Positions 1-50,160 of a stretch of DNA of 50,160 bases are shown one piece after another. Under the pieces are notes generated by a model, which was not told the origin of the DNA, ran no database searches, and saw only the letters and a program-made list of their open reading frames with translations. Made by a program: the position numbers and the translations under genes. The stretch spans positions 1 through 50,160 of the forward strand of contig JAJPZA010000233.1 of assembly GCA_021204625.1 (NCBI GenBank), written 5' to 3'. This stretch comes from Clostridia bacterium (GTDB lineage Bacteria > Bacillota > Clostridia > Christensenellales > Borkfalkiaceae). Position 1 is the stretch's first letter. Each line of letters begins with the position of its first letter.

Positions 1-2206
1 TCACGCCTGGTCCATAAAGTCCGGTGTATCCTGCCGCGAGGGTGTCTTCGGCAAGAGCCTCCCCCACCTTCTTTATGAGATCCTTGTTGAAAGATGAAGC
101 CCATATCCCTTCTGAGGGGAAGGACGTATTTGTTGTTGTGTTCATTATGCCGTTAGGGCCGTCATTGTCCTTGGTTGCAGGCTTGTTCACAGGAGCGCCA
201 AGTTCAACCGTTGAGTAAGCCCCGTTGGTCATAAGATAGGCCATATCTCCGAAAGTCAGCTCATCCAGAAGATCATCCCAGGCGTCATCGTCATATGGTA
301 TGGGATTTTCGTCTGTGGAGCGGAGCATTGCGAGAGACAGTCCGTTATCAGCACCGTATGTGGGCATTTCGGATCCGTCCTCAACAATATCCTTGTAGCT
401 GGCGATATCATCGGCCATTGTCTCGGTAATTGTGAAGGACACAGCCTTATCAGGCCATGTGCCTGTCCAGTTGCTGCGGGATACATATGTCACGGAATTG
501 TTTCCTGCCCCGTCATAGCTGTCCATGTCGCAGAAATCAAACTGGTTTGTTATCTTGTTTCCTGTCTCGGAAGCATAAGCGTAACTGGTCGTATCCAAGC
601 TAGGATTATTCCAGCTCTTTGCAAGGGAAGCGTCTCCGCTCACGGAATACCCGCTTGCGGAAAGGATATTGTTCAGAGCATCATGCGCGCTGTCCCCGCA
701 TGAGAAGTAGTAATCGCCTTCATCCATGATGTATGTCTTGGCGTTGTTGGAGTCATATTTGCGGAGCTCGGACTTGTCTATGGTCACGCTTACAGTCACT
801 TGTTCCAGCGGCTCCAGCTCATCCGTCTTCTCGAATCCGACAAGCTCAACAGCAGCTGTCTCAACTCCGTGCTGAATGTCATAATCCGTATACGGCTTCT
901 GAAGGTATACCTCCACGACCGCCTTGCCGGCAACATCTCCAATATTCATGACATCCACGGAGTATATGAACTCATCACCGTTCTCCACCAAGGATGCATT
1001 GGAATACATGAAGTCTGTGTATGAGAGACCGTATCCGAAAGGATATGCCACATCATCGTCGTAATTGTAATCTCCCACTCCATCACTGCCCATCACATAG
1101 TCTGCGTAGCGGGTTTCATAATAACGGTATCCCACATAGATACCTTCAACATATACGCCGTACACTCCATATACGGCCCTGGAATCTTCAGATTCGTAGT
1201 ACGAAGCGGCATTAGCGTATTCCTGCGAGAACTTCTTGTCCGGATTTGCGGCCCAGTTGGCCATGGCCGGAGATGAAAAATTGTCCTTGCAGTATGTGTC
1301 CGAAAGTTTTCCGGAAGGATTTACTTTTCCGCAAAGAACATCGTTTATGGCATACATGCCTGTGGAGCCGACATCGCCTACCCAAAGAACCGCATCTATG
1401 TCAATGCTGCTGTCGTACAGGAAATCAAGCTGGATTGGCACGGCCGAGTTGAGAATGACTATAGTCTTTTTGAACGTTCCGGACTTTTTGAGTGAGGTAA
1501 TGTTCTGCAGCGCTTCCTTCTCCTCTGCGGATATGGAAAGATAACTACCGTCCAGGCCGTCGCTTCCGGATGCGCTTATGTCCTGCCCTTCGCCGCTGTC
1601 ACGGGATATTACATAAATAGCTGCATCGCCGTAATCGGAGAATGAGTTCCTCACTGCGTCGGTATATACAACAGACCAGGGTGCCTCACTAATCTGGTAC
1701 ACAAGATTATACTTGTAACGTCTATAGCTTGAAGCTGCTCCAGAATTATACATATCCCACAGAGTGCCGTTTACCTTGAAATCCGAAAGGGCCTCCTTGA
1801 GCGTGGGAAATTTGGATGAATCTGCATTTGCAGAAGATCCGGATGCGCCGTAATTGAAACTTACAGACCCCTGGCCGAAAAGGCTTATGCTGCTTCCTGA
1901 ATCCAGGGGAAGGGCATCATTCTCATTGCGCATAAGCACAATGCCCTCAGACTCAATTTCCTGACAGACGCTGTCCTCGAAGTCCTGAAGCTCATCCTGA
2001 GTGGAGAACGCGCTCTTGAAGTATTCGGTGTCCTCATTCGAAGTATCTTCTCCCTTCACAATCTTGAAGGTCTTGCAGCCAAAGAAGTTATTCAAAACGG
2101 CAGCCTGGCTGTTGGCTATGCTTGTCACGGCAATGACAATGACAAGGAGGGAAACCATGGCCACAAGAAGCCTGCGCCAGAGTTTTATGGAAAATAATTT
2201 CTTCAT
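1..2206 (-). CDS. Membrane-anchored permuted GH3 glycosidase, cassette A (3' end beyond window)
   Basis: The reading frame opens at an ATG at 2206, with AGGAGG about 6 bases ahead that overlaps the stop of the preceding gene, and stays open to the window edge (735 codons seen). It starts MKKLFSIKLWRRLLVAMVSL, a basic stretch plus one membrane segment. A GH3_C domain follows (EGIVLMRNENDALPLD); its SRDSGEGQD motif holds the probable acid/base Glu206. Then come a Fn3-like domain and the start of the GH3_N barrel; the window cuts just after LYGPG, before the nucleophile. This C-domain-before-N-domain order is known from Ruminococcus albus and Butyrivibrio fibrisolvens beta-glucosidases. It is a paralogue of the gene ending at 11889, which has a second membrane segment at its C-terminus, so this copy probably does too. 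Likely substrate: beta-glucosides or related oligosaccharides outside the membrane (inferred). Confidence 0.9.
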   Translation of the reverse strand, partial: MKKLFSIKLWRRLLVAMVSLLVIVIAVTSIANSQAAVLNNFFGCKTFKIVKGEDTSNEDTEYFKSAFSTQDELQDFEDSVCQEIESEGIVLMRNENDALPLDSGSSISLFGQGSVSFNYGASGSSANADSSKFPTLKEALSDFKVNGTLWDMYNSGAASSYRRYKYNLVYQISEAPWSVVYTDAVRNSFSDYGDAAIYVISRDSGEGQDISASGSDGLDGSYLSISAEEKEALQNITSLKKSGTFKKTIVILNSAVPIQLDFLYDSSIDIDAVLWVGDVGSTGMYAINDVLCGKVNPSGKLSDTYCKDNFSSPAMANWAANPDKKFSQEYANAASYYESEDSRAVYGVYGVYVEGIYVGYRYYETRYADYVMGSDGVGDYNYDDDVAYPFGYGLSYTDFMYSNASLVENGDEFIYSVDVMNIGDVAGKAVVEVYLQKPYTDYDIQHGVETAAVELVGFEKTDELEPLEQVTVSVTIDKSELRKYDSNNAKTYIMDEGDYYFSCGDSAHDALNNILSASGYSVSGDASLAKSWNNPSLDTTSYAYASETGNKITNQFDFCDMDSYDGAGNNSVTYVSRSNWTGTWPDKAVSFTITETMADDIASYKDIVEDGSEMPTYGADNGLSLAMLRSTDENPIPYDDDAWDDLLDELTFGDMAYLMTNGAYSTVELGAPVNKPATKDNDGPNGIMNTTTNTSFPSEGIWASSFNKDLIKKVGEALAEDTLAAGYTGLYGPGV

Positions 2207-2216
2207 AATTCGCCTC

Positions 2217-2645
2217 CTATGCCTTCTTCACGCGCTCGCCGGCAAGATAATCTTTGGCGAGCACGGCTGAGGCGAACATAAGGGCTGCGGCAGCGATGCA
2301 AAGTATGAATGTCATTATGAACGATGCCGAGAAAGTTGTGCCGTCTATGCTCACAAACACGTTGGCAATGTAAGTGATTTCAACATATATATACTGAAGC
2401 AGCGCGAAAAGGTATACGGCATAAGCGGCGTACTTCAGAAGCTTCTCGCCAAGAACCGTGGAAGCCACATTGATGACAATGCCGACTATAAGTGCCGCTA
2501 TGAGTCCGTAATTCAGGTTTGGAGTGAATGCCGTGATGCCTGTCACGCAATAGAGTATTAGCGCGGCAATGCCGCAAACAAGGGCGATAAGCGAGATGTA
2601 CAGGCTTACGCCCCTGTTTTTAACAAATCCTTTAAAGTCTGCCAT
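2217..2645 (-). CDS. Four-helix membrane protein of unknown function, cassette A
   Basis: 142 residues with four hydrophobic segments, roughly at 13-35, 47-66, 73-95 and 105-130, and short polar ends (MADFKGFVKNRG at the start, GERVKKA at the end). I do not recognise a named family. It has a clear paralogue at 14921-15349; both share LILYC, the TP-LN motif before helix 2, and the E-I-x-YIAN and IDGT stretch between helices 3 and 4. In both cassettes it sits between the InlB-repeat lipoprotein and the membrane-anchored GH3 gene. Here the stop codon overlaps the ribosome binding site of the GH3 gene, which suggests coupled translation. A role as membrane partner or chaperone of the GH3 is inference from position only. 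Confidence 0.85.
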   Translation of the reverse strand: MADFKGFVKNRGVSLYISLIALVCGIAALILYCVTGITAFTPNLNYGLIAALIVGIVINVASTVLGEKLLKYAAYAVYLFALLQYIYVEITYIANVFVSIDGTTFSASFIMTFILCIAAAALMFASAVLAKDYLAGERVKKA

Positions 2646-2677
2646 TCTGTATCAGTCTCCTCAAATCACCGGGCAAA

Positions 2678-4384
2678 CTAGCCCACATTGGAAGTCTTAG
2701 GAGTCCAGCTAAGGACAGCATCAGTGTACACATGGATGCAGTCTACAATCGGAGCAGTTGCGCTCATTGTGCCGGAATAATACGTAGAGTTGCTAACTTC
2801 AATCTTTATAGTGTTACTGCCTTCATTAAGATGTGCCTTTGTGGTCATAGTGACATTAGAAAACGTCCTTGCGGTATTTGACAAATCAGCATCTGAGCCA
2901 TAGCATGGAAAGGATTCATATGAAAGTTCCTGGTCATTCGCAAATACCTTCAAAACATCCGGGCTGAATGTCATGGGGTAGTATTCTGCGCCTATGGTAA
3001 TTGCGATAATGGCATCATCAACTTCAGTATCAGATTCTATGTCAAACTCAAGGTAAGCGCCATTATAGTACAAGTATGAAACATAATACCCATTGCTAGC
3101 CGAAGTTGAGCTTACAATCATTCCAGCTCCATTGGCACCGCCGGAATAGCCTTGGCCGAGCTTGCCATCCAAATCTGTGTACTCAGCCTCAAACGTATAA
3201 TCTGTGAACCACTTTGCATAGAGGCTGTAATCCTGCTTGACTCTCTGAGTATAGAACTCTTCTGTACAAGCTGCGTCAGTATACCAGCCGACAAAATAAT
3301 ATCCATCTCTTGAAGGAGAAACCGGACCTGTATAGCTGTTGTTATATTTATAAGTCTCAGTAAGATATACATTTGAAGGTGCTCCGTCATAATTATAATA
3401 GTATGTTATTGTGCACACATCAGAAGACTCACTCTCCCAGGAAGCCTCCAAAGTTATATCCTGCGTTACAGGGGTATTGAAATCATATTCAGCACCATCA
3501 AGCTGCCAGATGCAGATATACCCGCTGCGCTCTACCGCAGGCTCTGTGGCAGTGCCGCCGTATTCAACAGACTGAGAATCCACTGTCAGACCATCATAAT
3601 TAGTGTTGAATGTCACTGTAAGCACAGTTACAGTCCAGCCTGCGTAAAGGATGATGTCGCCTGTAGGAACAGACTCAAAATCATAAGAGGCCGTGCAGCT
3701 TGCATCTGTATACCAGCCAGAGAAATCATATCCCTCTCTCTCCGGATCTGTTTCAGGCTTGGCGAACGAATTGCCGGCATCTATATAAGATGCTTCCATC
3801 TCCTGAGCTCCGGTATAGTTAAGATTGTATGTTACCTCTATTGAGGTCTGCATCCATCCGGCATAAAGGGTGATATCTGCATTAATAACCGTATCAAAAT
3901 CAAATTTGTTGGAATCTGTGCATGCTGCATCCGTATACCAGCCGGTGAATTCATATCTCTCACGTTCAGGATCTTCAGGCGCTGTCGCTTTTCCGCCCAA
4001 AGCCACAGATTGGGTCCCTACGGCCGGCGCACCAACATAATTGTAGTTGAATGTGACAGTAGCTGAAGTGCTGGTCCATCCGGCATAAAGCACAAGATTC
4101 TGGGTCACAGGGGTCGAGAATACGTATTCGTTTCCTTCTGTGCAGTTCTTGTCCGTGTACCAGTCATCAAACTCATAGCCATCCCTTGACGGATCTGCAG
4201 GTTTGGCAACCGCGTCCCCGCTCTTTACCTGAACAGTTTCATTGGACGAGCCTGTGTAATTGTAGTTGAATATTACTGTATATGTGGTGTCGTCCACATC
4301 AACGTTGCCATCGCCGCAGGCTGCAAAAGCGAACGCAAACACCAGAACGGATGCCAGCAGCAATGACACTATCAGTTTCTTCAT
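2678..4384 (-). CDS. InlB-repeat lipoprotein with CBM6/35-like C-terminal domain, cassette A
   Basis: 568 residues. The start (MKKLIVSLLLASVL) is a signal peptide ending in a loose lipobox, FAAC, with Cys23 as the probable lipidation site. Five Listeria-Bacteroides repeats (Flg_new type) follow at about 34-103, 107-177, 180-250, 254-316 and 324-392. Each has the pattern VTFNYNY, a GY-F-GWYTD core and LYAGW; the fourth is the most diverged. From about 396 (YTFEAEYTDLDG) to the end lies a beta-rich region that starts like CBM6/35 carbohydrate-binding domains and ends in P-VDCI-VYT. The paralogue at 15401-16798 has the same plan with three repeats. Likely an outer-face glycan- or surface-binding protein; binding is inferred from the fold-like pattern. 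The ATG has TAGGAGGT sequence upstream, near 4390. Confidence 0.85.
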   Translation of the reverse strand: MKKLIVSLLLASVLVFAFAFAACGDGNVDVDDTTYTVIFNYNYTGSSNETVQVKSGDAVAKPADPSRDGYEFDDWYTDKNCTEGNEYVFSTPVTQNLVLYAGWTSTSATVTFNYNYVGAPAVGTQSVALGGKATAPEDPERERYEFTGWYTDAACTDSNKFDFDTVINADITLYAGWMQTSIEVTYNLNYTGAQEMEASYIDAGNSFAKPETDPEREGYDFSGWYTDASCTASYDFESVPTGDIILYAGWTVTVLTVTFNTNYDGLTVDSQSVEYGGTATEPAVERSGYICIWQLDGAEYDFNTPVTQDITLEASWESESSDVCTITYYYNYDGAPSNVYLTETYKYNNSYTGPVSPSRDGYYFVGWYTDAACTEEFYTQRVKQDYSLYAKWFTDYTFEAEYTDLDGKLGQGYSGGANGAGMIVSSTSASNGYYVSYLYYNGAYLEFDIESDTEVDDAIIAITIGAEYYPMTFSPDVLKVFANDQELSYESFPCYGSDADLSNTARTFSNVTMTTKAHLNEGSNTIKIEVSNSTYYSGTMSATAPIVDCIHVYTDAVLSWTPKTSNVG

Positions 4385-4526
4385 CCTATACCTCCAATTT
4401 AATAATTGAAGCCTGCCGCATTAAGCATGACTCAAGCTTTTTACCCGGGCTAATATATAACTTTTTGCAAACCTTCAGGATTCCTTAAGCCATGATGCGG
4501 CACAATCATAATTCATTGCTGTATCA

Positions 4527-4556
4527 CGGCTCCGGTACAATGATATACCGGAGCCG
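4527..4556 (-). promoter_or_regulatory. Perfect hairpin between giant GH3 and lipoprotein, cassette A
   Basis: An 11-bp perfect stem (CGGCTCCGGTA / TACCGGAGCCG) around an 8-base loop, about 55 bases past the giant GH3 stop and 140 bases before the lipoprotein start. No U-tract follows on the minus strand, so it is a weak fit to an intrinsic terminator. It may instead protect the 3' end of the giant GH3 message or lower read-through. Cassette B has a different strong hairpin at the same place. The rest of the 226-base gap shows nothing else clear. Confidence 0.5.
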
Positions 4557-4610
4557 GAAACAGCCTGGATTTTCATTCAGACAGTCTGTTTATGCAGTCT
4601 GCCCTGGAAA

Positions 4611-7600
4611 TTAATTCTTCTTCCTACCAAAGATGAATACAAGAATGCATCCGGCAACAGCGACAACCGCAACAACCAGTGCTATGATGCCTAATGTTGT
4701 TCCTGTGTTGCTGGATGTTCCATCTGCGCCATCCTTTCCGTCAACGCCATTAGTGCCGTTTGCTCCTGTTGCACCGTCCTTGCCATCTGCACCGTCCTTG
4801 CCATCTGCACCGACTACTACTCCGAGATTCTCTGTAGTGCCGTCTGAGTATGTGAGTACAAGTTCGCCGTCATCATTGATAGTAGCACTTACAAGATCTC
4901 CGTGACCTGCAGCTTCTTCGCTTCCGTCGCCTTCAATCGCAAGAGTGATGTCAACATAGTATCTGTCTGTTGTTGTAGATGAAGATGAAGAGCTCTGTGT
5001 TGTGTAAGATCCGGCAACCTCTACTGTTATATCGAATGTTCCGCTTTCAGTAGGCGTTCCGGAAATGATTCCGTTGTCCTCATCCAAAACAAGTCCTGCA
5101 GGCAGTGAACCGGAAGTAATAGCATACTCAAAGCCGTTGGTATATGTTCTAGTCGTAATAACGTCAGAATCTATATAGACATTGAGTGAGTCGCCGACAG
5201 TTCCGCTAACTGAAGTGAGTTCATTATAATTATCATCTGTTAAGGTGAATGCTGAAGCAATGTCGAATGTGACTCTTGAGGATGCCGTAATCCAGCCGTC
5301 TACAGTTGCCTGTACCGTTGCCGTATATGTTCCTGCAACAGTGGCAGTTCCGGTAATAGCGCCCGTGGTGGCGTTAAGGGAAAGGCCAGCAGGAAGTGAA
5401 CCGGATGTTATTGTATATACAGCGGTGCCGCCGTTAAGCGCATCTGCGTCCATTGCAACAGATGTATTTGCGCTTACGCCCTGGGTGATCTCTACAGTCT
5501 GGTCTGTGTAGGCAGATGCAGTCACTCCATTATTATTGTTTACAGAATTAGCGCATACATAGAGAACCTGCTGAGCGTCTACACGCATCGTGTACCACTG
5601 CATAAGGTTTGTATTATCACTACCAGTTCCAACATCCACGCATCCGCTGGGCTCTGCTTCTGTGCCTACACCTACGGCAGTGGCATCCCATGTGCCGGAT
5701 GCTCCGTATGTGCCGGATGCTGATCCGAGAGGCAGGTTGTTGCCGGCTCTGCCGAGGATATCCATATTGCGGTTGGAGTATGCAGACCACATGTCTGTGA
5801 CAACCATGCCTTCCCATCCCCACTCGCTTCTGAACAGTCCGTTGATCATGTTGTAATTGTAAAGGGTCTGTACAGAGCCTACACGGACGAATGCCGTCAT
5901 GCATGCGGTTGCCCCGCCTTCCTGGAATGCCATCTGGAACGGCTTTGCATACAGCTCACGGATAGCCTGCTCGTTTACCCATGCCATGTAGGTCTCGCCG
6001 CAACGGAATGACTCCTGTTCATTGAGGATGGCGTGCTTTACCCAGCAGTTCAGTCCTCTGGACTGTGCGCCGCCGACAACGGCCGCTGCAATGTATCCGC
6101 CCTGGATGCCGTCCTGGGAATAATACTCGTTGCATCTGCCGCCGAAAGGTGAACGGTGCGTGTTCATGCCGGGGCCGTACCAGCCGTCCTCATTGTTGAA
6201 TATTCCGAGGTTGGCGTTTACGATGCCCTCCTGTGTGGCAAGCTGCACGTTCCAGGTTGCTGCTATTGTAGGCTCATCCATCCAGGCCTTTCCAGCGTAA
6301 GTGTTGGGGCCATCGAGGTCGCTGGTCTGTTCCTTGCCGATTGAGCTTACGGCGGACGTGATGTACATTCCATTGTTGACGATGGTGAGAATCTCATCCC
6401 ACGTGAGCTGGTTCATGAATTCAGTCCACTTCTCATCATCATATGCAACGCCTGCCATGTCTGCCATTGTGATGTCATACATGCCGTTGTCACCAAGTAC
6501 GCCTGTGCCCTGTGTCCAGCCGTCCATGAGCGCTGTGAGCTCCTCAGTGGACTTGTACCATGCATAATGGCCGCTGTCAGACTTGTAATATGTGTAGCCT
6601 TCATCAGCATATTCTTCATTGCTGGAATTGTAGCTCTTCCACCATACTAAGTTCTTCACGAAATCATCAGTCAGAGTGCGGTCAGCCTCTGTCGGAGGTG
6701 CGGGGAATGTCGCAACCATGTCAGCACGGCTGAGGTCTACCATCTGAGCCTCGTCATCACTATTAATCTTGAGGAAGTCATAGCTCTCAGCATAACCATT
6801 TCCGGCAGAATGATCCATTCTTCTGGAATCATAAGTATCATCGTTGGAGAACCAGGTCTGGACTTCATTGCCGCTGAAATCATCCACTTTAAGAAGAGCT
6901 GTGTCTTCCAGAGTAAAGGACTTACTGTCCACTACAGTGTGGGAGTCTGTCATGACCTTGATGGTGTACTTGCCGGCGTCAAGAGTATATCCGCAGTATC
7001 CGTCATTGTTCTTGTCATCATAGTCGAATGATGCAAAATCCTGGACGTTGAATGTGACCTGCACGGTCTCGCTCTGGCCGGGCTTGAGATTGGAAGTCTT
7101 TGCATAGCCGACAAGGTTGACCTCTGCCTTCTCAATTTCTCCGGATGTGTAAGGCATGGACATGTAAACTTCAACAGTCTGCTTGCCGGAATAATTGCCT
7201 GTGTTGGTGACCTTGACATTGGCAGTCATGGAAGTAACGGCTGTCTTAAGATCTGCTGCTGTCTCTGTGGTGAGATCATCTGCCGTCAGGTCTTCAAGAG
7301 CAACACCGGTATTTGTTGTAACGCCGGTAAGTTCAATATCGAATGTAGAATAGGAAAGACCATAGCCGAACGGATAGGAAACGGCGCTCTCCCACCACTC
7401 TTCAGCTGTGCCTTTGTCTTCCTCTGCTACAGTTGTTTCTGTATCTGCAGCGCTTACAAGCGTGTCGTTAGTCTTGTCCCAAATGATTGAACCGCTCTCA
7501 AGCTCTGCATATACGGTCTCAATGTACTTGTAGCCGACGTAGATGTTCTCTTCGTAGTCAATGCCGTACAGGCCAGTGGATGAAGCGAAACCATTAACAT

Positions 7601-8561
7601 TGTCTGCCTCAGGGATGCCCAAAGAGCTATCATATAAATATGAGGCGTAAGTGCCAACCTGGGAATTATCTCCGAAGTTGTACCATGTAGGGTCTTCTGT
7701 CAGGTCACGGTACCATTCATCGACAAGCCTTCCGGAAGGGTTGATAGTGCCATCAAGAATCTGTGCAAGAGCAGCTATGCCGGTTGAGCCGGGACGGCCC
7801 ATCATGATCATGGCGTTGATGTTTTTATCATCCTTGAGACTTCCTATCTCAATGACGTTAGAAGTGTTGAGAACAACAACCACCTTGCTGAAATTGGCTT
7901 CAACATAAGCAATGAGATCTTCCTCGCTCTCTGTAAGCTCAAGGTAATGCTTGTATTCATTGCCATCTGCATCCTGGTATAATGCCTTGTGAGCAGCAAC
8001 ATCTTTGCCGAGGTAATCATTGTCTTCTACTTCACTCGTCACAGTGCTTACATCGCTGCCCTCGCCGCCGGTTCGGGACAGGATAATAACTGCAGCGTCA
8101 TTGTAAAGGCTGAAAGACTGCTGAACGCTGGATCCGAAATCCATGGTTTCAGTGCCGATTGTTGTTCCTACGCTTCCGTAGTAATCCTCAAGGGCGCTGT
8201 TGACTTTGAATCCCTCATCACGCAAAGCCTCCGTAAGAGTGGCACTGCCGTCACCGCCGACAAAAGAATCCTGCGCAACGCCGAAAACGCTGACCTTGGA
8301 TGCCTTTGTCATGGGAAGCAGGCCGTCATTCTTCAAAAGGACCATGCCTTCGCCGGAAATCTCTGTATTGAGTTCATCCGCAGCATCCATCGCCTCATCA
8401 TAGGATGAATAGTCCGTATAGAACTTTCCGTTGGCGCTCAGAGTCAGGGCAGAAGCACTCAGTGCAGGAGATGTCATAGCGCTTGCGCAAAGAACGGAAA
8501 GCACAGCGACAACGCCTAGCACCTTGATGCCGGTTTTTGCCTTTCTAGACAACTTGACCAT
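4611..8561 (-). CDS. Giant secreted permuted GH3 glycosidase with He_PIG domains, collagen-like tract and C-terminal anchor, cassette A
   Basis: 1316 residues from the ATG at 8561, chosen over an ATG 18 bases upstream because AAGGAGG lies 5 bases before it. A signal peptide ends near residue 39. GH3_C spans about 65-285 and holds GGEGSD with probable acid/base Glu167. A Fn3-like domain follows at about 445-545. The GH3_N barrel runs about 750-1000: WYGPGMNTHRSPFGGR, WVKH, and MVVTDMWS with probable nucleophile Asp923. Two Ig-like He_PIG domains (SGSLPAGL motifs) lie near 1050-1105 and 1145-1205, then about ten G-x-y triplets (GADGKDG type) at 1252-1283. One membrane helix with a GRKKN tail ends the protein. 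No LPxTG is seen, so anchoring is through the helix. The domain order is circularly permuted relative to most GH3 enzymes. First gene of cassette A. Confidence 0.93.
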   Translation of the reverse strand: MVKLSRKAKTGIKVLGVVAVLSVLCASAMTSPALSASALTLSANGKFYTDYSSYDEAMDAADELNTEISGEGMVLLKNDGLLPMTKASKVSVFGVAQDSFVGGDGSATLTEALRDEGFKVNSALEDYYGSVGTTIGTETMDFGSSVQQSFSLYNDAAVIILSRTGGEGSDVSTVTSEVEDNDYLGKDVAAHKALYQDADGNEYKHYLELTESEEDLIAYVEANFSKVVVVLNTSNVIEIGSLKDDKNINAMIMMGRPGSTGIAALAQILDGTINPSGRLVDEWYRDLTEDPTWYNFGDNSQVGTYASYLYDSSLGIPEADNVNGFASSTGLYGIDYEENIYVGYKYIETVYAELESGSIIWDKTNDTLVSAADTETTVAEEDKGTAEEWWESAVSYPFGYGLSYSTFDIELTGVTTNTGVALEDLTADDLTTETAADLKTAVTSMTANVKVTNTGNYSGKQTVEVYMSMPYTSGEIEKAEVNLVGYAKTSNLKPGQSETVQVTFNVQDFASFDYDDKNNDGYCGYTLDAGKYTIKVMTDSHTVVDSKSFTLEDTALLKVDDFSGNEVQTWFSNDDTYDSRRMDHSAGNGYAESYDFLKINSDDEAQMVDLSRADMVATFPAPPTEADRTLTDDFVKNLVWWKSYNSSNEEYADEGYTYYKSDSGHYAWYKSTEELTALMDGWTQGTGVLGDNGMYDITMADMAGVAYDDEKWTEFMNQLTWDEILTIVNNGMYITSAVSSIGKEQTSDLDGPNTYAGKAWMDEPTIAATWNVQLATQEGIVNANLGIFNNEDGWYGPGMNTHRSPFGGRCNEYYSQDGIQGGYIAAAVVGGAQSRGLNCWVKHAILNEQESFRCGETYMAWVNEQAIRELYAKPFQMAFQEGGATACMTAFVRVGSVQTLYNYNMINGLFRSEWGWEGMVVTDMWSAYSNRNMDILGRAGNNLPLGSASGTYGASGTWDATAVGVGTEAEPSGCVDVGTGSDNTNLMQWYTMRVDAQQVLYVCANSVNNNNGVTASAYTDQTVEITQGVSANTSVAMDADALNGGTAVYTITSGSLPAGLSLNATTGAITGTATVAGTYTATVQATVDGWITASSRVTFDIASAFTLTDDNYNELTSVSGTVGDSLNVYIDSDVITTRTYTNGFEYAITSGSLPAGLVLDEDNGIISGTPTESGTFDITVEVAGSYTTQSSSSSSTTTDRYYVDITLAIEGDGSEEAAGHGDLVSATINDDGELVLTYSDGTTENLGVVVGADGKDGADGKDGATGANGTNGVDGKDGADGTSSNTGTTLGIIALVVAVVAVAGCILVFIFGRKKN

Positions 8562-8971
8562 TAAAACCTCCTTATCCATATATTAAATAGGATTTAAATT
8601 CAAGAAACGTCGTCAGCCAACAAACAGGCATTATTTCCGTTTCCATAAATTTCAGCTTGAATGCAGCACCGGCTCAGGCCGGCCTGCTGGCATTCCAGAA
8701 ATGGATATTGGCACATACAGCATTTTTTGCACAATGTGCCCAAATCCTCCGCGGAGCCGGCTTACCGAAATGTCATCATAGTGGCTTCCGGCTCTGACAA
8801 AAACCGCCCCCCTGCGGTTCGTGCATCATCCGGAAACAATTCCGGCCAGCTTTTTAAAATCCGCCACTGCTCTGCAGCTTTCAGGTTCAGCATGGCCGCA
8901 TTTTGGCCCTGCAGGCACCCAAATTTCATTCGGGATAAATAAAAAAATCAGCCGTATATATTTCAATTTCA

Positions 8972-8990
8972 ATGTGCGCTTTGCGCACAT
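8972..8990. promoter_or_regulatory. Perfect inverted repeat ATGTGCGC-TTT-GCGCACAT
   Basis: 8-bp arms around a 3-base centre, in the leader 410 bases upstream of the giant GH3 start and 27 bases from the longer palindrome at 9017. No U-tract follows on the minus strand. It could be an operator or an RNA hairpin; the sequence alone does not decide. Confidence 0.45.
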
Positions 8991-9016
8991 GATTAAAAGC
9001 TAGAAGCCCCGTTTGT

Positions 9017-9043
9017 GGGGTAATGTACCATGTACATTACCCC
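9017..9043. promoter_or_regulatory. 12-bp-arm palindrome GGGGTAATGTAC-CAT-GTACATTACCCC
   Basis: A perfect 12-bp inverted repeat with a 3-base centre, 456 bases upstream of the giant GH3 start. A second small stem (CCCC-GTTTGT-GGGG) shares its left GGGG, giving two alternative pairings. On the plus strand it is followed by CCTCTTTTCC, so weak terminator activity in that direction is possible, but no plus-strand gene precedes it. An operator for a dimeric regulator is the other reading. Confidence 0.5.
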
Positions 9044-9570
9044 CTCTTTTCCGTAGGAAAAGAAAACAGCTTTTCGTTTCCCCGGCTGATTTTTATTCAA
9101 TTTTCGGCTCTGATTTCGCCTTTTTTTGAACCGATTTTGACACTTCCGGCATAATTTGCCGAATTTAATGTAAAATCCGCCCAAAATTATAATTACGTTC
9201 TTAGCCTACCACACTTGACTATTGCAAAATATAGAAAAATTTATGTATTTTATTGCAATCCTTCCTGTATTTGTGAAAAAAATGCAAACTTTGTGAAGTT
9301 GTTGGAAAATCAAGGTCTATGCACTATCCGGAAACAATTCAGAATTGGCATAAGGTTCAACAGACGGAAATGAAGCCTCCAATCCAGACAGGCTAAAGCC
9401 ACATGATTTCTTATACAGCCCCTCTGCGCTTGCCTTCCGACAAGGCATTCCCAGAGCCATCCATACGGGTCCAGAATTATGATTCCTGCTGTGTGATTCA
9501 TTTTCCATTTGGACTTCCTGCCGCTATATATGCCATGCAGAGCATGCTCCGGACGCATGAGCCATATACA

Positions 9571-9605
9571 GACGATTCCCGGAGGGGCGGCCTCCGGGAA
9601 TCGTC
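9571..9605 (-). terminator. 15-bp hairpin after the GH3 remnant, no U-tract
   Basis: Perfect stem GACGATTCCCGGAGG / CCTCCGGGAATCGTC around the 5-base loop, 67 bases beyond the stop of the GH3 remnant. No T-run follows on either strand. The core TCCCGGAGG-n5-CCTCCGGGA recurs at 11698-11720, behind the intact paralogue, with the same loop length. It is probably the inherited 3' flank of this gene family. Confidence 0.5.
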
Positions 9606-9671
9606 ATTAAGGTGGATGATGATATGAAATTCTGCTTGCATCACATGCAAACTGACTGCTGGAAATGTCTG

Positions 9672-10420
9672 TTACTCTGCCTTGCCTGCGGGTTCTTCTC
9701 CGGATCCGTCCGAGCCGGCACCGGATAATGATTCCGCCGCTGGCTTTCTGTGCCCGAGAACCTCCGCCGCTATGTATATGGCCGCAGAGCCTATGGTCAG
9801 GACTATGGCTATAACCTCAAGGGTAGTAAGCAGTATCTGCCACCATGGGGTTATGGAAACAAGGACGGTGTTTGAAGAGATGCCGTTCATAACCGCGCTG
9901 TAATTGCAGACAACGTACAGGATTCTGTGAGTGGCCTCGCGCATCATGCTGCAGAACTGCGCGCTGGACTTGTATGCATCCGGGGAGCTGGAAGAGCCGG
10001 TGCCGTCATAGAGGCAGGTGCCTTTCATGATGCCGTCATAATAGGTCATGTAGTTGGCGCCGTTGCCGGACGAGGCGTCCGTTATGGAGAAGCCGTCAAA
10101 GTTCCACTCGCCGCGGGCGAGGCCTGTCATGAGCCCGGAGCACGCCAAGGTCCAGATGCATCCCGCTCTGTTGAAAGAAGTCATGATTGCGTGGGCGTTG
10201 CCCATGAAGGGTCGCATGCTTTATTCAAAGGGCAGAAGGTATATCTCCCTTGCGGACTGCTCATTGAGCCACACGCTCATGCCGTTGCGGTTGGTCTCTT
10301 CTTCGTTGAAGGCAAAGTGCTTCACGTACGCAACCACTCCCCTCTCCTGGATTCCCCTGACCTCTGCCGTAGAAGATGTGCCGGAAAGGTAAGGGCCTTC
10401 GGAGAAGTTTCCTTTTAAGA
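9672..10420 (-). pseudogene. Decayed 3' end of a third membrane-anchored GH3 gene
   Basis: The translation matches the last third of the gene at 11889-14924: FSEGPYLSG, VVAYVKHFAFNEEET, WLNEQSAREIYLLPFE, then SMRPFMGNAHA, GFSITDASSG (nucleophile Asp kept), MREATHRILYVVCN, and a C-terminal helix starting TPWWQILLTTLEVIAIVLT. An in-frame TAA at 10221-10223 stands where the paralogue has Tyr, right between LLPFE and SMRPF. Nothing matching the GH3_C domain, the Fn3-like domain or the N-terminal helix is found upstream; homology fades near 10420. So it is 5'-truncated and carries a nonsense codon. The 3' half remains open for 181 codons from an ATG at 10217, but without the acid/base domain it could not be a normal GH3. 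Confidence 0.85.
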
Positions 10421-10621
10421 GACTCCCATGCATGAAGGCCGCACCAACTGTCCATGCGGTTTCAGCGCATGCGTCTTCCACTCCTGTTCATTGCAACTAA
10501 ACCGTGTTCATTATAACCAAAGGCCACATGCCTTTTCCCATCTTAGGCACATGCGGGCCACTGCCTGCAAACAGCCGTCCAAAACGGCATATGCGACACT
10601 GTTTTTCCCACATACGGCAAA

Positions 10622-10641
10622 AGACAGGCAAGTGCCTGTCT
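10622..10641 (-). terminator. Intrinsic terminator of the LytTR regulator gene
   Basis: Stem AGACAGGCA / TGCCTGTCT with a 2-base centre, followed on the minus strand by TTTTGCC, about 60 bases past the stop at 10701. It separates the regulator from the GH3 remnant. The 220 bases from 10482 to 10700 hold nothing else that I can support. Confidence 0.7.
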
Positions 10642-10700
10642 TCCGTCTGAATATTTCATTCTGTTGTGTATCTGCCGTCGAACCGGGGCTCCGCATCCGG

Positions 10701-11417
10701 CTATGCCCCGCCCCGGACCCTTTCCACATACAGTGCAAGCATGCGCATGAACCTCTTCTCCCTCGCACGGCTCAATGGCAGCTTCTCTCCGTGCACAGTG
10801 ACGGTATGAGCCTCTACGGTCTGCACATGCCGGAGGTTTACCAGATAGCTCTGCCCGGAGCATGCAAAGCTCCCGTCTGACAGGTCCTCCTCCACTTCCG
10901 CCATTGTCTTTCTCACCCGGAAGTTTCCGCGGACTGTGTGGTATATGACCATGTGGGCGTCATTCTCCACATAGTACAGCCCGGATGTTTTGATGACCTC
11001 AGTCCTGTCTTTGAGAGAGATTATGACCGGCAGGTCCATGCTTGCGTCCCGGATGCTCCGGGCCTTTTCCAGCTTGGAGACAAAGGTGAAATACGACACG
11101 GGCTTCAGAAGATACGCCAGGGCGCTGACGTCATACCCGTCCACGGCATGTGCCGGCCCGCGGGATGTGAAAATTATGGAGACGGACTGGTCCGTCATGC
11201 GGAGCTTTCTTGCGGTCCCGATTCCGTTCATCATGGAAAGGTCCGTGTCTATGAACACGGCGAAGAATGAGCCGTCATAGTCCGTGAGAAAATCCTCCGC
11301 CCTCCTGAAAACCGCGGCCTGGACAGCCATGCCGTTCTCTTCATTGTACCTGCGGACATAGCCCAAGGCCGTGTTCACGGAATTCATATCCTCATCCACT
11401 ATCGCTATCCTGTACAT
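10701..11417 (-). CDS. LytTR-family response regulator (receiver plus LytTR DNA-binding domain)
   Basis: 238 residues from the ATG at 11417 (AGGTGG 7 bases upstream); the longer frame lacks a site. Residues 1-120 are a receiver domain: acidic pocket VDED at 7-10, probable phospho-Asp57 in VFIDTDLSMMNGIG, and the conserved Lys in LLKP near 107. Residues about 135-238 form a LytTR domain (ISLKDRTEVI, LYYVENDAHMVIYH, FACSGQSYLVNLRHV, LPLSRAREKRF), as in AgrA and related regulators. These bind direct repeats upstream of target promoters. No histidine kinase lies nearby, so it is an orphan. It sits between cassette B and the GH3 remnant, with its own terminator, which makes the cassettes plausible targets (inference). 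Confidence 0.92.
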   Translation of the reverse strand: MYRIAIVDEDMNSVNTALGYVRRYNEENGMAVQAAVFRRAEDFLTDYDGSFFAVFIDTDLSMMNGIGTARKLRMTDQSVSIIFTSRGPAHAVDGYDVSALAYLLKPVSYFTFVSKLEKARSIRDASMDLPVIISLKDRTEVIKTSGLYYVENDAHMVIYHTVRGNFRVRKTMAEVEEDLSDGSFACSGQSYLVNLRHVQTVEAHTVTVHGEKLPLSRAREKRFMRMLALYVERVRGGA

Positions 11418-11888
11418 CCGTCCACCTGTATGGCAATATGCGACACGATGTCTAAAACCCTGCACATATGCCTTGTATTTGCAAAAGTATACCACTCAAT
11501 GCGCCCGTTACAGGATAGCAGAATGTCATTGGCATATTGCATCCCTGGCCTGATTCAGGCCCATGTCCGGCTGTGGGCAACAGCTAAATTCCGGATGTTG
11601 CAAAACACGCGGCGCGCCCTTCGTTCCTCAGCAATTGAGGCTGGCGGCATATGCAAGACAAATAATTGCGGCCGGCGGCGTATGTATGTAAGACAAGTCC
11701 CGAAGGGATGGCCTCCGGGAAAGTCCTGCTGAATGATGATTATGGAATATTGCCGGAGATGCCGGCTCCTGCGCAAGGCCAAATGCGGCATATTCTGATC
11801 ATGCGCATGCTGCCTCCCGGCAGTATGTATAAAAGAGAGGGGAAATATTGTCTCATGTCACTCCGCCACGGCCGGAGTGCCTCCGGAT
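11418..11888. other. 470-base gap between GH3 (cassette B) and LytTR gene
   Basis: No supported gene. Holds a CACTCCG / CGGAGTG hairpin at 11859-11879 just past the GH3 stop, without U-tract, and the TCCCGAAGG-n5-CCTCCGGGA hairpin at 11698-11720. A short direct repeat of ATTCATCCGG overlaps the GH3 stop codon (about 11885-11906). The LytTR promoter should lie near 11440-11550 but I see no clear pair of boxes. Confidence 0.5.
11698..11720 (-). terminator. Hairpin sharing its core with 9571-9605
   Basis: Stem TCCCGAAGG / CCTCCGGGA (one A-C mismatch) with a 5-base loop, 169 bases beyond the stop of the intact GH3 gene. The same core and loop size occur behind the GH3 remnant. No U-tract follows. 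Confidence 0.4.
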
Positions 11889-14800
11889 TCATCCGGATTC
11901 ATCCGGAGAGTTTCCGGTGTCTTTCCTGTGCCTTAGCACTTCCGCTACAACGTATACGGCAGCAGAGCCGACGGTTAGAACTATGGCTATGACCTCAAGA
12001 GTTGTGAGAAGAATCTGCCACCAAGGTGTTACGGGAACGAGCTTTGTATTGGAAGAGTATCCGTTCATGGCCGCGCTGAAGTTGCAGACCACATACAGGA
12101 TTCTGTGGGTGGCCTCCCGCATCATCCGGCAGAAACGGGGGCTGTTCCTGAATCCGTCCAAAGCTGTGTCTGAGCCAGAGCCGTCATACAGGCAGGTGCC
12201 GGCCATGATGCCGTCATAGTAGGTCATGTAATATGCGCCGTTGCCGGACGCCATGTCTGTGATATAGAATCCGTCAAATCCGAACTCTTCGCGGCAGATG
12301 CCGGTCAGAAGATTGTAATCTCCTGATGTCCATGTGCATCCCGCGCGGTTGAAGGATGTCATTGCCGCGTGGGCGTTGCCCATTGAAGGCCTCATGCTGT
12401 ACTCGAAAGGCAGCAGATATATCTCACGGGCGGACTGCTCATTGAGCCACACTCCCACTCCGCTTCTGTAAGTCTCACACTCGTTGAATGCGACATGCTT
12501 TACGTATGCAACCACTCCCCGGTCCTGGATGCCTTTGATTTCGGCAACGGAAGCCATTCCGGAAAGATACGGGTCTTCCGAGAAATACTCGTGGGCCCTG
12601 CCGCAGAAAGGAGTCCTGTGTATGTTGGCTCCGGGAGCGTAAAGCCCCTGGACGCCGGCCATTATGGAATCATCCCCCATGAGGCTGCCTATGCGCTCTA
12701 TGAGCTCATCATTGAATGAAGCGGCCCATATTCCCTCGCTGGGCATGCAGTATCCTGTAACAGAGCCTGTGACGCTTGTAGGCCCGTTGTTGTCTCCCGT
12801 CTGGGGTTTTGCGACACTTGTCACCGCATTGGTAAGATGCAGGCCGTCCGTAATGAGCCTGGACTGCTCTGCGAAAGTCGTCTGGTCCAGAAGCCGGTCC
12901 CATACGCCGTCATCATAATCATAGCCCCTGAGCATTATGAGGGTCATCCCGTTGGATGCGCCGTATGCGGGCATTGCATATCCGGCCTCATCCGTGTCCG
13001 CCTGGCTGGCGTCCGTCACGCTCTGCAGATCCTTCTGCATGGTTTCGGTTGCAATGGACAGGGTTATGGCACTTTCGGGCCATGTGCCGGACCAGTTGCT
13101 TCTGGAAACGTATGTCACGCTGTTCGTGCCGGAGCCTTCGTATCTGTTCACGTCCGCATTGTCCAGCCGGTTGGTGATTTTCACGCCGGTCTCTGCGGAC
13201 TTGGCATATATTGCTGTGTCTGTATCTTCCTGGGTGAGCACATCCTCTGCAAGGTCCTTGCGGCCCTCCGCATCCATCCTTCCGGAAGTATTGCCAGGCG
13301 CATAGCCTTTTGCCGCAAGGATGTTGTTGACTGCGTCATGGGCGTCCTTTGCCGCTGTGAGATAATAATCCCCCTTGTCCAAAATGTATGTCTCTGCCTT
13401 GCTGCTGTCATATGACTTGAACTGTTCCTTGTCCACGGTTATGGTGACGGTTTCGGAATCGCCCTCTTCGCCTTTTGCCGCAAGAGTTCCTGTTTTTGCA
13501 TATCCTGCAAGCTCCACGGATGCCTTCTCCACGCCGTTCTCTTTGTCATATTCTGAGTAAGGCTTCTGGAGGTATATCTGCACGACCTCCCTGCCGGGAA
13601 CCGGACTGTTGTTGGAAACGGTTACGGATACGTCCAAGATGCCGGAATCCTCTTCGTTTTCCGTTGCCGTGAAATTGCTGTATGAGAAGTCCGAGTATGA
13701 AAGGCCGTATCCGAAGGGATACGCCACGTCTGCGCCGTAATCATACGCGCCGGTGCCGTACGAGCCCATAACATAGTCTTCGTATCTCGTCTCATAATAC
13801 CTGTACCCTACATAAATGCCCTCTGCATACACTTCATAGTACTGGCTGGTTGAATTTATGAACGGGAAGTCATTATAGTTGGAATATGCCTGGGCCACGC
13901 TGCCGCTCAGTTTTCCGTTCGGGGAAAGGCTGTTCATCCAGTTGGCCATGGCCGGGGACGAGAAGTTGTTTTTGGCGAATGTGTCCGCCGCTCTTCCGGA
14001 CGGATTGACGTCTCCGACAAGAACTTCGCCTATAGCTTCCGCGCCGTGCGAGCCCGTGACGCCTGTCCAAAGGCATGCATCCACGTCTATACCTGAGCCG
14101 GCTTCCGTTGCGGAATCCAGGAAATCCAGCTGGATTCCGACGGCTGAGTTGAGAAGAACGATGATGCGGCTGAACACGCCCTGGCTCTTGAGTTTTGTAA
14201 GGTTCCGGAGAAGATCCTGCTCATTTGCGGAAATGGAAAGATAGCTGCCGTCCAAGCCGTCCGACCCTTTAGTAGCCATGTCCGATCCCTCGCCGCTCTC
14301 TCTGGTAATCGTGACTATTGCTGCGTCTCCGTACTGGCTGAAACTGCTTTCCAATCCGCTCAAAGCGCTGTACGGAGCCTCGTTGATTTTTGTGGTTGAT
14401 TTGCTGTGGCCGTAGCTGGACGTGTATGCGCTGCTCCGGTAAAAATCCCAGAGAGCGCCGTTCACATCGAGCCTCTGCCTGCCGTCTGCGCCTTTTTTCT
14501 CCAAGGCTTCTTTGAGCGTAGCGTATGTGCCCACATTGGACGGCGTGGAAGAGCCGGATGTGTAATAATAGAAATCCCCTGACCCGCTGCCGAAAAGGGA
14601 TACTTTGGACCCTCTGTCCAGGGGAAGGGCGCCTCCCTCATTCTTTAGAAGGACGATGCCCTCTTCCTCTGTCTCACGGCAGAGGCTTTCATATGCGGCC
14701 CTAAGCTCTTCCTCCGTCCCGTATGTCTGCTTGAAATACTCCGTGTCTTCCTCCGGGGCGTCCGGATCCGGCTCCCTCTCCTCCACACGGTAATTCTGCG

Positions 14801-14924
14801 TGTTGAAGAAGGAATTGATCATGGACGCGTTCTGCGAGCCGGCCACGGAAAGGGCCAGCATGACCGCAAGGAATGATGTGGAGCATATGAGAAATATCTC
14901 GCCGAATCTGGTTGACAATTTCAT
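11889..14924 (-). CDS. Membrane-anchored permuted GH3 glycosidase, cassette B (complete)
   Basis: 1011 residues from the ATG at 14924, which overlaps the stop of the four-helix gene as ATGA; GGGGAG lies 8 bases ahead. The longer frame starts inside that gene. One membrane helix at about 8-30 (FLICSTSFLAVMLALSVAG), then an acidic linker. GH3_C at about 85-315 holds ESGEGSD with probable acid/base Glu212. A Fn3-like domain lies at 425-525. The GH3_N barrel covers about 700-900: LYAPGANIHRTPFCGR, VAYVKH and FYITDMASG with probable nucleophile Asp890. A second helix at about 955-980 begins TPWWQILLTTLEVIAIV and is followed by HRK. Both ends should face the cytoplasm with the enzyme outside. Last gene of cassette B. 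Confidence 0.93.
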   Translation of the reverse strand: MKLSTRFGEIFLICSTSFLAVMLALSVAGSQNASMINSFFNTQNYRVEEREPDPDAPEEDTEYFKQTYGTEEELRAAYESLCRETEEEGIVLLKNEGGALPLDRGSKVSLFGSGSGDFYYYTSGSSTPSNVGTYATLKEALEKKGADGRQRLDVNGALWDFYRSSAYTSSYGHSKSTTKINEAPYSALSGLESSFSQYGDAAIVTITRESGEGSDMATKGSDGLDGSYLSISANEQDLLRNLTKLKSQGVFSRIIVLLNSAVGIQLDFLDSATEAGSGIDVDACLWTGVTGSHGAEAIGEVLVGDVNPSGRAADTFAKNNFSSPAMANWMNSLSPNGKLSGSVAQAYSNYNDFPFINSTSQYYEVYAEGIYVGYRYYETRYEDYVMGSYGTGAYDYGADVAYPFGYGLSYSDFSYSNFTATENEEDSGILDVSVTVSNNSPVPGREVVQIYLQKPYSEYDKENGVEKASVELAGYAKTGTLAAKGEEGDSETVTITVDKEQFKSYDSSKAETYILDKGDYYLTAAKDAHDAVNNILAAKGYAPGNTSGRMDAEGRKDLAEDVLTQEDTDTAIYAKSAETGVKITNRLDNADVNRYEGSGTNSVTYVSRSNWSGTWPESAITLSIATETMQKDLQSVTDASQADTDEAGYAMPAYGASNGMTLIMLRGYDYDDGVWDRLLDQTTFAEQSRLITDGLHLTNAVTSVAKPQTGDNNGPTSVTGSVTGYCMPSEGIWAASFNDELIERIGSLMGDDSIMAGVQGLYAPGANIHRTPFCGRAHEYFSEDPYLSGMASVAEIKGIQDRGVVAYVKHVAFNECETYRSGVGVWLNEQSAREIYLLPFEYSMRPSMGNAHAAMTSFNRAGCTWTSGDYNLLTGICREEFGFDGFYITDMASGNGAYYMTYYDGIMAGTCLYDGSGSDTALDGFRNSPRFCRMMREATHRILYVVCNFSAAMNGYSSNTKLVPVTPWWQILLTTLEVIAIVLTVGSAAVYVVAEVLRHRKDTGNSPDESG

Positions 14925-15349
14925 GACAGCATCTCCCCTGGCTTTCTGAAGCCGGTCTTCATCATGCAGGCTGACACAAGGGAAAGCACCCATGCGGCCA
15001 GTCCGAATATGAGAGTGAGCACGAATCCCGCGGTGACGGAAGTGCCGTCTATGGCAGCGATGAGGTTGGCTATGTAGTTGATTTCAAAAACTACGTACAT
15101 GAGGAAAGCATAAAGCCCCACGGCCGCCGTTATGGCTTTCACGGCGCGGATCTCATATATGCACATGGCAAGCGACAGGATGATGAATATGGCATATGCC
15201 GCCGTGATGGCCGGATTGAGCGTTGGCGTGAATTCGGACACCCCCGCCGTGCAGTAAAGGATAAGGGAAACTGTCCCGCAGACGAAGGCGCCCGCCATGA
15301 GATAGTACCCCGCTCCCTTGCTCTTGAAAAATTTCTTTAAAAATTCCAT
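14921..15349 (-). CDS. Four-helix membrane protein of unknown function, cassette B
   Basis: 142 residues, the same length as its paralogue at 2217-2645. Four hydrophobic segments at about 15-35, 46-65, 72-93 and 105-128, with a basic start (MEFLKKFFKSKG). Shared signatures are VCG-x-x-SLILYC, the FTP-TLNP motif, and FEINYIANLI-x-x-IDGT. The stop overlaps the start of the GH3 gene (ATGA), a strong sign of translational coupling and of matched dosage. No family name can be given. The same position in both cassettes supports a shared job with the membrane-anchored GH3. Confidence 0.87.
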   Translation of the reverse strand: MEFLKKFFKSKGAGYYLMAGAFVCGTVSLILYCTAGVSEFTPTLNPAITAAYAIFIILSLAMCIYEIRAVKAITAAVGLYAFLMYVVFEINYIANLIAAIDGTSVTAGFVLTLIFGLAAWVLSLVSACMMKTGFRKPGEMLS

Positions 15350-15400
15350 TCGTTATCCCCCGTGGTCCCGCAATTGTCCTGCTGGACCGGCTGATCCGGA

Positions 15401-16798
15401 TTATGACTGATAGATCACCTGTGAAAGGCCTGAAGATGCCGTTGAGTATATTGTGATGCAGTCCAGGTTGGGGCTCTTTGCGGTGGTCTGGCCTCCCTCT
15501 GACTTGTAAGATGCGTCGGAGGTCGTCAGAAGCATGATGTAGTTTGTTCCCGCACTCAGCGATATGCCGCCGATTGAGTAAGTCAGGAATGTGCAGGGCA
15601 CATTGAGATCGTTGATTGTGAGCCCCGACACGTCAAACATCATCGTGTCGTATCTCAAGGGCGTTCCTTCATGTTCCGCCGGGTCCTCGCCGTCCGCCAG
15701 ATCATTTTCACTGAACACCGTAATCTGATACTGGCTGCTGGATATCGAAACGGATCCTATGGAGTCTCCGTCATAACAGGTTGACTCTTTTGTCGAATAA
15801 GCGTAGTTCGTGGAAGCAGTAATTGTGAGGTATGCGTCCGGCACATCTGTGGCGCATGTCACTTCAAATATCAGATACTTTCCGGCCTGGTTTCCGGCCT
15901 GGACATATTTGCCGTTGCTGCAGGATGAATTTTCCAGAATGGCGCCGGCGCCGACGTAATTGTTTGAATAGCCGAAGAACTCACGGTCCATGCCGTACTC
16001 GTCTGTCAAATCGGTGTACTCGGCCTCCATGACGTATCCGTAATACCATGACGCGTAGACAGTAATATTGTCTCCGCCGACATAGCTGCCGTATACAATC
16101 TGGTCTCCTGTTCCGTCGTCGTTTGCATGCCATCCCATGAACCTGTAGCCCTCGCGCACAGGCGTCGGCACATCAAAAATCTTGTCATAAGCCTCGGCGT
16201 AGCCGACATGGTATGTGCTGCCGCTTCCGTCATTTGTCATGAAGAACACAGCGATGTTTCCTTCCGGTATGTCAAGGCTGGTCCATCCTGCATAAATGGT
16301 CAGATCATATGTGACGGGCGCGGAAAGGTCAAAGGCCACGGTGCATTCCTCGTCGGCATACCACCCGGAAAAAATGGCATTGTCCTTTGAAGGGGTCTCT
16401 AAAGATATGGTCTCTCCGCTGTTTACGGCATATGTTAAGATGTTTCCGTCAATATTCACCGTCACCGTGCAAGATATGACTGTTTTCTCCCAGCCGGCGT
16501 AATATGTGGCATCCGCCGTTATGACGGATGTGAAATCCACAGGCAGCGTGCATGAGGATGTCGTATACCAATTGTCAAACGCATAGCCGTCGCGCACAGG
16601 GTCCGCGGGCCTTGAGGCAGCCTTCCCCTCTTCCACAGTCTGCACCGCGTATATTGAGGCGCCTGCGTAGTTGCAGTCGAAAGTCACTGTATAGGTTTTT
16701 GTTTCAGGGGTGTTTTCCCCGCAGCCCGCGGCAGCAAAGGCGCATGCCAGAACGCACACAGCTGCGCAGGCTATGATTCCCCTGGTAATTTTTTTCAT
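15401..16798 (-). CDS. InlB-repeat lipoprotein with CBM6/35-like C-terminal domain, cassette B
   Basis: 465 residues from the ATG at 16798 (AGGAG about 10 bases upstream); a longer frame adds 14 residues without a site. The start MKKITRGIIACAAVCVLACA is a signal peptide with lipobox AAGC, Cys26. Three Listeria-Bacteroides repeats at about 35-103, 109-172 and 181-251 (GY-F-NWYT, IFSGWYADEE, YRFMGWHAND). From about 256 (YVMEAEYTDLTDEYG) a beta-rich CBM6/35-like domain runs to the end and finishes PNLDCITIYS, like PIVDCIHVYT in the cassette A paralogue. Probably holds glycan or a cell-surface target for the neighbouring GH3 enzymes; this is inference. Confidence 0.85.
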   Translation of the reverse strand: MKKITRGIIACAAVCVLACAFAAAGCGENTPETKTYTVTFDCNYAGASIYAVQTVEEGKAASRPADPVRDGYAFDNWYTTSSCTLPVDFTSVITADATYYAGWEKTVISCTVTVNIDGNILTYAVNSGETISLETPSKDNAIFSGWYADEECTVAFDLSAPVTYDLTIYAGWTSLDIPEGNIAVFFMTNDGSGSTYHVGYAEAYDKIFDVPTPVREGYRFMGWHANDDGTGDQIVYGSYVGGDNITVYASWYYGYVMEAEYTDLTDEYGMDREFFGYSNNYVGAGAILENSSCSNGKYVQAGNQAGKYLIFEVTCATDVPDAYLTITASTNYAYSTKESTCYDGDSIGSVSISSSQYQITVFSENDLADGEDPAEHEGTPLRYDTMMFDVSGLTINDLNVPCTFLTYSIGGISLSAGTNYIMLLTTSDASYKSEGGQTTAKSPNLDCITIYSTASSGLSQVIYQS

Positions 16799-16845
16799 GG
16801 ATATCAATCTCCTATGATTATGTCCGGAACGTGCGGCCATTATGC

Positions 16846-16875
16846 GATTACCGCACAGAAAACTGTGCGGTAATC
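16846..16875 (-). promoter_or_regulatory. Perfect 13-bp hairpin between giant GH3 and lipoprotein, cassette B
   Basis: GATTACCGCACAG / CTGTGCGGTAATC around four A residues, 88 bases past the giant GH3 stop and 48 bases before the lipoprotein start. No U-tract follows on the minus strand. Its place matches the hairpin at 4527-4556 in cassette A although the stems differ in sequence. Likely a partial terminator or an mRNA-end stabiliser that sets the ratio of the first gene to the rest. Confidence 0.5.
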
Positions 16876-16962
16876 TTCTGGCCTGCTGCCGGAAGCCCTG
16901 GCTATGCCGGGGGTCTTCGTTCCGTTATCCGTTATCTGAAATCATCAGCGTTTAATCTGCGG

Positions 16963-19900
16963 TCAGGACTTCTTGCGAAGAAGAACAATGACTATGCCGG
17001 CCGCCGCAGCAACAACCGCAACTATGGCGATTACAAGCCCGGCAACTGCAATCCCGTTGCCGGAGCCGGATCCCGTTGTCTCATCCGCGCCGGTGCCGGT
17101 GCCTGCAGGAATTGTCACTGAATTGGTTCCGTCCGTAATGGTGACGCTGCCGTCACTGTCCTTGGCAAGCGTCACGCTGCTTCCTGCGGATGAAGCTGAA
17201 GGAATCGTGACTGATGTCGTGCCGTCCGAAATGACAGTGCTGCCGCTCGCGTCTGTGGTTATGGTTACGCCGCCTGCGGAATCTGATCCGGATGATGCGA
17301 TTGTTATTGTTTCAACTGTGCCGTCCGTAAGTGTGATGACGAGATTGCCGTCGGCGTCAGCATATATGCTCTCCACCGTTGCGGATGCCGCAGGGCCTTC
17401 TTCCGACGCGCCGCTTACTGTGATGGTGTACGTCATATAGAAAGTCTCAGAGGCGACATCAAAATATACGGAAGCATCCATGCCCATTGCCGATACCATG
17501 ATGTAAAGAACGTTGGGATCCGTGGAGCCGAATATGGACTCGAAGGAATCATACATGGCAAGCCCTGCATCTGTGAAAACATGATTCGTCTCGTCCACAG
17601 CGTCAACGGCAACCGTGAATGTATATGTTCCTGTTGTTGCGGCGGTTCCGGTTATGCGGCCGTTTCCGTTCATCTCAAGGCCGGCCGGAAGAGCACCGTC
17701 AACTATTGACATTGTGTAGCTTGAATTATAGGAAGTTGCGGCTGTGTCGTACTCCACATATGCGTTCACGCTGTCGCCGACAGTAAGTGACGATATGGAT
17801 TCGCCTGTCACGCGGTCCGCGCCTACGGTCACGATAGGGTCAATATTGATTGTGAGGTCAAGTTCGATCTTCACCCAGCCGTCAATAAGGACATTGAGAA
17901 CGATATCGTATCCGCCTTCGCTCAGCGGAGTTCCGGAAATATAGCCGTTGTCAAATGTGAGCCCTGTGGGAAGCGACCCGGAAACCAGTTCTGAGAAGAA
18001 ACTGTATCCTGCATCTTCGCTGACATACTTTTCAGGAATCACAAGCTCGTTCATGTATGTGCCCTGAGTGCCGTTCAGGGCCACTTTCATGGAAGTGTCC
18101 GTGACGCCGTTGTTGTTTCCGGCGCTGTTCGCCTCGTTGTACAGAAGCCTGGTCACTGCCATTCTCGCGCAGTACCACTGCGTAGGGCTGTATGCATTAT
18201 CAGATCCTACAACCACGCCGCCGTATACCGTCAGGTCTCCGCTGTTTTCGCCCTGCCCTTCATATACTCTTGCGACAGAGGAATCCCATGTTCCGGAAAG
18301 CGCCTTTGAACCGGAAATCTTGTTGCCGCCGGCATCTGTTGTGCTGTATGTTGAGAATGTAAGATTTCCGTCAGGGATTTCAGCCCCGGCGCGGACAAGA
18401 CCGTCAACGGTCATGGAAGGCATGCCGGAATAGATGTCTGTGATTATGAATCCGTTCCAGCCCCATTCGCCGCGTGTTATTCCCTGGATGAGGGCATAGT
18501 TCTGTCCGGCATACACGGCGCCGATTCTGTTGAATGCGCTCATTGCAGCATGAGCGTCGCCTTCCTGCATAGCCATCTGGAATATCTTGAGATAGTTCTC
18601 GCGGATGTTCTGCTCTGTTGCGTTGACTCCGCCGGAGCCGCTGAGCCCGCTCACGTCATAAAGAGCAAAATGCTTTACATATACGTTGATTCCGGTCTCT
18701 GTCGCTCCCTTCACGACGGCCGCTGCTATGAAGCCGCCCTGGATGGCGTCCTGGGAATAGTATTCGGGAGATCTGCCGGAGAACGCGCTGCGGTGAATGT
18801 TCATTCCGGGGCCATACCAGCCTGACAGACCCTGGGCAAGAAGCGTATTGCCTGCAAGGTATCCGTAGCGTGCGGCAAGGTCCGTATTCCAGGTAGCTGC
18901 CACCGTAGGCTCGCCTACCCATGTCGTAAGGTTGTAGGAATAGTTGGGTCCGTTGTCATCCAGCGTCTTCATTTTCCCGATTGTGGGCACAGCCACTGTG
19001 AGATGCGACCCGTTGTTCAGCAGCGAAGCAATTTCATCCCAGGTGAGCTGATTGATGAACTCCACCCAGTCCGAGCTGATGTTGCCTTTTGCGTCATACA
19101 GATCAACGCCGGCCATGTCATCCAGCGTAATGTCATATGTGCCGTCTTTGCCGACAGTGCCGCTGCCCTGTGTCCAGTCTGAAGGTATGTCCTCTTCCGT
19201 CTTGCACCAGACGTACTGGGAATCGTCTATAATGTCACCGTCCACATACTGGTATTTGGCAATCGTAGAGGAAAGAGTGGAAATTCCGCTGGAATCCAGA
19301 TCAAGATCATCCAGCAGGGCAGAAGGCTTCGTTCCGTCAAAGTCTGAACGGGAAAGCGTGGTCTCCATTGTTCCTGCAAGGTCAGATACAAGCCTGCTGT
19401 TGAAATCGTCATCATTCGAAAACTCATTGCTGATCTGGTTCCCGGAGAAATCATCCACGCGAAGCTCTGCGTCTTCATCAAGATTGAATGTGGCGGAAGC
19501 ATATGCCTTGTTGTCCTCTTTCATATTCAGGTATGAAGAGGATTCCATCACATGAACCGTATAATCTCCAGAATCGAGCAGATAAGCGCCGTTCCCGCCA
19601 TTTGCGTCTGTGCTGTAAGAGGCAAAATCCTGGACATTGAAGGTTATGTCAAGGGTCTCCTCTCCGCCGGGCCTCAGAGTATCCGTCTTGCCGTACCCTA
19701 CAAGCGTCACGTAAGATTTCTCCGCATCTCCGCTCTCATAAGGAGCCGTCACGTATATCTCCACTACTTCCTTGCCGGCGAAATCCCCGGTGTTCTTCAC
19801 GGTGACTTCAGCCGTCATGGATGTGATTGCAGTCTTCAGATCATCTTTTGAAGATGTCTCAACGTCCGCGGATGATATGCTGGCCCCCACTGCCTTTCCG

Positions 19901-21033
19901 AAGTTGTCCTTCAGGCTGTCCAGCGTGATGCTGAAATCCGTGTATGAGAGGCCGTATCCGAAGGGATACACCACATTGTTCCTGTACCAGGCGTCCGCCC
20001 TGGCTGAATCATCCGATTCATCATAAGTTACGCCGGATAAGGCTGACCCCACGGAAAGCGCATTGCCCTGGCTTGCCTCATACCTGTATGTCTCATAATA
20101 CTTGTAGCCGAGGTATATGTCCTCTTCGTAATCCAGGCCGATGTATGAAGTGCCTGTGTATTTGGATCCGAATGTGTTTGCGTATGTGGGGTCATTCGTA
20201 AAATCGTTGGTCCACTCGTCCACTGTCTTTCCTGAAGGGTTGAGTTTGCCGCTTAAAATCCGGCCCACAGCGGAAATGCCTCCGTCTCCGAGCCTTCCGA
20301 TCCAGGCAATGGCATTGATTTTGGAGTCTTTGTTCAGATTGCCCATCTCGAAGACATTGCTGGAGCTGTACAGCACGATGACCTTCTTGCAGGTTTCTTC
20401 CGCAAGGGCTATCATATTCTGCTCCGAGGCGGTGAGTTCAAGCTCGTGCTTGTCAGTATTTCCGGCCTCGTGAGACCAGCCCTGGCTGCCGTCAAGATAA
20501 TTCTCGTCCTCTTTTTCTCCGGTATCGAGGGAACGGTCGCTGGACTCTCCCGCTGTTCCTCTTGCAATGACAACGATGGCCGCATCGTTGTATGCTCTGA
20601 TGGACTGCTTCTGCTGGGATGAGAGAACTGTTTCCTTGCCGAAATCCGACTTTGATGCATTGTCATTGTCATAGAGCTCTTTGAGTGTGGGATTAACCTT
20701 GAATCCGGCATCCGCCAGGCTCTCTGTGATGCTTCCGTCAGTTTCGCTCATGCAATCCTGCGCCAAACCCAGAACACTGACTCTGGCTCCGGAATTCAAA
20801 GGAAGGGTTCCGTCATTCTTCAGCAGGGTGACGCCTTCCGAAGCGAGTTCCTCATTCAGTTCCCTGCCCGCAGCCAGAATCTGGTCCGTTGACGTGTAAT
20901 CCGTATAGAACCGTCCGTTTGCGGAAGTGTCCGCCGCCTGGGCAAAGATGGTTGACGTTCCAAGGCATACGGCCAGCAGCGCGCACGCCGCCACTGTTGC
21001 AGCCAAGGTAAGTTTTTTAGCAGTTGTCTTCAC
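16963..21033 (-). CDS. Giant secreted permuted GH3 glycosidase with He_PIG domains and C-terminal anchor, cassette B
   Basis: 1356 residues from a GTG at 21033 (AGGAGG 8 bases upstream). The signal peptide ends near AQA-ADT, about residue 33; the mature start SANGRFYTDY matches SANGKFYTDY in the cassette A paralogue. GH3_C at about 60-275 has the altered motif AGESSD (probable acid/base Glu163). The Fn3-like domain is at 400-500. The GH3_N barrel at about 690-950 shows WYGPGMNIHRSAFSGR, VKHFALYDVSG and FIITDIYSG with probable nucleophile Asp866. The stretch after the KH pair lacks the N-E-Q-E motif of the paralogue. Two He_PIG domains (SGSLPTGL, DGALPAGL) lie in the C-terminal third, followed by a Ser/Thr/Gly-rich linker with VTITDGT-type repeats instead of the collagen-like tract, then one helix and LLRKKS. 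Confidence 0.93.
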   Translation of the reverse strand: MKTTAKKLTLAATVAACALLAVCLGTSTIFAQAADTSANGRFYTDYTSTDQILAAGRELNEELASEGVTLLKNDGTLPLNSGARVSVLGLAQDCMSETDGSITESLADAGFKVNPTLKELYDNDNASKSDFGKETVLSSQQKQSIRAYNDAAIVVIARGTAGESSDRSLDTGEKEDENYLDGSQGWSHEAGNTDKHELELTASEQNMIALAEETCKKVIVLYSSSNVFEMGNLNKDSKINAIAWIGRLGDGGISAVGRILSGKLNPSGKTVDEWTNDFTNDPTYANTFGSKYTGTSYIGLDYEEDIYLGYKYYETYRYEASQGNALSVGSALSGVTYDESDDSARADAWYRNNVVYPFGYGLSYTDFSITLDSLKDNFGKAVGASISSADVETSSKDDLKTAITSMTAEVTVKNTGDFAGKEVVEIYVTAPYESGDAEKSYVTLVGYGKTDTLRPGGEETLDITFNVQDFASYSTDANGGNGAYLLDSGDYTVHVMESSSYLNMKEDNKAYASATFNLDEDAELRVDDFSGNQISNEFSNDDDFNSRLVSDLAGTMETTLSRSDFDGTKPSALLDDLDLDSSGISTLSSTIAKYQYVDGDIIDDSQYVWCKTEEDIPSDWTQGSGTVGKDGTYDITLDDMAGVDLYDAKGNISSDWVEFINQLTWDEIASLLNNGSHLTVAVPTIGKMKTLDDNGPNYSYNLTTWVGEPTVAATWNTDLAARYGYLAGNTLLAQGLSGWYGPGMNIHRSAFSGRSPEYYSQDAIQGGFIAAAVVKGATETGINVYVKHFALYDVSGLSGSGGVNATEQNIRENYLKIFQMAMQEGDAHAAMSAFNRIGAVYAGQNYALIQGITRGEWGWNGFIITDIYSGMPSMTVDGLVRAGAEIPDGNLTFSTYSTTDAGGNKISGSKALSGTWDSSVARVYEGQGENSGDLTVYGGVVVGSDNAYSPTQWYCARMAVTRLLYNEANSAGNNNGVTDTSMKVALNGTQGTYMNELVIPEKYVSEDAGYSFFSELVSGSLPTGLTFDNGYISGTPLSEGGYDIVLNVLIDGWVKIELDLTINIDPIVTVGADRVTGESISSLTVGDSVNAYVEYDTAATSYNSSYTMSIVDGALPAGLEMNGNGRITGTAATTGTYTFTVAVDAVDETNHVFTDAGLAMYDSFESIFGSTDPNVLYIMVSAMGMDASVYFDVASETFYMTYTITVSGASEEGPAASATVESIYADADGNLVITLTDGTVETITIASSGSDSAGGVTITTDASGSTVISDGTTSVTIPSASSAGSSVTLAKDSDGSVTITDGTNSVTIPAGTGTGADETTGSGSGNGIAVAGLVIAIVAVVAAAAGIVIVLLRKKS

Positions 21034-21247
21034 ACAAAATTCCTCCTGTTAGAAGATGTTTCCTTTATGGAATGATTTCCCTGCATAAAGGCCATGTCTT
21101 CTGTTCCTGCCATGACTATATGTAATGAAATCTGCTAAATTATATCTGCTGCCTGCAGGCTGTTCCCATCTGCGGCACATACCGGATTTACATGGACAAT
21201 ACAGGAAAAATCCAGCATATATCGTCTTTTTAAGTCCATATACAACA

Positions 21248-21271
21248 AAAGACAGACTTTAGTCTGTCTTT
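21248..21271. terminator. Symmetric hairpin AAAGACAGACT / AGTCTGTCTTT
   Basis: An 11-bp perfect stem with a 2-base centre, rich in A on the left and T on the right, so it could stop transcription both ways. It lies about 240 bases past the ppa stop and 215 bases upstream of the giant GH3 start, and would insulate the cassette from ppa read-through. Confidence 0.55.
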
Positions 21272-21435
21272 CAACACTGTTCACGCATAGACTCACGGCA
21301 TAATACATATCACTTGATAAGGCATCTCCGTTCTCTGTTCCGGACAGTTTTGCCGGGAAATGCAGACGCTGATCCTTAAAGCATTCATCCTGCACAATCC
21401 TGCAGACATGCCATTTCCCTCATGTCTTTCATACG

Positions 21436-21465
21436 AAAAAAGCGCGCATCCGGGGACACGCGCTT
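21436..21465 (-). terminator. Intrinsic terminator of ppa
   Basis: On the minus strand the stem AAGCGCG / CGCGCTT with a 12-base loop runs straight into TTTTTTCG, 44 bases past the ppa stop. Confidence 0.75.
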
Positions 21466-21508
21466 CGCTTTTCTATTCTTCTATATCTGGATGCATGAAG
21501 CCCGGATA

Positions 21509-22072
21509 TTACAGGTTCTCAATCTTCTTATGGCCGGTGTAATCCTCGCCGTACACTTCAAGGTATCTCTTGATGCAGCTGTCTATTATTCTCACGGCCT
21601 CGTCCTTGTGGCATATCTCGTCCGCCGTGGTCTTCTTGCCCTCAAGGGTCTTGTACACTTCAAAGAAGTGCATCATCTCGTCGAAGATGTGCATGGGCAG
21701 CTCGCCTATGTCCTTGTAATGGTTGTAGTTGGGGTCCTGGACGGGAACGGCGATTATCTTCTCATCCGCCTTGCCCTGGTCCACCATTTTGATGACCCCT
21801 ATAGGCGTGCACTGCACAAGGGTCATGGGATACACCTGCTCATTGCAGAGAACGAGGACGTCCAAAGGGTCTCCGTCGCTGGCAAGGGTCCTGGGGAGGA
21901 AGCCGTAGTTGGCGGGATACACCGTGGATGTGTAAAGGACGCGGTCCATCTTCAGAATTCCCGTGGACTTGTCCATCTCATACTTCACCTTGCAGCCTTT
22001 GGGTATCTCAATAAGGGCCTCAAACTTCTCGGACGTGACTCTGCGGTCATCCAAATCATGCCAGATGTTCAT
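21509..22072 (-). CDS. ppa: Inorganic pyrophosphatase, family I
   Basis: 187 residues. Splits pyrophosphate into two phosphates in the cytoplasm and so pulls forward nucleic acid, protein and other syntheses. The family I signature DGDPLDVLVL (66-75) carries the three metal-binding Asp residues (66, 68, 71). VIEIPKG-type sequence (IEIPKGCKVKYE, 21-32), YPANYGFLP (52-60) and YK-x-x-GELP are also present. Length fits the bacterial soluble enzyme. GGAGG lies 6 bases before the ATG. Single-gene unit with its own promoter (22113-22141) and terminator. Confidence 0.96.
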   Translation of the reverse strand: MNIWHDLDDRRVTSEKFEALIEIPKGCKVKYEMDKSTGILKMDRVLYTSTVYPANYGFLPRTLASDGDPLDVLVLCNEQVYPMTLVQCTPIGVIKMVDQGKADEKIIAVPVQDPNYNHYKDIGELPMHIFDEMMHFFEVYKTLEGKKTTADEICHKDEAVRIIDSCIKRYLEVYGEDYTGHKKIENL

Positions 22073-22112
22073 ACAATGCCTCCGCTACGCAGGCCTTCCC
22101 GCCTGCAACCGT

Positions 22113-22141
22113 ATTATACAACCGTAAGCTATCAAACGCAA
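22113..22141 (-). promoter_or_regulatory. Promoter of ppa
   Basis: Minus strand TTGCGT (22141-22136), 17-base spacer, TATAAT (22118-22113). The ppa ATG is 41 bases further on. A short GCAGGC / GCCTGC hairpin sits in the leader just before the ribosome binding site. Confidence 0.75.
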
Positions 22142-22211
22142 ACGAAATTTGATACATTTTGACGCAATGAGCCGGCTCTGCCGGAAGGCATGTCCGCAGA
22201 AGAAAATCAAA

Positions 22212-22231
22212 GGAACGGCCGAAGCCGTCCC
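22212..22231 (-). terminator. UUCG-loop terminator of the cytidylate-kinase-like gene
   Basis: Minus strand GGGACGGC-TTCG-GCCGTTCC followed by TTTGATTTTC, 40 bases past the stop at 22272. One G-U pair lies in the 8-bp stem. Confidence 0.75.
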
Positions 22232-22271
22232 GGGAAAGTCCATATGATGAAATGACGCAAGGGCCAAAGGA

Positions 22272-22865
22272 TTAGTCCATGGTCTCGTACAGGTTCTTTA
22301 TGATTTCCACGCACTTGTCTATGCCGAACTTGCCGCTGTCCAGGCAGACGTCATAGTTCTTGGCAAGTCCCCACTCAATGTCCGTGTAGAACTTGTAATA
22401 CGAAGCTCTGCGCTTGTCCTTGTCACGGAGACGCTTTGCGGGCATCTCGTCCGATTCGCCGTACACCTGCACAATACGCTCCTCGCGCTTTTCAAGGGAA
22501 GCATGGATAAAGACGGTGAGAAGGTCTGCCTTGTGGCGCAGGATGTAATCCGCGCAGCGGCCAACGATTACGCAGGGGCCTTTTTTGGAGACCTCTATGA
22601 CCGCCTTCCTCTGGGCGTTCCAGATGACGTCCTGGTTGGACTCGCGAAGACCCGCGCCTGCGTTGAGGGCACGCCCTAACCAGTGCGTCTGGGCCGCATA
22701 CTCCCCGTGCTCACGGATGTATTCATGGGCGAAGCCGGAGTCTTCGGCCACTTTTTCTATGAGCTCGCTGTCATAGCAGGGGATGCCAAGCTCCTTGGCA
22801 ACCTCTTTGCCTATCGTTCTTCCGCCGCTTCCGAATTGTCTGCTGATTGTGATGATCTTAGTCAT
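22272..22865 (-). CDS. Cytidylate-kinase-like P-loop protein (Cytidylate_kin2 type)
   Basis: 197 residues from the ATG at 22865, chosen because AGGAGGAG lies just ahead; the longer frame extends into non-coding sequence. MTKIITISRQFGSGGRTIGK is the N-terminal signature of the cytidylate-kinase-like family, with GSGGRTIG as the phosphate-binding loop. Also seen: LGIPCYDSELIEK, CVIVGRCADYIL (85-105 region), and the basic KRLRDKDKRRASYYKFYTD stretch, which fits the lid. The C-terminal half reads YDVCLDSGKFGIDKCVEII. The family is common in Clostridia and separate from classic Cmk; its true substrate is not established. Single-gene unit. Confidence 0.85.
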   Translation of the reverse strand: MTKIITISRQFGSGGRTIGKEVAKELGIPCYDSELIEKVAEDSGFAHEYIREHGEYAAQTHWLGRALNAGAGLRESNQDVIWNAQRKAVIEVSKKGPCVIVGRCADYILRHKADLLTVFIHASLEKREERIVQVYGESDEMPAKRLRDKDKRRASYYKFYTDIEWGLAKNYDVCLDSGKFGIDKCVEIIKNLYETMD

Positions 22866-23106
22866 GCTCTCCTCCTGCAGCTTGCCCATTAGCCTGGCTA
22901 TGCACGAAGCTGTATTTACGGCAGGGAACAGCTTTGCCGCACCCCTTGCCTTGCATATATTATACAGTTTTTGAGAGGGAAAGTCAACATTGCGTTTTTT
23001 CTGCAATTTCCGGTGAAGTGTGCAAAAAGCGCAGTATGAACGAACATGCTGCGCCTGAATGTCTATATGAAACTGCCCCGCTTTGGACGGCATATCCGCC
23101 TGCAGG

Positions 23107-23394
23107 CTATACGCTGTCCTGCACGAATTCCATCTCCCCGTACGCCTCCGGGAATGTCTTTCCGTTCCAGATTCTGGCTTTTAGGAACTTCTCCACGGGA
23201 TACCTGTCCAGGCTCCCGGACGCAACGAAGATGTAACCGGGCTCCATTGGCTTCACCTTGAAAACATAAATGCACGGGGAGCCGTTGTCATTTTCATCCT
23301 CGTCTATCATGTATATCTCGCCCATGAAGGACACAAAGGCTCCGGAGCCGTAATGCATGTCCTCTATGAAAGCTTCATATTCTGCCTGTGTCAT
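23107..23394 (-). CDS. Small acidic protein of unknown function
   Basis: 95 residues, MTQAEYEAFIEDMHYGSGAF to the end at EFVQDSV. Looks like a compact beta-rich cytoplasmic domain (GAFVSFMGEIYMIDEDEND, CIYVFKVKPMEPGYIFVASG). No signal peptide or membrane segment. I do not recognise a family. The upstream GGCAGGA is a weak ribosome binding site. A second minus frame over the same bases looks like a shadow. Real coding is favoured by residue composition and clean ends, but certainty is moderate. Confidence 0.6.
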   Translation of the reverse strand: MTQAEYEAFIEDMHYGSGAFVSFMGEIYMIDEDENDNGSPCIYVFKVKPMEPGYIFVASGSLDRYPVEKFLKARIWNGKTFPEAYGEMEFVQDSV

Positions 23395-23522
23395 GAAATA
23401 TATTCCTGCCGTGTGGATGTCTTTATCAGATGTCTTTAATATTTATATGGTATAGGCTTTTGCTGCGTGCAAAAGAGTCTGCATGGATTGCATGGTGCCT
23501 GTACGGGCGGAAACTTAGGGCG

Positions 23523-23562
23523 ATTTGTCACTGAATGACAGATTGCCCTGACTTTTTGCCGG
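23523..23562 (+). terminator. Terminator-like hairpin reading on the plus strand
   Basis: On the plus strand AGGGCGATTTGTCA pairs with TGACAGATTGCCCT around CTGAA, with two G-U pairs, and is followed by GACTTTTTGCC. Read on the minus strand the same places become A-C mismatches and no T-run follows, so the structure is built for plus-strand RNA. No plus-strand gene lies before it. Confidence 0.55.
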
Positions 23563-23628
23563 ATGCTCCCGCCTGTATAATGACAGGTGCGCATTGCATG
23601 ATGCCGTCTGTCGTGGAACGGGTACGGA

Positions 23629-24531
23629 TTAAAGGATGCCGTCTATGAACTCATCCGGATTGAAGAGCTCCAGGTCATCCATCTTCTCCCCCACCCCTGT
23701 GAAGATCACAGGGATGCCCATCTCAGAGCAGAGGGATATCACGAAGCCGCCCTTTGCGGAGGAGTCCAGCTTGGTTAAGACTATGCCGTCCAGCTCCACG
23801 GCATCATCGAAAATTTCCGCCTGGTTTATGGCATTGTTTCCGGTGGTGGCGTCAAGCACCAGGAACTTGTAAAAGTTGGCGTCCGGATATTCGCGCTCCA
23901 CCACCCTGGACATCTTCTTGAGCTCTTCCATGAGCTGCACCTTTACGTGCAGCCTGCCGGCCGTATCTATTATGACCACATCCGTGCCTCTCGCTTTTGC
24001 GGATGACATGGCGTCATACACGACGGCCGAGGGGTCCGAGCCCTCCTCATGCTTCACTATGCGGACCTTGGCCCTGTCTGCCCAGACGGTGAGCTGGTCT
24101 GCGGCCGCGGCCCTGAAAGTGTCCGCCGCCGTGACGGTGACGGTCTTGCCCTTGCGGACGAAATAATTGGCCAGCTTGCCGACCGTTGTGGTCTTGCCCA
24201 CGCCGTTCACGCCCACCATCATGATGACGGCCGGATACTCTATCTCCGGGATCTCGGCCTCCGTGAGATGGGACTTGAGCTCTTCCTTCAAAAGAGCTAT
24301 GACACGGTCTTTGTCCTTGTCCTTGAGCTTCTCTTTCTTGGCCTGCTCCTGGATGCCTTCCACTATCTCCTCCGACGTTGAGACTGAGATATCCGCGCTG
24401 ATGAGGACCTCTTCGAGGTCATCATAGAACTCCTGGTCTATCTTTCCTCTCTTGAATATGGAGGAAAGGGCTGCGCCCAAAGCGTCCTTGGTCTTCTTGA
24501 GCGCCTGTTTTATCTTTGAGAAAAATCCCAT
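23629..24531 (-). CDS. ftsY: Signal recognition particle receptor FtsY
   Basis: 300 residues from the ATG at 24531 (MGFFSKIKQALKK; AAGGAA upstream). GTPase that receives SRP-ribosome complexes at the membrane. A short basic N-terminal helix replaces the long acidic A domain, as usual in Gram-positive bacteria. The N domain is followed by the G domain: P-loop GVNGVGKTTTVGKL (107-120), DTFRAAAADQL, DTAGRLHVK, and TKLDSSAKGG. Ends with GVGEKMDDLELFNPDEFIDGIL, a typical FtsY tail. Downstream of smc by about 250 bases, as part of the rnc-smc-ftsY order. ffh is not next to it here. Confidence 0.96.
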   Translation of the reverse strand: MGFFSKIKQALKKTKDALGAALSSIFKRGKIDQEFYDDLEEVLISADISVSTSEEIVEGIQEQAKKEKLKDKDKDRVIALLKEELKSHLTEAEIPEIEYPAVIMMVGVNGVGKTTTVGKLANYFVRKGKTVTVTAADTFRAAAADQLTVWADRAKVRIVKHEEGSDPSAVVYDAMSSAKARGTDVVIIDTAGRLHVKVQLMEELKKMSRVVEREYPDANFYKFLVLDATTGNNAINQAEIFDDAVELDGIVLTKLDSSAKGGFVISLCSEMGIPVIFTGVGEKMDDLELFNPDEFIDGIL

Positions 24532-24782
24532 ATTGTTTCCTTGCATCCCCGCAGGGGAATGAGTGTATTCTGATGATTGGGCCCGTTATATGCGCAAACC
24601 ACATGCGTTTTCCGCACATGTCTGCATACGGGCTGCATGGGCCTTAAAAAGGCTCTGCGCGGCCGCTCCCGCGGCCTTGGAAATGGTCTCCGGGAAAGAT
24701 ACAGAAAAGCGTCTGCGCGGCCTGTATGGCTTGTATATGGGGACCTGATATGGTCCGGTCAGTCTTAAGGTCAGTCTTAAGG
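24532..24782 (-). other. smc-ftsY gap with hairpins
   Basis: 250 bases without a gene. Contains GGCCGC-TCCC-GCGGCC (24661-24676) and GCC-TTAAAA-GGC type short stems, plus the tandem 12-base repeat at the smc end. No clear promoter for ftsY. Confidence 0.5.
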
Positions 24783-24789
24783 TCAGTCT
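24757..24789 (-). repeat. 12-base tandem repeat at the smc stop codon
   Basis: GGTCAGTCTTAA occurs at 24757-24768 and 24769-24780, and GGTCAGTCT again at 24781-24789, where it contains the smc stop codon (TGA on the minus strand). A local replication-slippage product is the simplest reading. Confidence 0.8.
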
Positions 24790-27700
24790 ATGGCCGCAGC
24801 GCCGAACTGGTGCTCCACTTCAGAGAGCTTTACCGTGACTATCTTGGAGACTCCCTTCTCTTCCATTGTGACGCCCAGGAGGGCGTTGGCCTCTTCCATT
24901 GTGGGCTTCTTATGCGTTATAACGAGGAACTGGGTTCCCTGCGAGAACTTCTTAAGGTATCTCGCGAAGCGGGATACGTTGGCCTCGTCCAGGGCCGCCT
25001 CTATCTCGTCCAGAACGCAGAAGGGCATGGGATGGGTTGCAATAATTGCAAAGAGGATGGCTATGGATGTAAGAGCCTGCTCTCCGCCGGAGAGAAGGGA
25101 TATCTTGGAAAGCTTCTTGCCCGGGGGCGAGGCTATGATTTCCACGCCGGCCTCCAGGGGGTCTTCGCAGTCCGTGTAATCCAGCTGCAGCTCCGCCTTG
25201 CCGCCGCCGAACAGCTCCTTGAAGGTGCGCTTGAAATTCTCGTTGATGAGGTCAAAGCCCTCGTTGAAGATGCGGAGCATCTCGGCACGGATGTCGTCCA
25301 GGGCCACCTGCAGGTCCGCTATGGCCTTCTCGAGGTCCTCCTTCTCCGTCTGCATCTGGGAGTAACGCTCCGTAATGTCCGCGTACTCCTGGACGGCGTT
25401 GAAGTTTATAGGGCCCAGCATGGTTATCTGGCGCTTGCAGTTGGCTATGGCAGAGTTTGCCGTTGAGGGCGTGAAATCCGGGTCCTTGTATACGAGGCAC
25501 CCTTCATAATCCAGCCCGTACTCCTCATCTATGCGGGTCTTGAGGTACTCTAAGTCTGAGTCTATCTTGGCCATGGAAAGCTCATAGCTGTGGGATGCCT
25601 CGGCCTTCTCCTCCTTCTCCTGCTGGGATGAGAGGCGCTCCGCGTCTATTGCCTGTATGCGCTCGTTGACCGTCTTCTTTGCCGCCGTGGCATCCTGGAT
25701 CTGTTTGCGGAGGTCTGCGACAACCGCCTGCTCCTCTTCCGTCAAGGCCGTCTTCTCCGCCTGCGCGGAGAACATTGAGAGCTCATCCTGGATCTGGGGA
25801 ATGGATGCGTTTATCTCATCTATCTTCCTGTAATGGGCGTCCCTCTCTTTTTTGAGGGACTCCACGTTGTCCTCCTGCCCTTTGATGGTGCTCTCCAGAG
25901 AGGCCATGTTCACATTGAGGGTGTTGTAATCATCCGTGAGAGAATCCCTCTCCGTCTTCATCTCGGCATACTGCGAGTCCATGGTGTCCATGGTCTCCGT
26001 GCCCTGGTCCGAGACTTTGGTAAGCTCGTCCGCTCCGGAGGAGATGCCGCTGTACTCGCTGTCCAGCCCCTTTAGCCTGGACTGCAGGATAGATACGGAT
26101 TCCTGGTATGCCTCGTATTCGCTGTCCTGCGAGGAGATGTTCTGCAAAAGGGTTGTCTGCTTTTCGCTCAGGCCCGCAAGCTCCAGCCTTGCAGCCTGGA
26201 TTCCGCCCACCACATTGTCCAGGTCTGCCTGCGCCTTGTCCCTCGCTTCCGTGTATTCCTTGCGCCTAGCCGGAACCCTTGAAAGGAAGCCCTTGGTCTG
26301 GGAAATGTTTCCCTCCAGGTCCTTTATCTGCCTTTCCGCAAGAAGAAGGTTTCCGGAGTTCTTCTTGTATCCGCCTGTCATGGAGCCGGACGTGGCTATC
26401 TGGTCTCCGTCCAGGGTTACTATGCGAAAGGCCCTGGGATATCTTCTGGATATTGCCGTGGCCGAGGCTATGTTGTCCACGACCAAAGTGTTGCCGAGAA
26501 GATAATGGATGACGTTCTCATACTTTCTGTCAAACTTGACTAAGTCTATGGCAAACCCTATGGCCCCTCTGTCCTTCACCGCGGAGCGGATCTGGTCATT
26601 CTCGTAACGGGCTTTCATGCCGTCCATGGGAAGGAAGGTCACCTGCCCGAGGCGGGAGGCCTTGAGGTATTCTATGAGGTAACGGGCGTCATCCCTCGTG
26701 CGGGTTATGATGTTGTTCATGGCCCCGCCGAAGGCCGTCTCTATGGCCACTTCACAGTCTTTCTGGCACGTGATTATATCCGCAATAAGGCCCTCAATCC
26801 TTTCGGAGACCTCCGGATGGGACTTGGCGTCCGTCATGAGGTTCTTCACGGAATAGCCGTATCCGTCATAACGCTCGCGGATGGCCACGTACGTGTCCAG
26901 CTTCTGCTCCAAAGCGGAGAGCTGGGCGTTGGCGTCATACTCCTGCCTGGTGAGAAGAGAGAGCTTGTTCTCCCATTCCGCAAGGGCGGTCTTTGCCGCC
27001 TCCGTCATGGAATCCTCGTTGGAGAGCATCTGGTTGAGTTCGTTGAAACGCTTCAGGCACTGGTCATACTGGGCCTTGCTGTCCAGATACTTTGCGTGGA
27101 TGCTTTCCATCTCGGTCTGCATCTCGCCCACGCGCTCCGAAAGGAGCTCTTTCTGCGCTGCAATGGAGCCCATGTTCTGCCGAAGGTCCGAGAGGTCCTT
27201 CATGGCCGCCATGAGCTTTTTCCTGTGCTCTCCGGTGTCCAGCTCATGCTGGGCGATTTTGGCGGAGAGGTCGTCCGCCTTGGCCTTTATGCCCGTTGCG
27301 TCCAGGCGCATCTTCTCTATGCGCCTTCTGTTCTTCTCCTGCAGGTCCTCCCCTCTTCGTATCTCCTTGTCTATGTCCGCTATGCGCTTGGATGAAAAGG
27401 CAATGTCATCCCTGGCCTGCGAGAGCTTCTGCTTGGCCGCGTTCGCCTTTTCCGTGTAAACCCTGGCCTCGCCGCTCTTGTGCTCTATGCCTACTGAATA
27501 CCTGTTGAGGCGCTCATTTAAGTCATTGAGGTTGTTGTCCTGCGTGTTTATCTCTTCCCTGCACCTGCCGTACTCCGCAAGGAGGTCATCCATGTGCCTG
27601 GTAAGGTAATCCACCCTGTCATCCGCGGCCTGCTTTTTCTTCCGGATCTTGTCCTTCTCGCCCTCCGCGCTGTCATGGCGGGTGATGTACAGGTTGGTCT

Positions 27701-28379
27701 CATTGCGGCGCAGCTCGCCGTATATGGCCTCATATTTCTGCGCGTTCTCCGCGGCCTTCTTCAAGGGGCCTATCTGGCGCTCAACCTCGCCCATGCGCTG
27801 CTCAAAGACGAACAGGTTGTCCTTCGAGGCCTGGAGCTTTCTTTCCGCCTCGTTCTTGCGGTCCTTGAAAACGACGATTCCTGTGGCCTCCTCGAATATG
27901 GACCTTCTGTCCTCCGGCTTGGACCTCATTATCTGCTCTATCCTGCCCTGGCCTATGATGGAATACCCCTCCTTTGCAAGGCCCACGCCGTGCAGGAGGT
28001 TTATAAGCGTCTTGAGCCTTGAGGGCTGCTTGTTGAGGACGTATTCGCTGGTGCCGTCCCGATAGAGCCGGCGGGTCATCTCAACCTCGTCCGAGTCCAT
28101 GTCGAACACCCGGCTGGTGTTGTCGAAAAGGAGGGTCACTTCGCACATGGACGTCTTGCGCCTTGTCTCGGTGCCGTCGAAGATGACGTCCATCATATGG
28201 GAGCCTCTCATATTCTTGGCGGACTGCTCGCCCAAAACCCAGCGGATTGCGTCCGCTACGTTGGACTTTCCGCAGCCGTTGGGGCCCACAATGCCTGTGA
28301 CCCCGTCCGAGATGGGTATTACCGTCTTGTCCGCGAACGACTTGAATCCTACAAGCTGTATTTCCTTGAAAGTTCTCAT
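24783..28379 (-). CDS. smc: Chromosome segregation protein SMC
   Basis: 1198 residues, usual length. Forms the condensin dimer that compacts and segregates the chromosome with ScpA and ScpB. Head: Walker A GPNGCGKS (32-39) and IRWVLGEQSAKNMRG. Long coiled coils flank the hinge at roughly 500-660 (VAIETAFGGAMNNIITRT, ARYLIEYLK). C-terminal head: signature LLSGGEQALTSIAILFAI and Walker B with FCVLDEIEAALDEANV. The ATG overlaps the rnc stop as ATGA, so translation is coupled to rnc. ftsY follows. No break or frameshift is seen. Confidence 0.97.
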   Translation of the reverse strand: MRTFKEIQLVGFKSFADKTVIPISDGVTGIVGPNGCGKSNVADAIRWVLGEQSAKNMRGSHMMDVIFDGTETRRKTSMCEVTLLFDNTSRVFDMDSDEVEMTRRLYRDGTSEYVLNKQPSRLKTLINLLHGVGLAKEGYSIIGQGRIEQIMRSKPEDRRSIFEEATGIVVFKDRKNEAERKLQASKDNLFVFEQRMGEVERQIGPLKKAAENAQKYEAIYGELRRNETNLYITRHDSAEGEKDKIRKKKQAADDRVDYLTRHMDDLLAEYGRCREEINTQDNNLNDLNERLNRYSVGIEHKSGEARVYTEKANAAKQKLSQARDDIAFSSKRIADIDKEIRRGEDLQEKNRRRIEKMRLDATGIKAKADDLSAKIAQHELDTGEHRKKLMAAMKDLSDLRQNMGSIAAQKELLSERVGEMQTEMESIHAKYLDSKAQYDQCLKRFNELNQMLSNEDSMTEAAKTALAEWENKLSLLTRQEYDANAQLSALEQKLDTYVAIRERYDGYGYSVKNLMTDAKSHPEVSERIEGLIADIITCQKDCEVAIETAFGGAMNNIITRTRDDARYLIEYLKASRLGQVTFLPMDGMKARYENDQIRSAVKDRGAIGFAIDLVKFDRKYENVIHYLLGNTLVVDNIASATAISRRYPRAFRIVTLDGDQIATSGSMTGGYKKNSGNLLLAERQIKDLEGNISQTKGFLSRVPARRKEYTEARDKAQADLDNVVGGIQAARLELAGLSEKQTTLLQNISSQDSEYEAYQESVSILQSRLKGLDSEYSGISSGADELTKVSDQGTETMDTMDSQYAEMKTERDSLTDDYNTLNVNMASLESTIKGQEDNVESLKKERDAHYRKIDEINASIPQIQDELSMFSAQAEKTALTEEEQAVVADLRKQIQDATAAKKTVNERIQAIDAERLSSQQEKEEKAEASHSYELSMAKIDSDLEYLKTRIDEEYGLDYEGCLVYKDPDFTPSTANSAIANCKRQITMLGPINFNAVQEYADITERYSQMQTEKEDLEKAIADLQVALDDIRAEMLRIFNEGFDLINENFKRTFKELFGGGKAELQLDYTDCEDPLEAGVEIIASPPGKKLSKISLLSGGEQALTSIAILFAIIATHPMPFCVLDEIEAALDEANVSRFARYLKKFSQGTQFLVITHKKPTMEEANALLGVTMEEKGVSKIVTVKLSEVEHQFGAAAID

Positions 28380-29056
28380 ACGGTCCCTTTTTCCATATCC
28401 TCCGGATTTTCCGGCTTCTCCGTCCTCCCGGCCGCAGCCGCCAGATCATCAAGGGCGGCTTTTGCCGCCAGCTGCTCCGCGCCCCTCACGCTCCCGGCCT
28501 CCGCCGAGAACTGCTTTCCGAACACTTCCACCGCGGCCTTGAACCACGGCTCCTGGGGCGTTCCTATGCTGCTCTTCTCATACACCGGGCAGGGCAGGCC
28601 TTTCGCCTGCAGAAGCTCCTGCAGATCCCCTTTGTAATTCACGCCGGGAAGAGGGGCTTCAAAGTCCAGCGTGCGGAGCACGAACTTCCTGGCCTCGTCC
28701 ATGCCGCCGTCCAGGTAAATGGCAGCCACCATGCTCTCATACACAGATGGCGTGGCCTTCTTGTTGGTGTTGTCCCCGGCGCTCTTCATAAGGTTCCTGT
28801 CCAGCCCCAGACGCCTTGACACCGGAGCCAGGGCGCTGTCTGCGACCAGCGCCTTGCGGCGCTCCGTAAGCACACCTTCGCGCTGCGCCTCGTTGTATAT
28901 TTTCTCCGAGACAATGAACTCCAGAATGGCGTCTCCGAAGAACTCCAGGCTCTGGTAATTGTCCTCTGAATATGATGGAAGAGTCAAGGCCCGCACCATG
29001 AGGGACTTGTCCCTGAAAACGTACCCTATGCTCTTCTCCACTCCCTGTATGTCCAT
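28376..29056 (-). CDS. rnc: Ribonuclease III
   Basis: 226 residues from the ATG at 29056, chosen because AAGGAG lies 4 bases ahead. Cuts double-stranded RNA, including rRNA precursors. The catalytic domain shows LEFFGDAILE (37-46; Glu38, Asp42 and Glu46 kept), REGVLTERRKALV, and PSVYESMVAAIYLDGG. In the last motif the Asp of the usual A-D-x-x-E is Ser104, while Glu107 is kept. A dsRNA-binding domain fills the C-terminal third (YKGDLQELLQ, WFKAAVEVFGKQFSAEAGS, AEQLAAKAALDDL). The stop overlaps the smc start. Whether the Ser change lowers activity is not known; the rest of the protein looks intact. Confidence 0.94.
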   Translation of the reverse strand: MDIQGVEKSIGYVFRDKSLMVRALTLPSYSEDNYQSLEFFGDAILEFIVSEKIYNEAQREGVLTERRKALVADSALAPVSRRLGLDRNLMKSAGDNTNKKATPSVYESMVAAIYLDGGMDEARKFVLRTLDFEAPLPGVNYKGDLQELLQAKGLPCPVYEKSSIGTPQEPWFKAAVEVFGKQFSAEAGSVRGAEQLAAKAALDDLAAAAGRTEKPENPEDMEKGTV

Positions 29057-29135
29057 TCCGCTCCTTGCAAGGCCGGACCAAAAGCCCATGGCTTGCGGCC
29101 ATGCCTTTCCGTGTGGGATTATGCTTTGATTTTTC

Positions 29136-30170
29136 TTACTGCTCTTCCGGGATAAGGGCCTTGAAATCCACTGCGGACAGCATCTCCTCCACCTTGGGCA
29201 CGAGGCCGTTGCGGTATATCATGGCCGCGTTCTCTATGGCCGCCTTGAAGGTCCTGGGCTTTGATGAGCCGTGCGTCTTTACGACGACCTTCTTGAGGCC
29301 CAAAAGAAGGGATCCGCCGAACTTCTCGAAGTCCAGCTGGCCGCGCATGTTGTTGATGGCCTTCTTTGCGAACAGGTATCCGATCTTTGACCGAAGCGTT
29401 GCCGACAGCTCTTTTTTCATGATGGAAAGGACCAGCTTGCCGCAGCCCTCCATGCTCTTGAGGGCGATGTTTCCGCTGAAGCCGTCCGCCACGACGACGT
29501 CCACGTCCCCTATCATGATGTCACGGCCTTCGATGTTGCCCACGAAGTTTATGCCCTGCATCTGGGAAAGGTACTTGAAGGTCTCCTGGCGCAGGGGGTC
29601 TCCCTTGTGCTCTTCCGTGCCGTTGTTGAGGAGTCCTACCCTGGGGTTCTCTATGCCGAATCCGGCTTTGGCGTATGCAGAGGCCATTACGGCGAACTGG
29701 CAGAGCATCACGGGCTTGCACTCCGCATTGGCGCCGCAGTCACAGAGGAGCGTTGACGTTCCGCGGACGTTGGGGATTGCCGGGCAGAGCGCCGGCCTGT
29801 TCACACCCCTTATGCGGCCGACGATTGTCTGGCCTCCGACAATGGTTGCTCCGGTTGAGCCGCCCGTGACCAGGGCCACGATGTCATCCTCTTTCTTGAG
29901 CTTCCAAAATCCCTGCACGAGCGAGGACTGCTTCTTGGACTTGACCGCAACCGTAGGGATATCGTTCATGTCTATGACGTCCGGGCAGTCCACGATCTCA
30001 AGCCTGTCCTTGTCATACGTGTATTTCGCGAGCTCCGCTTCCACATCCGCCTGGCGGCCCGTTAAAATGAGATACAGATCCTTGTCATCTCCAAGCGCCT
30101 GCACGGCCCCCTCTATAACCGCCTGGGGAGCATTGTCCCCGCCCATGGCGTCCACTAAAATCTTGGTCAT
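29136..30170 (-). CDS. plsX: Phosphate acyltransferase PlsX
   Basis: 344 residues from the second of two adjacent ATG codons (30170), 6 bases after GGAGG. Makes acyl-phosphate from acyl-ACP for the PlsX-PlsY route to phospholipids; peripheral on the inner membrane face. Starts TKILVDAMGGDNAPQAVIEG, the family signature, followed by the ALVTGGSTGATIVGGQTIVGRIRG and LLNNGTEEHKGDPLRQETF motifs and DVVVADGFSGNIALKSMEG. First gene of plsX-rnc-smc; acpP, often found between plsX and rnc, is missing here. Promoter at 30255-30283. Confidence 0.96.
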   Translation of the reverse strand: MTKILVDAMGGDNAPQAVIEGAVQALGDDKDLYLILTGRQADVEAELAKYTYDKDRLEIVDCPDVIDMNDIPTVAVKSKKQSSLVQGFWKLKKEDDIVALVTGGSTGATIVGGQTIVGRIRGVNRPALCPAIPNVRGTSTLLCDCGANAECKPVMLCQFAVMASAYAKAGFGIENPRVGLLNNGTEEHKGDPLRQETFKYLSQMQGINFVGNIEGRDIMIGDVDVVVADGFSGNIALKSMEGCGKLVLSIMKKELSATLRSKIGYLFAKKAINNMRGQLDFEKFGGSLLLGLKKVVVKTHGSSKPRTFKAAIENAAMIYRNGLVPKVEEMLSAVDFKALIPEEQ

Positions 30171-30254
30171 CATATACCTCCAAGGGCTCTTACACGGCGC
30201 TCCCAGCAGACCGTCCTCCCGCCCGGAAAATATTGTGTATAATATACATGAAAG

Positions 30255-30283
30255 ATTATAGCACCTAAGACAGCAAAAGACAA
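30255..30283 (-). promoter_or_regulatory. Promoter of plsX-rnc-smc
   Basis: Minus strand TTGTCT (30283-30278), 17-base spacer, TATAAT (30260-30255), about 85 bases before the plsX start. A second TATAAT-like stretch (ATATTATAC) lies 20 bases further on. Confidence 0.75.
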
Positions 30284-30630
30284 ATGATTTTTTCATGAAA
30301 ACATGCGCCAAATCCACAATATCTTGTGCTTTTGCCGCCCAGCACCCACAACAAAACGAGCATCTCCTTCCTCACCCGGATTTTCTGGCATGTACCGGAC
30401 ACGGCCGTGCCATTTTTTAGAACGGTGAAAATCAGAAACATTTGTTTCAGCTCCGGCCCGTTCATTCCGGGCAAAACGGGCATATGGCCGTCCTTCCGGC
30501 GCAGGGTGCACTACGCCCCAAAATAGGCTCTCCAGTTTGATTGCAATTTATCCAAAAATAGGTGAAAATATATTGCAAATCTTCTATAAGAAACTGTTGT
30601 TCGTACTTTTGGTTATATTCGCCTGCGGAC

Positions 30631-30656
30631 AAAAAATGCCCTGCCTGGGCAGGGTC
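30631..30656 (-). terminator. Intrinsic terminator of the HTH-nucleotidyltransferase gene
   Basis: Minus strand CCCTGCC / GGCAGGG stem (tight loop, so about 6 bp form) followed by CATTTTTTG, 54 bases past the stop at 30710. Confidence 0.75.
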
Positions 30657-30709
30657 CTGAGCCGGCCTGTTTATATATGACAGTCCAGCCTTTCCGTGTG
30701 GATGACAGG

Positions 30710-31210
30710 CTATCTGAGTTTGGCTCCTTCCTGCCTGTAAATCCTGATTCCGTCCAGCAGGATCTCGTTGGTAAGAGGCAAGTTGTTTTTAAGATGGTCC
30801 TGGTTTAGCAGCTCCACTTTCTTATGCAGGGCTTCCCTGAAAGTCTCTATTATCTCAAAGTAAGTGATAGTCTTAATTGGGGTATAGGCGAGCAGGTCCA
30901 CATCGCTCCGGTCACTCGCATATCCCTTTGCATATGAGCCAAACAGATACAGGTACTTTATACCAAAATCCGGCCTTGACCCGCATATCTCAACGCAGGT
31001 CTTTTTGATGAAGTCCAGGGTGAGAATCCCGTGCTCTTCATCCACGCAGCCGTATTTGCCCAGCTTGTCCGTCATGTATTCATACTTGATGGTGCCGGCA
31101 CAGGCCTCGTTGTTCTCATATCTCTGATAAGTCCTTAACGGGATTCCGATATAGCCTGCGGCGGCAGCCTGGGACAACCCTTTTTCCATGCGCAGCTCCT
31201 TGAGTGTCAT
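30710..31210 (-). CDS. HTH-nucleotidyltransferase fusion (MNT-type domain)
   Basis: 166 residues from the ATG at 31210 (GGAGG 9 bases upstream). Residues 1-45 form a Cro/CI-like helix-turn-helix (LKELRMEKGLSQAAAAGYIG, TYQRYENNE). Residues about 62-166 form a minimal nucleotidyltransferase domain: LFGSYAKGYASDRSDVDLLAY (90-109) has the GS-x10-D-x-D catalytic pattern with Asp103 and Asp105. Such MNT domains act as antitoxins of HEPN toxins, or as nucleotide-adding enzymes of unclear target. No HEPN-like partner gene lies beside it. The HTH suggests that it binds DNA, perhaps its own promoter; this is inference. Single-gene unit with promoter-like TTGCAA-18-TACAAT at 31239-31268. Confidence 0.85.
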   Translation of the reverse strand: MTLKELRMEKGLSQAAAAGYIGIPLRTYQRYENNEACAGTIKYEYMTDKLGKYGCVDEEHGILTLDFIKKTCVEICGSRPDFGIKYLYLFGSYAKGYASDRSDVDLLAYTPIKTITYFEIIETFREALHKKVELLNQDHLKNNLPLTNEILLDGIRIYRQEGAKLR

Positions 31211-31238
31211 AATGTCTGGCCTCCTTCCACTGCGTGTA

Positions 31239-31268
31239 ATTGTACATTCGCCGGCAGACGGTTTGCAA
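31239..31268 (-). promoter_or_regulatory. Possible promoter of the HTH-nucleotidyltransferase gene
   Basis: Minus strand TTGCAA (31268-31263), 18-base spacer, TACAAT (31244-31239), about 30 bases before the ATG. Confidence 0.45.
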
Positions 31269-31423
31269 GCCAAAAAGAAGGCCTTCTCCGTCCGCTTTTG
31301 CGTTTTGACGTTTCCTGCTGGAAAGAATACCGCCATTCTTGCATACTCCGGAAAAATGATGTGCAATTTTTGCATATTGCCAGGTTCCGGAATGTGCAAT
31401 GCAGTATGTACGTGCAGGCAAAT

Positions 31424-31446
31424 AAAAAGCCCTGCTCTTCGCAGGG
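31424..31446 (-). terminator. Intrinsic terminator of the PHP gene
   Basis: Minus strand CCCTGC-GAAGA-GCAGGG followed by CTTTTTATTTG, only 8 bases past the stop at 31454. Confidence 0.8.
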
Positions 31447-31453
31447 ACCTGTG

Positions 31454-32287
31454 CTACAGTATTCCAAGTTTTCCGGCCAGCTCTTCATCTGTCCAGAAGT
31501 CCGGCTTGCCGACGGATCTGCTCCTGCCCCGAAGGTGGGTGTCTGAGCCTCCGGTGCATATGAGCCCAAGCTCGTTTGCAAGAGCCTCGTATTCTGCAGT
31601 CTGCTCCGGAGTGTGCGTGGAGTAATACACTTCCAGGCCTTCAAGGCCAAGGGCCTTGAGACGGATGAGAAGATCCTTGAGCTTTCCAGGGGTCATGTCT
31701 ATTCTCCCGGGATGGGCCACAACAGAGAACCCGCGGGCAGAACGCACGGCTTCAACGGTCTCTTCCGGAGAGGGGCGGAATTCCGTAACGTATCCGGGAC
31801 AGCCGTAATTGAGATACTGGCCAAAGAACGCATACGGGTCCGGGGCGTAACCCCTTTTCACTCCCGCCCTCGCTATATGCATGCCGTGGATGGGCTGCTC
31901 TGGAGAGTATCTCTCTGCCATGGGCTCTTCAATGGGAATGTGCACGCCAATTTTGTCCAGCTTCGCAAGGATGGCCTCCGTGCGCTTCACGGAGTTGCTT
32001 GCAAGCATCTCCATGAAGGGCTGGAAAAGGGTCTCGTCGCAGTTGTATGCGAGCGTGTGGAGCTTCACGTCCCCTTCGTATGCGGAGACTTCGCAGCCGT
32101 GCGCAAGGCGTATGCCGTATGCGTTACAGCACGCCTGCGCTTCAGGAATGCCCAGCATGCAGTCATGGTCCGTAATTGCCAGGGCCTGCAAACCGGCCTC
32201 CCTGGCCCACTGCACGGCCTCTGCGGGCGTCTGGCCGCCGTCTGAATACCATGTGTGGACGTGTAAATCTGCCTTCAGATGTGTCAT
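31454..32287 (-). CDS. PHP-domain phosphoesterase
   Basis: 277 residues from the ATG at 32287; no strong ribosome binding site is seen, so an ATG 30 bases upstream is possible. Polymerase-and-histidinol-phosphatase fold: HLKADLHVHTWYSDGG (3-18; metal ligands His9 and His11), LAITDHDCMLG, LAHGCEVSAYEGDVKLHTLAYNCD, FSVVAHPGRI, and CTGGSDTHLRGR near the C-terminus. The order and spacing resemble the YciV/TrpH group, which includes 3',5'-nucleoside bisphosphate phosphatases and RNA 5'-trimming exonucleases. Substrate is not fixed by sequence alone. Follows recF by about 110 bases and may be cotranscribed with it. Confidence 0.88.
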   Translation of the reverse strand: MTHLKADLHVHTWYSDGGQTPAEAVQWAREAGLQALAITDHDCMLGIPEAQACCNAYGIRLAHGCEVSAYEGDVKLHTLAYNCDETLFQPFMEMLASNSVKRTEAILAKLDKIGVHIPIEEPMAERYSPEQPIHGMHIARAGVKRGYAPDPYAFFGQYLNYGCPGYVTEFRPSPEETVEAVRSARGFSVVAHPGRIDMTPGKLKDLLIRLKALGLEGLEVYYSTHTPEQTAEYEALANELGLICTGGSDTHLRGRSRSVGKPDFWTDEELAGKLGIL

Positions 32288-32396
32288 ATTGAATGCCGTT
32301 ATTTCAAAGATACCCATGCGCCAAACTGCTGCGGACGCATGTATTTGGCCCCTGTTTTGGGGCATGTGCAAAATGCCCTTTGCGGGCATCCGTGAG

Positions 32397-33548
32397 TTAT
32401 TCCTGCTGCTGTTGCTGCTCCTGCCTCTGCTCCTGCTGCGGGGCTTCCCGCTTGGGCTGGTTTTTGCGGACCACGGAGCCGTTCTCTATGCGTATCTTGC
32501 TGGTCTCCTTTCCGTACAGGGCACGCTCTGCGTGGGTGCAGGTTATGAGGCACTGCAGGTTGTCCGTCTTGCGGACAAGCATCTTGCGGCGGGGAAGATC
32601 CAGCTCGGACATGACGTCATCAAGGACAAGGACCGGGGATTCGCCGGAGGTCTCGGTGAAGATCTCAACTTCCGCAAGCTTTATGGAAAGCGCCGCCGTG
32701 CGGGTCTGCCCCTGGGAGGCGTACGTTTTTGCGTCCGTGCCGTTTATCTCAATCCCAATGTCATCCCTGTGGGGGCCTAATCCGGTGAAGCCTAAGCGTA
32801 TGTCCTTGTCATAAGTCTGGGACAGGGAATTGTACAGCTTTTTGGCTATCTCCCCTTCGGTGCCGGCGTATTTGCGCTCCGGGAAGACGTCAAGCTCTTC
32901 CGCTCCGTCCGTGAGGAACGCATGGGCCTCTTTTGCATGGGGGCCAAGCATCTCTAGGTATTCCTTGCGCTTGGAGATTATGATGGCCGCGTACTGGCAG
33001 AGCTGCTCGTCCCAGACGGGGAGCATGGCGTACACGTCGTCCAGGTTCTTGTTCTTGAGAAGATTGTTGCGCTGCTCCAGAATCTTGTTGTATCTTGCCA
33101 GGGCTATGTAATACGGGCGGTAAAGCTGCGAGATGGAGACGTTCAGAAAGCGGCGCCTCTCGTCCGGGCCGTCCTGGATAAGACGGAGCTCATGGGGCGA
33201 GAAAAAGACGCTGTAAAGGTTGCCAAGAATGTCCGCGTTGCGGGTGATTTTGTTGCCGTTCACGCGAAGCTCGCGGCCGGTTTCCGTGATGCGGGCCCAA
33301 AGGGACACGGTCCCGTATTTGGCCTGGGCCTCCACCGAGATTTCCGCGCTGGCAGAGCCCTGCTGGATCATCTGTTTGTCCCTGCGCGTGCGGGGGGATG
33401 TGCCTGTGCAAAGATAATACACGGCCTCGGCGCAGTTGGTCTTGCCCTGCGCGTTCCGGCCGAAGATGACGTTGATCCCCGGGGTGAAATCTATGGTCTC
33501 ATCGGTGTAGTTTCTGAAGTTTTTCAAATGCAATTTTTTTATGTACAT
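32397..33548 (-). CDS. recF: DNA replication and repair protein RecF
   Basis: 383 residues. SMC-like ATPase that helps load RecA at gaps through RecO and RecR. MYIKKLHLKNFRNYTDETIDF is the usual N-terminus; Walker A is GRNAQGKT (30-37). Also seen: FSPHELRLIQDGPDERRRFLN, LTGLGPHRDD-type FTGLGPHRDDI, SQGQTRTAALSIKLAEVE (signature) and VLVLDDVMSELD (Walker B). The last 20 residues are an unusual Gln/Glu tail (QQEQRQEQQQQQE) beyond the normal end. It is divergent from dnaA; dnaN, its common neighbour, is not present in this window. Confidence 0.95.
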   Translation of the reverse strand: MYIKKLHLKNFRNYTDETIDFTPGINVIFGRNAQGKTNCAEAVYYLCTGTSPRTRRDKQMIQQGSASAEISVEAQAKYGTVSLWARITETGRELRVNGNKITRNADILGNLYSVFFSPHELRLIQDGPDERRRFLNVSISQLYRPYYIALARYNKILEQRNNLLKNKNLDDVYAMLPVWDEQLCQYAAIIISKRKEYLEMLGPHAKEAHAFLTDGAEELDVFPERKYAGTEGEIAKKLYNSLSQTYDKDIRLGFTGLGPHRDDIGIEINGTDAKTYASQGQTRTAALSIKLAEVEIFTETSGESPVLVLDDVMSELDLPRRKMLVRKTDNLQCLITCTHAERALYGKETSKIRIENGSVVRKNQPKREAPQQEQRQEQQQQQE

Positions 33549-33692
33549 CCGCAGAAATCACTTTATTTTGGAGAAGATTTGTATTATAATGATTTCACAC
33601 ACCCACAAAGAGGGAGCCCGCCGGAAGGGCCATGCCAACCTTCTAGCATTATACCAGAAGAGAGCCGAAAATTCAAAGGAAATATCAGCGTT
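33549..33692 (+). promoter_or_regulatory. recF-dnaA divergent intergenic region with dnaA promoter
   Basis: 144 bases. A plus-strand TATAAT at 33585-33590 has TTTATT 17 bases upstream, a weak -35 box. Translation of dnaA starts at 33693 with AAAGGA about 12 bases ahead. I see no cluster of DnaA boxes here, so it does not look like a complete origin. Confidence 0.5.
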
Positions 33693-35036
33693 ATGGCAGA
33701 AAAAAAGGATTTTGCGTTCATATACGACCCTATAAAGGAGAAGATGAAGGATGAGATATCTCCCATCAGCTTCAGCACCTTCATAGACAAGCTCGTTCCC
33801 GTGGATGTGGAAGGCAGAATCATAACGCTGGAGTGCCCCACGCAGTCCATTGCAGACCATATCACTGCAAACCTTGCGTCCAAGATGCGGGAGGCCATAA
33901 TAAAGGCCAACGTTGGGATGTCCGATTTCAGGCTCAAGATAGCCGGCACGGACGATTACGCCCTCAACCCTCCGGAAGAGATGCCGGAGCCCCCCACGAA
34001 CCTGGACAAGAGATTCACCTTTGAAAGCTTCGTCGTGGGCAAGTCCAACGAGTTCGGCTATGCGGCCGCCCTTTCCGTCGCAGAGAATCCCGCCGGCATA
34101 TACAACCCTCTTTTCATATACGGAGGAACCGGCCTCGGCAAGACCCATTTGATCCAGGCCATAGCCAACAAGATTGTGGCGGAAAAGCCGGAGCTGAGGG
34201 TCATATACACTACCTGCGAGAAGTTCGTGAACGAGATAATAGACAACATGTTCACCGGCCGCGGCGGCGAGGCCAGGGACAAGGGCAAAAAGCTCAGGGA
34301 CTATTACAGAAGCGCGGACGTCCTTATCGTGGATGACATCCAGTTCATAGCAGGCAAAAAGGCCGTGCAGGAAGAGTTCTTCCACACCTTCAACGAGCTG
34401 GTTTCCAAGGGCAGGCAGATAGTGATAACCTCGGACCAGCCCCCAAAAGAGCTCACGGAGCTTGAGGAGCGTCTAAGGACGAGATTTTCCGGAGGCCTGG
34501 TATTCGATATCCAGCCCCCCTCCTTTGAGACCAAGATTGCGATTTTGAAACGCAAGGCCTTTGAGAGAAAGGCCATCGTTCCGGACGACGTCCTGGAGTT
34601 CATAGCTACAGGCACAGGGGATGACGTCCGCACCCTTGAGGGAAGGCTCACCAAAGTGGTCTTTGCGGCCAGGCTGCATGAGGCGCCCATTACCGTGGAG
34701 CTTGCAAAAAACGCCCTGGAGGAGTCAGTTCCGGAAGTTCCGGAAGAGGCCACGCCGGATTCCGTAATCTCGGCAGTCTGCACATATTACAAGGTCAACA
34801 AGACAGACCTTACGGGCAAATGCAAGAAAAAGGAGATAGTCCTGCCCCGCCAGATATGCTGCTATCTCATGTGCGAGATCCTCTCCCTCCCTCTCATCTC
34901 AATAGGCAAATACCTCGGAGGCAGGGACCACACAACAATCATCTACTCCCGCGACAAGGTTGAGGAGATGATGAAGACAAATGACAAGATTGCCAAGGAC
35001 GTGGATGACATAAAGAACATCGTCCTCAAGAAATAG
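33693..35036 (+). CDS. dnaA: Chromosomal replication initiator DnaA
   Basis: 447 residues from the ATG at 33693; the longer frame would run back through recF. Binds DnaA boxes and opens the origin. N-terminal domain I (about 1-80), short linker (PPEEMPEPPTNLD), then AAA+ domain: FTFESFVVGKSNEFGYAAAL, Walker A GGTGLGKT (144-151), Walker B LIVDDIQFI, sensor ITSDQPPKEL and RLRTRFSGG. Domain IV ends with the DnaA signature LGGRDHTTIIYSRDKVEEM. Length and order are normal. mnmG follows on the same strand. Confidence 0.97.
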   Translation: MAEKKDFAFIYDPIKEKMKDEISPISFSTFIDKLVPVDVEGRIITLECPTQSIADHITANLASKMREAIIKANVGMSDFRLKIAGTDDYALNPPEEMPEPPTNLDKRFTFESFVVGKSNEFGYAAALSVAENPAGIYNPLFIYGGTGLGKTHLIQAIANKIVAEKPELRVIYTTCEKFVNEIIDNMFTGRGGEARDKGKKLRDYYRSADVLIVDDIQFIAGKKAVQEEFFHTFNELVSKGRQIVITSDQPPKELTELEERLRTRFSGGLVFDIQPPSFETKIAILKRKAFERKAIVPDDVLEFIATGTGDDVRTLEGRLTKVVFAARLHEAPITVELAKNALEESVPEVPEEATPDSVISAVCTYYKVNKTDLTGKCKKKEIVLPRQICCYLMCEILSLPLISIGKYLGGRDHTTIIYSRDKVEEMMKTNDKIAKDVDDIKNIVLKK

Positions 35037-35089
35037 AGGCTCCCGCTCCCGCCGGCAAAGTCCCCCGGATATCATATAAACAGACTAAA

Positions 35090-35111
35090 AATGCTCCCTT
35101 CCGGGAGCATT
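35090..35111. promoter_or_regulatory. Hairpin just before mnmG, U-tract on the minus strand
   Basis: AATGCTCCC-TTCC-GGGAGCATT: a 9-bp perfect stem 54 bases past the dnaA stop and 18 bases before the mnmG start. The T-run (TTTTTAG) follows on the minus strand, not the plus strand. It may act as a dnaA 3' end, a leader structure for mnmG, or a stop for antisense transcription into dnaA. Confidence 0.5.
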
Positions 35112-35128
35112 ACTAAAGTACAGGCATC

Positions 35129-36985
35129 ATGACAGAATTCACGGAAGGAAATTATGACATAGTGGTCATAGGAGCCGGCCATGCTGGCTGCGAGGCAGCA
35201 CTGGCCAGCGCGCGCTTAGGCCTTAAGACGGTTATGCTCACCCTCAATCTGGACAGCATAGCTTTCATGGCATGCAATCCTTCCATAGGCGGAACCGGCA
35301 AAGGCCACATAGTCCGCGAGATAGACGCGCTCGGCGGAGAGATGGCGAGAAACTCGGACAAGACCGCCATCCAGATGCGCCTTCTGAACGAAGGCAAGGG
35401 CGAGGCTGTCCAGTGCCTTCGGGCCCAGTGCGACAAGAACGCATATCACCGCGAGATGAAGCGCACCCTGGAGCACACGGAGAACCTCCGCATCCTGCAG
35501 GGCGAAGCTGCGGACATCCGCACGGAAGACGGCCGCGTAACGGCCGTAACAACCACATACGGCGGGGTCCTTTACTGCAGGGCCGTTATAGTGGCAACCG
35601 GCGTGTATCTCAATGCAAGAACCATAACGGGAGAATTCGTCCGCTCCTCCGGCCCCTCCGGATTCGCTCCTGCCACTGCCCTCACAGACTGCCTTATACG
35701 TCTTGGATATAATGTCCGGCGTTTCAAGACAGGCACCCCTGCCCGTCTGGACGGCAGGACGGTGCATTTTGATAAGTGTTTGGCGCAGGCCGGCGAGGAA
35801 GTTCCTCCCTTCTCTTTCACCACAGAAAAGCCCATAGAAAACATACGCAAGTGCTATCTCACGTACACCAACAATGACACCCACGAGATAATCCTCTCCA
35901 ATTTGGACCGGTCCCCCCTCTACAACGGCGAGATCCTTTCCACCGGCCCGAGATACTGCCCTTCCATAGAGACCAAGGTTGTCCGTTTCCGTGACAAGGA
36001 GCGTCACCAGATTTTCCTCGAGCCGGAAGGCCTGGACACAGATGAGACTTACGTGCAGGGCATGTCCTCATCCATGCCCCATGACATCCAGCGCGAGATG
36101 TACCGCACCGTTCCCGGCCTTGAGGACTGCGAGATAATGCGCTATGCGTACGCCATAGAATATGACTGCATAGACCCTCTGGACATCCTGCCCACGCTGG
36201 AGTTCAAAAAGGTAAAAGGCCTGTATACCGCAGGCCAGATAAACGGCACTTCCGGATACGAGGAGGCAGCCGCCCAAGGCCTCGTGGCCGGCATAAACGC
36301 CGCCTTCGCCCTCCAGGGCAGAGAGCCTCTCATACTCTCAAGAGACGAGTCATACATAGGGGTCCTCATTGACGACCTTGTGACCAAGGGCACCGAGGAG
36401 CCGTACAGAATCATGACCTCCCGCGCCGAATGGTCCTTGCTTTTGCGCCATGACACCGCGGACTTCCGTCTCACGCCGAAAATTATGGACACGCCCCTCT
36501 ACACTTCCGAAAAGAAGAAGGCCTACGAGACCCGCCTTGCCTTCTACAACGGCACCCTCTCTTTCCTGGACAACAAGTGCGACCGCAAGATCCTAAAGAA
36601 TTTCTGCGAGGCAAAGGGCATCCAGTTCACATCCAACATTTCCACCTATGCGGACATCATCCGGCACGGCGGAAAGGCTGCCGATATCTGCGATGTTTTT
36701 GGCATACTTGCCGGTGTTCCGAAGGATATCATAAAGTCTGCGGAGATTACAATAAAGTACGCCGGCTACATGGACAAGAGCGCAAAGCAGGTTGAGCGCT
36801 TCCGCAAGCTTGAGTCCAAAAAGCTGCCCCAGGACCTCAATTACTCCACCATCTCCGGCCTCCGCCTTGAGGCCCGCGAGAAGCTGGAGCGCATCCGCCC
36901 CCTCACTTTGGGCCAGGCTGCACGCATCTCCGGAGTAAACCCTGCGGACATAACCGTCCTAATGGTGTACCTGTCCATTAAGTGA
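35129..36985 (+). CDS. mnmG: tRNA uridine-5-carboxymethylaminomethyl synthesis enzyme MnmG
   Basis: 618 residues, usual length. With MnmE it modifies U34 of tRNAs at the wobble position, using FAD and a folate. FAD-binding [17 protein letters not shown] (15-31), [22 protein letters not shown], the Cys-containing [28 protein letters not shown] and [22 protein letters not shown] are all present. The C-terminal helical part ends with [15 protein letters not shown]. The ribosome binding site is weak (CAGGCATC before ATG). mnmE is not in this window. Confidence 0.97.
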
Positions 36986-37020
36986 TTCCCACTGCATAAA
37001 ATACGTCAAAATTTAAGCAA

Positions 37021-37048
37021 CCGGACAGAATGGCGTCCGGCTGTTTTT
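37021..37048 (+). terminator. Intrinsic terminator of mnmG
   Basis: CCGGAC / GTCCGG stem with an 8-base loop followed by CTGTTTTTG, 36 bases past the mnmG stop. Confidence 0.75.
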
Positions 37049-37098
37049 GTATCTAACGCCAAAAGGTAACAGCCCATGAAGTTTCTGCCTAAAGGTCC

Positions 37099-37129
37099 TT
37101 GACATGCCTGGAGCATCTGCCTTTATACT
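37099..37129 (+). promoter_or_regulatory. Promoter of the AAA-ATPase-like gene
   Basis: Perfect TTGACA at 37099-37104 and TATACT at 37124-37129, with a long 19-base spacer (TTTATA at 17 is an alternative). The ATG is at 37168. Confidence 0.6.
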
Positions 37130-37167
37130 GGATGCATCCTGTGCAGAATTGGACGGAGACAGACAGC

Positions 37168-38406
37168 ATGAACGATACAAAGAGCAAGGCCATTCCGGTT
37201 GGCGTCAAAGACTTCATAGAACTCTCATCCACTCCCTTCTATGTGGACAAGACACTGTTTCTCAAGAAGGTTATCGACTTCAAATATCGCGTTACCGTTT
37301 TTACAAGGCCGGACGGATTCGGGAAGTCCACCCTCATGTCCATGGTCAAGACATTCTTTGAGAAGACAGACCGGGATACATCCATATACTTCAGGAATAA
37401 GAAGATCTGGCAGTGCGGTGAGGAATATACATCCAAGCAGGGTAAGTACCCTGTCATATACCTGGACTTCAAGAATATCCGCGGAAAAAGCTGGGACGAG
37501 ACTCTGGAGATGTTCAGGACCCTCTTCAGACAAGAATACAGAAGACATATAAAACTCGCAAAACTGAAGTCTTCAGGAAATTTTAGCAGGCAATGCATAG
37601 AGAGAATGCTTGCAGAGCCTGCAAGCCAGGCCTTGCATGAAATCTTTATCAAGAATCTTGGCTCCTTGCTTACAGACATCTATGGCATTGAACCTGTTGT
37701 AATAATTGACTCATATGACACACCTCTCAAAGCTGGGGCCACATACGGTTACTACAGGGAAGTCATGTATTTTATGCAGAACCTGTTGTCTGCGGGGCTC
37801 AAGGGAATCTTTGCTCACAGCAGTTATGTTTTCGTGTGCGGAGAGCTGCCTCTCCTTTTGGAAGACTGGCATGGCGGATTTGACAACTACATCCCGCAAA
37901 CAATTGCTGACAATGAATATGGCGATTCCTTCGGATTCACAGTTGAAGAGGCCATGGATCTGCTGACATGCCGTGGGTTTGAGGACAGGTTTGATGAAAT
38001 ACGGGATTGGTATGGTGGATACAGGTCCTGTGATACTGAGATTTTTAACATGCAGTCCGTTCTATGTTATATTGCTTCCGGCGGCGTTGCGAAAGTTTAC
38101 ATACAGGATGAATTTACTTCTATTTGCCTGAAAGAGCTTATGGGCAGCGAAAACCCTTTCTTCATTGAACAGACTGCAAAACTGATTGACCACGAGAAAA
38201 TATGTGTCACCAGCAGCCGTTTTAGTTTAGACGAGGGATATGAAATATTGGACTATGTTTTCCCGGTCATGACACATTCCGGCTATCTGACCATATTTGA
38301 GAAATCATGCTGTTATGACACATGGGAGGTCACTGTTCCCAATAAAGAGACTTATGAGATTTTGAGCTTCTGCCGGAATGCCAGGATACCGAAGAGAAGC
38401 ATATGA
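37168..38406 (+). CDS. AAA-ATPase-like protein (PF09820 type) lacking the nuclease-like C-terminal domain
   Basis: 412 residues from the ATG at 37168 (GGAG about 10 bases upstream). Starts KAIPVGVKDFIELSSTPFYVDKTLFLKKVI, the family signature. The P-loop TRPDGFGKSTLMSM is close to the family RPRRFGKT form. VIYLDFKNIRGKSWDET, VVIIDSYDTPLKAG (Walker B-like; Ser replaces the usual Glu or Asp after IID) and YNMQS-type IFNMQSVL follow. Most relatives run to 500-580 residues and end in a PD-(D/E)XK-like DUF1703 domain. Here the frame stops soon after VPNKETYEILSF, just where that domain should begin. These proteins occur in high copy in gut anaerobes; function is unsettled. Possibly a truncated, degrading copy. 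Confidence 0.85.
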   Translation: MNDTKSKAIPVGVKDFIELSSTPFYVDKTLFLKKVIDFKYRVTVFTRPDGFGKSTLMSMVKTFFEKTDRDTSIYFRNKKIWQCGEEYTSKQGKYPVIYLDFKNIRGKSWDETLEMFRTLFRQEYRRHIKLAKLKSSGNFSRQCIERMLAEPASQALHEIFIKNLGSLLTDIYGIEPVVIIDSYDTPLKAGATYGYYREVMYFMQNLLSAGLKGIFAHSSYVFVCGELPLLLEDWHGGFDNYIPQTIADNEYGDSFGFTVEEAMDLLTCRGFEDRFDEIRDWYGGYRSCDTEIFNMQSVLCYIASGGVAKVYIQDEFTSICLKELMGSENPFFIEQTAKLIDHEKICVTSSRFSLDEGYEILDYVFPVMTHSGYLTIFEKSCCYDTWEVTVPNKETYEILSFCRNARIPKRSI

Positions 38407-38424
38407 CAGTCTGCATATTGCAAA

Positions 38425-38450
38425 AGCCAGGCATCTGCCTGGCTGCTTTT
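38425..38450. terminator. Bidirectional terminator between convergent genes
   Basis: AGCCAGGCA-TC-TGCCTGGCT, a 9-bp perfect stem, followed by GCTTTTGC on the plus strand and TTTTGC on the minus strand. It serves the AAA-like gene (stop 38406) and the LURP-one-like gene (stop 38510). Confidence 0.8.
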
Positions 38451-38509
38451 GCTATGTCTTAGGTCTTCCATGCTGCTTGTGTGCGGGTGCTGCGCCCTGG
38501 GGCAGATGG

Positions 38510-38986
38510 TCAGTTATTGTTTCTGGTATCCTTCTCCGCGTCTATGGCAAGGACCAGCATCACGGCGCAGAGGGCGTCCGCAGGATTCACGACATCGATG
38601 GCGTACGTGTCCGAGAGACGGAACACCTCCTTTTCAATGGCCGCCACAAGATTGCCCTTGGAATCCACAATATTATAGTTCCATTCAAGGATGTTGCCTG
38701 TCATGCTCCAGCCCTTGAACTCCGCAATGAATTTGGGCTTGAAGAAGGATATCTTCTTGCGCACGTAGCCCACGCACTCGGAGCCTGCGTAGATGGCGAA
38801 CTTGGGCGTGTAGGACATGACCTTCTCCTTCACCATTCCAAGCTCATTGCCCGCAGCGTCATATATTTTGAAACAGTGCCCCCAGGAGACTTTGCCCTTC
38901 ACCTGGTACACTGTGTTGCCGGCCTCGTCAAAGATATTGTATGAATCAAGCCATGAGAATATCTTCTGTTTGAACAGCAGCTTCAT
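38510..38986 (-). CDS. LURP-one-related / YxjI-type protein
   Basis: 158 residues, MKLLFKQKIFSWLDSYNIFDEAGN at the start. Repeated beta-hairpin units of the form YNIFDEAGNTVYQVKGK, FKIYDAAGNELGMVKEK, FAIYAGSECVGYVRKK and YNIVDSKGNLVAAIEKE fit the LURP-one (Tubby C-terminal-like) barrel. The final helix ALCAVMLVLAIDAEKD is the central helix of that fold. Molecular role in bacteria is not established. No signal peptide. About 50 bases downstream of the 67-residue gene, in the same direction. Confidence 0.85.
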   Translation of the reverse strand: MKLLFKQKIFSWLDSYNIFDEAGNTVYQVKGKVSWGHCFKIYDAAGNELGMVKEKVMSYTPKFAIYAGSECVGYVRKKISFFKPKFIAEFKGWSMTGNILEWNYNIVDSKGNLVAAIEKEVFRLSDTYAIDVVNPADALCAVMLVLAIDAEKDTRNNN

Positions 38987-39034
38987 ATTGATTCTTTCCT
39001 TTGGAATATATTGAATACGGGAGCTGCGGAACGG

Positions 39035-39238
39035 CTAATCGGACCATTTGTGCTTCTTCTGCGACTTGTCCTTGATGTCATCGTAGTACTCAAAGTAACG
39101 CTCCTTGACTTCATCTATGGTCATGTCATCATTGAGGCCCAAAAGCTCGTATATCTCTTCGTCCGTAAACTCTCCGAGGATGAACTCGTCATCGAAGCTC
39201 TGCGAAAGCTTCATGAGGTCCCAGCGTGTGATTTTCAT
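39035..39238 (-). CDS. Small charged protein of unknown function
   Basis: 67 residues, strongly acidic then basic at the end (DKSQKKHKWSD). Predicted helical: MKLSQSFDDEFILGEFTDEEIYELLGLNDDMTID-type sequence with a possible short helix-turn-helix-like segment, too short to call. The ribosome binding site is weak. Lies between the DUF308-like gene and the LURP-one-like gene, all in one direction. I do not recognise it. Confidence 0.55.
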   Translation of the reverse strand: MKITRWDLMKLSQSFDDEFILGEFTDEEIYELLGLNDDMTIDEVKERYFEYYDDIKDKSQKKHKWSD

Positions 39239-39268
39239 ACAGGTGTCTTCTTTTGCCGTTATTTGCGT

Positions 39269-39283
39269 CCGGAGGCCCTCCGG
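39269..39283 (-). promoter_or_regulatory. CCGGAG-GCC-CTCCGG hairpin
   Basis: A short perfect stem in the 142-base gap between the DUF308-like gene and the 67-residue gene, without a U-tract. One of many such gap hairpins in this window. Confidence 0.35.
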
Positions 39284-39380
39284 CGGCTTTTAGGTGTGCC
39301 GGCGGGAAAGTGTTCGCCGGCGGATTCGTGCAGGGATATGGCCTTTTGAGGGCGTTTGGAAAGCCTTCTTAGGCGGCAGG

Positions 39381-40163
39381 TTATTTGGCCGTTACGATGG
39401 CCTTGATCTGGGGTATCATGGTGACGGCCTCGATTAAGAGGCTCACGCCGAACATTATGATATGGAACTCATGGGCGTCCGAGTTGGAAGGGTCCCACAG
39501 GAGCGTGAAGGACACGATGAGCTCTATGATGGCCTTTATGACGTAGTATACGAAACGCTCTGAATTGGCGATGCGCTTTATGGCGTGGTTGAGAAGATGG
39601 GCTACCTCGAAAAGCCCAAGGACGGCCCAAAGAATGGATATGAGGATTACGGCCGTCTCGCCCTCAGGCTCCGTGGCCTGCTGGCAGATGAAGAGAATGC
39701 CAAGCCCCAGGATTATCACGGATGTGGCTGTGGTGTTGGTCTTGGTCTGCTTGTACTCGCCGCTCATGACCGCAGAGATGAACATCACCAGGCCGATGAT
39801 GACCATGACCCCGCCTACGACGTATGCGAGGAAATTTATGACCGTGGAAGGGGTTGCGATGCACACGATTCCGAAGGCCGCATACAGAATGGCGAAGACG
39901 TACGTCAGGACGTGCTCCGGCATATGAACAACCCTGAGCACTTGTCCCATGTAGTTCTCAACCGAAAGCATCTCAATCATGTTGTCTCCGGCGGACTCGG
40001 ATTTCTCACCCTCCTCTTCCTCCATGCCGTGCAGAAGCATGGTGTCATCGCCATACGTGAGGTACAGCTTCTCCTCCTCCGTGCCGCCGAAGCCGTCCTC
40101 CTGGACGGGTTCTTCTTCAGGCACGTTCTCCTCCAGCTCTGTGAGGATGTCCTTTTCTTCCAT
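39381..40163 (-). CDS. DUF308/HdeD-like membrane protein with acidic N-terminal tail
   Basis: 260 residues. The first 80 are soluble and very acidic (EELEENVPEEEPVQEDGFG). Six hydrophobic segments then follow, from about residue 82 (HVLTYVFAILYAAFGIVCIA) to about 250 (FHIIMFGVSLLIEAVTMIPQ), in the paired-helix pattern of DUF308 proteins such as HdeD: FLAYVVGGVMVIIGLVMFI, SVIILGLGILFICQQ, ILISILWAVLGLFEVAHLLNHAIK. Function is unknown in this group; the acidic tail is unusual for it. Ends the genes that follow the V-ATPase operon but is separated from it by a terminator. Confidence 0.8.
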   Translation of the reverse strand: MEEKDILTELEENVPEEEPVQEDGFGGTEEEKLYLTYGDDTMLLHGMEEEEGEKSESAGDNMIEMLSVENYMGQVLRVVHMPEHVLTYVFAILYAAFGIVCIATPSTVINFLAYVVGGVMVIIGLVMFISAVMSGEYKQTKTNTTATSVIILGLGILFICQQATEPEGETAVILISILWAVLGLFEVAHLLNHAIKRIANSERFVYYVIKAIIELIVSFTLLWDPSNSDAHEFHIIMFGVSLLIEAVTMIPQIKAIVTAK

Positions 40164-40342
40164 TTTCCTGCTCCCTTATCTGAACATTTTCCTGCGGGCA
40201 CGGCGCGCACGGTTTGCGCCGCGCATATGCCGCCGGCGCGCCTTTTGAGGCGCCTGCCGGGTGCGCCAGGAATGAGCGCATCTGCATGGCTTTCACCTGG
40301 TACAGCATAATTGTATGCCATGCAAGGGCTTTATTACATTGC

Positions 40343-40369
40343 AAAAATGCCCGCCGTTTGGCGGACATT
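40343..40369 (-). terminator. Intrinsic terminator of the V-ATPase operon
   Basis: Minus strand AATGTCCGCC-AAAC-GGCGGGCATT followed by TTTGC, with one U-G pair in the 10-bp stem. It begins 14 bases past the subunit D stop. Confidence 0.82.
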
Positions 40370-40382
40370 TTGAAATCGTTAT

Positions 40383-40994
40383 TTATTTTACCTTCATGAG
40401 GCGCACAAGAGAGGCTCTCTCGTTCTCGTCCAGCTTGTCCCGGATGTACTTTATGGTCTCTTCCAGCTGAGGGATCATGATGTACTCAAGGGCGTTCACG
40501 CGGCGCTTGTTGCGCTCTATCTCAATGGCGAGAAGCCGCACGGCTTTTTCCACCTGTGCAAGCTCGGCCATCTTGGGAAGAAGGGCTACGGCTTTGGCCA
40601 CGGAATAGTCCGCCTCGGATGTGATTTCCGAGTAGGCATACGGGAGCGAATCCGAACGCTTTGTCTCGGAGACCTGGATTTTGGGAACGTCCACGCCCAT
40701 TATGCTCTCCGTAGTGAAGTCCGCGACAATTGCCACGGAAGGCATGGAGAATGCCGTCTCGGCGCTGTACGCGGGCGTCACGGCCCTGGCCACGGAGAAC
40801 TGGCGAAGCGTCTCCGCAAGCTCCAACTCCACTTCATCCCTCAGCCTCTTGTTCTCACGGAGAAGTATGGAAAAACGGCGGATCATCTCATCCGACTTGT
40901 CCTTCAAAAGCTTGTGTCCGTTGACTGCCGTCTCAAGCCTGCCTTTGAGTTTCTTAAGTTCCATCCTCGTGGGATTGACGTTCAATCTTGCCAT
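40383..40994 (-). CDS. ntpD: V-type ATPase subunit D (central stalk)
   Basis: 203 residues. Long coiled-coil rotor shaft of the V-ATPase. N-terminus MARLNVNPTRMELKKLKGRLETAVNGHKLLKDK is the family signature; the middle (SVAIVADFTTESIMGVDVPKI) is the short globular tip, and the C-terminal coil holds RRVNALEYIMIPQLEETIKYI. Last gene of the operon, 162 bases after subunit B, a gap filled by two hairpins. Terminator right after. Confidence 0.96.
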   Translation of the reverse strand: MARLNVNPTRMELKKLKGRLETAVNGHKLLKDKSDEMIRRFSILLRENKRLRDEVELELAETLRQFSVARAVTPAYSAETAFSMPSVAIVADFTTESIMGVDVPKIQVSETKRSDSLPYAYSEITSEADYSVAKAVALLPKMAELAQVEKAVRLLAIEIERNKRRVNALEYIMIPQLEETIKYIRDKLDENERASLVRLMKVK

Positions 40995-41095
40995 ATGTTG
41001 TCTCCGGCTGTCCTGTGTGTGCCTGTGGGTTTCTGTCTGTGTCTGGTATTTGGATCAGGGTGCCGACCGAAAGGGCGGCTGTTTGTCCTGTTAAG

Positions 41096-41137
41096 GGGCC
41101 CGGCTGAACGGGCCCGGATGCGCCATAGTGCGCATCC
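41096..41137 (-). promoter_or_regulatory. Two tandem hairpins between subunits B and D
   Basis: GGGCCCG-n6-CGGGCCC (41096-41115) directly abuts GGATGCGC-n6-GCGCATCC (41116-41137). Neither has a U-tract on the minus strand. They begin 20 bases past the subunit B stop and may protect or process the message. Confidence 0.5.
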
Positions 41138-41156
41138 TTCGGACCGGAATCAGGGC

Positions 41157-42545
41157 TTAGGACTCTGCAGGCTCGTCGTCTTTGGGCAGGTACTTGTCTA
41201 TGTACTGCTGCTTGATACGCTTGAGCTCGCCGACGGGAAGGATTTTCATGAGCTTCCAGCCAAGGTCCAGGGTCTCCTCTATTGAGCGGTCCGTTTCAAA
41301 GCCCTGGGAGACGTACTCTTTTTCGAACTCGTCCGCAAATTTTGCGTACAGCTTGTCCGTGTCCGTGAGAGCCGCTTCGCCGAGGATGGCGGAAAGGTCT
41401 TTGGCCTCGTTGCCGCGGGCGTATGCCGCGAAGAGCTGGTTCAAGGTGTCTCCGTGGTCTTCACGGGTCTTGCCCTTGCCTATGCCTTTCTCCTTGAGCC
41501 TTGAAAGAGACGGGAGAACGTCGATGGGCGGGTTGATGCCCTTCTTGTAGAGGTCACGGGAGAGCATTATCTGGCCCTCGGTTATGTAGCCGGTAAGATC
41601 CGGTATAGGGTGCGTCTTGTCATCCTCGGGCATTGTGAGGATGGGAATCTGGGTTATGGAGCCCTTGCAGCCCTTTATTCTGCCTGCGCGCTCATATATG
41701 GAGGCGAGGTCCGTATACAGATATCCGGGATAGCCGCGGCGGCCGGGAACTTCACGGCGGGCTGCGGAGACTTCACGGAGGGCCTCGGCGTAGTTCGTTA
41801 TGTCCGTGAGGATTACGAGCACGTGCATGCCGCACTCAAAGGCAAGATACTCCGCGCATGTGAGGGCAAGACGGGGCGTAGCAATTCGCTCTACCGCAGG
41901 GTCGTCCGCAAGGTTTGTGAAGAGGACGGTTCGCTCAATTGCTCCGGTCTTCTTGAAATCGTCTATGAAGTACTGGGCCTCTTCGAATGTGATTCCGATT
42001 GCCGCAAAGACTACGGCGAAGTCTTCGCCGGACTTAACCTTTGCCTGCCTGGCTATCTGCGCCGCAAGCTCTGCATGAGGGAGGCCTGACATTGAGAAGA
42101 CGGGAAGCTTCTGTCCGCGGACCAGGGTGTTGAGGCCGTCTATCGCGGATATTCCTGTCTGTATGAACTCGTTGGGGTAGTCGCGGGCGGCCGGGTTTAT
42201 GGGCTCGCCGTTGATGTCCATGAGCTTGTCCGGGATTATGGGAGCTCCGCCGTCACGGGGATTGCCCATGCCGTCGAAGACGCGGCCTAACATGTCGCGG
42301 GAGACCGCAAGCTGCTGGCTGTGGCCTAAGAAGCGGGCCTTAGCGGTAGCCATCTGGATTCCCTGGGAGCGCTCGAAGAGCTGGACCACCGCCTTGTCGC
42401 GGTTGACCTCAAGCACCTTGCCGTGCCTGAGCTCTCCGTTTCCGCAGACGATGTCCACAAGCTCGTTGTACTTGACTCCCTCCACGCCGTTCACGACCAT
42501 AAGGGGGCCGACTATTTCACTGATGGTCTTGTACTCTTTATACAT
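41157..42545 (-). CDS. ntpB: V-type ATPase subunit B (non-catalytic)
   Basis: 462 residues. Non-catalytic partner of subunit A in the A3B3 head. [28 protein letters not shown] at the start; [18 protein letters not shown] replaces the P-loop, as expected for [42 protein letters not shown] is highly typical. The C-terminus [13 protein letters not shown] is acidic. The start overlaps the subunit A stop by 8 bases, so the two are translationally coupled. Confidence 0.97.
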
Positions 42546-44304
42546 CCTCTTCTCCTCCCTTGGCGACAGCGGTGAGCTCGGAAGTCATCTCCTTGTAGAG
42601 GTCATCCAGCTCGGAGAGGTTCTCTTCCTCAACGTACTTCGCGCGGCCGATCTTGTCCTTCGCAGGGATTGCAAGGATCTCGTTAATTGTGGCGTATGAA
42701 GCGAGCGCTTCCTGCGCCTCGCGGTTGAACTCGTATATGAGCTTCAGCATCTTGAGCTGCTTTGCAAGCGATGTGTATGTGTCCGTCTCATGGAAGGCGT
42801 TCTGGTGCAGATAGTCCTCGCGGATAATCTTCGCAGTCTCCATGGTGAGCCTGTCCTTTGAGGACAGGGCGTCCATTCCGACCAGGCGGACTATTTCGTT
42901 GAGCGACGCCTCTTCCTGCAGGATGCGCATCATGAAGGCCCTGTACTTCATGAAGTCCGTTCCTACCTCGCGGTCGAACCACTCGGTCATCTTGTCCGCA
43001 TACAGCGAATAGCTTACCAGCCAGTCGATTGCCGGGAAATGGCGCTCATAGGCAAGAGACGCCGAAAGGCCCCAGAATACCTTGACTATGCGGAGCGTGC
43101 CCTGGGATACGGGCTCGGACATGTCGCCGCCCGGAGGGGAAACGGCGCCAATCGCCGTGACGGACCCGATTCTCTCGTCTTTGCCGAGGATGCGCACAAT
43201 GCCTGCGCGCTCGTAGAACTCTGCGAGACGGGATGCAAGGTATGCGGGATATCCTTCGTCGCCGGGCATCTCTTCGAGGCGTCCGGACATCTCACGGAGG
43301 GCCTCGGCCCAGCGGGATGTGGAGTCTGCCATTATGGCTACGTTGTAGCCCATGTCACGGAAGTATTCGGCAATGGTTATACCTGTGTATATGGATGCCT
43401 CACGCGCTGCCACCGGCATGTCCGACGTGTTGGCGATGAGCACTGTTCTCTTCATAATGGGCTCGCCGGTCTTAGGATCGTTGAGGGCAGGGAACTCGTT
43501 GAGAACGTCCGTCATCTCGTTTCCGCGCTCTCCGCAGCCTACATAGACGACTATGTCCGCATCCGCCCACTTTGCGAGCTGGTGCTGCACGACGGTCTTG
43601 CCGGAGCCGAAGGGTCCGGGCACGGCCGCGCATCCGCCTTTGGCGATGGGGAACAGGGTGTCTATTACTCTCTGTCCGGTGATAAGCGGAGTCGTGGGAT
43701 TGAGCTTCTCCTTGTACGGGCGGCCCTTTCTTACCGGCCACTTTCTGAGCATGCAGACATCCTTCTTGCCTCTTCCGGTGTCCAGGACGCAGACGGTGTC
43801 AGTGACAGTGTAGTCCCCCTCTTTTATGGAGACAACCTTGCCCTTCATTCCGTTGGGAACCATTATCCTGTGCTCTATTATCGCAGTCTCCTGGACGGTG
43901 CCTATGACGTCTCCCTCTTCAACCTCGTCCCCGGCTTTAACGGTGGGCACGAAGTGCCACTTTGCGTCCCTGTCCAGGGAGTTTACGGACACGCCTCTCG
44001 AGATTCTGTCCCCGTACTTGAAATACAGGGTGGTAAGAGGCCTCTGGATGCCGTCGAAGATTCCGGTCAGGAGGCCGGGGCCGAGCTCCGCGGAAAGGGG
44101 CTCGCCTGTGGATATGACATCCTCGCCGGGGCCAAGGCCAGCCGTCTCCTCATACACCTGTATTGACGCCATCTCCCCTCTGAGCTCTATTATCTCTCCG
44201 ATAAGGCCCATCTTGGAGACCTTGACGACGTCGTACATCTTGGAGTCTCCCATTCCCTCGGCTACAATCAGAGGTCCTGAAACTTTTACTACTTTTCCTG
44301 CCAT
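42538..44304 (-). CDS. ntpA: V-type ATPase subunit A (catalytic)
   Basis: 588 residues from the ATG at 44304 (GGTGA 4 bases upstream). Hydrolyses or makes ATP in the head. P-loop GPFGSGKT (230-237, Lys236), [12 protein letters not shown] with the catalytic Glu, and [32 protein letters not shown]. The non-homologous bulge region specific to V-type A subunits is present at about 110-200. C-terminal helices hold [20 protein letters not shown]. Overlaps subunit B by 8 bases. Confidence 0.97.
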
Positions 44305-44502
44305 AAATTCACCGTTTACCTTATGCCTCAGCGTGCGCACTGCGCTGCAGGCTCTTCCGCCTGCAATGCAATGCGCCGCCTGTCATGTTCATATGGTCAA
44401 AAGCTTTAGCATTGACGCCCGCAGCCAACGGCACCGGTCAGTGCCGCAATATGGGCGATTGACGAAGCCGAAAGGACTTCGTGCATTTCGTGCATGCCTG
44501 TT
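44305..44502 (-). other. Gap between V-ATPase subunits F and A with three hairpins
   Basis: About 200 bases without a gene. Contains GCAGGC-TCTTCC-GCCTGC (44345-44362), a GGCAC-n6-GTGCC stem and an ACGAAG-n9-CTTCGT stem. None has a U-tract. The large gap within an otherwise tight operon is notable. Confidence 0.45.
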
Positions 44503-44820
44503 TTATTTGTTGAACAGTATGTCAACGCCGAGGGCCTCTTCCTCTTCCTTCCTCAGGAGCTCATACCCGTAGTTGGTGGATTCGCCCGCGTTGGGGATCA
44601 TGAGCACGACTGGATAGGGCTCCTCGTCGAATCTCTTCATGTACTCCTCGTTGGGCCTGTAGAATTCCTCGGTCACGTAGATTATCTTGTAGTCGCGGGC
44701 GGCCTTGCGAATGAGCTCACGGGCGTTCTTCGCGTCAGACGCCGCGAACGTCGCAATCCCTGCGGCCTTGAAGACCATTATGCTGTCGCCGTCTCCTATG
44801 ATTGCCATCCTGCCTGTCAT
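44503..44820 (-). CDS. ntpG: V-type ATPase subunit F (central stalk)
   Basis: 105 residues. Small Rossmann-like subunit that binds D on the rotor (NtpG in Enterococcus naming). MAIIGDGDSIMVFKAAGI at the start and VVLMIPNAGES near the C-terminus are typical. Its start overlaps the subunit C stop by 4 bases (ATGA). Confidence 0.93.
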   Translation of the reverse strand: MTGRMAIIGDGDSIMVFKAAGIATFAASDAKNARELIRKAARDYKIIYVTEEFYRPNEEYMKRFDEEPYPVVLMIPNAGESTNYGYELLRKEEEEALGVDILFNK

Positions 44821-45788
44821 GTCTGCACCCCTCTAAGTCTGTCTTTGATGTTCCTCTCCGGCATGCCGGCAATGAGGCTTGCCATGACAATCCTCACGTT
44901 CTCATTCTCCGCGCGGCGGCGGAAAATGTAGTACAGGAAAGGCTCGCTCGCCTTGAGGTCGAAGCGGTTTTTCGCCATAGCGTCTATCTCATAGGACTCC
45001 AGCACCTTCTCCGCGTCGGACAGCGGCCTCTTCTCGGACTTGTCGTCATAGCACATCCTCGCAAAGGACTCCAGGCCTGTGCCGCTCATAGCCTTCATTC
45101 CCTCGTCCTCGCTCTCAAAGAGCTTGGCAAGCTTGCGTTCCGTGAGCTTCCCTCCGTCAAGAAGGTACTTCTTCGCGAAATCCATTGAGGATGAGCGCAT
45201 GCATGTGAGGATGTTCTGCATGTCCGCTTTCTCTGCCACGAACTTCTTCAGAACCGCCGGGCGCCTGCATTTCGCCGCAAGATGGCGGTACAGGGCCTTG
45301 TCGAAGATTGTGCCTATCTCTGCCCCTTCCCTGTTTCCGTCCGCAAGATACTCCTTTGCCTCGGCAAAGGCCTTCTTCATCTCTTCAGGGAGCTCATCCA
45401 TATCCTCGCTCGCATAGGCTTTCCTGATCTCCTCCGCCGGAACGTTTCCGTCCGGGGCGAGCATCCTGTCCACGGGTATTTCCATGACATCCGCCTTGAC
45501 TATTGCCTTGGCGTTGTGGAAATCACGGGGAGCGAGAAGATATTCCGCATCCGCTGCGGAAGGCGCGAAATCCCTTATGAACTTGTCTATGTCCTTCTCA
45601 TCCGCCTCAAGCAGGGCCTCATACTCGTGGTACGAGTCCGCCCCGGCTCCAGCGCCGAAGCCGCTCTCCAAAAGCAGACGGAAGGCATCCTCCGCGCCCA
45701 TCTCGCACATGCGGGAAAGCTTGTCCCGGAGGAAGTACTTCTCTTTTACGGCTATGATGCCGTTTGTGAACATGGGATCCATTGCCAT
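44817..45788 (-). CDS. ntpC: V-type ATPase subunit C (d-type, rotor socket)
   Basis: 323 residues from the ATG at 45788; an ATG six bases later is an alternative, and the ribosome binding site (GAGAG) is weak. All-helical socket joining the stalk to the membrane ring. FTNGIIAVKEKYFLRDKLSRM, ALLEADEKDIDKFIRDFAP, and YYIFRRRAENENVRIVMASLIAGMPERNIKDRLRG at the end, the family signature. Overlaps subunit F by 4 bases. Confidence 0.93.
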   Translation of the reverse strand: MAMDPMFTNGIIAVKEKYFLRDKLSRMCEMGAEDAFRLLLESGFGAGAGADSYHEYEALLEADEKDIDKFIRDFAPSAADAEYLLAPRDFHNAKAIVKADVMEIPVDRMLAPDGNVPAEEIRKAYASEDMDELPEEMKKAFAEAKEYLADGNREGAEIGTIFDKALYRHLAAKCRRPAVLKKFVAEKADMQNILTCMRSSSMDFAKKYLLDGGKLTERKLAKLFESEDEGMKAMSGTGLESFARMCYDDKSEKRPLSDAEKVLESYEIDAMAKNRFDLKASEPFLYYIFRRRAENENVRIVMASLIAGMPERNIKDRLRGVQT

Positions 45789-45997
45789 AAGTCTAGCTCT
45801 CTGAAAAATTACTGTAAACCGGCGCCATCCCGGCGCCAAATCATGTGCCTGAAGCCTCGCGCAAATCCTGCCCCGTTTGGGCTCCTGCCCCGTTTGGGCC
45901 AATCATCCCGGCAGCCGGTGGCATTGCGCGCTGCGCGTTTTTGGGCGTGCCTTGAATCCTGTGCCTTAAATCTTCTGTCGTGCCTGTATGAGCGGAA
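45789..45997 (-). repeat. Gap between subunits E and C with a 17-base tandem repeat
   Basis: TCCTGCCCCGTTTGGGC occurs twice in tandem at 45866-45882 and 45883-45899; each copy can fold as GCCC-CGTTT-GGGC. A GGCGCC-ATCCC-GGCGCC hairpin lies at about 45821-45837 just before the subunit C start. No gene. Confidence 0.7.
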
Positions 45998-46570
45998 TCA
46001 GTGATGGAAAAGCCTGGAGGCAATCTCTGCCTCGTGCTGCTCCCTGTCTGCGGCAAGAAGGGCCTCGTAGGAAAGGTCCTTGTCCGAGCTCTTTCCGGAG
46101 AGGATGAACCCGCCCTTGAATGACGCCCTGCTGAATGACACCTTGAGCCCCTTTTCCGCTACGACGGAAAGGGCGGACACTTCCTTGACGTACTTGAAGC
46201 CGTCCGCAAAGACTATCTCGTCCCCCTCCTCCGCATACTTCTCCAAAAGCAGCTGGGAGAGCCTGAGGGTGTCTTCTTTGGAAGCCGTCACAAGCCTGGC
46301 CAGGGCCCTGTCATAGACTTCATCTATAACCGCCCTTTTCTCGGCCAGCAGGATCTTCTGGGCGTCAAGACGCGCGGACGCCTCATAGCCGTCCTTAAGG
46401 CTTTTAATCTTCGCCTCCGTCGCGGCTTTCTCGTCCGCCATGTCCTTCTCCGCCCTGGCCTGCGCCCTGGAGAGGATGTCGTCATACTGGGCTTTTGCGG
46501 CAGACATGGTCTCTTCCGCCTCAGCCGAGGCATCCGAAATTATTCTGTCCACAATATCCTGCATACTCAT
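45998..46570 (-). CDS. ntpE: V-type ATPase subunit E (peripheral stalk)
   Basis: 190 residues. N-terminal half is a long helix rich in Ala, Glu and Lys (ASAEAEETMSAAKAQYDDILSR), pairing with subunit G/H; the C-terminal half is the globular cap (SYEALLAADREQHEAEIASRLF). Together with G/H it forms the stator. MSMQDIVDRIISDASAEAE is a usual start. 24 bases after subunit K. Confidence 0.92.
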   Translation of the reverse strand: MSMQDIVDRIISDASAEAEETMSAAKAQYDDILSRAQARAEKDMADEKAATEAKIKSLKDGYEASARLDAQKILLAEKRAVIDEVYDRALARLVTASKEDTLRLSQLLLEKYAEEGDEIVFADGFKYVKEVSALSVVAEKGLKVSFSRASFKGGFILSGKSSDKDLSYEALLAADREQHEAEIASRLFHH

Positions 46571-46594
46571 AAGCCAACACCTTTAAAGACGGAA

Positions 46595-47050
46595 CTATGC
46601 AAGAAGCATGATGGAAATGATGAGTCCGAGGATTGCATAGAACTCTATCATCGCAGGGTAGATTATCAGCCTGCCGCTGAGAGACTCCTGCCTTCCAACG
46701 GCATAAATGCAGTTGGCAGACGTTCTGCCCTGGAAATAGCCTGTAACAAGTCCTGTAACAGCCATAGGAAGCACTGCGCAGAGCACTGCAAGCCCTTCTG
46801 CGACTGTCATGGTGTCAACGCATGCGCTTGAGGCTATGATGCCGATAATGAATCCGTAGATGCCCTGCGTTGCGGGCAGAAGGACGAGCACCATGACCTT
46901 GCCGAACTTCTTCGGATCTTCGCCGAGAATTCCGGATGCGGCGCTGCCGGTCTTGTAAAGGCCCAAGGCTGAACCGATGCCGCATAAGATGACACAGATG
47001 GCAACTCCCAGAAGACCTATGGAATATCCTCCTATAGTAGTTGTTTCCAT
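46595..47050 (-). CDS. ntpK: V-type ATPase proteolipid subunit K (ion-binding ring)
   Basis: 151 residues from the ATG at 47050 (GGAGG 7 bases upstream); the longer frame adds a non-homologous basic stretch. Four helices as two hairpins, the 16-kDa form. Comparison with E. hirae NtpK (Leu61, Thr64, Gln65, Gln110, Glu139) shows Leu58, Thr61 and Gln62 in LLPATQGIYGF, Gln107 in YFQGR and Glu135 in YPAMIEFYAIL. All the side chains that coordinate Na+ in that enzyme are thus present, which points to Na+ rather than H+ coupling (inference from homology). Confidence 0.95.
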   Translation of the reverse strand: METTTIGGYSIGLLGVAICVILCGIGSALGLYKTGSAASGILGEDPKKFGKVMVLVLLPATQGIYGFIIGIIASSACVDTMTVAEGLAVLCAVLPMAVTGLVTGYFQGRTSANCIYAVGRQESLSGRLIIYPAMIEFYAILGLIISIMLLA

Positions 47051-47256
47051 ATTAAAACCTCCGTAATATTCACGCAGTCTCCTGCGGTGAAACTCAAGCT
47101 GAAGCTGTTTATTTTCCCGCACCTGAACGGTGGCGGATTGATGCTGTTTGGATGGCCGCGCCGGAAGCGGAACGCATATATAGCGCATGTGGCGGTTTGC
47201 CGCTTCCTCCGCGGGGCTGAATTCGCGGTTCATGCACAGGGGCGCAGAACAGAAAA

Positions 47257-49242
47257 TCAGTCTTTCTGAGGCGCCACGTACACGTACTTGTGCTTGGAGC
47301 CGATGGGCGTGAACAGCTCTCCCTCGCCTTCATAGAACTTCCCGTAGAACTCAACGTACTGCAGGCGGGCGTCATGGATATACGCTCCGAGCAGGCTTAT
47401 CGCAAGGTTGAAGGCATGTCCCACAAGTATCAGGAGTATGCCGAGGACGATCCATCCCCCGCCGAAATCAGCGCCGGATATGAACTGTATGCCGTATGTT
47501 GAAACGAGGTTTGCAATGACCGCGCCGGAAAGCATGAGGCCGTACAGACGGGCATAGCTCAAAACGTCCGAAGCGTAGTTTATTACGCCGTACAGGGCTC
47601 CGAAGCCCTTTGTGAACTTGCCGACAATCTTCTCATGCCTGCCTGCCGTGCAGATTGCCACGACGAGAGCGACGCCCGCTATTATGCCGCCGGCATAGGC
47701 AAGATTGATGCAGTTGACTTCGTCCAGGACGCCGACTATGGCGATAATGACGCCTACCGTGAAGATTGCCCAGACAATGCCTTCAAAGAATCCGTCCCCC
47801 GTCTCTTTGCGCCTCCAGCACTGGATGGCCTTGCAGATGTAGCCGGCCATGAGATGCACGCATCCGATTATGAGGGCGATTACAAGCACAGCGGGTATCT
47901 GTATGCCTACGAACCCCCACATGTCCGACTGCGCATCCGGAAGCACCGTGGTTCCGAGAATGGACACGCCGAAGAACGAGTTGAACAGGAATCCCCATAT
48001 GATGCCGAACACGCCGCCCACAGCAAAGATGGCCGCCATGTTCTTGAGCCCGGAGGGGCGCTTTCCGCAGTACAGCACGATTGCGAGCCCGCCGATGAAC
48101 ATGAGGGCGCCGTATCCTATGTCTCCCATTATGAACCCCAGGAAAATGCTGTAGAACACGGCCATTACCGTGCTGGGGTCGAACTCCTTCGCGTTCGGAG
48201 GGGAGTACATGTTGGTTATGGTCTCGAAATTGGACACAACCGGGTTGTTGTCCATGAGCGTGGGAGGCATCTCGCCCTCCGCGACGTCATCGAATTCAAT
48301 ATATATGGCCCCTGTCACTTCCTGCAGGGCCTTAGTGAGCATTTCCTCGCAGGACGCCGGAACGTACGCCTCCAGTATGAAGGTGCGCTCCGTAACCGCG
48401 AACTTTTCCGAAGTCTCAGCCTTTTCCAGCTGGAAGCCGAGGTAATCGCAGTATACCTTGAGGGGTTTCACTTCAGCGCGGAGCGCGTAGAAGCCGTCCG
48501 CGTTTTCCTTCAGCGAATTCTCAAGGGCCGCAATCTGCGCCTCGGTTGCGGCATAGAACTCAGCTCCGGTCTGGGAGCCGGAGAAAGGGCATGCGGTGAA
48601 GCCCGCGGAAGAAAGCACGGAATCCGCGTCATCCCTGACGCTCTTGTGGGCGTACACGGCGATGAGAATATTGTCCTCATCCTCAGCTATCTGCTTCCAA
48701 TCCGCAAGTGATATGGCGGAAATACCGGCCTCAAAGTCCTCTTTCGCCGTCTTTGCCACAGTGCCCAGCTTCACAGCCGCGCGGGACGTGTCCCTGTATT
48801 CGTCAAAGGGCTCGTCCAAGCCCTTGTATATCTCTGCGCTCTTCAAAGTGCGCTGGTATCTTGCAATCTCGTTGGAAGTGCGGTTTCTGCCGTCCACAAG
48901 GGAGCTTACCTTTTTAATGACCTCTTTTTCATGATCCGCGGTCTTGTACGCGTCCATGAAATCTGAGTATGACACTTCAAAGCCGTCCTTGAGCTCTCCG
49001 TCCTTTACCTTCTTCTCCTTGTCCTGCGAAGACACTTCGCCTGAAAGGGCGGAAAGGGCCGATTCGGAGACAGCAAGAAGCGAGCGAAGATCGCCTGCGT
49101 CTATCTCAAGGCGCGGGAGCTCGTCGCCCAGCGTGCACTCCTTTATTTCGGCTGCCCCGGTCTTCTGCAGACGGTCCAGAATGGCGTCCCTGTCATAGGA
49201 CATGGCAGCTATCTTGAGCTTCCGCATTTTAGCAATTGCCAC
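47257..49242 (-). CDS. ntpI: V-type ATPase subunit I (a-type stator)
   Basis: 661 residues. N-terminal half (about 1-350) is the cytoplasmic arm with coiled coils (MAIAKMRKLKIAAMSYDRD). The C-terminal half has about eight membrane helices starting near 353 (TVMAVFYSIFLGFIMGDIGYG). The functional Arg residues are probably those in VLSYARLYGLMLSG and HDARLQYVEFYGKFYEGEG. It forms the ion half-channels next to the K ring. Overlaps the G/H gene by 14 bases. Confidence 0.95.
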   Translation of the reverse strand: MAIAKMRKLKIAAMSYDRDAILDRLQKTGAAEIKECTLGDELPRLEIDAGDLRSLLAVSESALSALSGEVSSQDKEKKVKDGELKDGFEVSYSDFMDAYKTADHEKEVIKKVSSLVDGRNRTSNEIARYQRTLKSAEIYKGLDEPFDEYRDTSRAAVKLGTVAKTAKEDFEAGISAISLADWKQIAEDEDNILIAVYAHKSVRDDADSVLSSAGFTACPFSGSQTGAEFYAATEAQIAALENSLKENADGFYALRAEVKPLKVYCDYLGFQLEKAETSEKFAVTERTFILEAYVPASCEEMLTKALQEVTGAIYIEFDDVAEGEMPPTLMDNNPVVSNFETITNMYSPPNAKEFDPSTVMAVFYSIFLGFIMGDIGYGALMFIGGLAIVLYCGKRPSGLKNMAAIFAVGGVFGIIWGFLFNSFFGVSILGTTVLPDAQSDMWGFVGIQIPAVLVIALIIGCVHLMAGYICKAIQCWRRKETGDGFFEGIVWAIFTVGVIIAIVGVLDEVNCINLAYAGGIIAGVALVVAICTAGRHEKIVGKFTKGFGALYGVINYASDVLSYARLYGLMLSGAVIANLVSTYGIQFISGADFGGGWIVLGILLILVGHAFNLAISLLGAYIHDARLQYVEFYGKFYEGEGELFTPIGSKHKYVYVAPQKD

Positions 49243-49546
49243 TGCGAATCCTCCCTGCTATCTCGCCTGCTATAAGGTCCAGATCCTTGTCCGTCTTTTT
49301 GACAGCCTCTTTTGCATCCGCCCTGGACTTCGCAAGGGAAATCTTGTATCTCTCCTCCGCATCCTTCCTGGCGGCGTTCATGTTCTCTTCCCTGTATTTT
49401 GCTCTCTCTACGGCTGCGGACGCCTCGGTCTCCAGGGCCTTGGCCCTGGCCTCGTCTCCAAGCGCGGCGGCCTTTGCGGCTGCCTCGTTTTTCATCTCCG
49501 CGGCCTTTCCCTCCGCGTCCGTTATAGATTTGATCATGTCGTCCAT
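49229..49546 (-). CDS. ntpF: V-type ATPase subunit G/H (peripheral stalk)
   Basis: 105 residues, almost wholly a coiled coil rich in Ala, Glu, Lys and Arg (DAEGKAAEMKNEAAAKAAALGDE). Pairs with subunit E. Opens the operon, as NtpF does in Enterococcus. GAGGA lies 5 bases before the ATG. The stop lies inside the subunit I gene. Confidence 0.88.
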   Translation of the reverse strand: MDDMIKSITDAEGKAAEMKNEAAAKAAALGDEARAKALETEASAAVERAKYREENMNAARKDAEERYKISLAKSRADAKEAVKKTDKDLDLIAGEIAGRIRSGNC

Positions 49547-49590
49547 AATGTTCCTCGATAAAGCAATCCGTATATACTTCTACTTGTTCA

Positions 49591-49620
49591 AGTATAGCAC
49601 AAAACAACACCATCATACAA
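49591..49620 (-). promoter_or_regulatory. Promoter of the V-ATPase operon
   Basis: Minus strand TTGTAT (49620-49615), 18-base spacer, TATACT (49596-49591), about 45 bases before the G/H start. Confidence 0.7.
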
Positions 49621-49796
49621 CTTGTTAAGTGTTATTTTCGTTCAAATTTTCATTACGCACAGAAAAAATGTTCACTTTTTTCATCGCAGCCCCGGAGCCT
49701 GCATGAAAAGAGCCCCGGAGGACCCGGAGCCGGATAATTTTGCAACACTCTGTCTATTATCGGTCCCGCAAACCGGCCGCCAAAGCATTTCAATGC

Positions 49797-49981
49797 AAAA
49801 AAATGTAATCCGCCTGTGCCGTGATATAAAAGTCGTGAACCCGCTTCTCGCAGGTGGGTGCCCAGGGGCGAAACATCGGACTTTCCGCATAAATGCAGAC
49901 CTTGCCTAGAGACCTCCACTAAAGCTCCCTTTTATCACATTGTGGATTCCGCATATCTATACCACGGGCACCGCAGAATAC
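49797..49981 (-). ncRNA. ssrS: Probable 6S RNA
   Basis: A unit of about 185 nt on the minus strand: promoter, paired ends and U-tract. The 5' end (TCTGC, GTGCC, GTGGTAT) pairs with the 3' end (ATATCAC, GGCAC, GCGGA) with bulges; two of the pairs are G-U and hold only for minus-strand RNA. A second stem, GTGATAAAAG with CTTTTATATCAC, pairs partly overlapping sequence, so the fold may switch. The run TTTTTTT at 49803-49797 ends the unit. Length, long closing stem and the GCGGGTTCACGAC stretch on the 3' side resemble 6S RNA, which binds the housekeeping RNA polymerase. The assignment rests on shape and partial motif memory, not on an alignment. Confidence 0.6.
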
Positions 49982-49987
49982 ATGTGT

Positions 49988-50016
49988 ATTATAGCAACTG
50001 CGTCCGTTCAATGCAA
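49988..50016 (-). promoter_or_regulatory. Promoter of the 6S-like RNA
   Basis: Minus strand TTGCAT (50016-50011), 17-base spacer, TATAAT (49993-49988). Start of transcription is expected near 49981. Confidence 0.72.
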
Positions 50017-50105
50017 CAGAATTTTACATATATCCGGGATAAGCATTTCTTATATTTCTCTTCGAACCGTTCATGGCCGGCGCTCTGCAGGCAGCGGCAT
50101 GATTC

Positions 50106-50160
50106 CGGGAGCCGTCAACTCTCTTGCTGGATATAGCCCCGCTCTTCGGGAGCCGTCAAC
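50106..50160. repeat. 14-base direct repeat at the window edge
   Basis: CGGGAGCCGTCAAC occurs at 50106-50119 and again at 50147-50160, 41 bases apart, with the window ending inside or right after the second copy. Whether more copies follow cannot be seen. Confidence 0.6.

Follow-up and report, generated by a model that had tools for sequence, protein, structure and literature searches.

The window, i.e. the whole stretch of 50,160 nucleotides that was analysed, carried two cassettes (A and B) composed of the same four gene types in a common order. This layout, already described in the initial annotation, was confirmed from the ORFs: a giant GH3 enzyme, a lipoprotein, a protein with four transmembrane helices (4-TM protein) and a membrane GH3, with every gene on the minus strand in the ORF listing (Table 1). 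The ATG at 14924 overlaps the stop codon of the cassette A 4-TM gene (ATGA, as read from the DNA) and is the likely start of the membrane GH3 of this cassette, while that of cassette B is incomplete because the window begins at base 1 of the contig. Two elements that the initial annotation had not listed lay between the cassettes: a LytTR regulator, with no kinase beside it, and the remains of a further GH3, which consisted of two pieces 70% and 79% identical to the cassette A membrane GH3 (74% DNA identity over 673 bp).

Table 1. Features of the two cassettes and of the region between them.
Feature	Position	Strand	Details
Cassette A giant GH3	21033-16963	-	1356 aa; PF01915 68-310, PF14310 422-499, PF00933 710-871
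Cassette A lipoprotein	16840-15401	-	479 aa; signal with Cys, 3 Flg_new (InlB-type) repeats, predicted CBM35/6-like C-terminal domain
Cassette A 4-TM protein	15349-14921	-	142 aa; no Pfam family
Cassette A membrane GH3	14924-11889 (likely start); ORF as listed 14993-11889	-	1034 aa as listed
LytTR response regulator, between cassettes	11495-10701	-	no kinase beside it
Decayed copy, 3' end of cassette A membrane GH3	about 10440-9672	-	pieces, one in-frame stop
Cassette B giant GH3	8579-4611	-	1322 aa; two He_PIG stretches, collagen-like linker
Cassette B lipoprotein	4384-2678	-	568 aa; 5 Flg_new repeats, predicted CBM35/6-like C-terminal domain
Cassette B 4-TM protein	2645-2217	-	142 aa
Cassette B membrane GH3	2206-1	-	735 aa seen; cut by contig start

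Over their aligned parts, the two cassettes shared 45% identity for the giant GH3, 36% for the lipoprotein, 40% for the 4-TM protein and 52% for the membrane GH3. The divergence in repeat number, linker type and active-site motifs reported in the initial annotation was borne out, with three (A) versus five (B) Flg_new stretches in the lipoproteins, linker features confined to B (two He_PIG stretches and a collagen-like match below threshold), and differences between the giant GH3s at two active-site positions. The term "tandem duplicated" was not supported if it is taken to mean that one cassette was recently copied from the other on the spot: in a 56-protein tree, A and B fell into different groups, A with the cassettes of other genomes and B with a variant contig of its own bin. 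The membrane GH3 of cassette B was 90% identical, over 730 columns, to an equally cut gene on contig C114. Scoring the co-occurrence of the four gene types in this order, as had been suggested, retrieved 10 loci that do not belong to the bin of the window, and the trees of the giant and membrane GH3s contained matching inner groups; together, the recurring order and the matching groups indicate that the four-gene cassette is inherited whole, as a unit.

Both giant GH3s and the cassette A membrane GH3 possessed a permuted domain order (GH3 C domain, Fn3, GH3 barrel), which was seen in part only in the cut membrane GH3 of cassette B. The same three enzymes had a predicted hydrophobic segment near both ends, and two predicted anchors were found in 21 of the 21 non-edge GH3s of at least 900 aa within the stretches of the same genome. 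Matches to NCBIfam models were far below the cut-offs. The best PDB sequence match of giant GH3 A was 5k6l, which we take to be GlyA1. As far as described in the available parts of PMC5104943, GlyA1 resembles the cassette enzymes in its permuted sandwich domain, Fn3 and barrel and in the matching catalytic Asp and Glu, whereas the cassette GH3s carry a hydrophobic segment at either end and come with a neighbouring 4-TM gene and a gene for a CBM-like lipoprotein; the words "transmembrane" and "anchor" were absent from the text of that paper. With catalytic columns mapped by motif and by alignments with the PDB match, and roles taken from the same parts of the GlyA1 paper (PMC5104943), the catalytic nucleophile Asp and the acid/base Glu were kept in both giant GH3s and in the membrane GH3 of cassette A. 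Based on these conserved residues, the cassette GH3s are probably active surface exo-glycosidases. One active-site position varied between Asp, Asn and Glu (109, 55 and 6 of 173 alignment rows, respectively). The genome encoded about 24 permuted GH3 copies, two of them on contig C114; as the one in locus L015 had lost the Lys, the His and the nucleophile, not all copies are enzymes.

The initial annotation had guessed that the lipoproteins bind glycans, and the structural modelling lent weight to this, since a CBM35/6-like beta-sandwich fold was predicted with confidence for the C-terminal domain of the cassette B lipoprotein (modelled region: 2681-3217). The corresponding domain of cassette A is predicted to share this fold through its homology to the B domain. 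The likeness to CBM35 and CBM6 thus lies in the predicted fold but does not extend to a sequence profile match, as no Pfam CBM family matched the two lipoproteins of the window at E 0.1. A protein of locus L026 with a homologous domain matched CBM_6 at 1.2e-8.

The 4-TM proteins form a family of about 135-180 aa with four transmembrane helices (pLDDT 90.6 for the AF2 model of the cassette A member). No Pfam family was matched in the profile search, and nothing was found in the literature on a 4-TM partner of anchored GH3s. In genome-wide searches, 60 of 64 4-TM ORFs had a same-strand permuted GH3 at a distance of no more than 300 bp (54/58, 5/5 and 1/1 by search set), the remaining four being located at contig ends or belonging to one frame-split gene. 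The initial annotation had named, as a refuting outcome, that the four-helix and lipoprotein families occur mostly away from permuted GH3 genes; the 4-TM family withstood this check, whereas the CBM-like domain was more loosely tied, at least 23 of its 38 ORFs having a GH3 no more than 5 kb away. The 4-TM protein co-varied with its GH3 (r = 0.71; 0.83 within one genome), and natural fusions of the two were found at two loci, one strongly supported and the other, at L074, weak. For the family alignment (A3), members from L013, L040, L068 and L023 were left aside, as were the pieces of the split frame in L029 and any ORF no longer than 100 aa or with E > 1e-4. Starting from the enzyme, a recognisable 4-TM gene was present in 21 of 80 GH3-selected loci, many of which are incomplete, and the GH3s of L012, L014, L015, L021, L022, L025 and L026, from the same genome, were without one; the enzyme class therefore does not always need the 4-TM protein. 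GtrA/DPMS proteins (PF04138) are likewise small multi-TM proteins located beside GH3s in other Bacillota, but kinship with the 4-TM family was not detectable (probability of 0.5% in a comparison with six GtrA-like proteins; PF04138 absent from the 25 families listed).

LytTR and GHKL genes flanked many permuted GH3s. In the GH3-selected loci, all LytTR ORFs were confirmed (54/54), and a GHKL domain was found in 51 of 52 kinase matches (38/38 and 13/14). The kinase alignment (A7) omits 14 of the 52, a few because they were truncated or unusually long and the rest for no stated reason; it is among these 14 that 13 have the GHKL domain. LytTR domains were enriched beside permuted-length GH3s. Across the genus of the window, among the matches listed, at least 40 of 120 LytTR domains were within 8 kb of a permuted-length GH3, and 30 of 71 permuted-length GH3s had no LytTR within 8 kb, this distance count dropping 7 of 133 GH3 rows (frames <500 aa or of 900-930 aa). 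In 37 genomes of the genus, LytTR number tracked GH3 number (Spearman 0.91). Read by eye, L016 and L018 encoded an AraC-like regulator and L019 a LuxR-type regulator. The link between LytTR and anchored GH3s is already known, having been printed in 2010 for one Butyrivibrio: according to the available text of PMC2914790, Butyrivibrio proteoclasticus B316 has three LytTR regulators, each near a secreted GH3 that carries a TM helix at its C-terminus, a regulator-enzyme linkage as found here. In contrast to the present loci, section 7 of the available text names no 4-TM partner, CBM lipoprotein or four-gene cassette, and the words "transmembrane" and "GtrA" were absent from that text (PMC2914790).

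These associations could also be read as those of a sensor, in which the anchored GH3 and the 4-TM protein would be a glycan co-receptor signalling to the GHKL kinase and hydrolysis would mainly end or shape the signal. The enrichment of LytTR and its correlation with GH3 number agree with such a role, as do the seven kinases examined from the same genome, which had 3 to 7 hydrophobic segments ahead of the kinase part and no obvious separate outside sensor domain. We nevertheless consider it unlikely, given that the 4-TM gene was present in loci without LytTR (20/40), AraC-like and LuxR-type regulators occur elsewhere, the GH3 catalytic residues are kept as expected of an enzyme, and cassettes A and B have no kinase in the window.

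No sugar transporter was found among the ten flanking proteins, all on the right side, the left side lying beyond the contig start. Gram-positive PULs (gpPULs) are defined, in the available parts of PMC5320581, by a polysaccharide-degrading enzyme, a regulator and a transport system, all required in the locus, and one of them, Ros-7, has a LytTR regulator and kinase; the cassettes resemble them in that an enzyme gene, here for a putatively polysaccharide-degrading GH3, and a regulator gene share one locus (PMC5320581). The cassettes may differ in that no transport system was recognised beside them (ten proteins, one side). They differ from SusC/SusD-type PULs, with no Pfam match to a SusC/SusD pair among ten window proteins and ten flanking proteins. 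Small multidrug or GtrA-type carriers are similar in size to the 4-TM protein, and GtrA-like proteins adjoin anchored GH3s in other lineages, which would be in keeping with a carrier or flippase moving released sugar or lipid-linked glycan and coupling cutting to uptake; such a function appears very improbable.

The lack of a sugar transporter among the ten flanking proteins and the two predicted anchors, which would keep the catalytic domains near the membrane (21/21 GH3s), bear on yet another reading, in which the targets of the doubly anchored GH3s would be glycans of the cell's own envelope, either wall polymers or glycolipids. The control of envelope genes by LytTR systems, which is common, would also be in line with it. 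However, the roughly 24 permuted copies, the Asp/Asn/Glu variation and the CBM35-like partners better fit varied outside substrates than one wall polymer. Moreover, 21 of 37 genus genomes had fewer than six GH3 matches among the matches listed, so that the envelope can do without the GH3 set, and action on self-glycans seems improbable.

We favour, with a probability of about 0.6, a model in which each cassette is a cell-surface exo-glycosidase unit with a glycan-holding lipoprotein and a dedicated 4-TM subunit, switched by LytTR in many related loci and relying on uptake encoded elsewhere. Both GH3s would be held in the membrane at their two ends, with the catalytic domains outside, and would hydrolyse glycosides at the surface, while the lipoprotein would grip the glycan by its CBM35/6-like domain atop a stalk of InlB repeats. 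The 4-TM protein would be the membrane subunit of the neighbouring GH3, packing on its two anchor helices and assembling or stabilising it. Many related loci would use a GHKL kinase and a LytTR regulator as the switch of the unit, and the released sugars would be imported by transporters encoded elsewhere. Several of the above observations count against this model: the share of GH3-selected loci with a 4-TM gene, the weak fusion at L074, the regulator without a kinase in the window, the permuted-length GH3s and LytTR domains of the genus that lie apart, the failure of the window's lipoproteins to match a Pfam CBM family, and the L015 copy that has lost its nucleophile. A bolder proposal, which we regard as rather doubtful, is that the family provides the membrane subunit of an undescribed class of membrane glycosidase complexes, built from its four helices and the two anchor helices of the GH3. 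Present in gut Bacillota and in some Actinomycetota, such complexes would couple cutting at the membrane face to passing on either the product or a glycoside bound to the membrane, and one genus would have multiplied them to some twenty differently regulated copies per genome.

The broader finding is an unnamed 4-TM family tied to permuted GH3s. Far less has been mapped of the surface glycosidases in Gram-positive gut bacteria than of the loci of Bacteroides, and a dedicated membrane partner marking one enzyme class would make it possible to find and classify many unstudied loci at the gene level. A testable question also follows from it, namely why a glycosidase should need two anchors and a small membrane protein of its own.

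ORF calls on the minus strand recovered the two same-order cassettes described in the initial annotation, each comprising genes for a giant GH3, a lipoprotein, a 142-aa protein with four transmembrane helices (hereafter 4-TM) and a membrane GH3, the last being truncated in cassette B as the window starts at base 1 of its contig. Pfam searches placed the permuted domain order (C domain, Fn3, barrel) in giant GH3 A, giant GH3 B and membrane GH3 A, and found three Flg_new (InlB-type) repeats in the lipoprotein of cassette A and five in that of cassette B, while the 142-aa 4-TM proteins gave no match at E 0.1 in either Pfam or NCBIfam. Identities between the cassettes were 45% (giant GH3), 36% (lipoprotein), 40% (4-TM) and 52% (membrane GH3). 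The inter-cassette region encoded a LytTR response regulator that had no accompanying kinase, and also held a decayed copy of the 3' part of membrane GH3 A. The ten proteins scanned in the right flank (pyrophosphatase, cytidylate kinase, SRP54-type GTPase, SMC, RNase III, a fatty-acid synthesis protein, a RecF/SMC-type protein, GidA, a DUF308 protein and a predicted AAA-ATPase) included no transporter.

Coordinates of the cassettes and related features, along the window or along the named stretch (L) fetched around a GH3 or 4-TM match
Feature	Location	Coordinates	Strand	Observation
Cassette A	window	21033-11889	minus	
Cassette B	window	8579 to contig start	minus	
18-bp tandem repeat	window	4770-4812		2.4 exact copies, within the collagen-like-linker coding part of giant GH3 B
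Permuted GH3	L015 (source genome, contig C179)	7961-11224		without conserved Lys, His, second Arg and nucleophile Asp
Frame-split 4-TM gene	L029 (genome G025)	3053-3746		near an AraC-like regulator (by eye), GH3 gone
Long permuted GH3	L092	6935-12118		1727-2003 aa (range of the three), extra parts
Long permuted GH3	L101	3909-9920		extra parts
Long permuted GH3	L135	6866-12055		extra parts

The source genome (2.84 Mb, 233 contigs, 94% complete, 5.35% contaminated) contained 30 PF00933 matches, interpreted as some 25 genes, of which three were classic-length and unanchored, plus a decayed copy. On the 20 stretches taken around GH3 matches in this genome, a simple hydropathy rule found a hydrophobic segment near both ends of all 21 non-edge GH3s of at least 900 aa. 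Active sites were surveyed in 173 GH3 rows of at least 840 aa, a few unanchored ones included, with catalytic roles assigned from GlyA1 (PMC5104943) and from 2x40. The nucleophile position held Asp in 168 of 173 rows (gap in four, Cys in one) and the acid/base position Glu in 169 (gap in three, Val in one), and the conserved Arg, Lys and His were kept in 173, 172 and 172, respectively. As these catalytic residues are kept, the cassette-type GH3 enzymes are probably active. The Asp of the DGP motif, which we take to be the -1 subsite Asp, varied (Asp 109, Asn 55, Glu 6), and this variation may reflect varied sugars. The permuted GH3 on L015 is, judging from its residues, likely a pseudo-enzyme among active paralogues.

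The four-gene order recurred in six genomes of the genus (L035, L044, L053, L054, L055, L056, L058 and L061, with L056, L058 and L061 all from one genome), as well as in a chicken MAG (L069) and a MAG labelled Bacillales (L070), where the hydropathy rule found one of four anchors and no lipobox. It was also present on contig C114 of the source bin (L023). In a FastTree phylogeny of 56 GH3s, 13 giant GH3s formed one clade and 13 membrane GH3s another, with matching inner groups (A with L035 and L044; B with L023; L056 with L058) and the same nesting order of L070, L061, L069, L055, L054 and L053 in both. The groups were joined differently in the two: the giant tree placed the B group beside that of A (support 94), and the membrane tree united it with the L070 group (support 82). 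Because the inner groups match in both clades, the cassette is an old unit that moves together, and A and B are old paralogues with different closest relatives, so that "tandem duplicated", in the sense of a recent copy, does not hold. The C114 cassette is a second copy of cassette B (membrane GH3 90%, giant GH3 70% identical), cut at a contig end about where the window contig stops, and represents either a third cassette or the version carried by a variant strain within the bin.

A profile built from 11 4-TM members matched 15 places in the source genome, 14 of them convincing; 13 of these genes adjoined a GH3 and one lay at a contig end. Counting weak matches, 22 of 61 genomes had matches at E 0.01 or better, and the 40 stretches taken from this search covered the whole match list except 14 weak rows. 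A permuted GH3 lay on the same strand less than 300 bp away for 54 of the 58 4-TM ORFs of the first collection, the exceptions being at contig ends (L016, L029) or two pieces of one frame-split L029 gene; this split gene is a partner decaying after enzyme loss. Among the 14 weak rows, one was a true member, overlapping a GH3 (L157), and the other 13 were not beside a GH3 and failed to score as 4-TM members. A class-wide sample of 391 genomes added five 4-TM genes in four genomes besides the source genome, all five adjoining a GH3, which brought the total over all searches to 60 of 64 ORFs beside a permuted GH3. Of 80 loci picked by GH3 similarity alone, 21 held 22 4-TM genes, 20 as same-strand and two as divergent neighbours (L082, L083). 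In the 72 GH3/4-TM pairs with long enough proteins, the gap never exceeded 20 bp and many genes overlapped (ATGA in cassette A, shared by the 4-TM stop codon and the likely membrane GH3 start), with the 4-TM gene 3' of the GH3 in 51 pairs and 5' in 21.

CBM-like lipoprotein genes stood in place of the 4-TM gene at two GH3 loci of the source genome (L025, L026). The last ~180 lipoprotein residues recur at the same place in cassettes of this type, and AlphaFold2 modelled them as a confident beta sandwich (pLDDT 91.2) with CBM35 and CBM6 modules as best structural matches. Across 37 genomes, at least 23 of 38 ORFs with this domain had a permuted GH3, among those listed, no more than 5 kb away. 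This domain follows GH3 less strictly than the 4-TM gene does; the possibility, raised initially against a joint system, that the families occur mostly away from permuted GH3s is contradicted for the 4-TM family. GH3s of about 785-815 aa in other lineages were followed by a small multi-TM gene of GtrA-like type (L113, L127, L134, L142, L144, L147), which in L113, L142, L144 and L147 lay between that GH3 and an anchored one. Of three such genes run against Pfam, two exceeded the cut-off and one fell just short; alongside the 4-TM family, they give GH3 another type of small membrane neighbour.

The 4-TM domain was fused to a GH3 chain twice, at the C end in L128 (E 5e-14) and, as a weak match, at the N end in L074 (E 0.0028). 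Given these fusions at GH3 ends, and the short ends of GH3 anchors expected inside the cell, both 4-TM ends would lie inside the cell. Tree distances of 4-TM proteins and GH3s correlated over the 72 pairs (r = 0.71) and over 11 pairs within the source genome (r = 0.83), neither value being reached in 2000 permutations; the latter does not come from species history, as all 11 pairs share one genome. No column reached 90% identity in an alignment of 52 4-TM sequences, and the predicted model was a confident four-helix bundle (pLDDT 90.6) for which a structural search gave no telling match. Together, the fusions, co-variation, absence of near-invariant columns and model would favour a structural partner of GH3 over a carrier with a fixed binding site.

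Nine of the ten LytTR domains in the source genome lay on GH3 stretches. Over 37 genomes of the genus, GH3 and LytTR counts were correlated (Spearman 0.91), with 3 to 11 LytTR in the 16 genomes having at least six GH3 matches and 0 to 2 in the 21 with fewer. LytTR regulators occurred in 49 of the 80 GH3-selected loci (25 of 32 where the locus reached 16 kb); Pfam upheld all 54 LytTR ORFs of this set, and a GHKL domain was found in 51 of 52 kinase matches. In a within-genus control restricted to the GH3s among the matches listed (7 of 133 rows dropped, coordinates typed by hand), a LytTR lay less than 8 kb from 41 of 71 permuted-length compared to 9 of 55 classic-length GH3s (Fisher p = 3e-6). 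The tie is not strict, however: of the 120 LytTR of the genus, only 40, as a lower bound, had a permuted GH3 among those listed less than 8 kb away. The linkage is already known: in Butyrivibrio proteoclasticus, three LytTR regulators have been described, each near a GH3 that is secreted and carries a C-terminal TM helix (PMC2914790). It is widened here from a one-line remark to many genomes.

In open-licence literature, searched mostly at listing level, neither the 4-TM partner nor the four-gene cassette was found to be mentioned. The surface-glycosidase cassette is real and conserved, its glycosidase activity being probable from sequence, and the 4-TM proteins form an unnamed family tied to one class of GH3.
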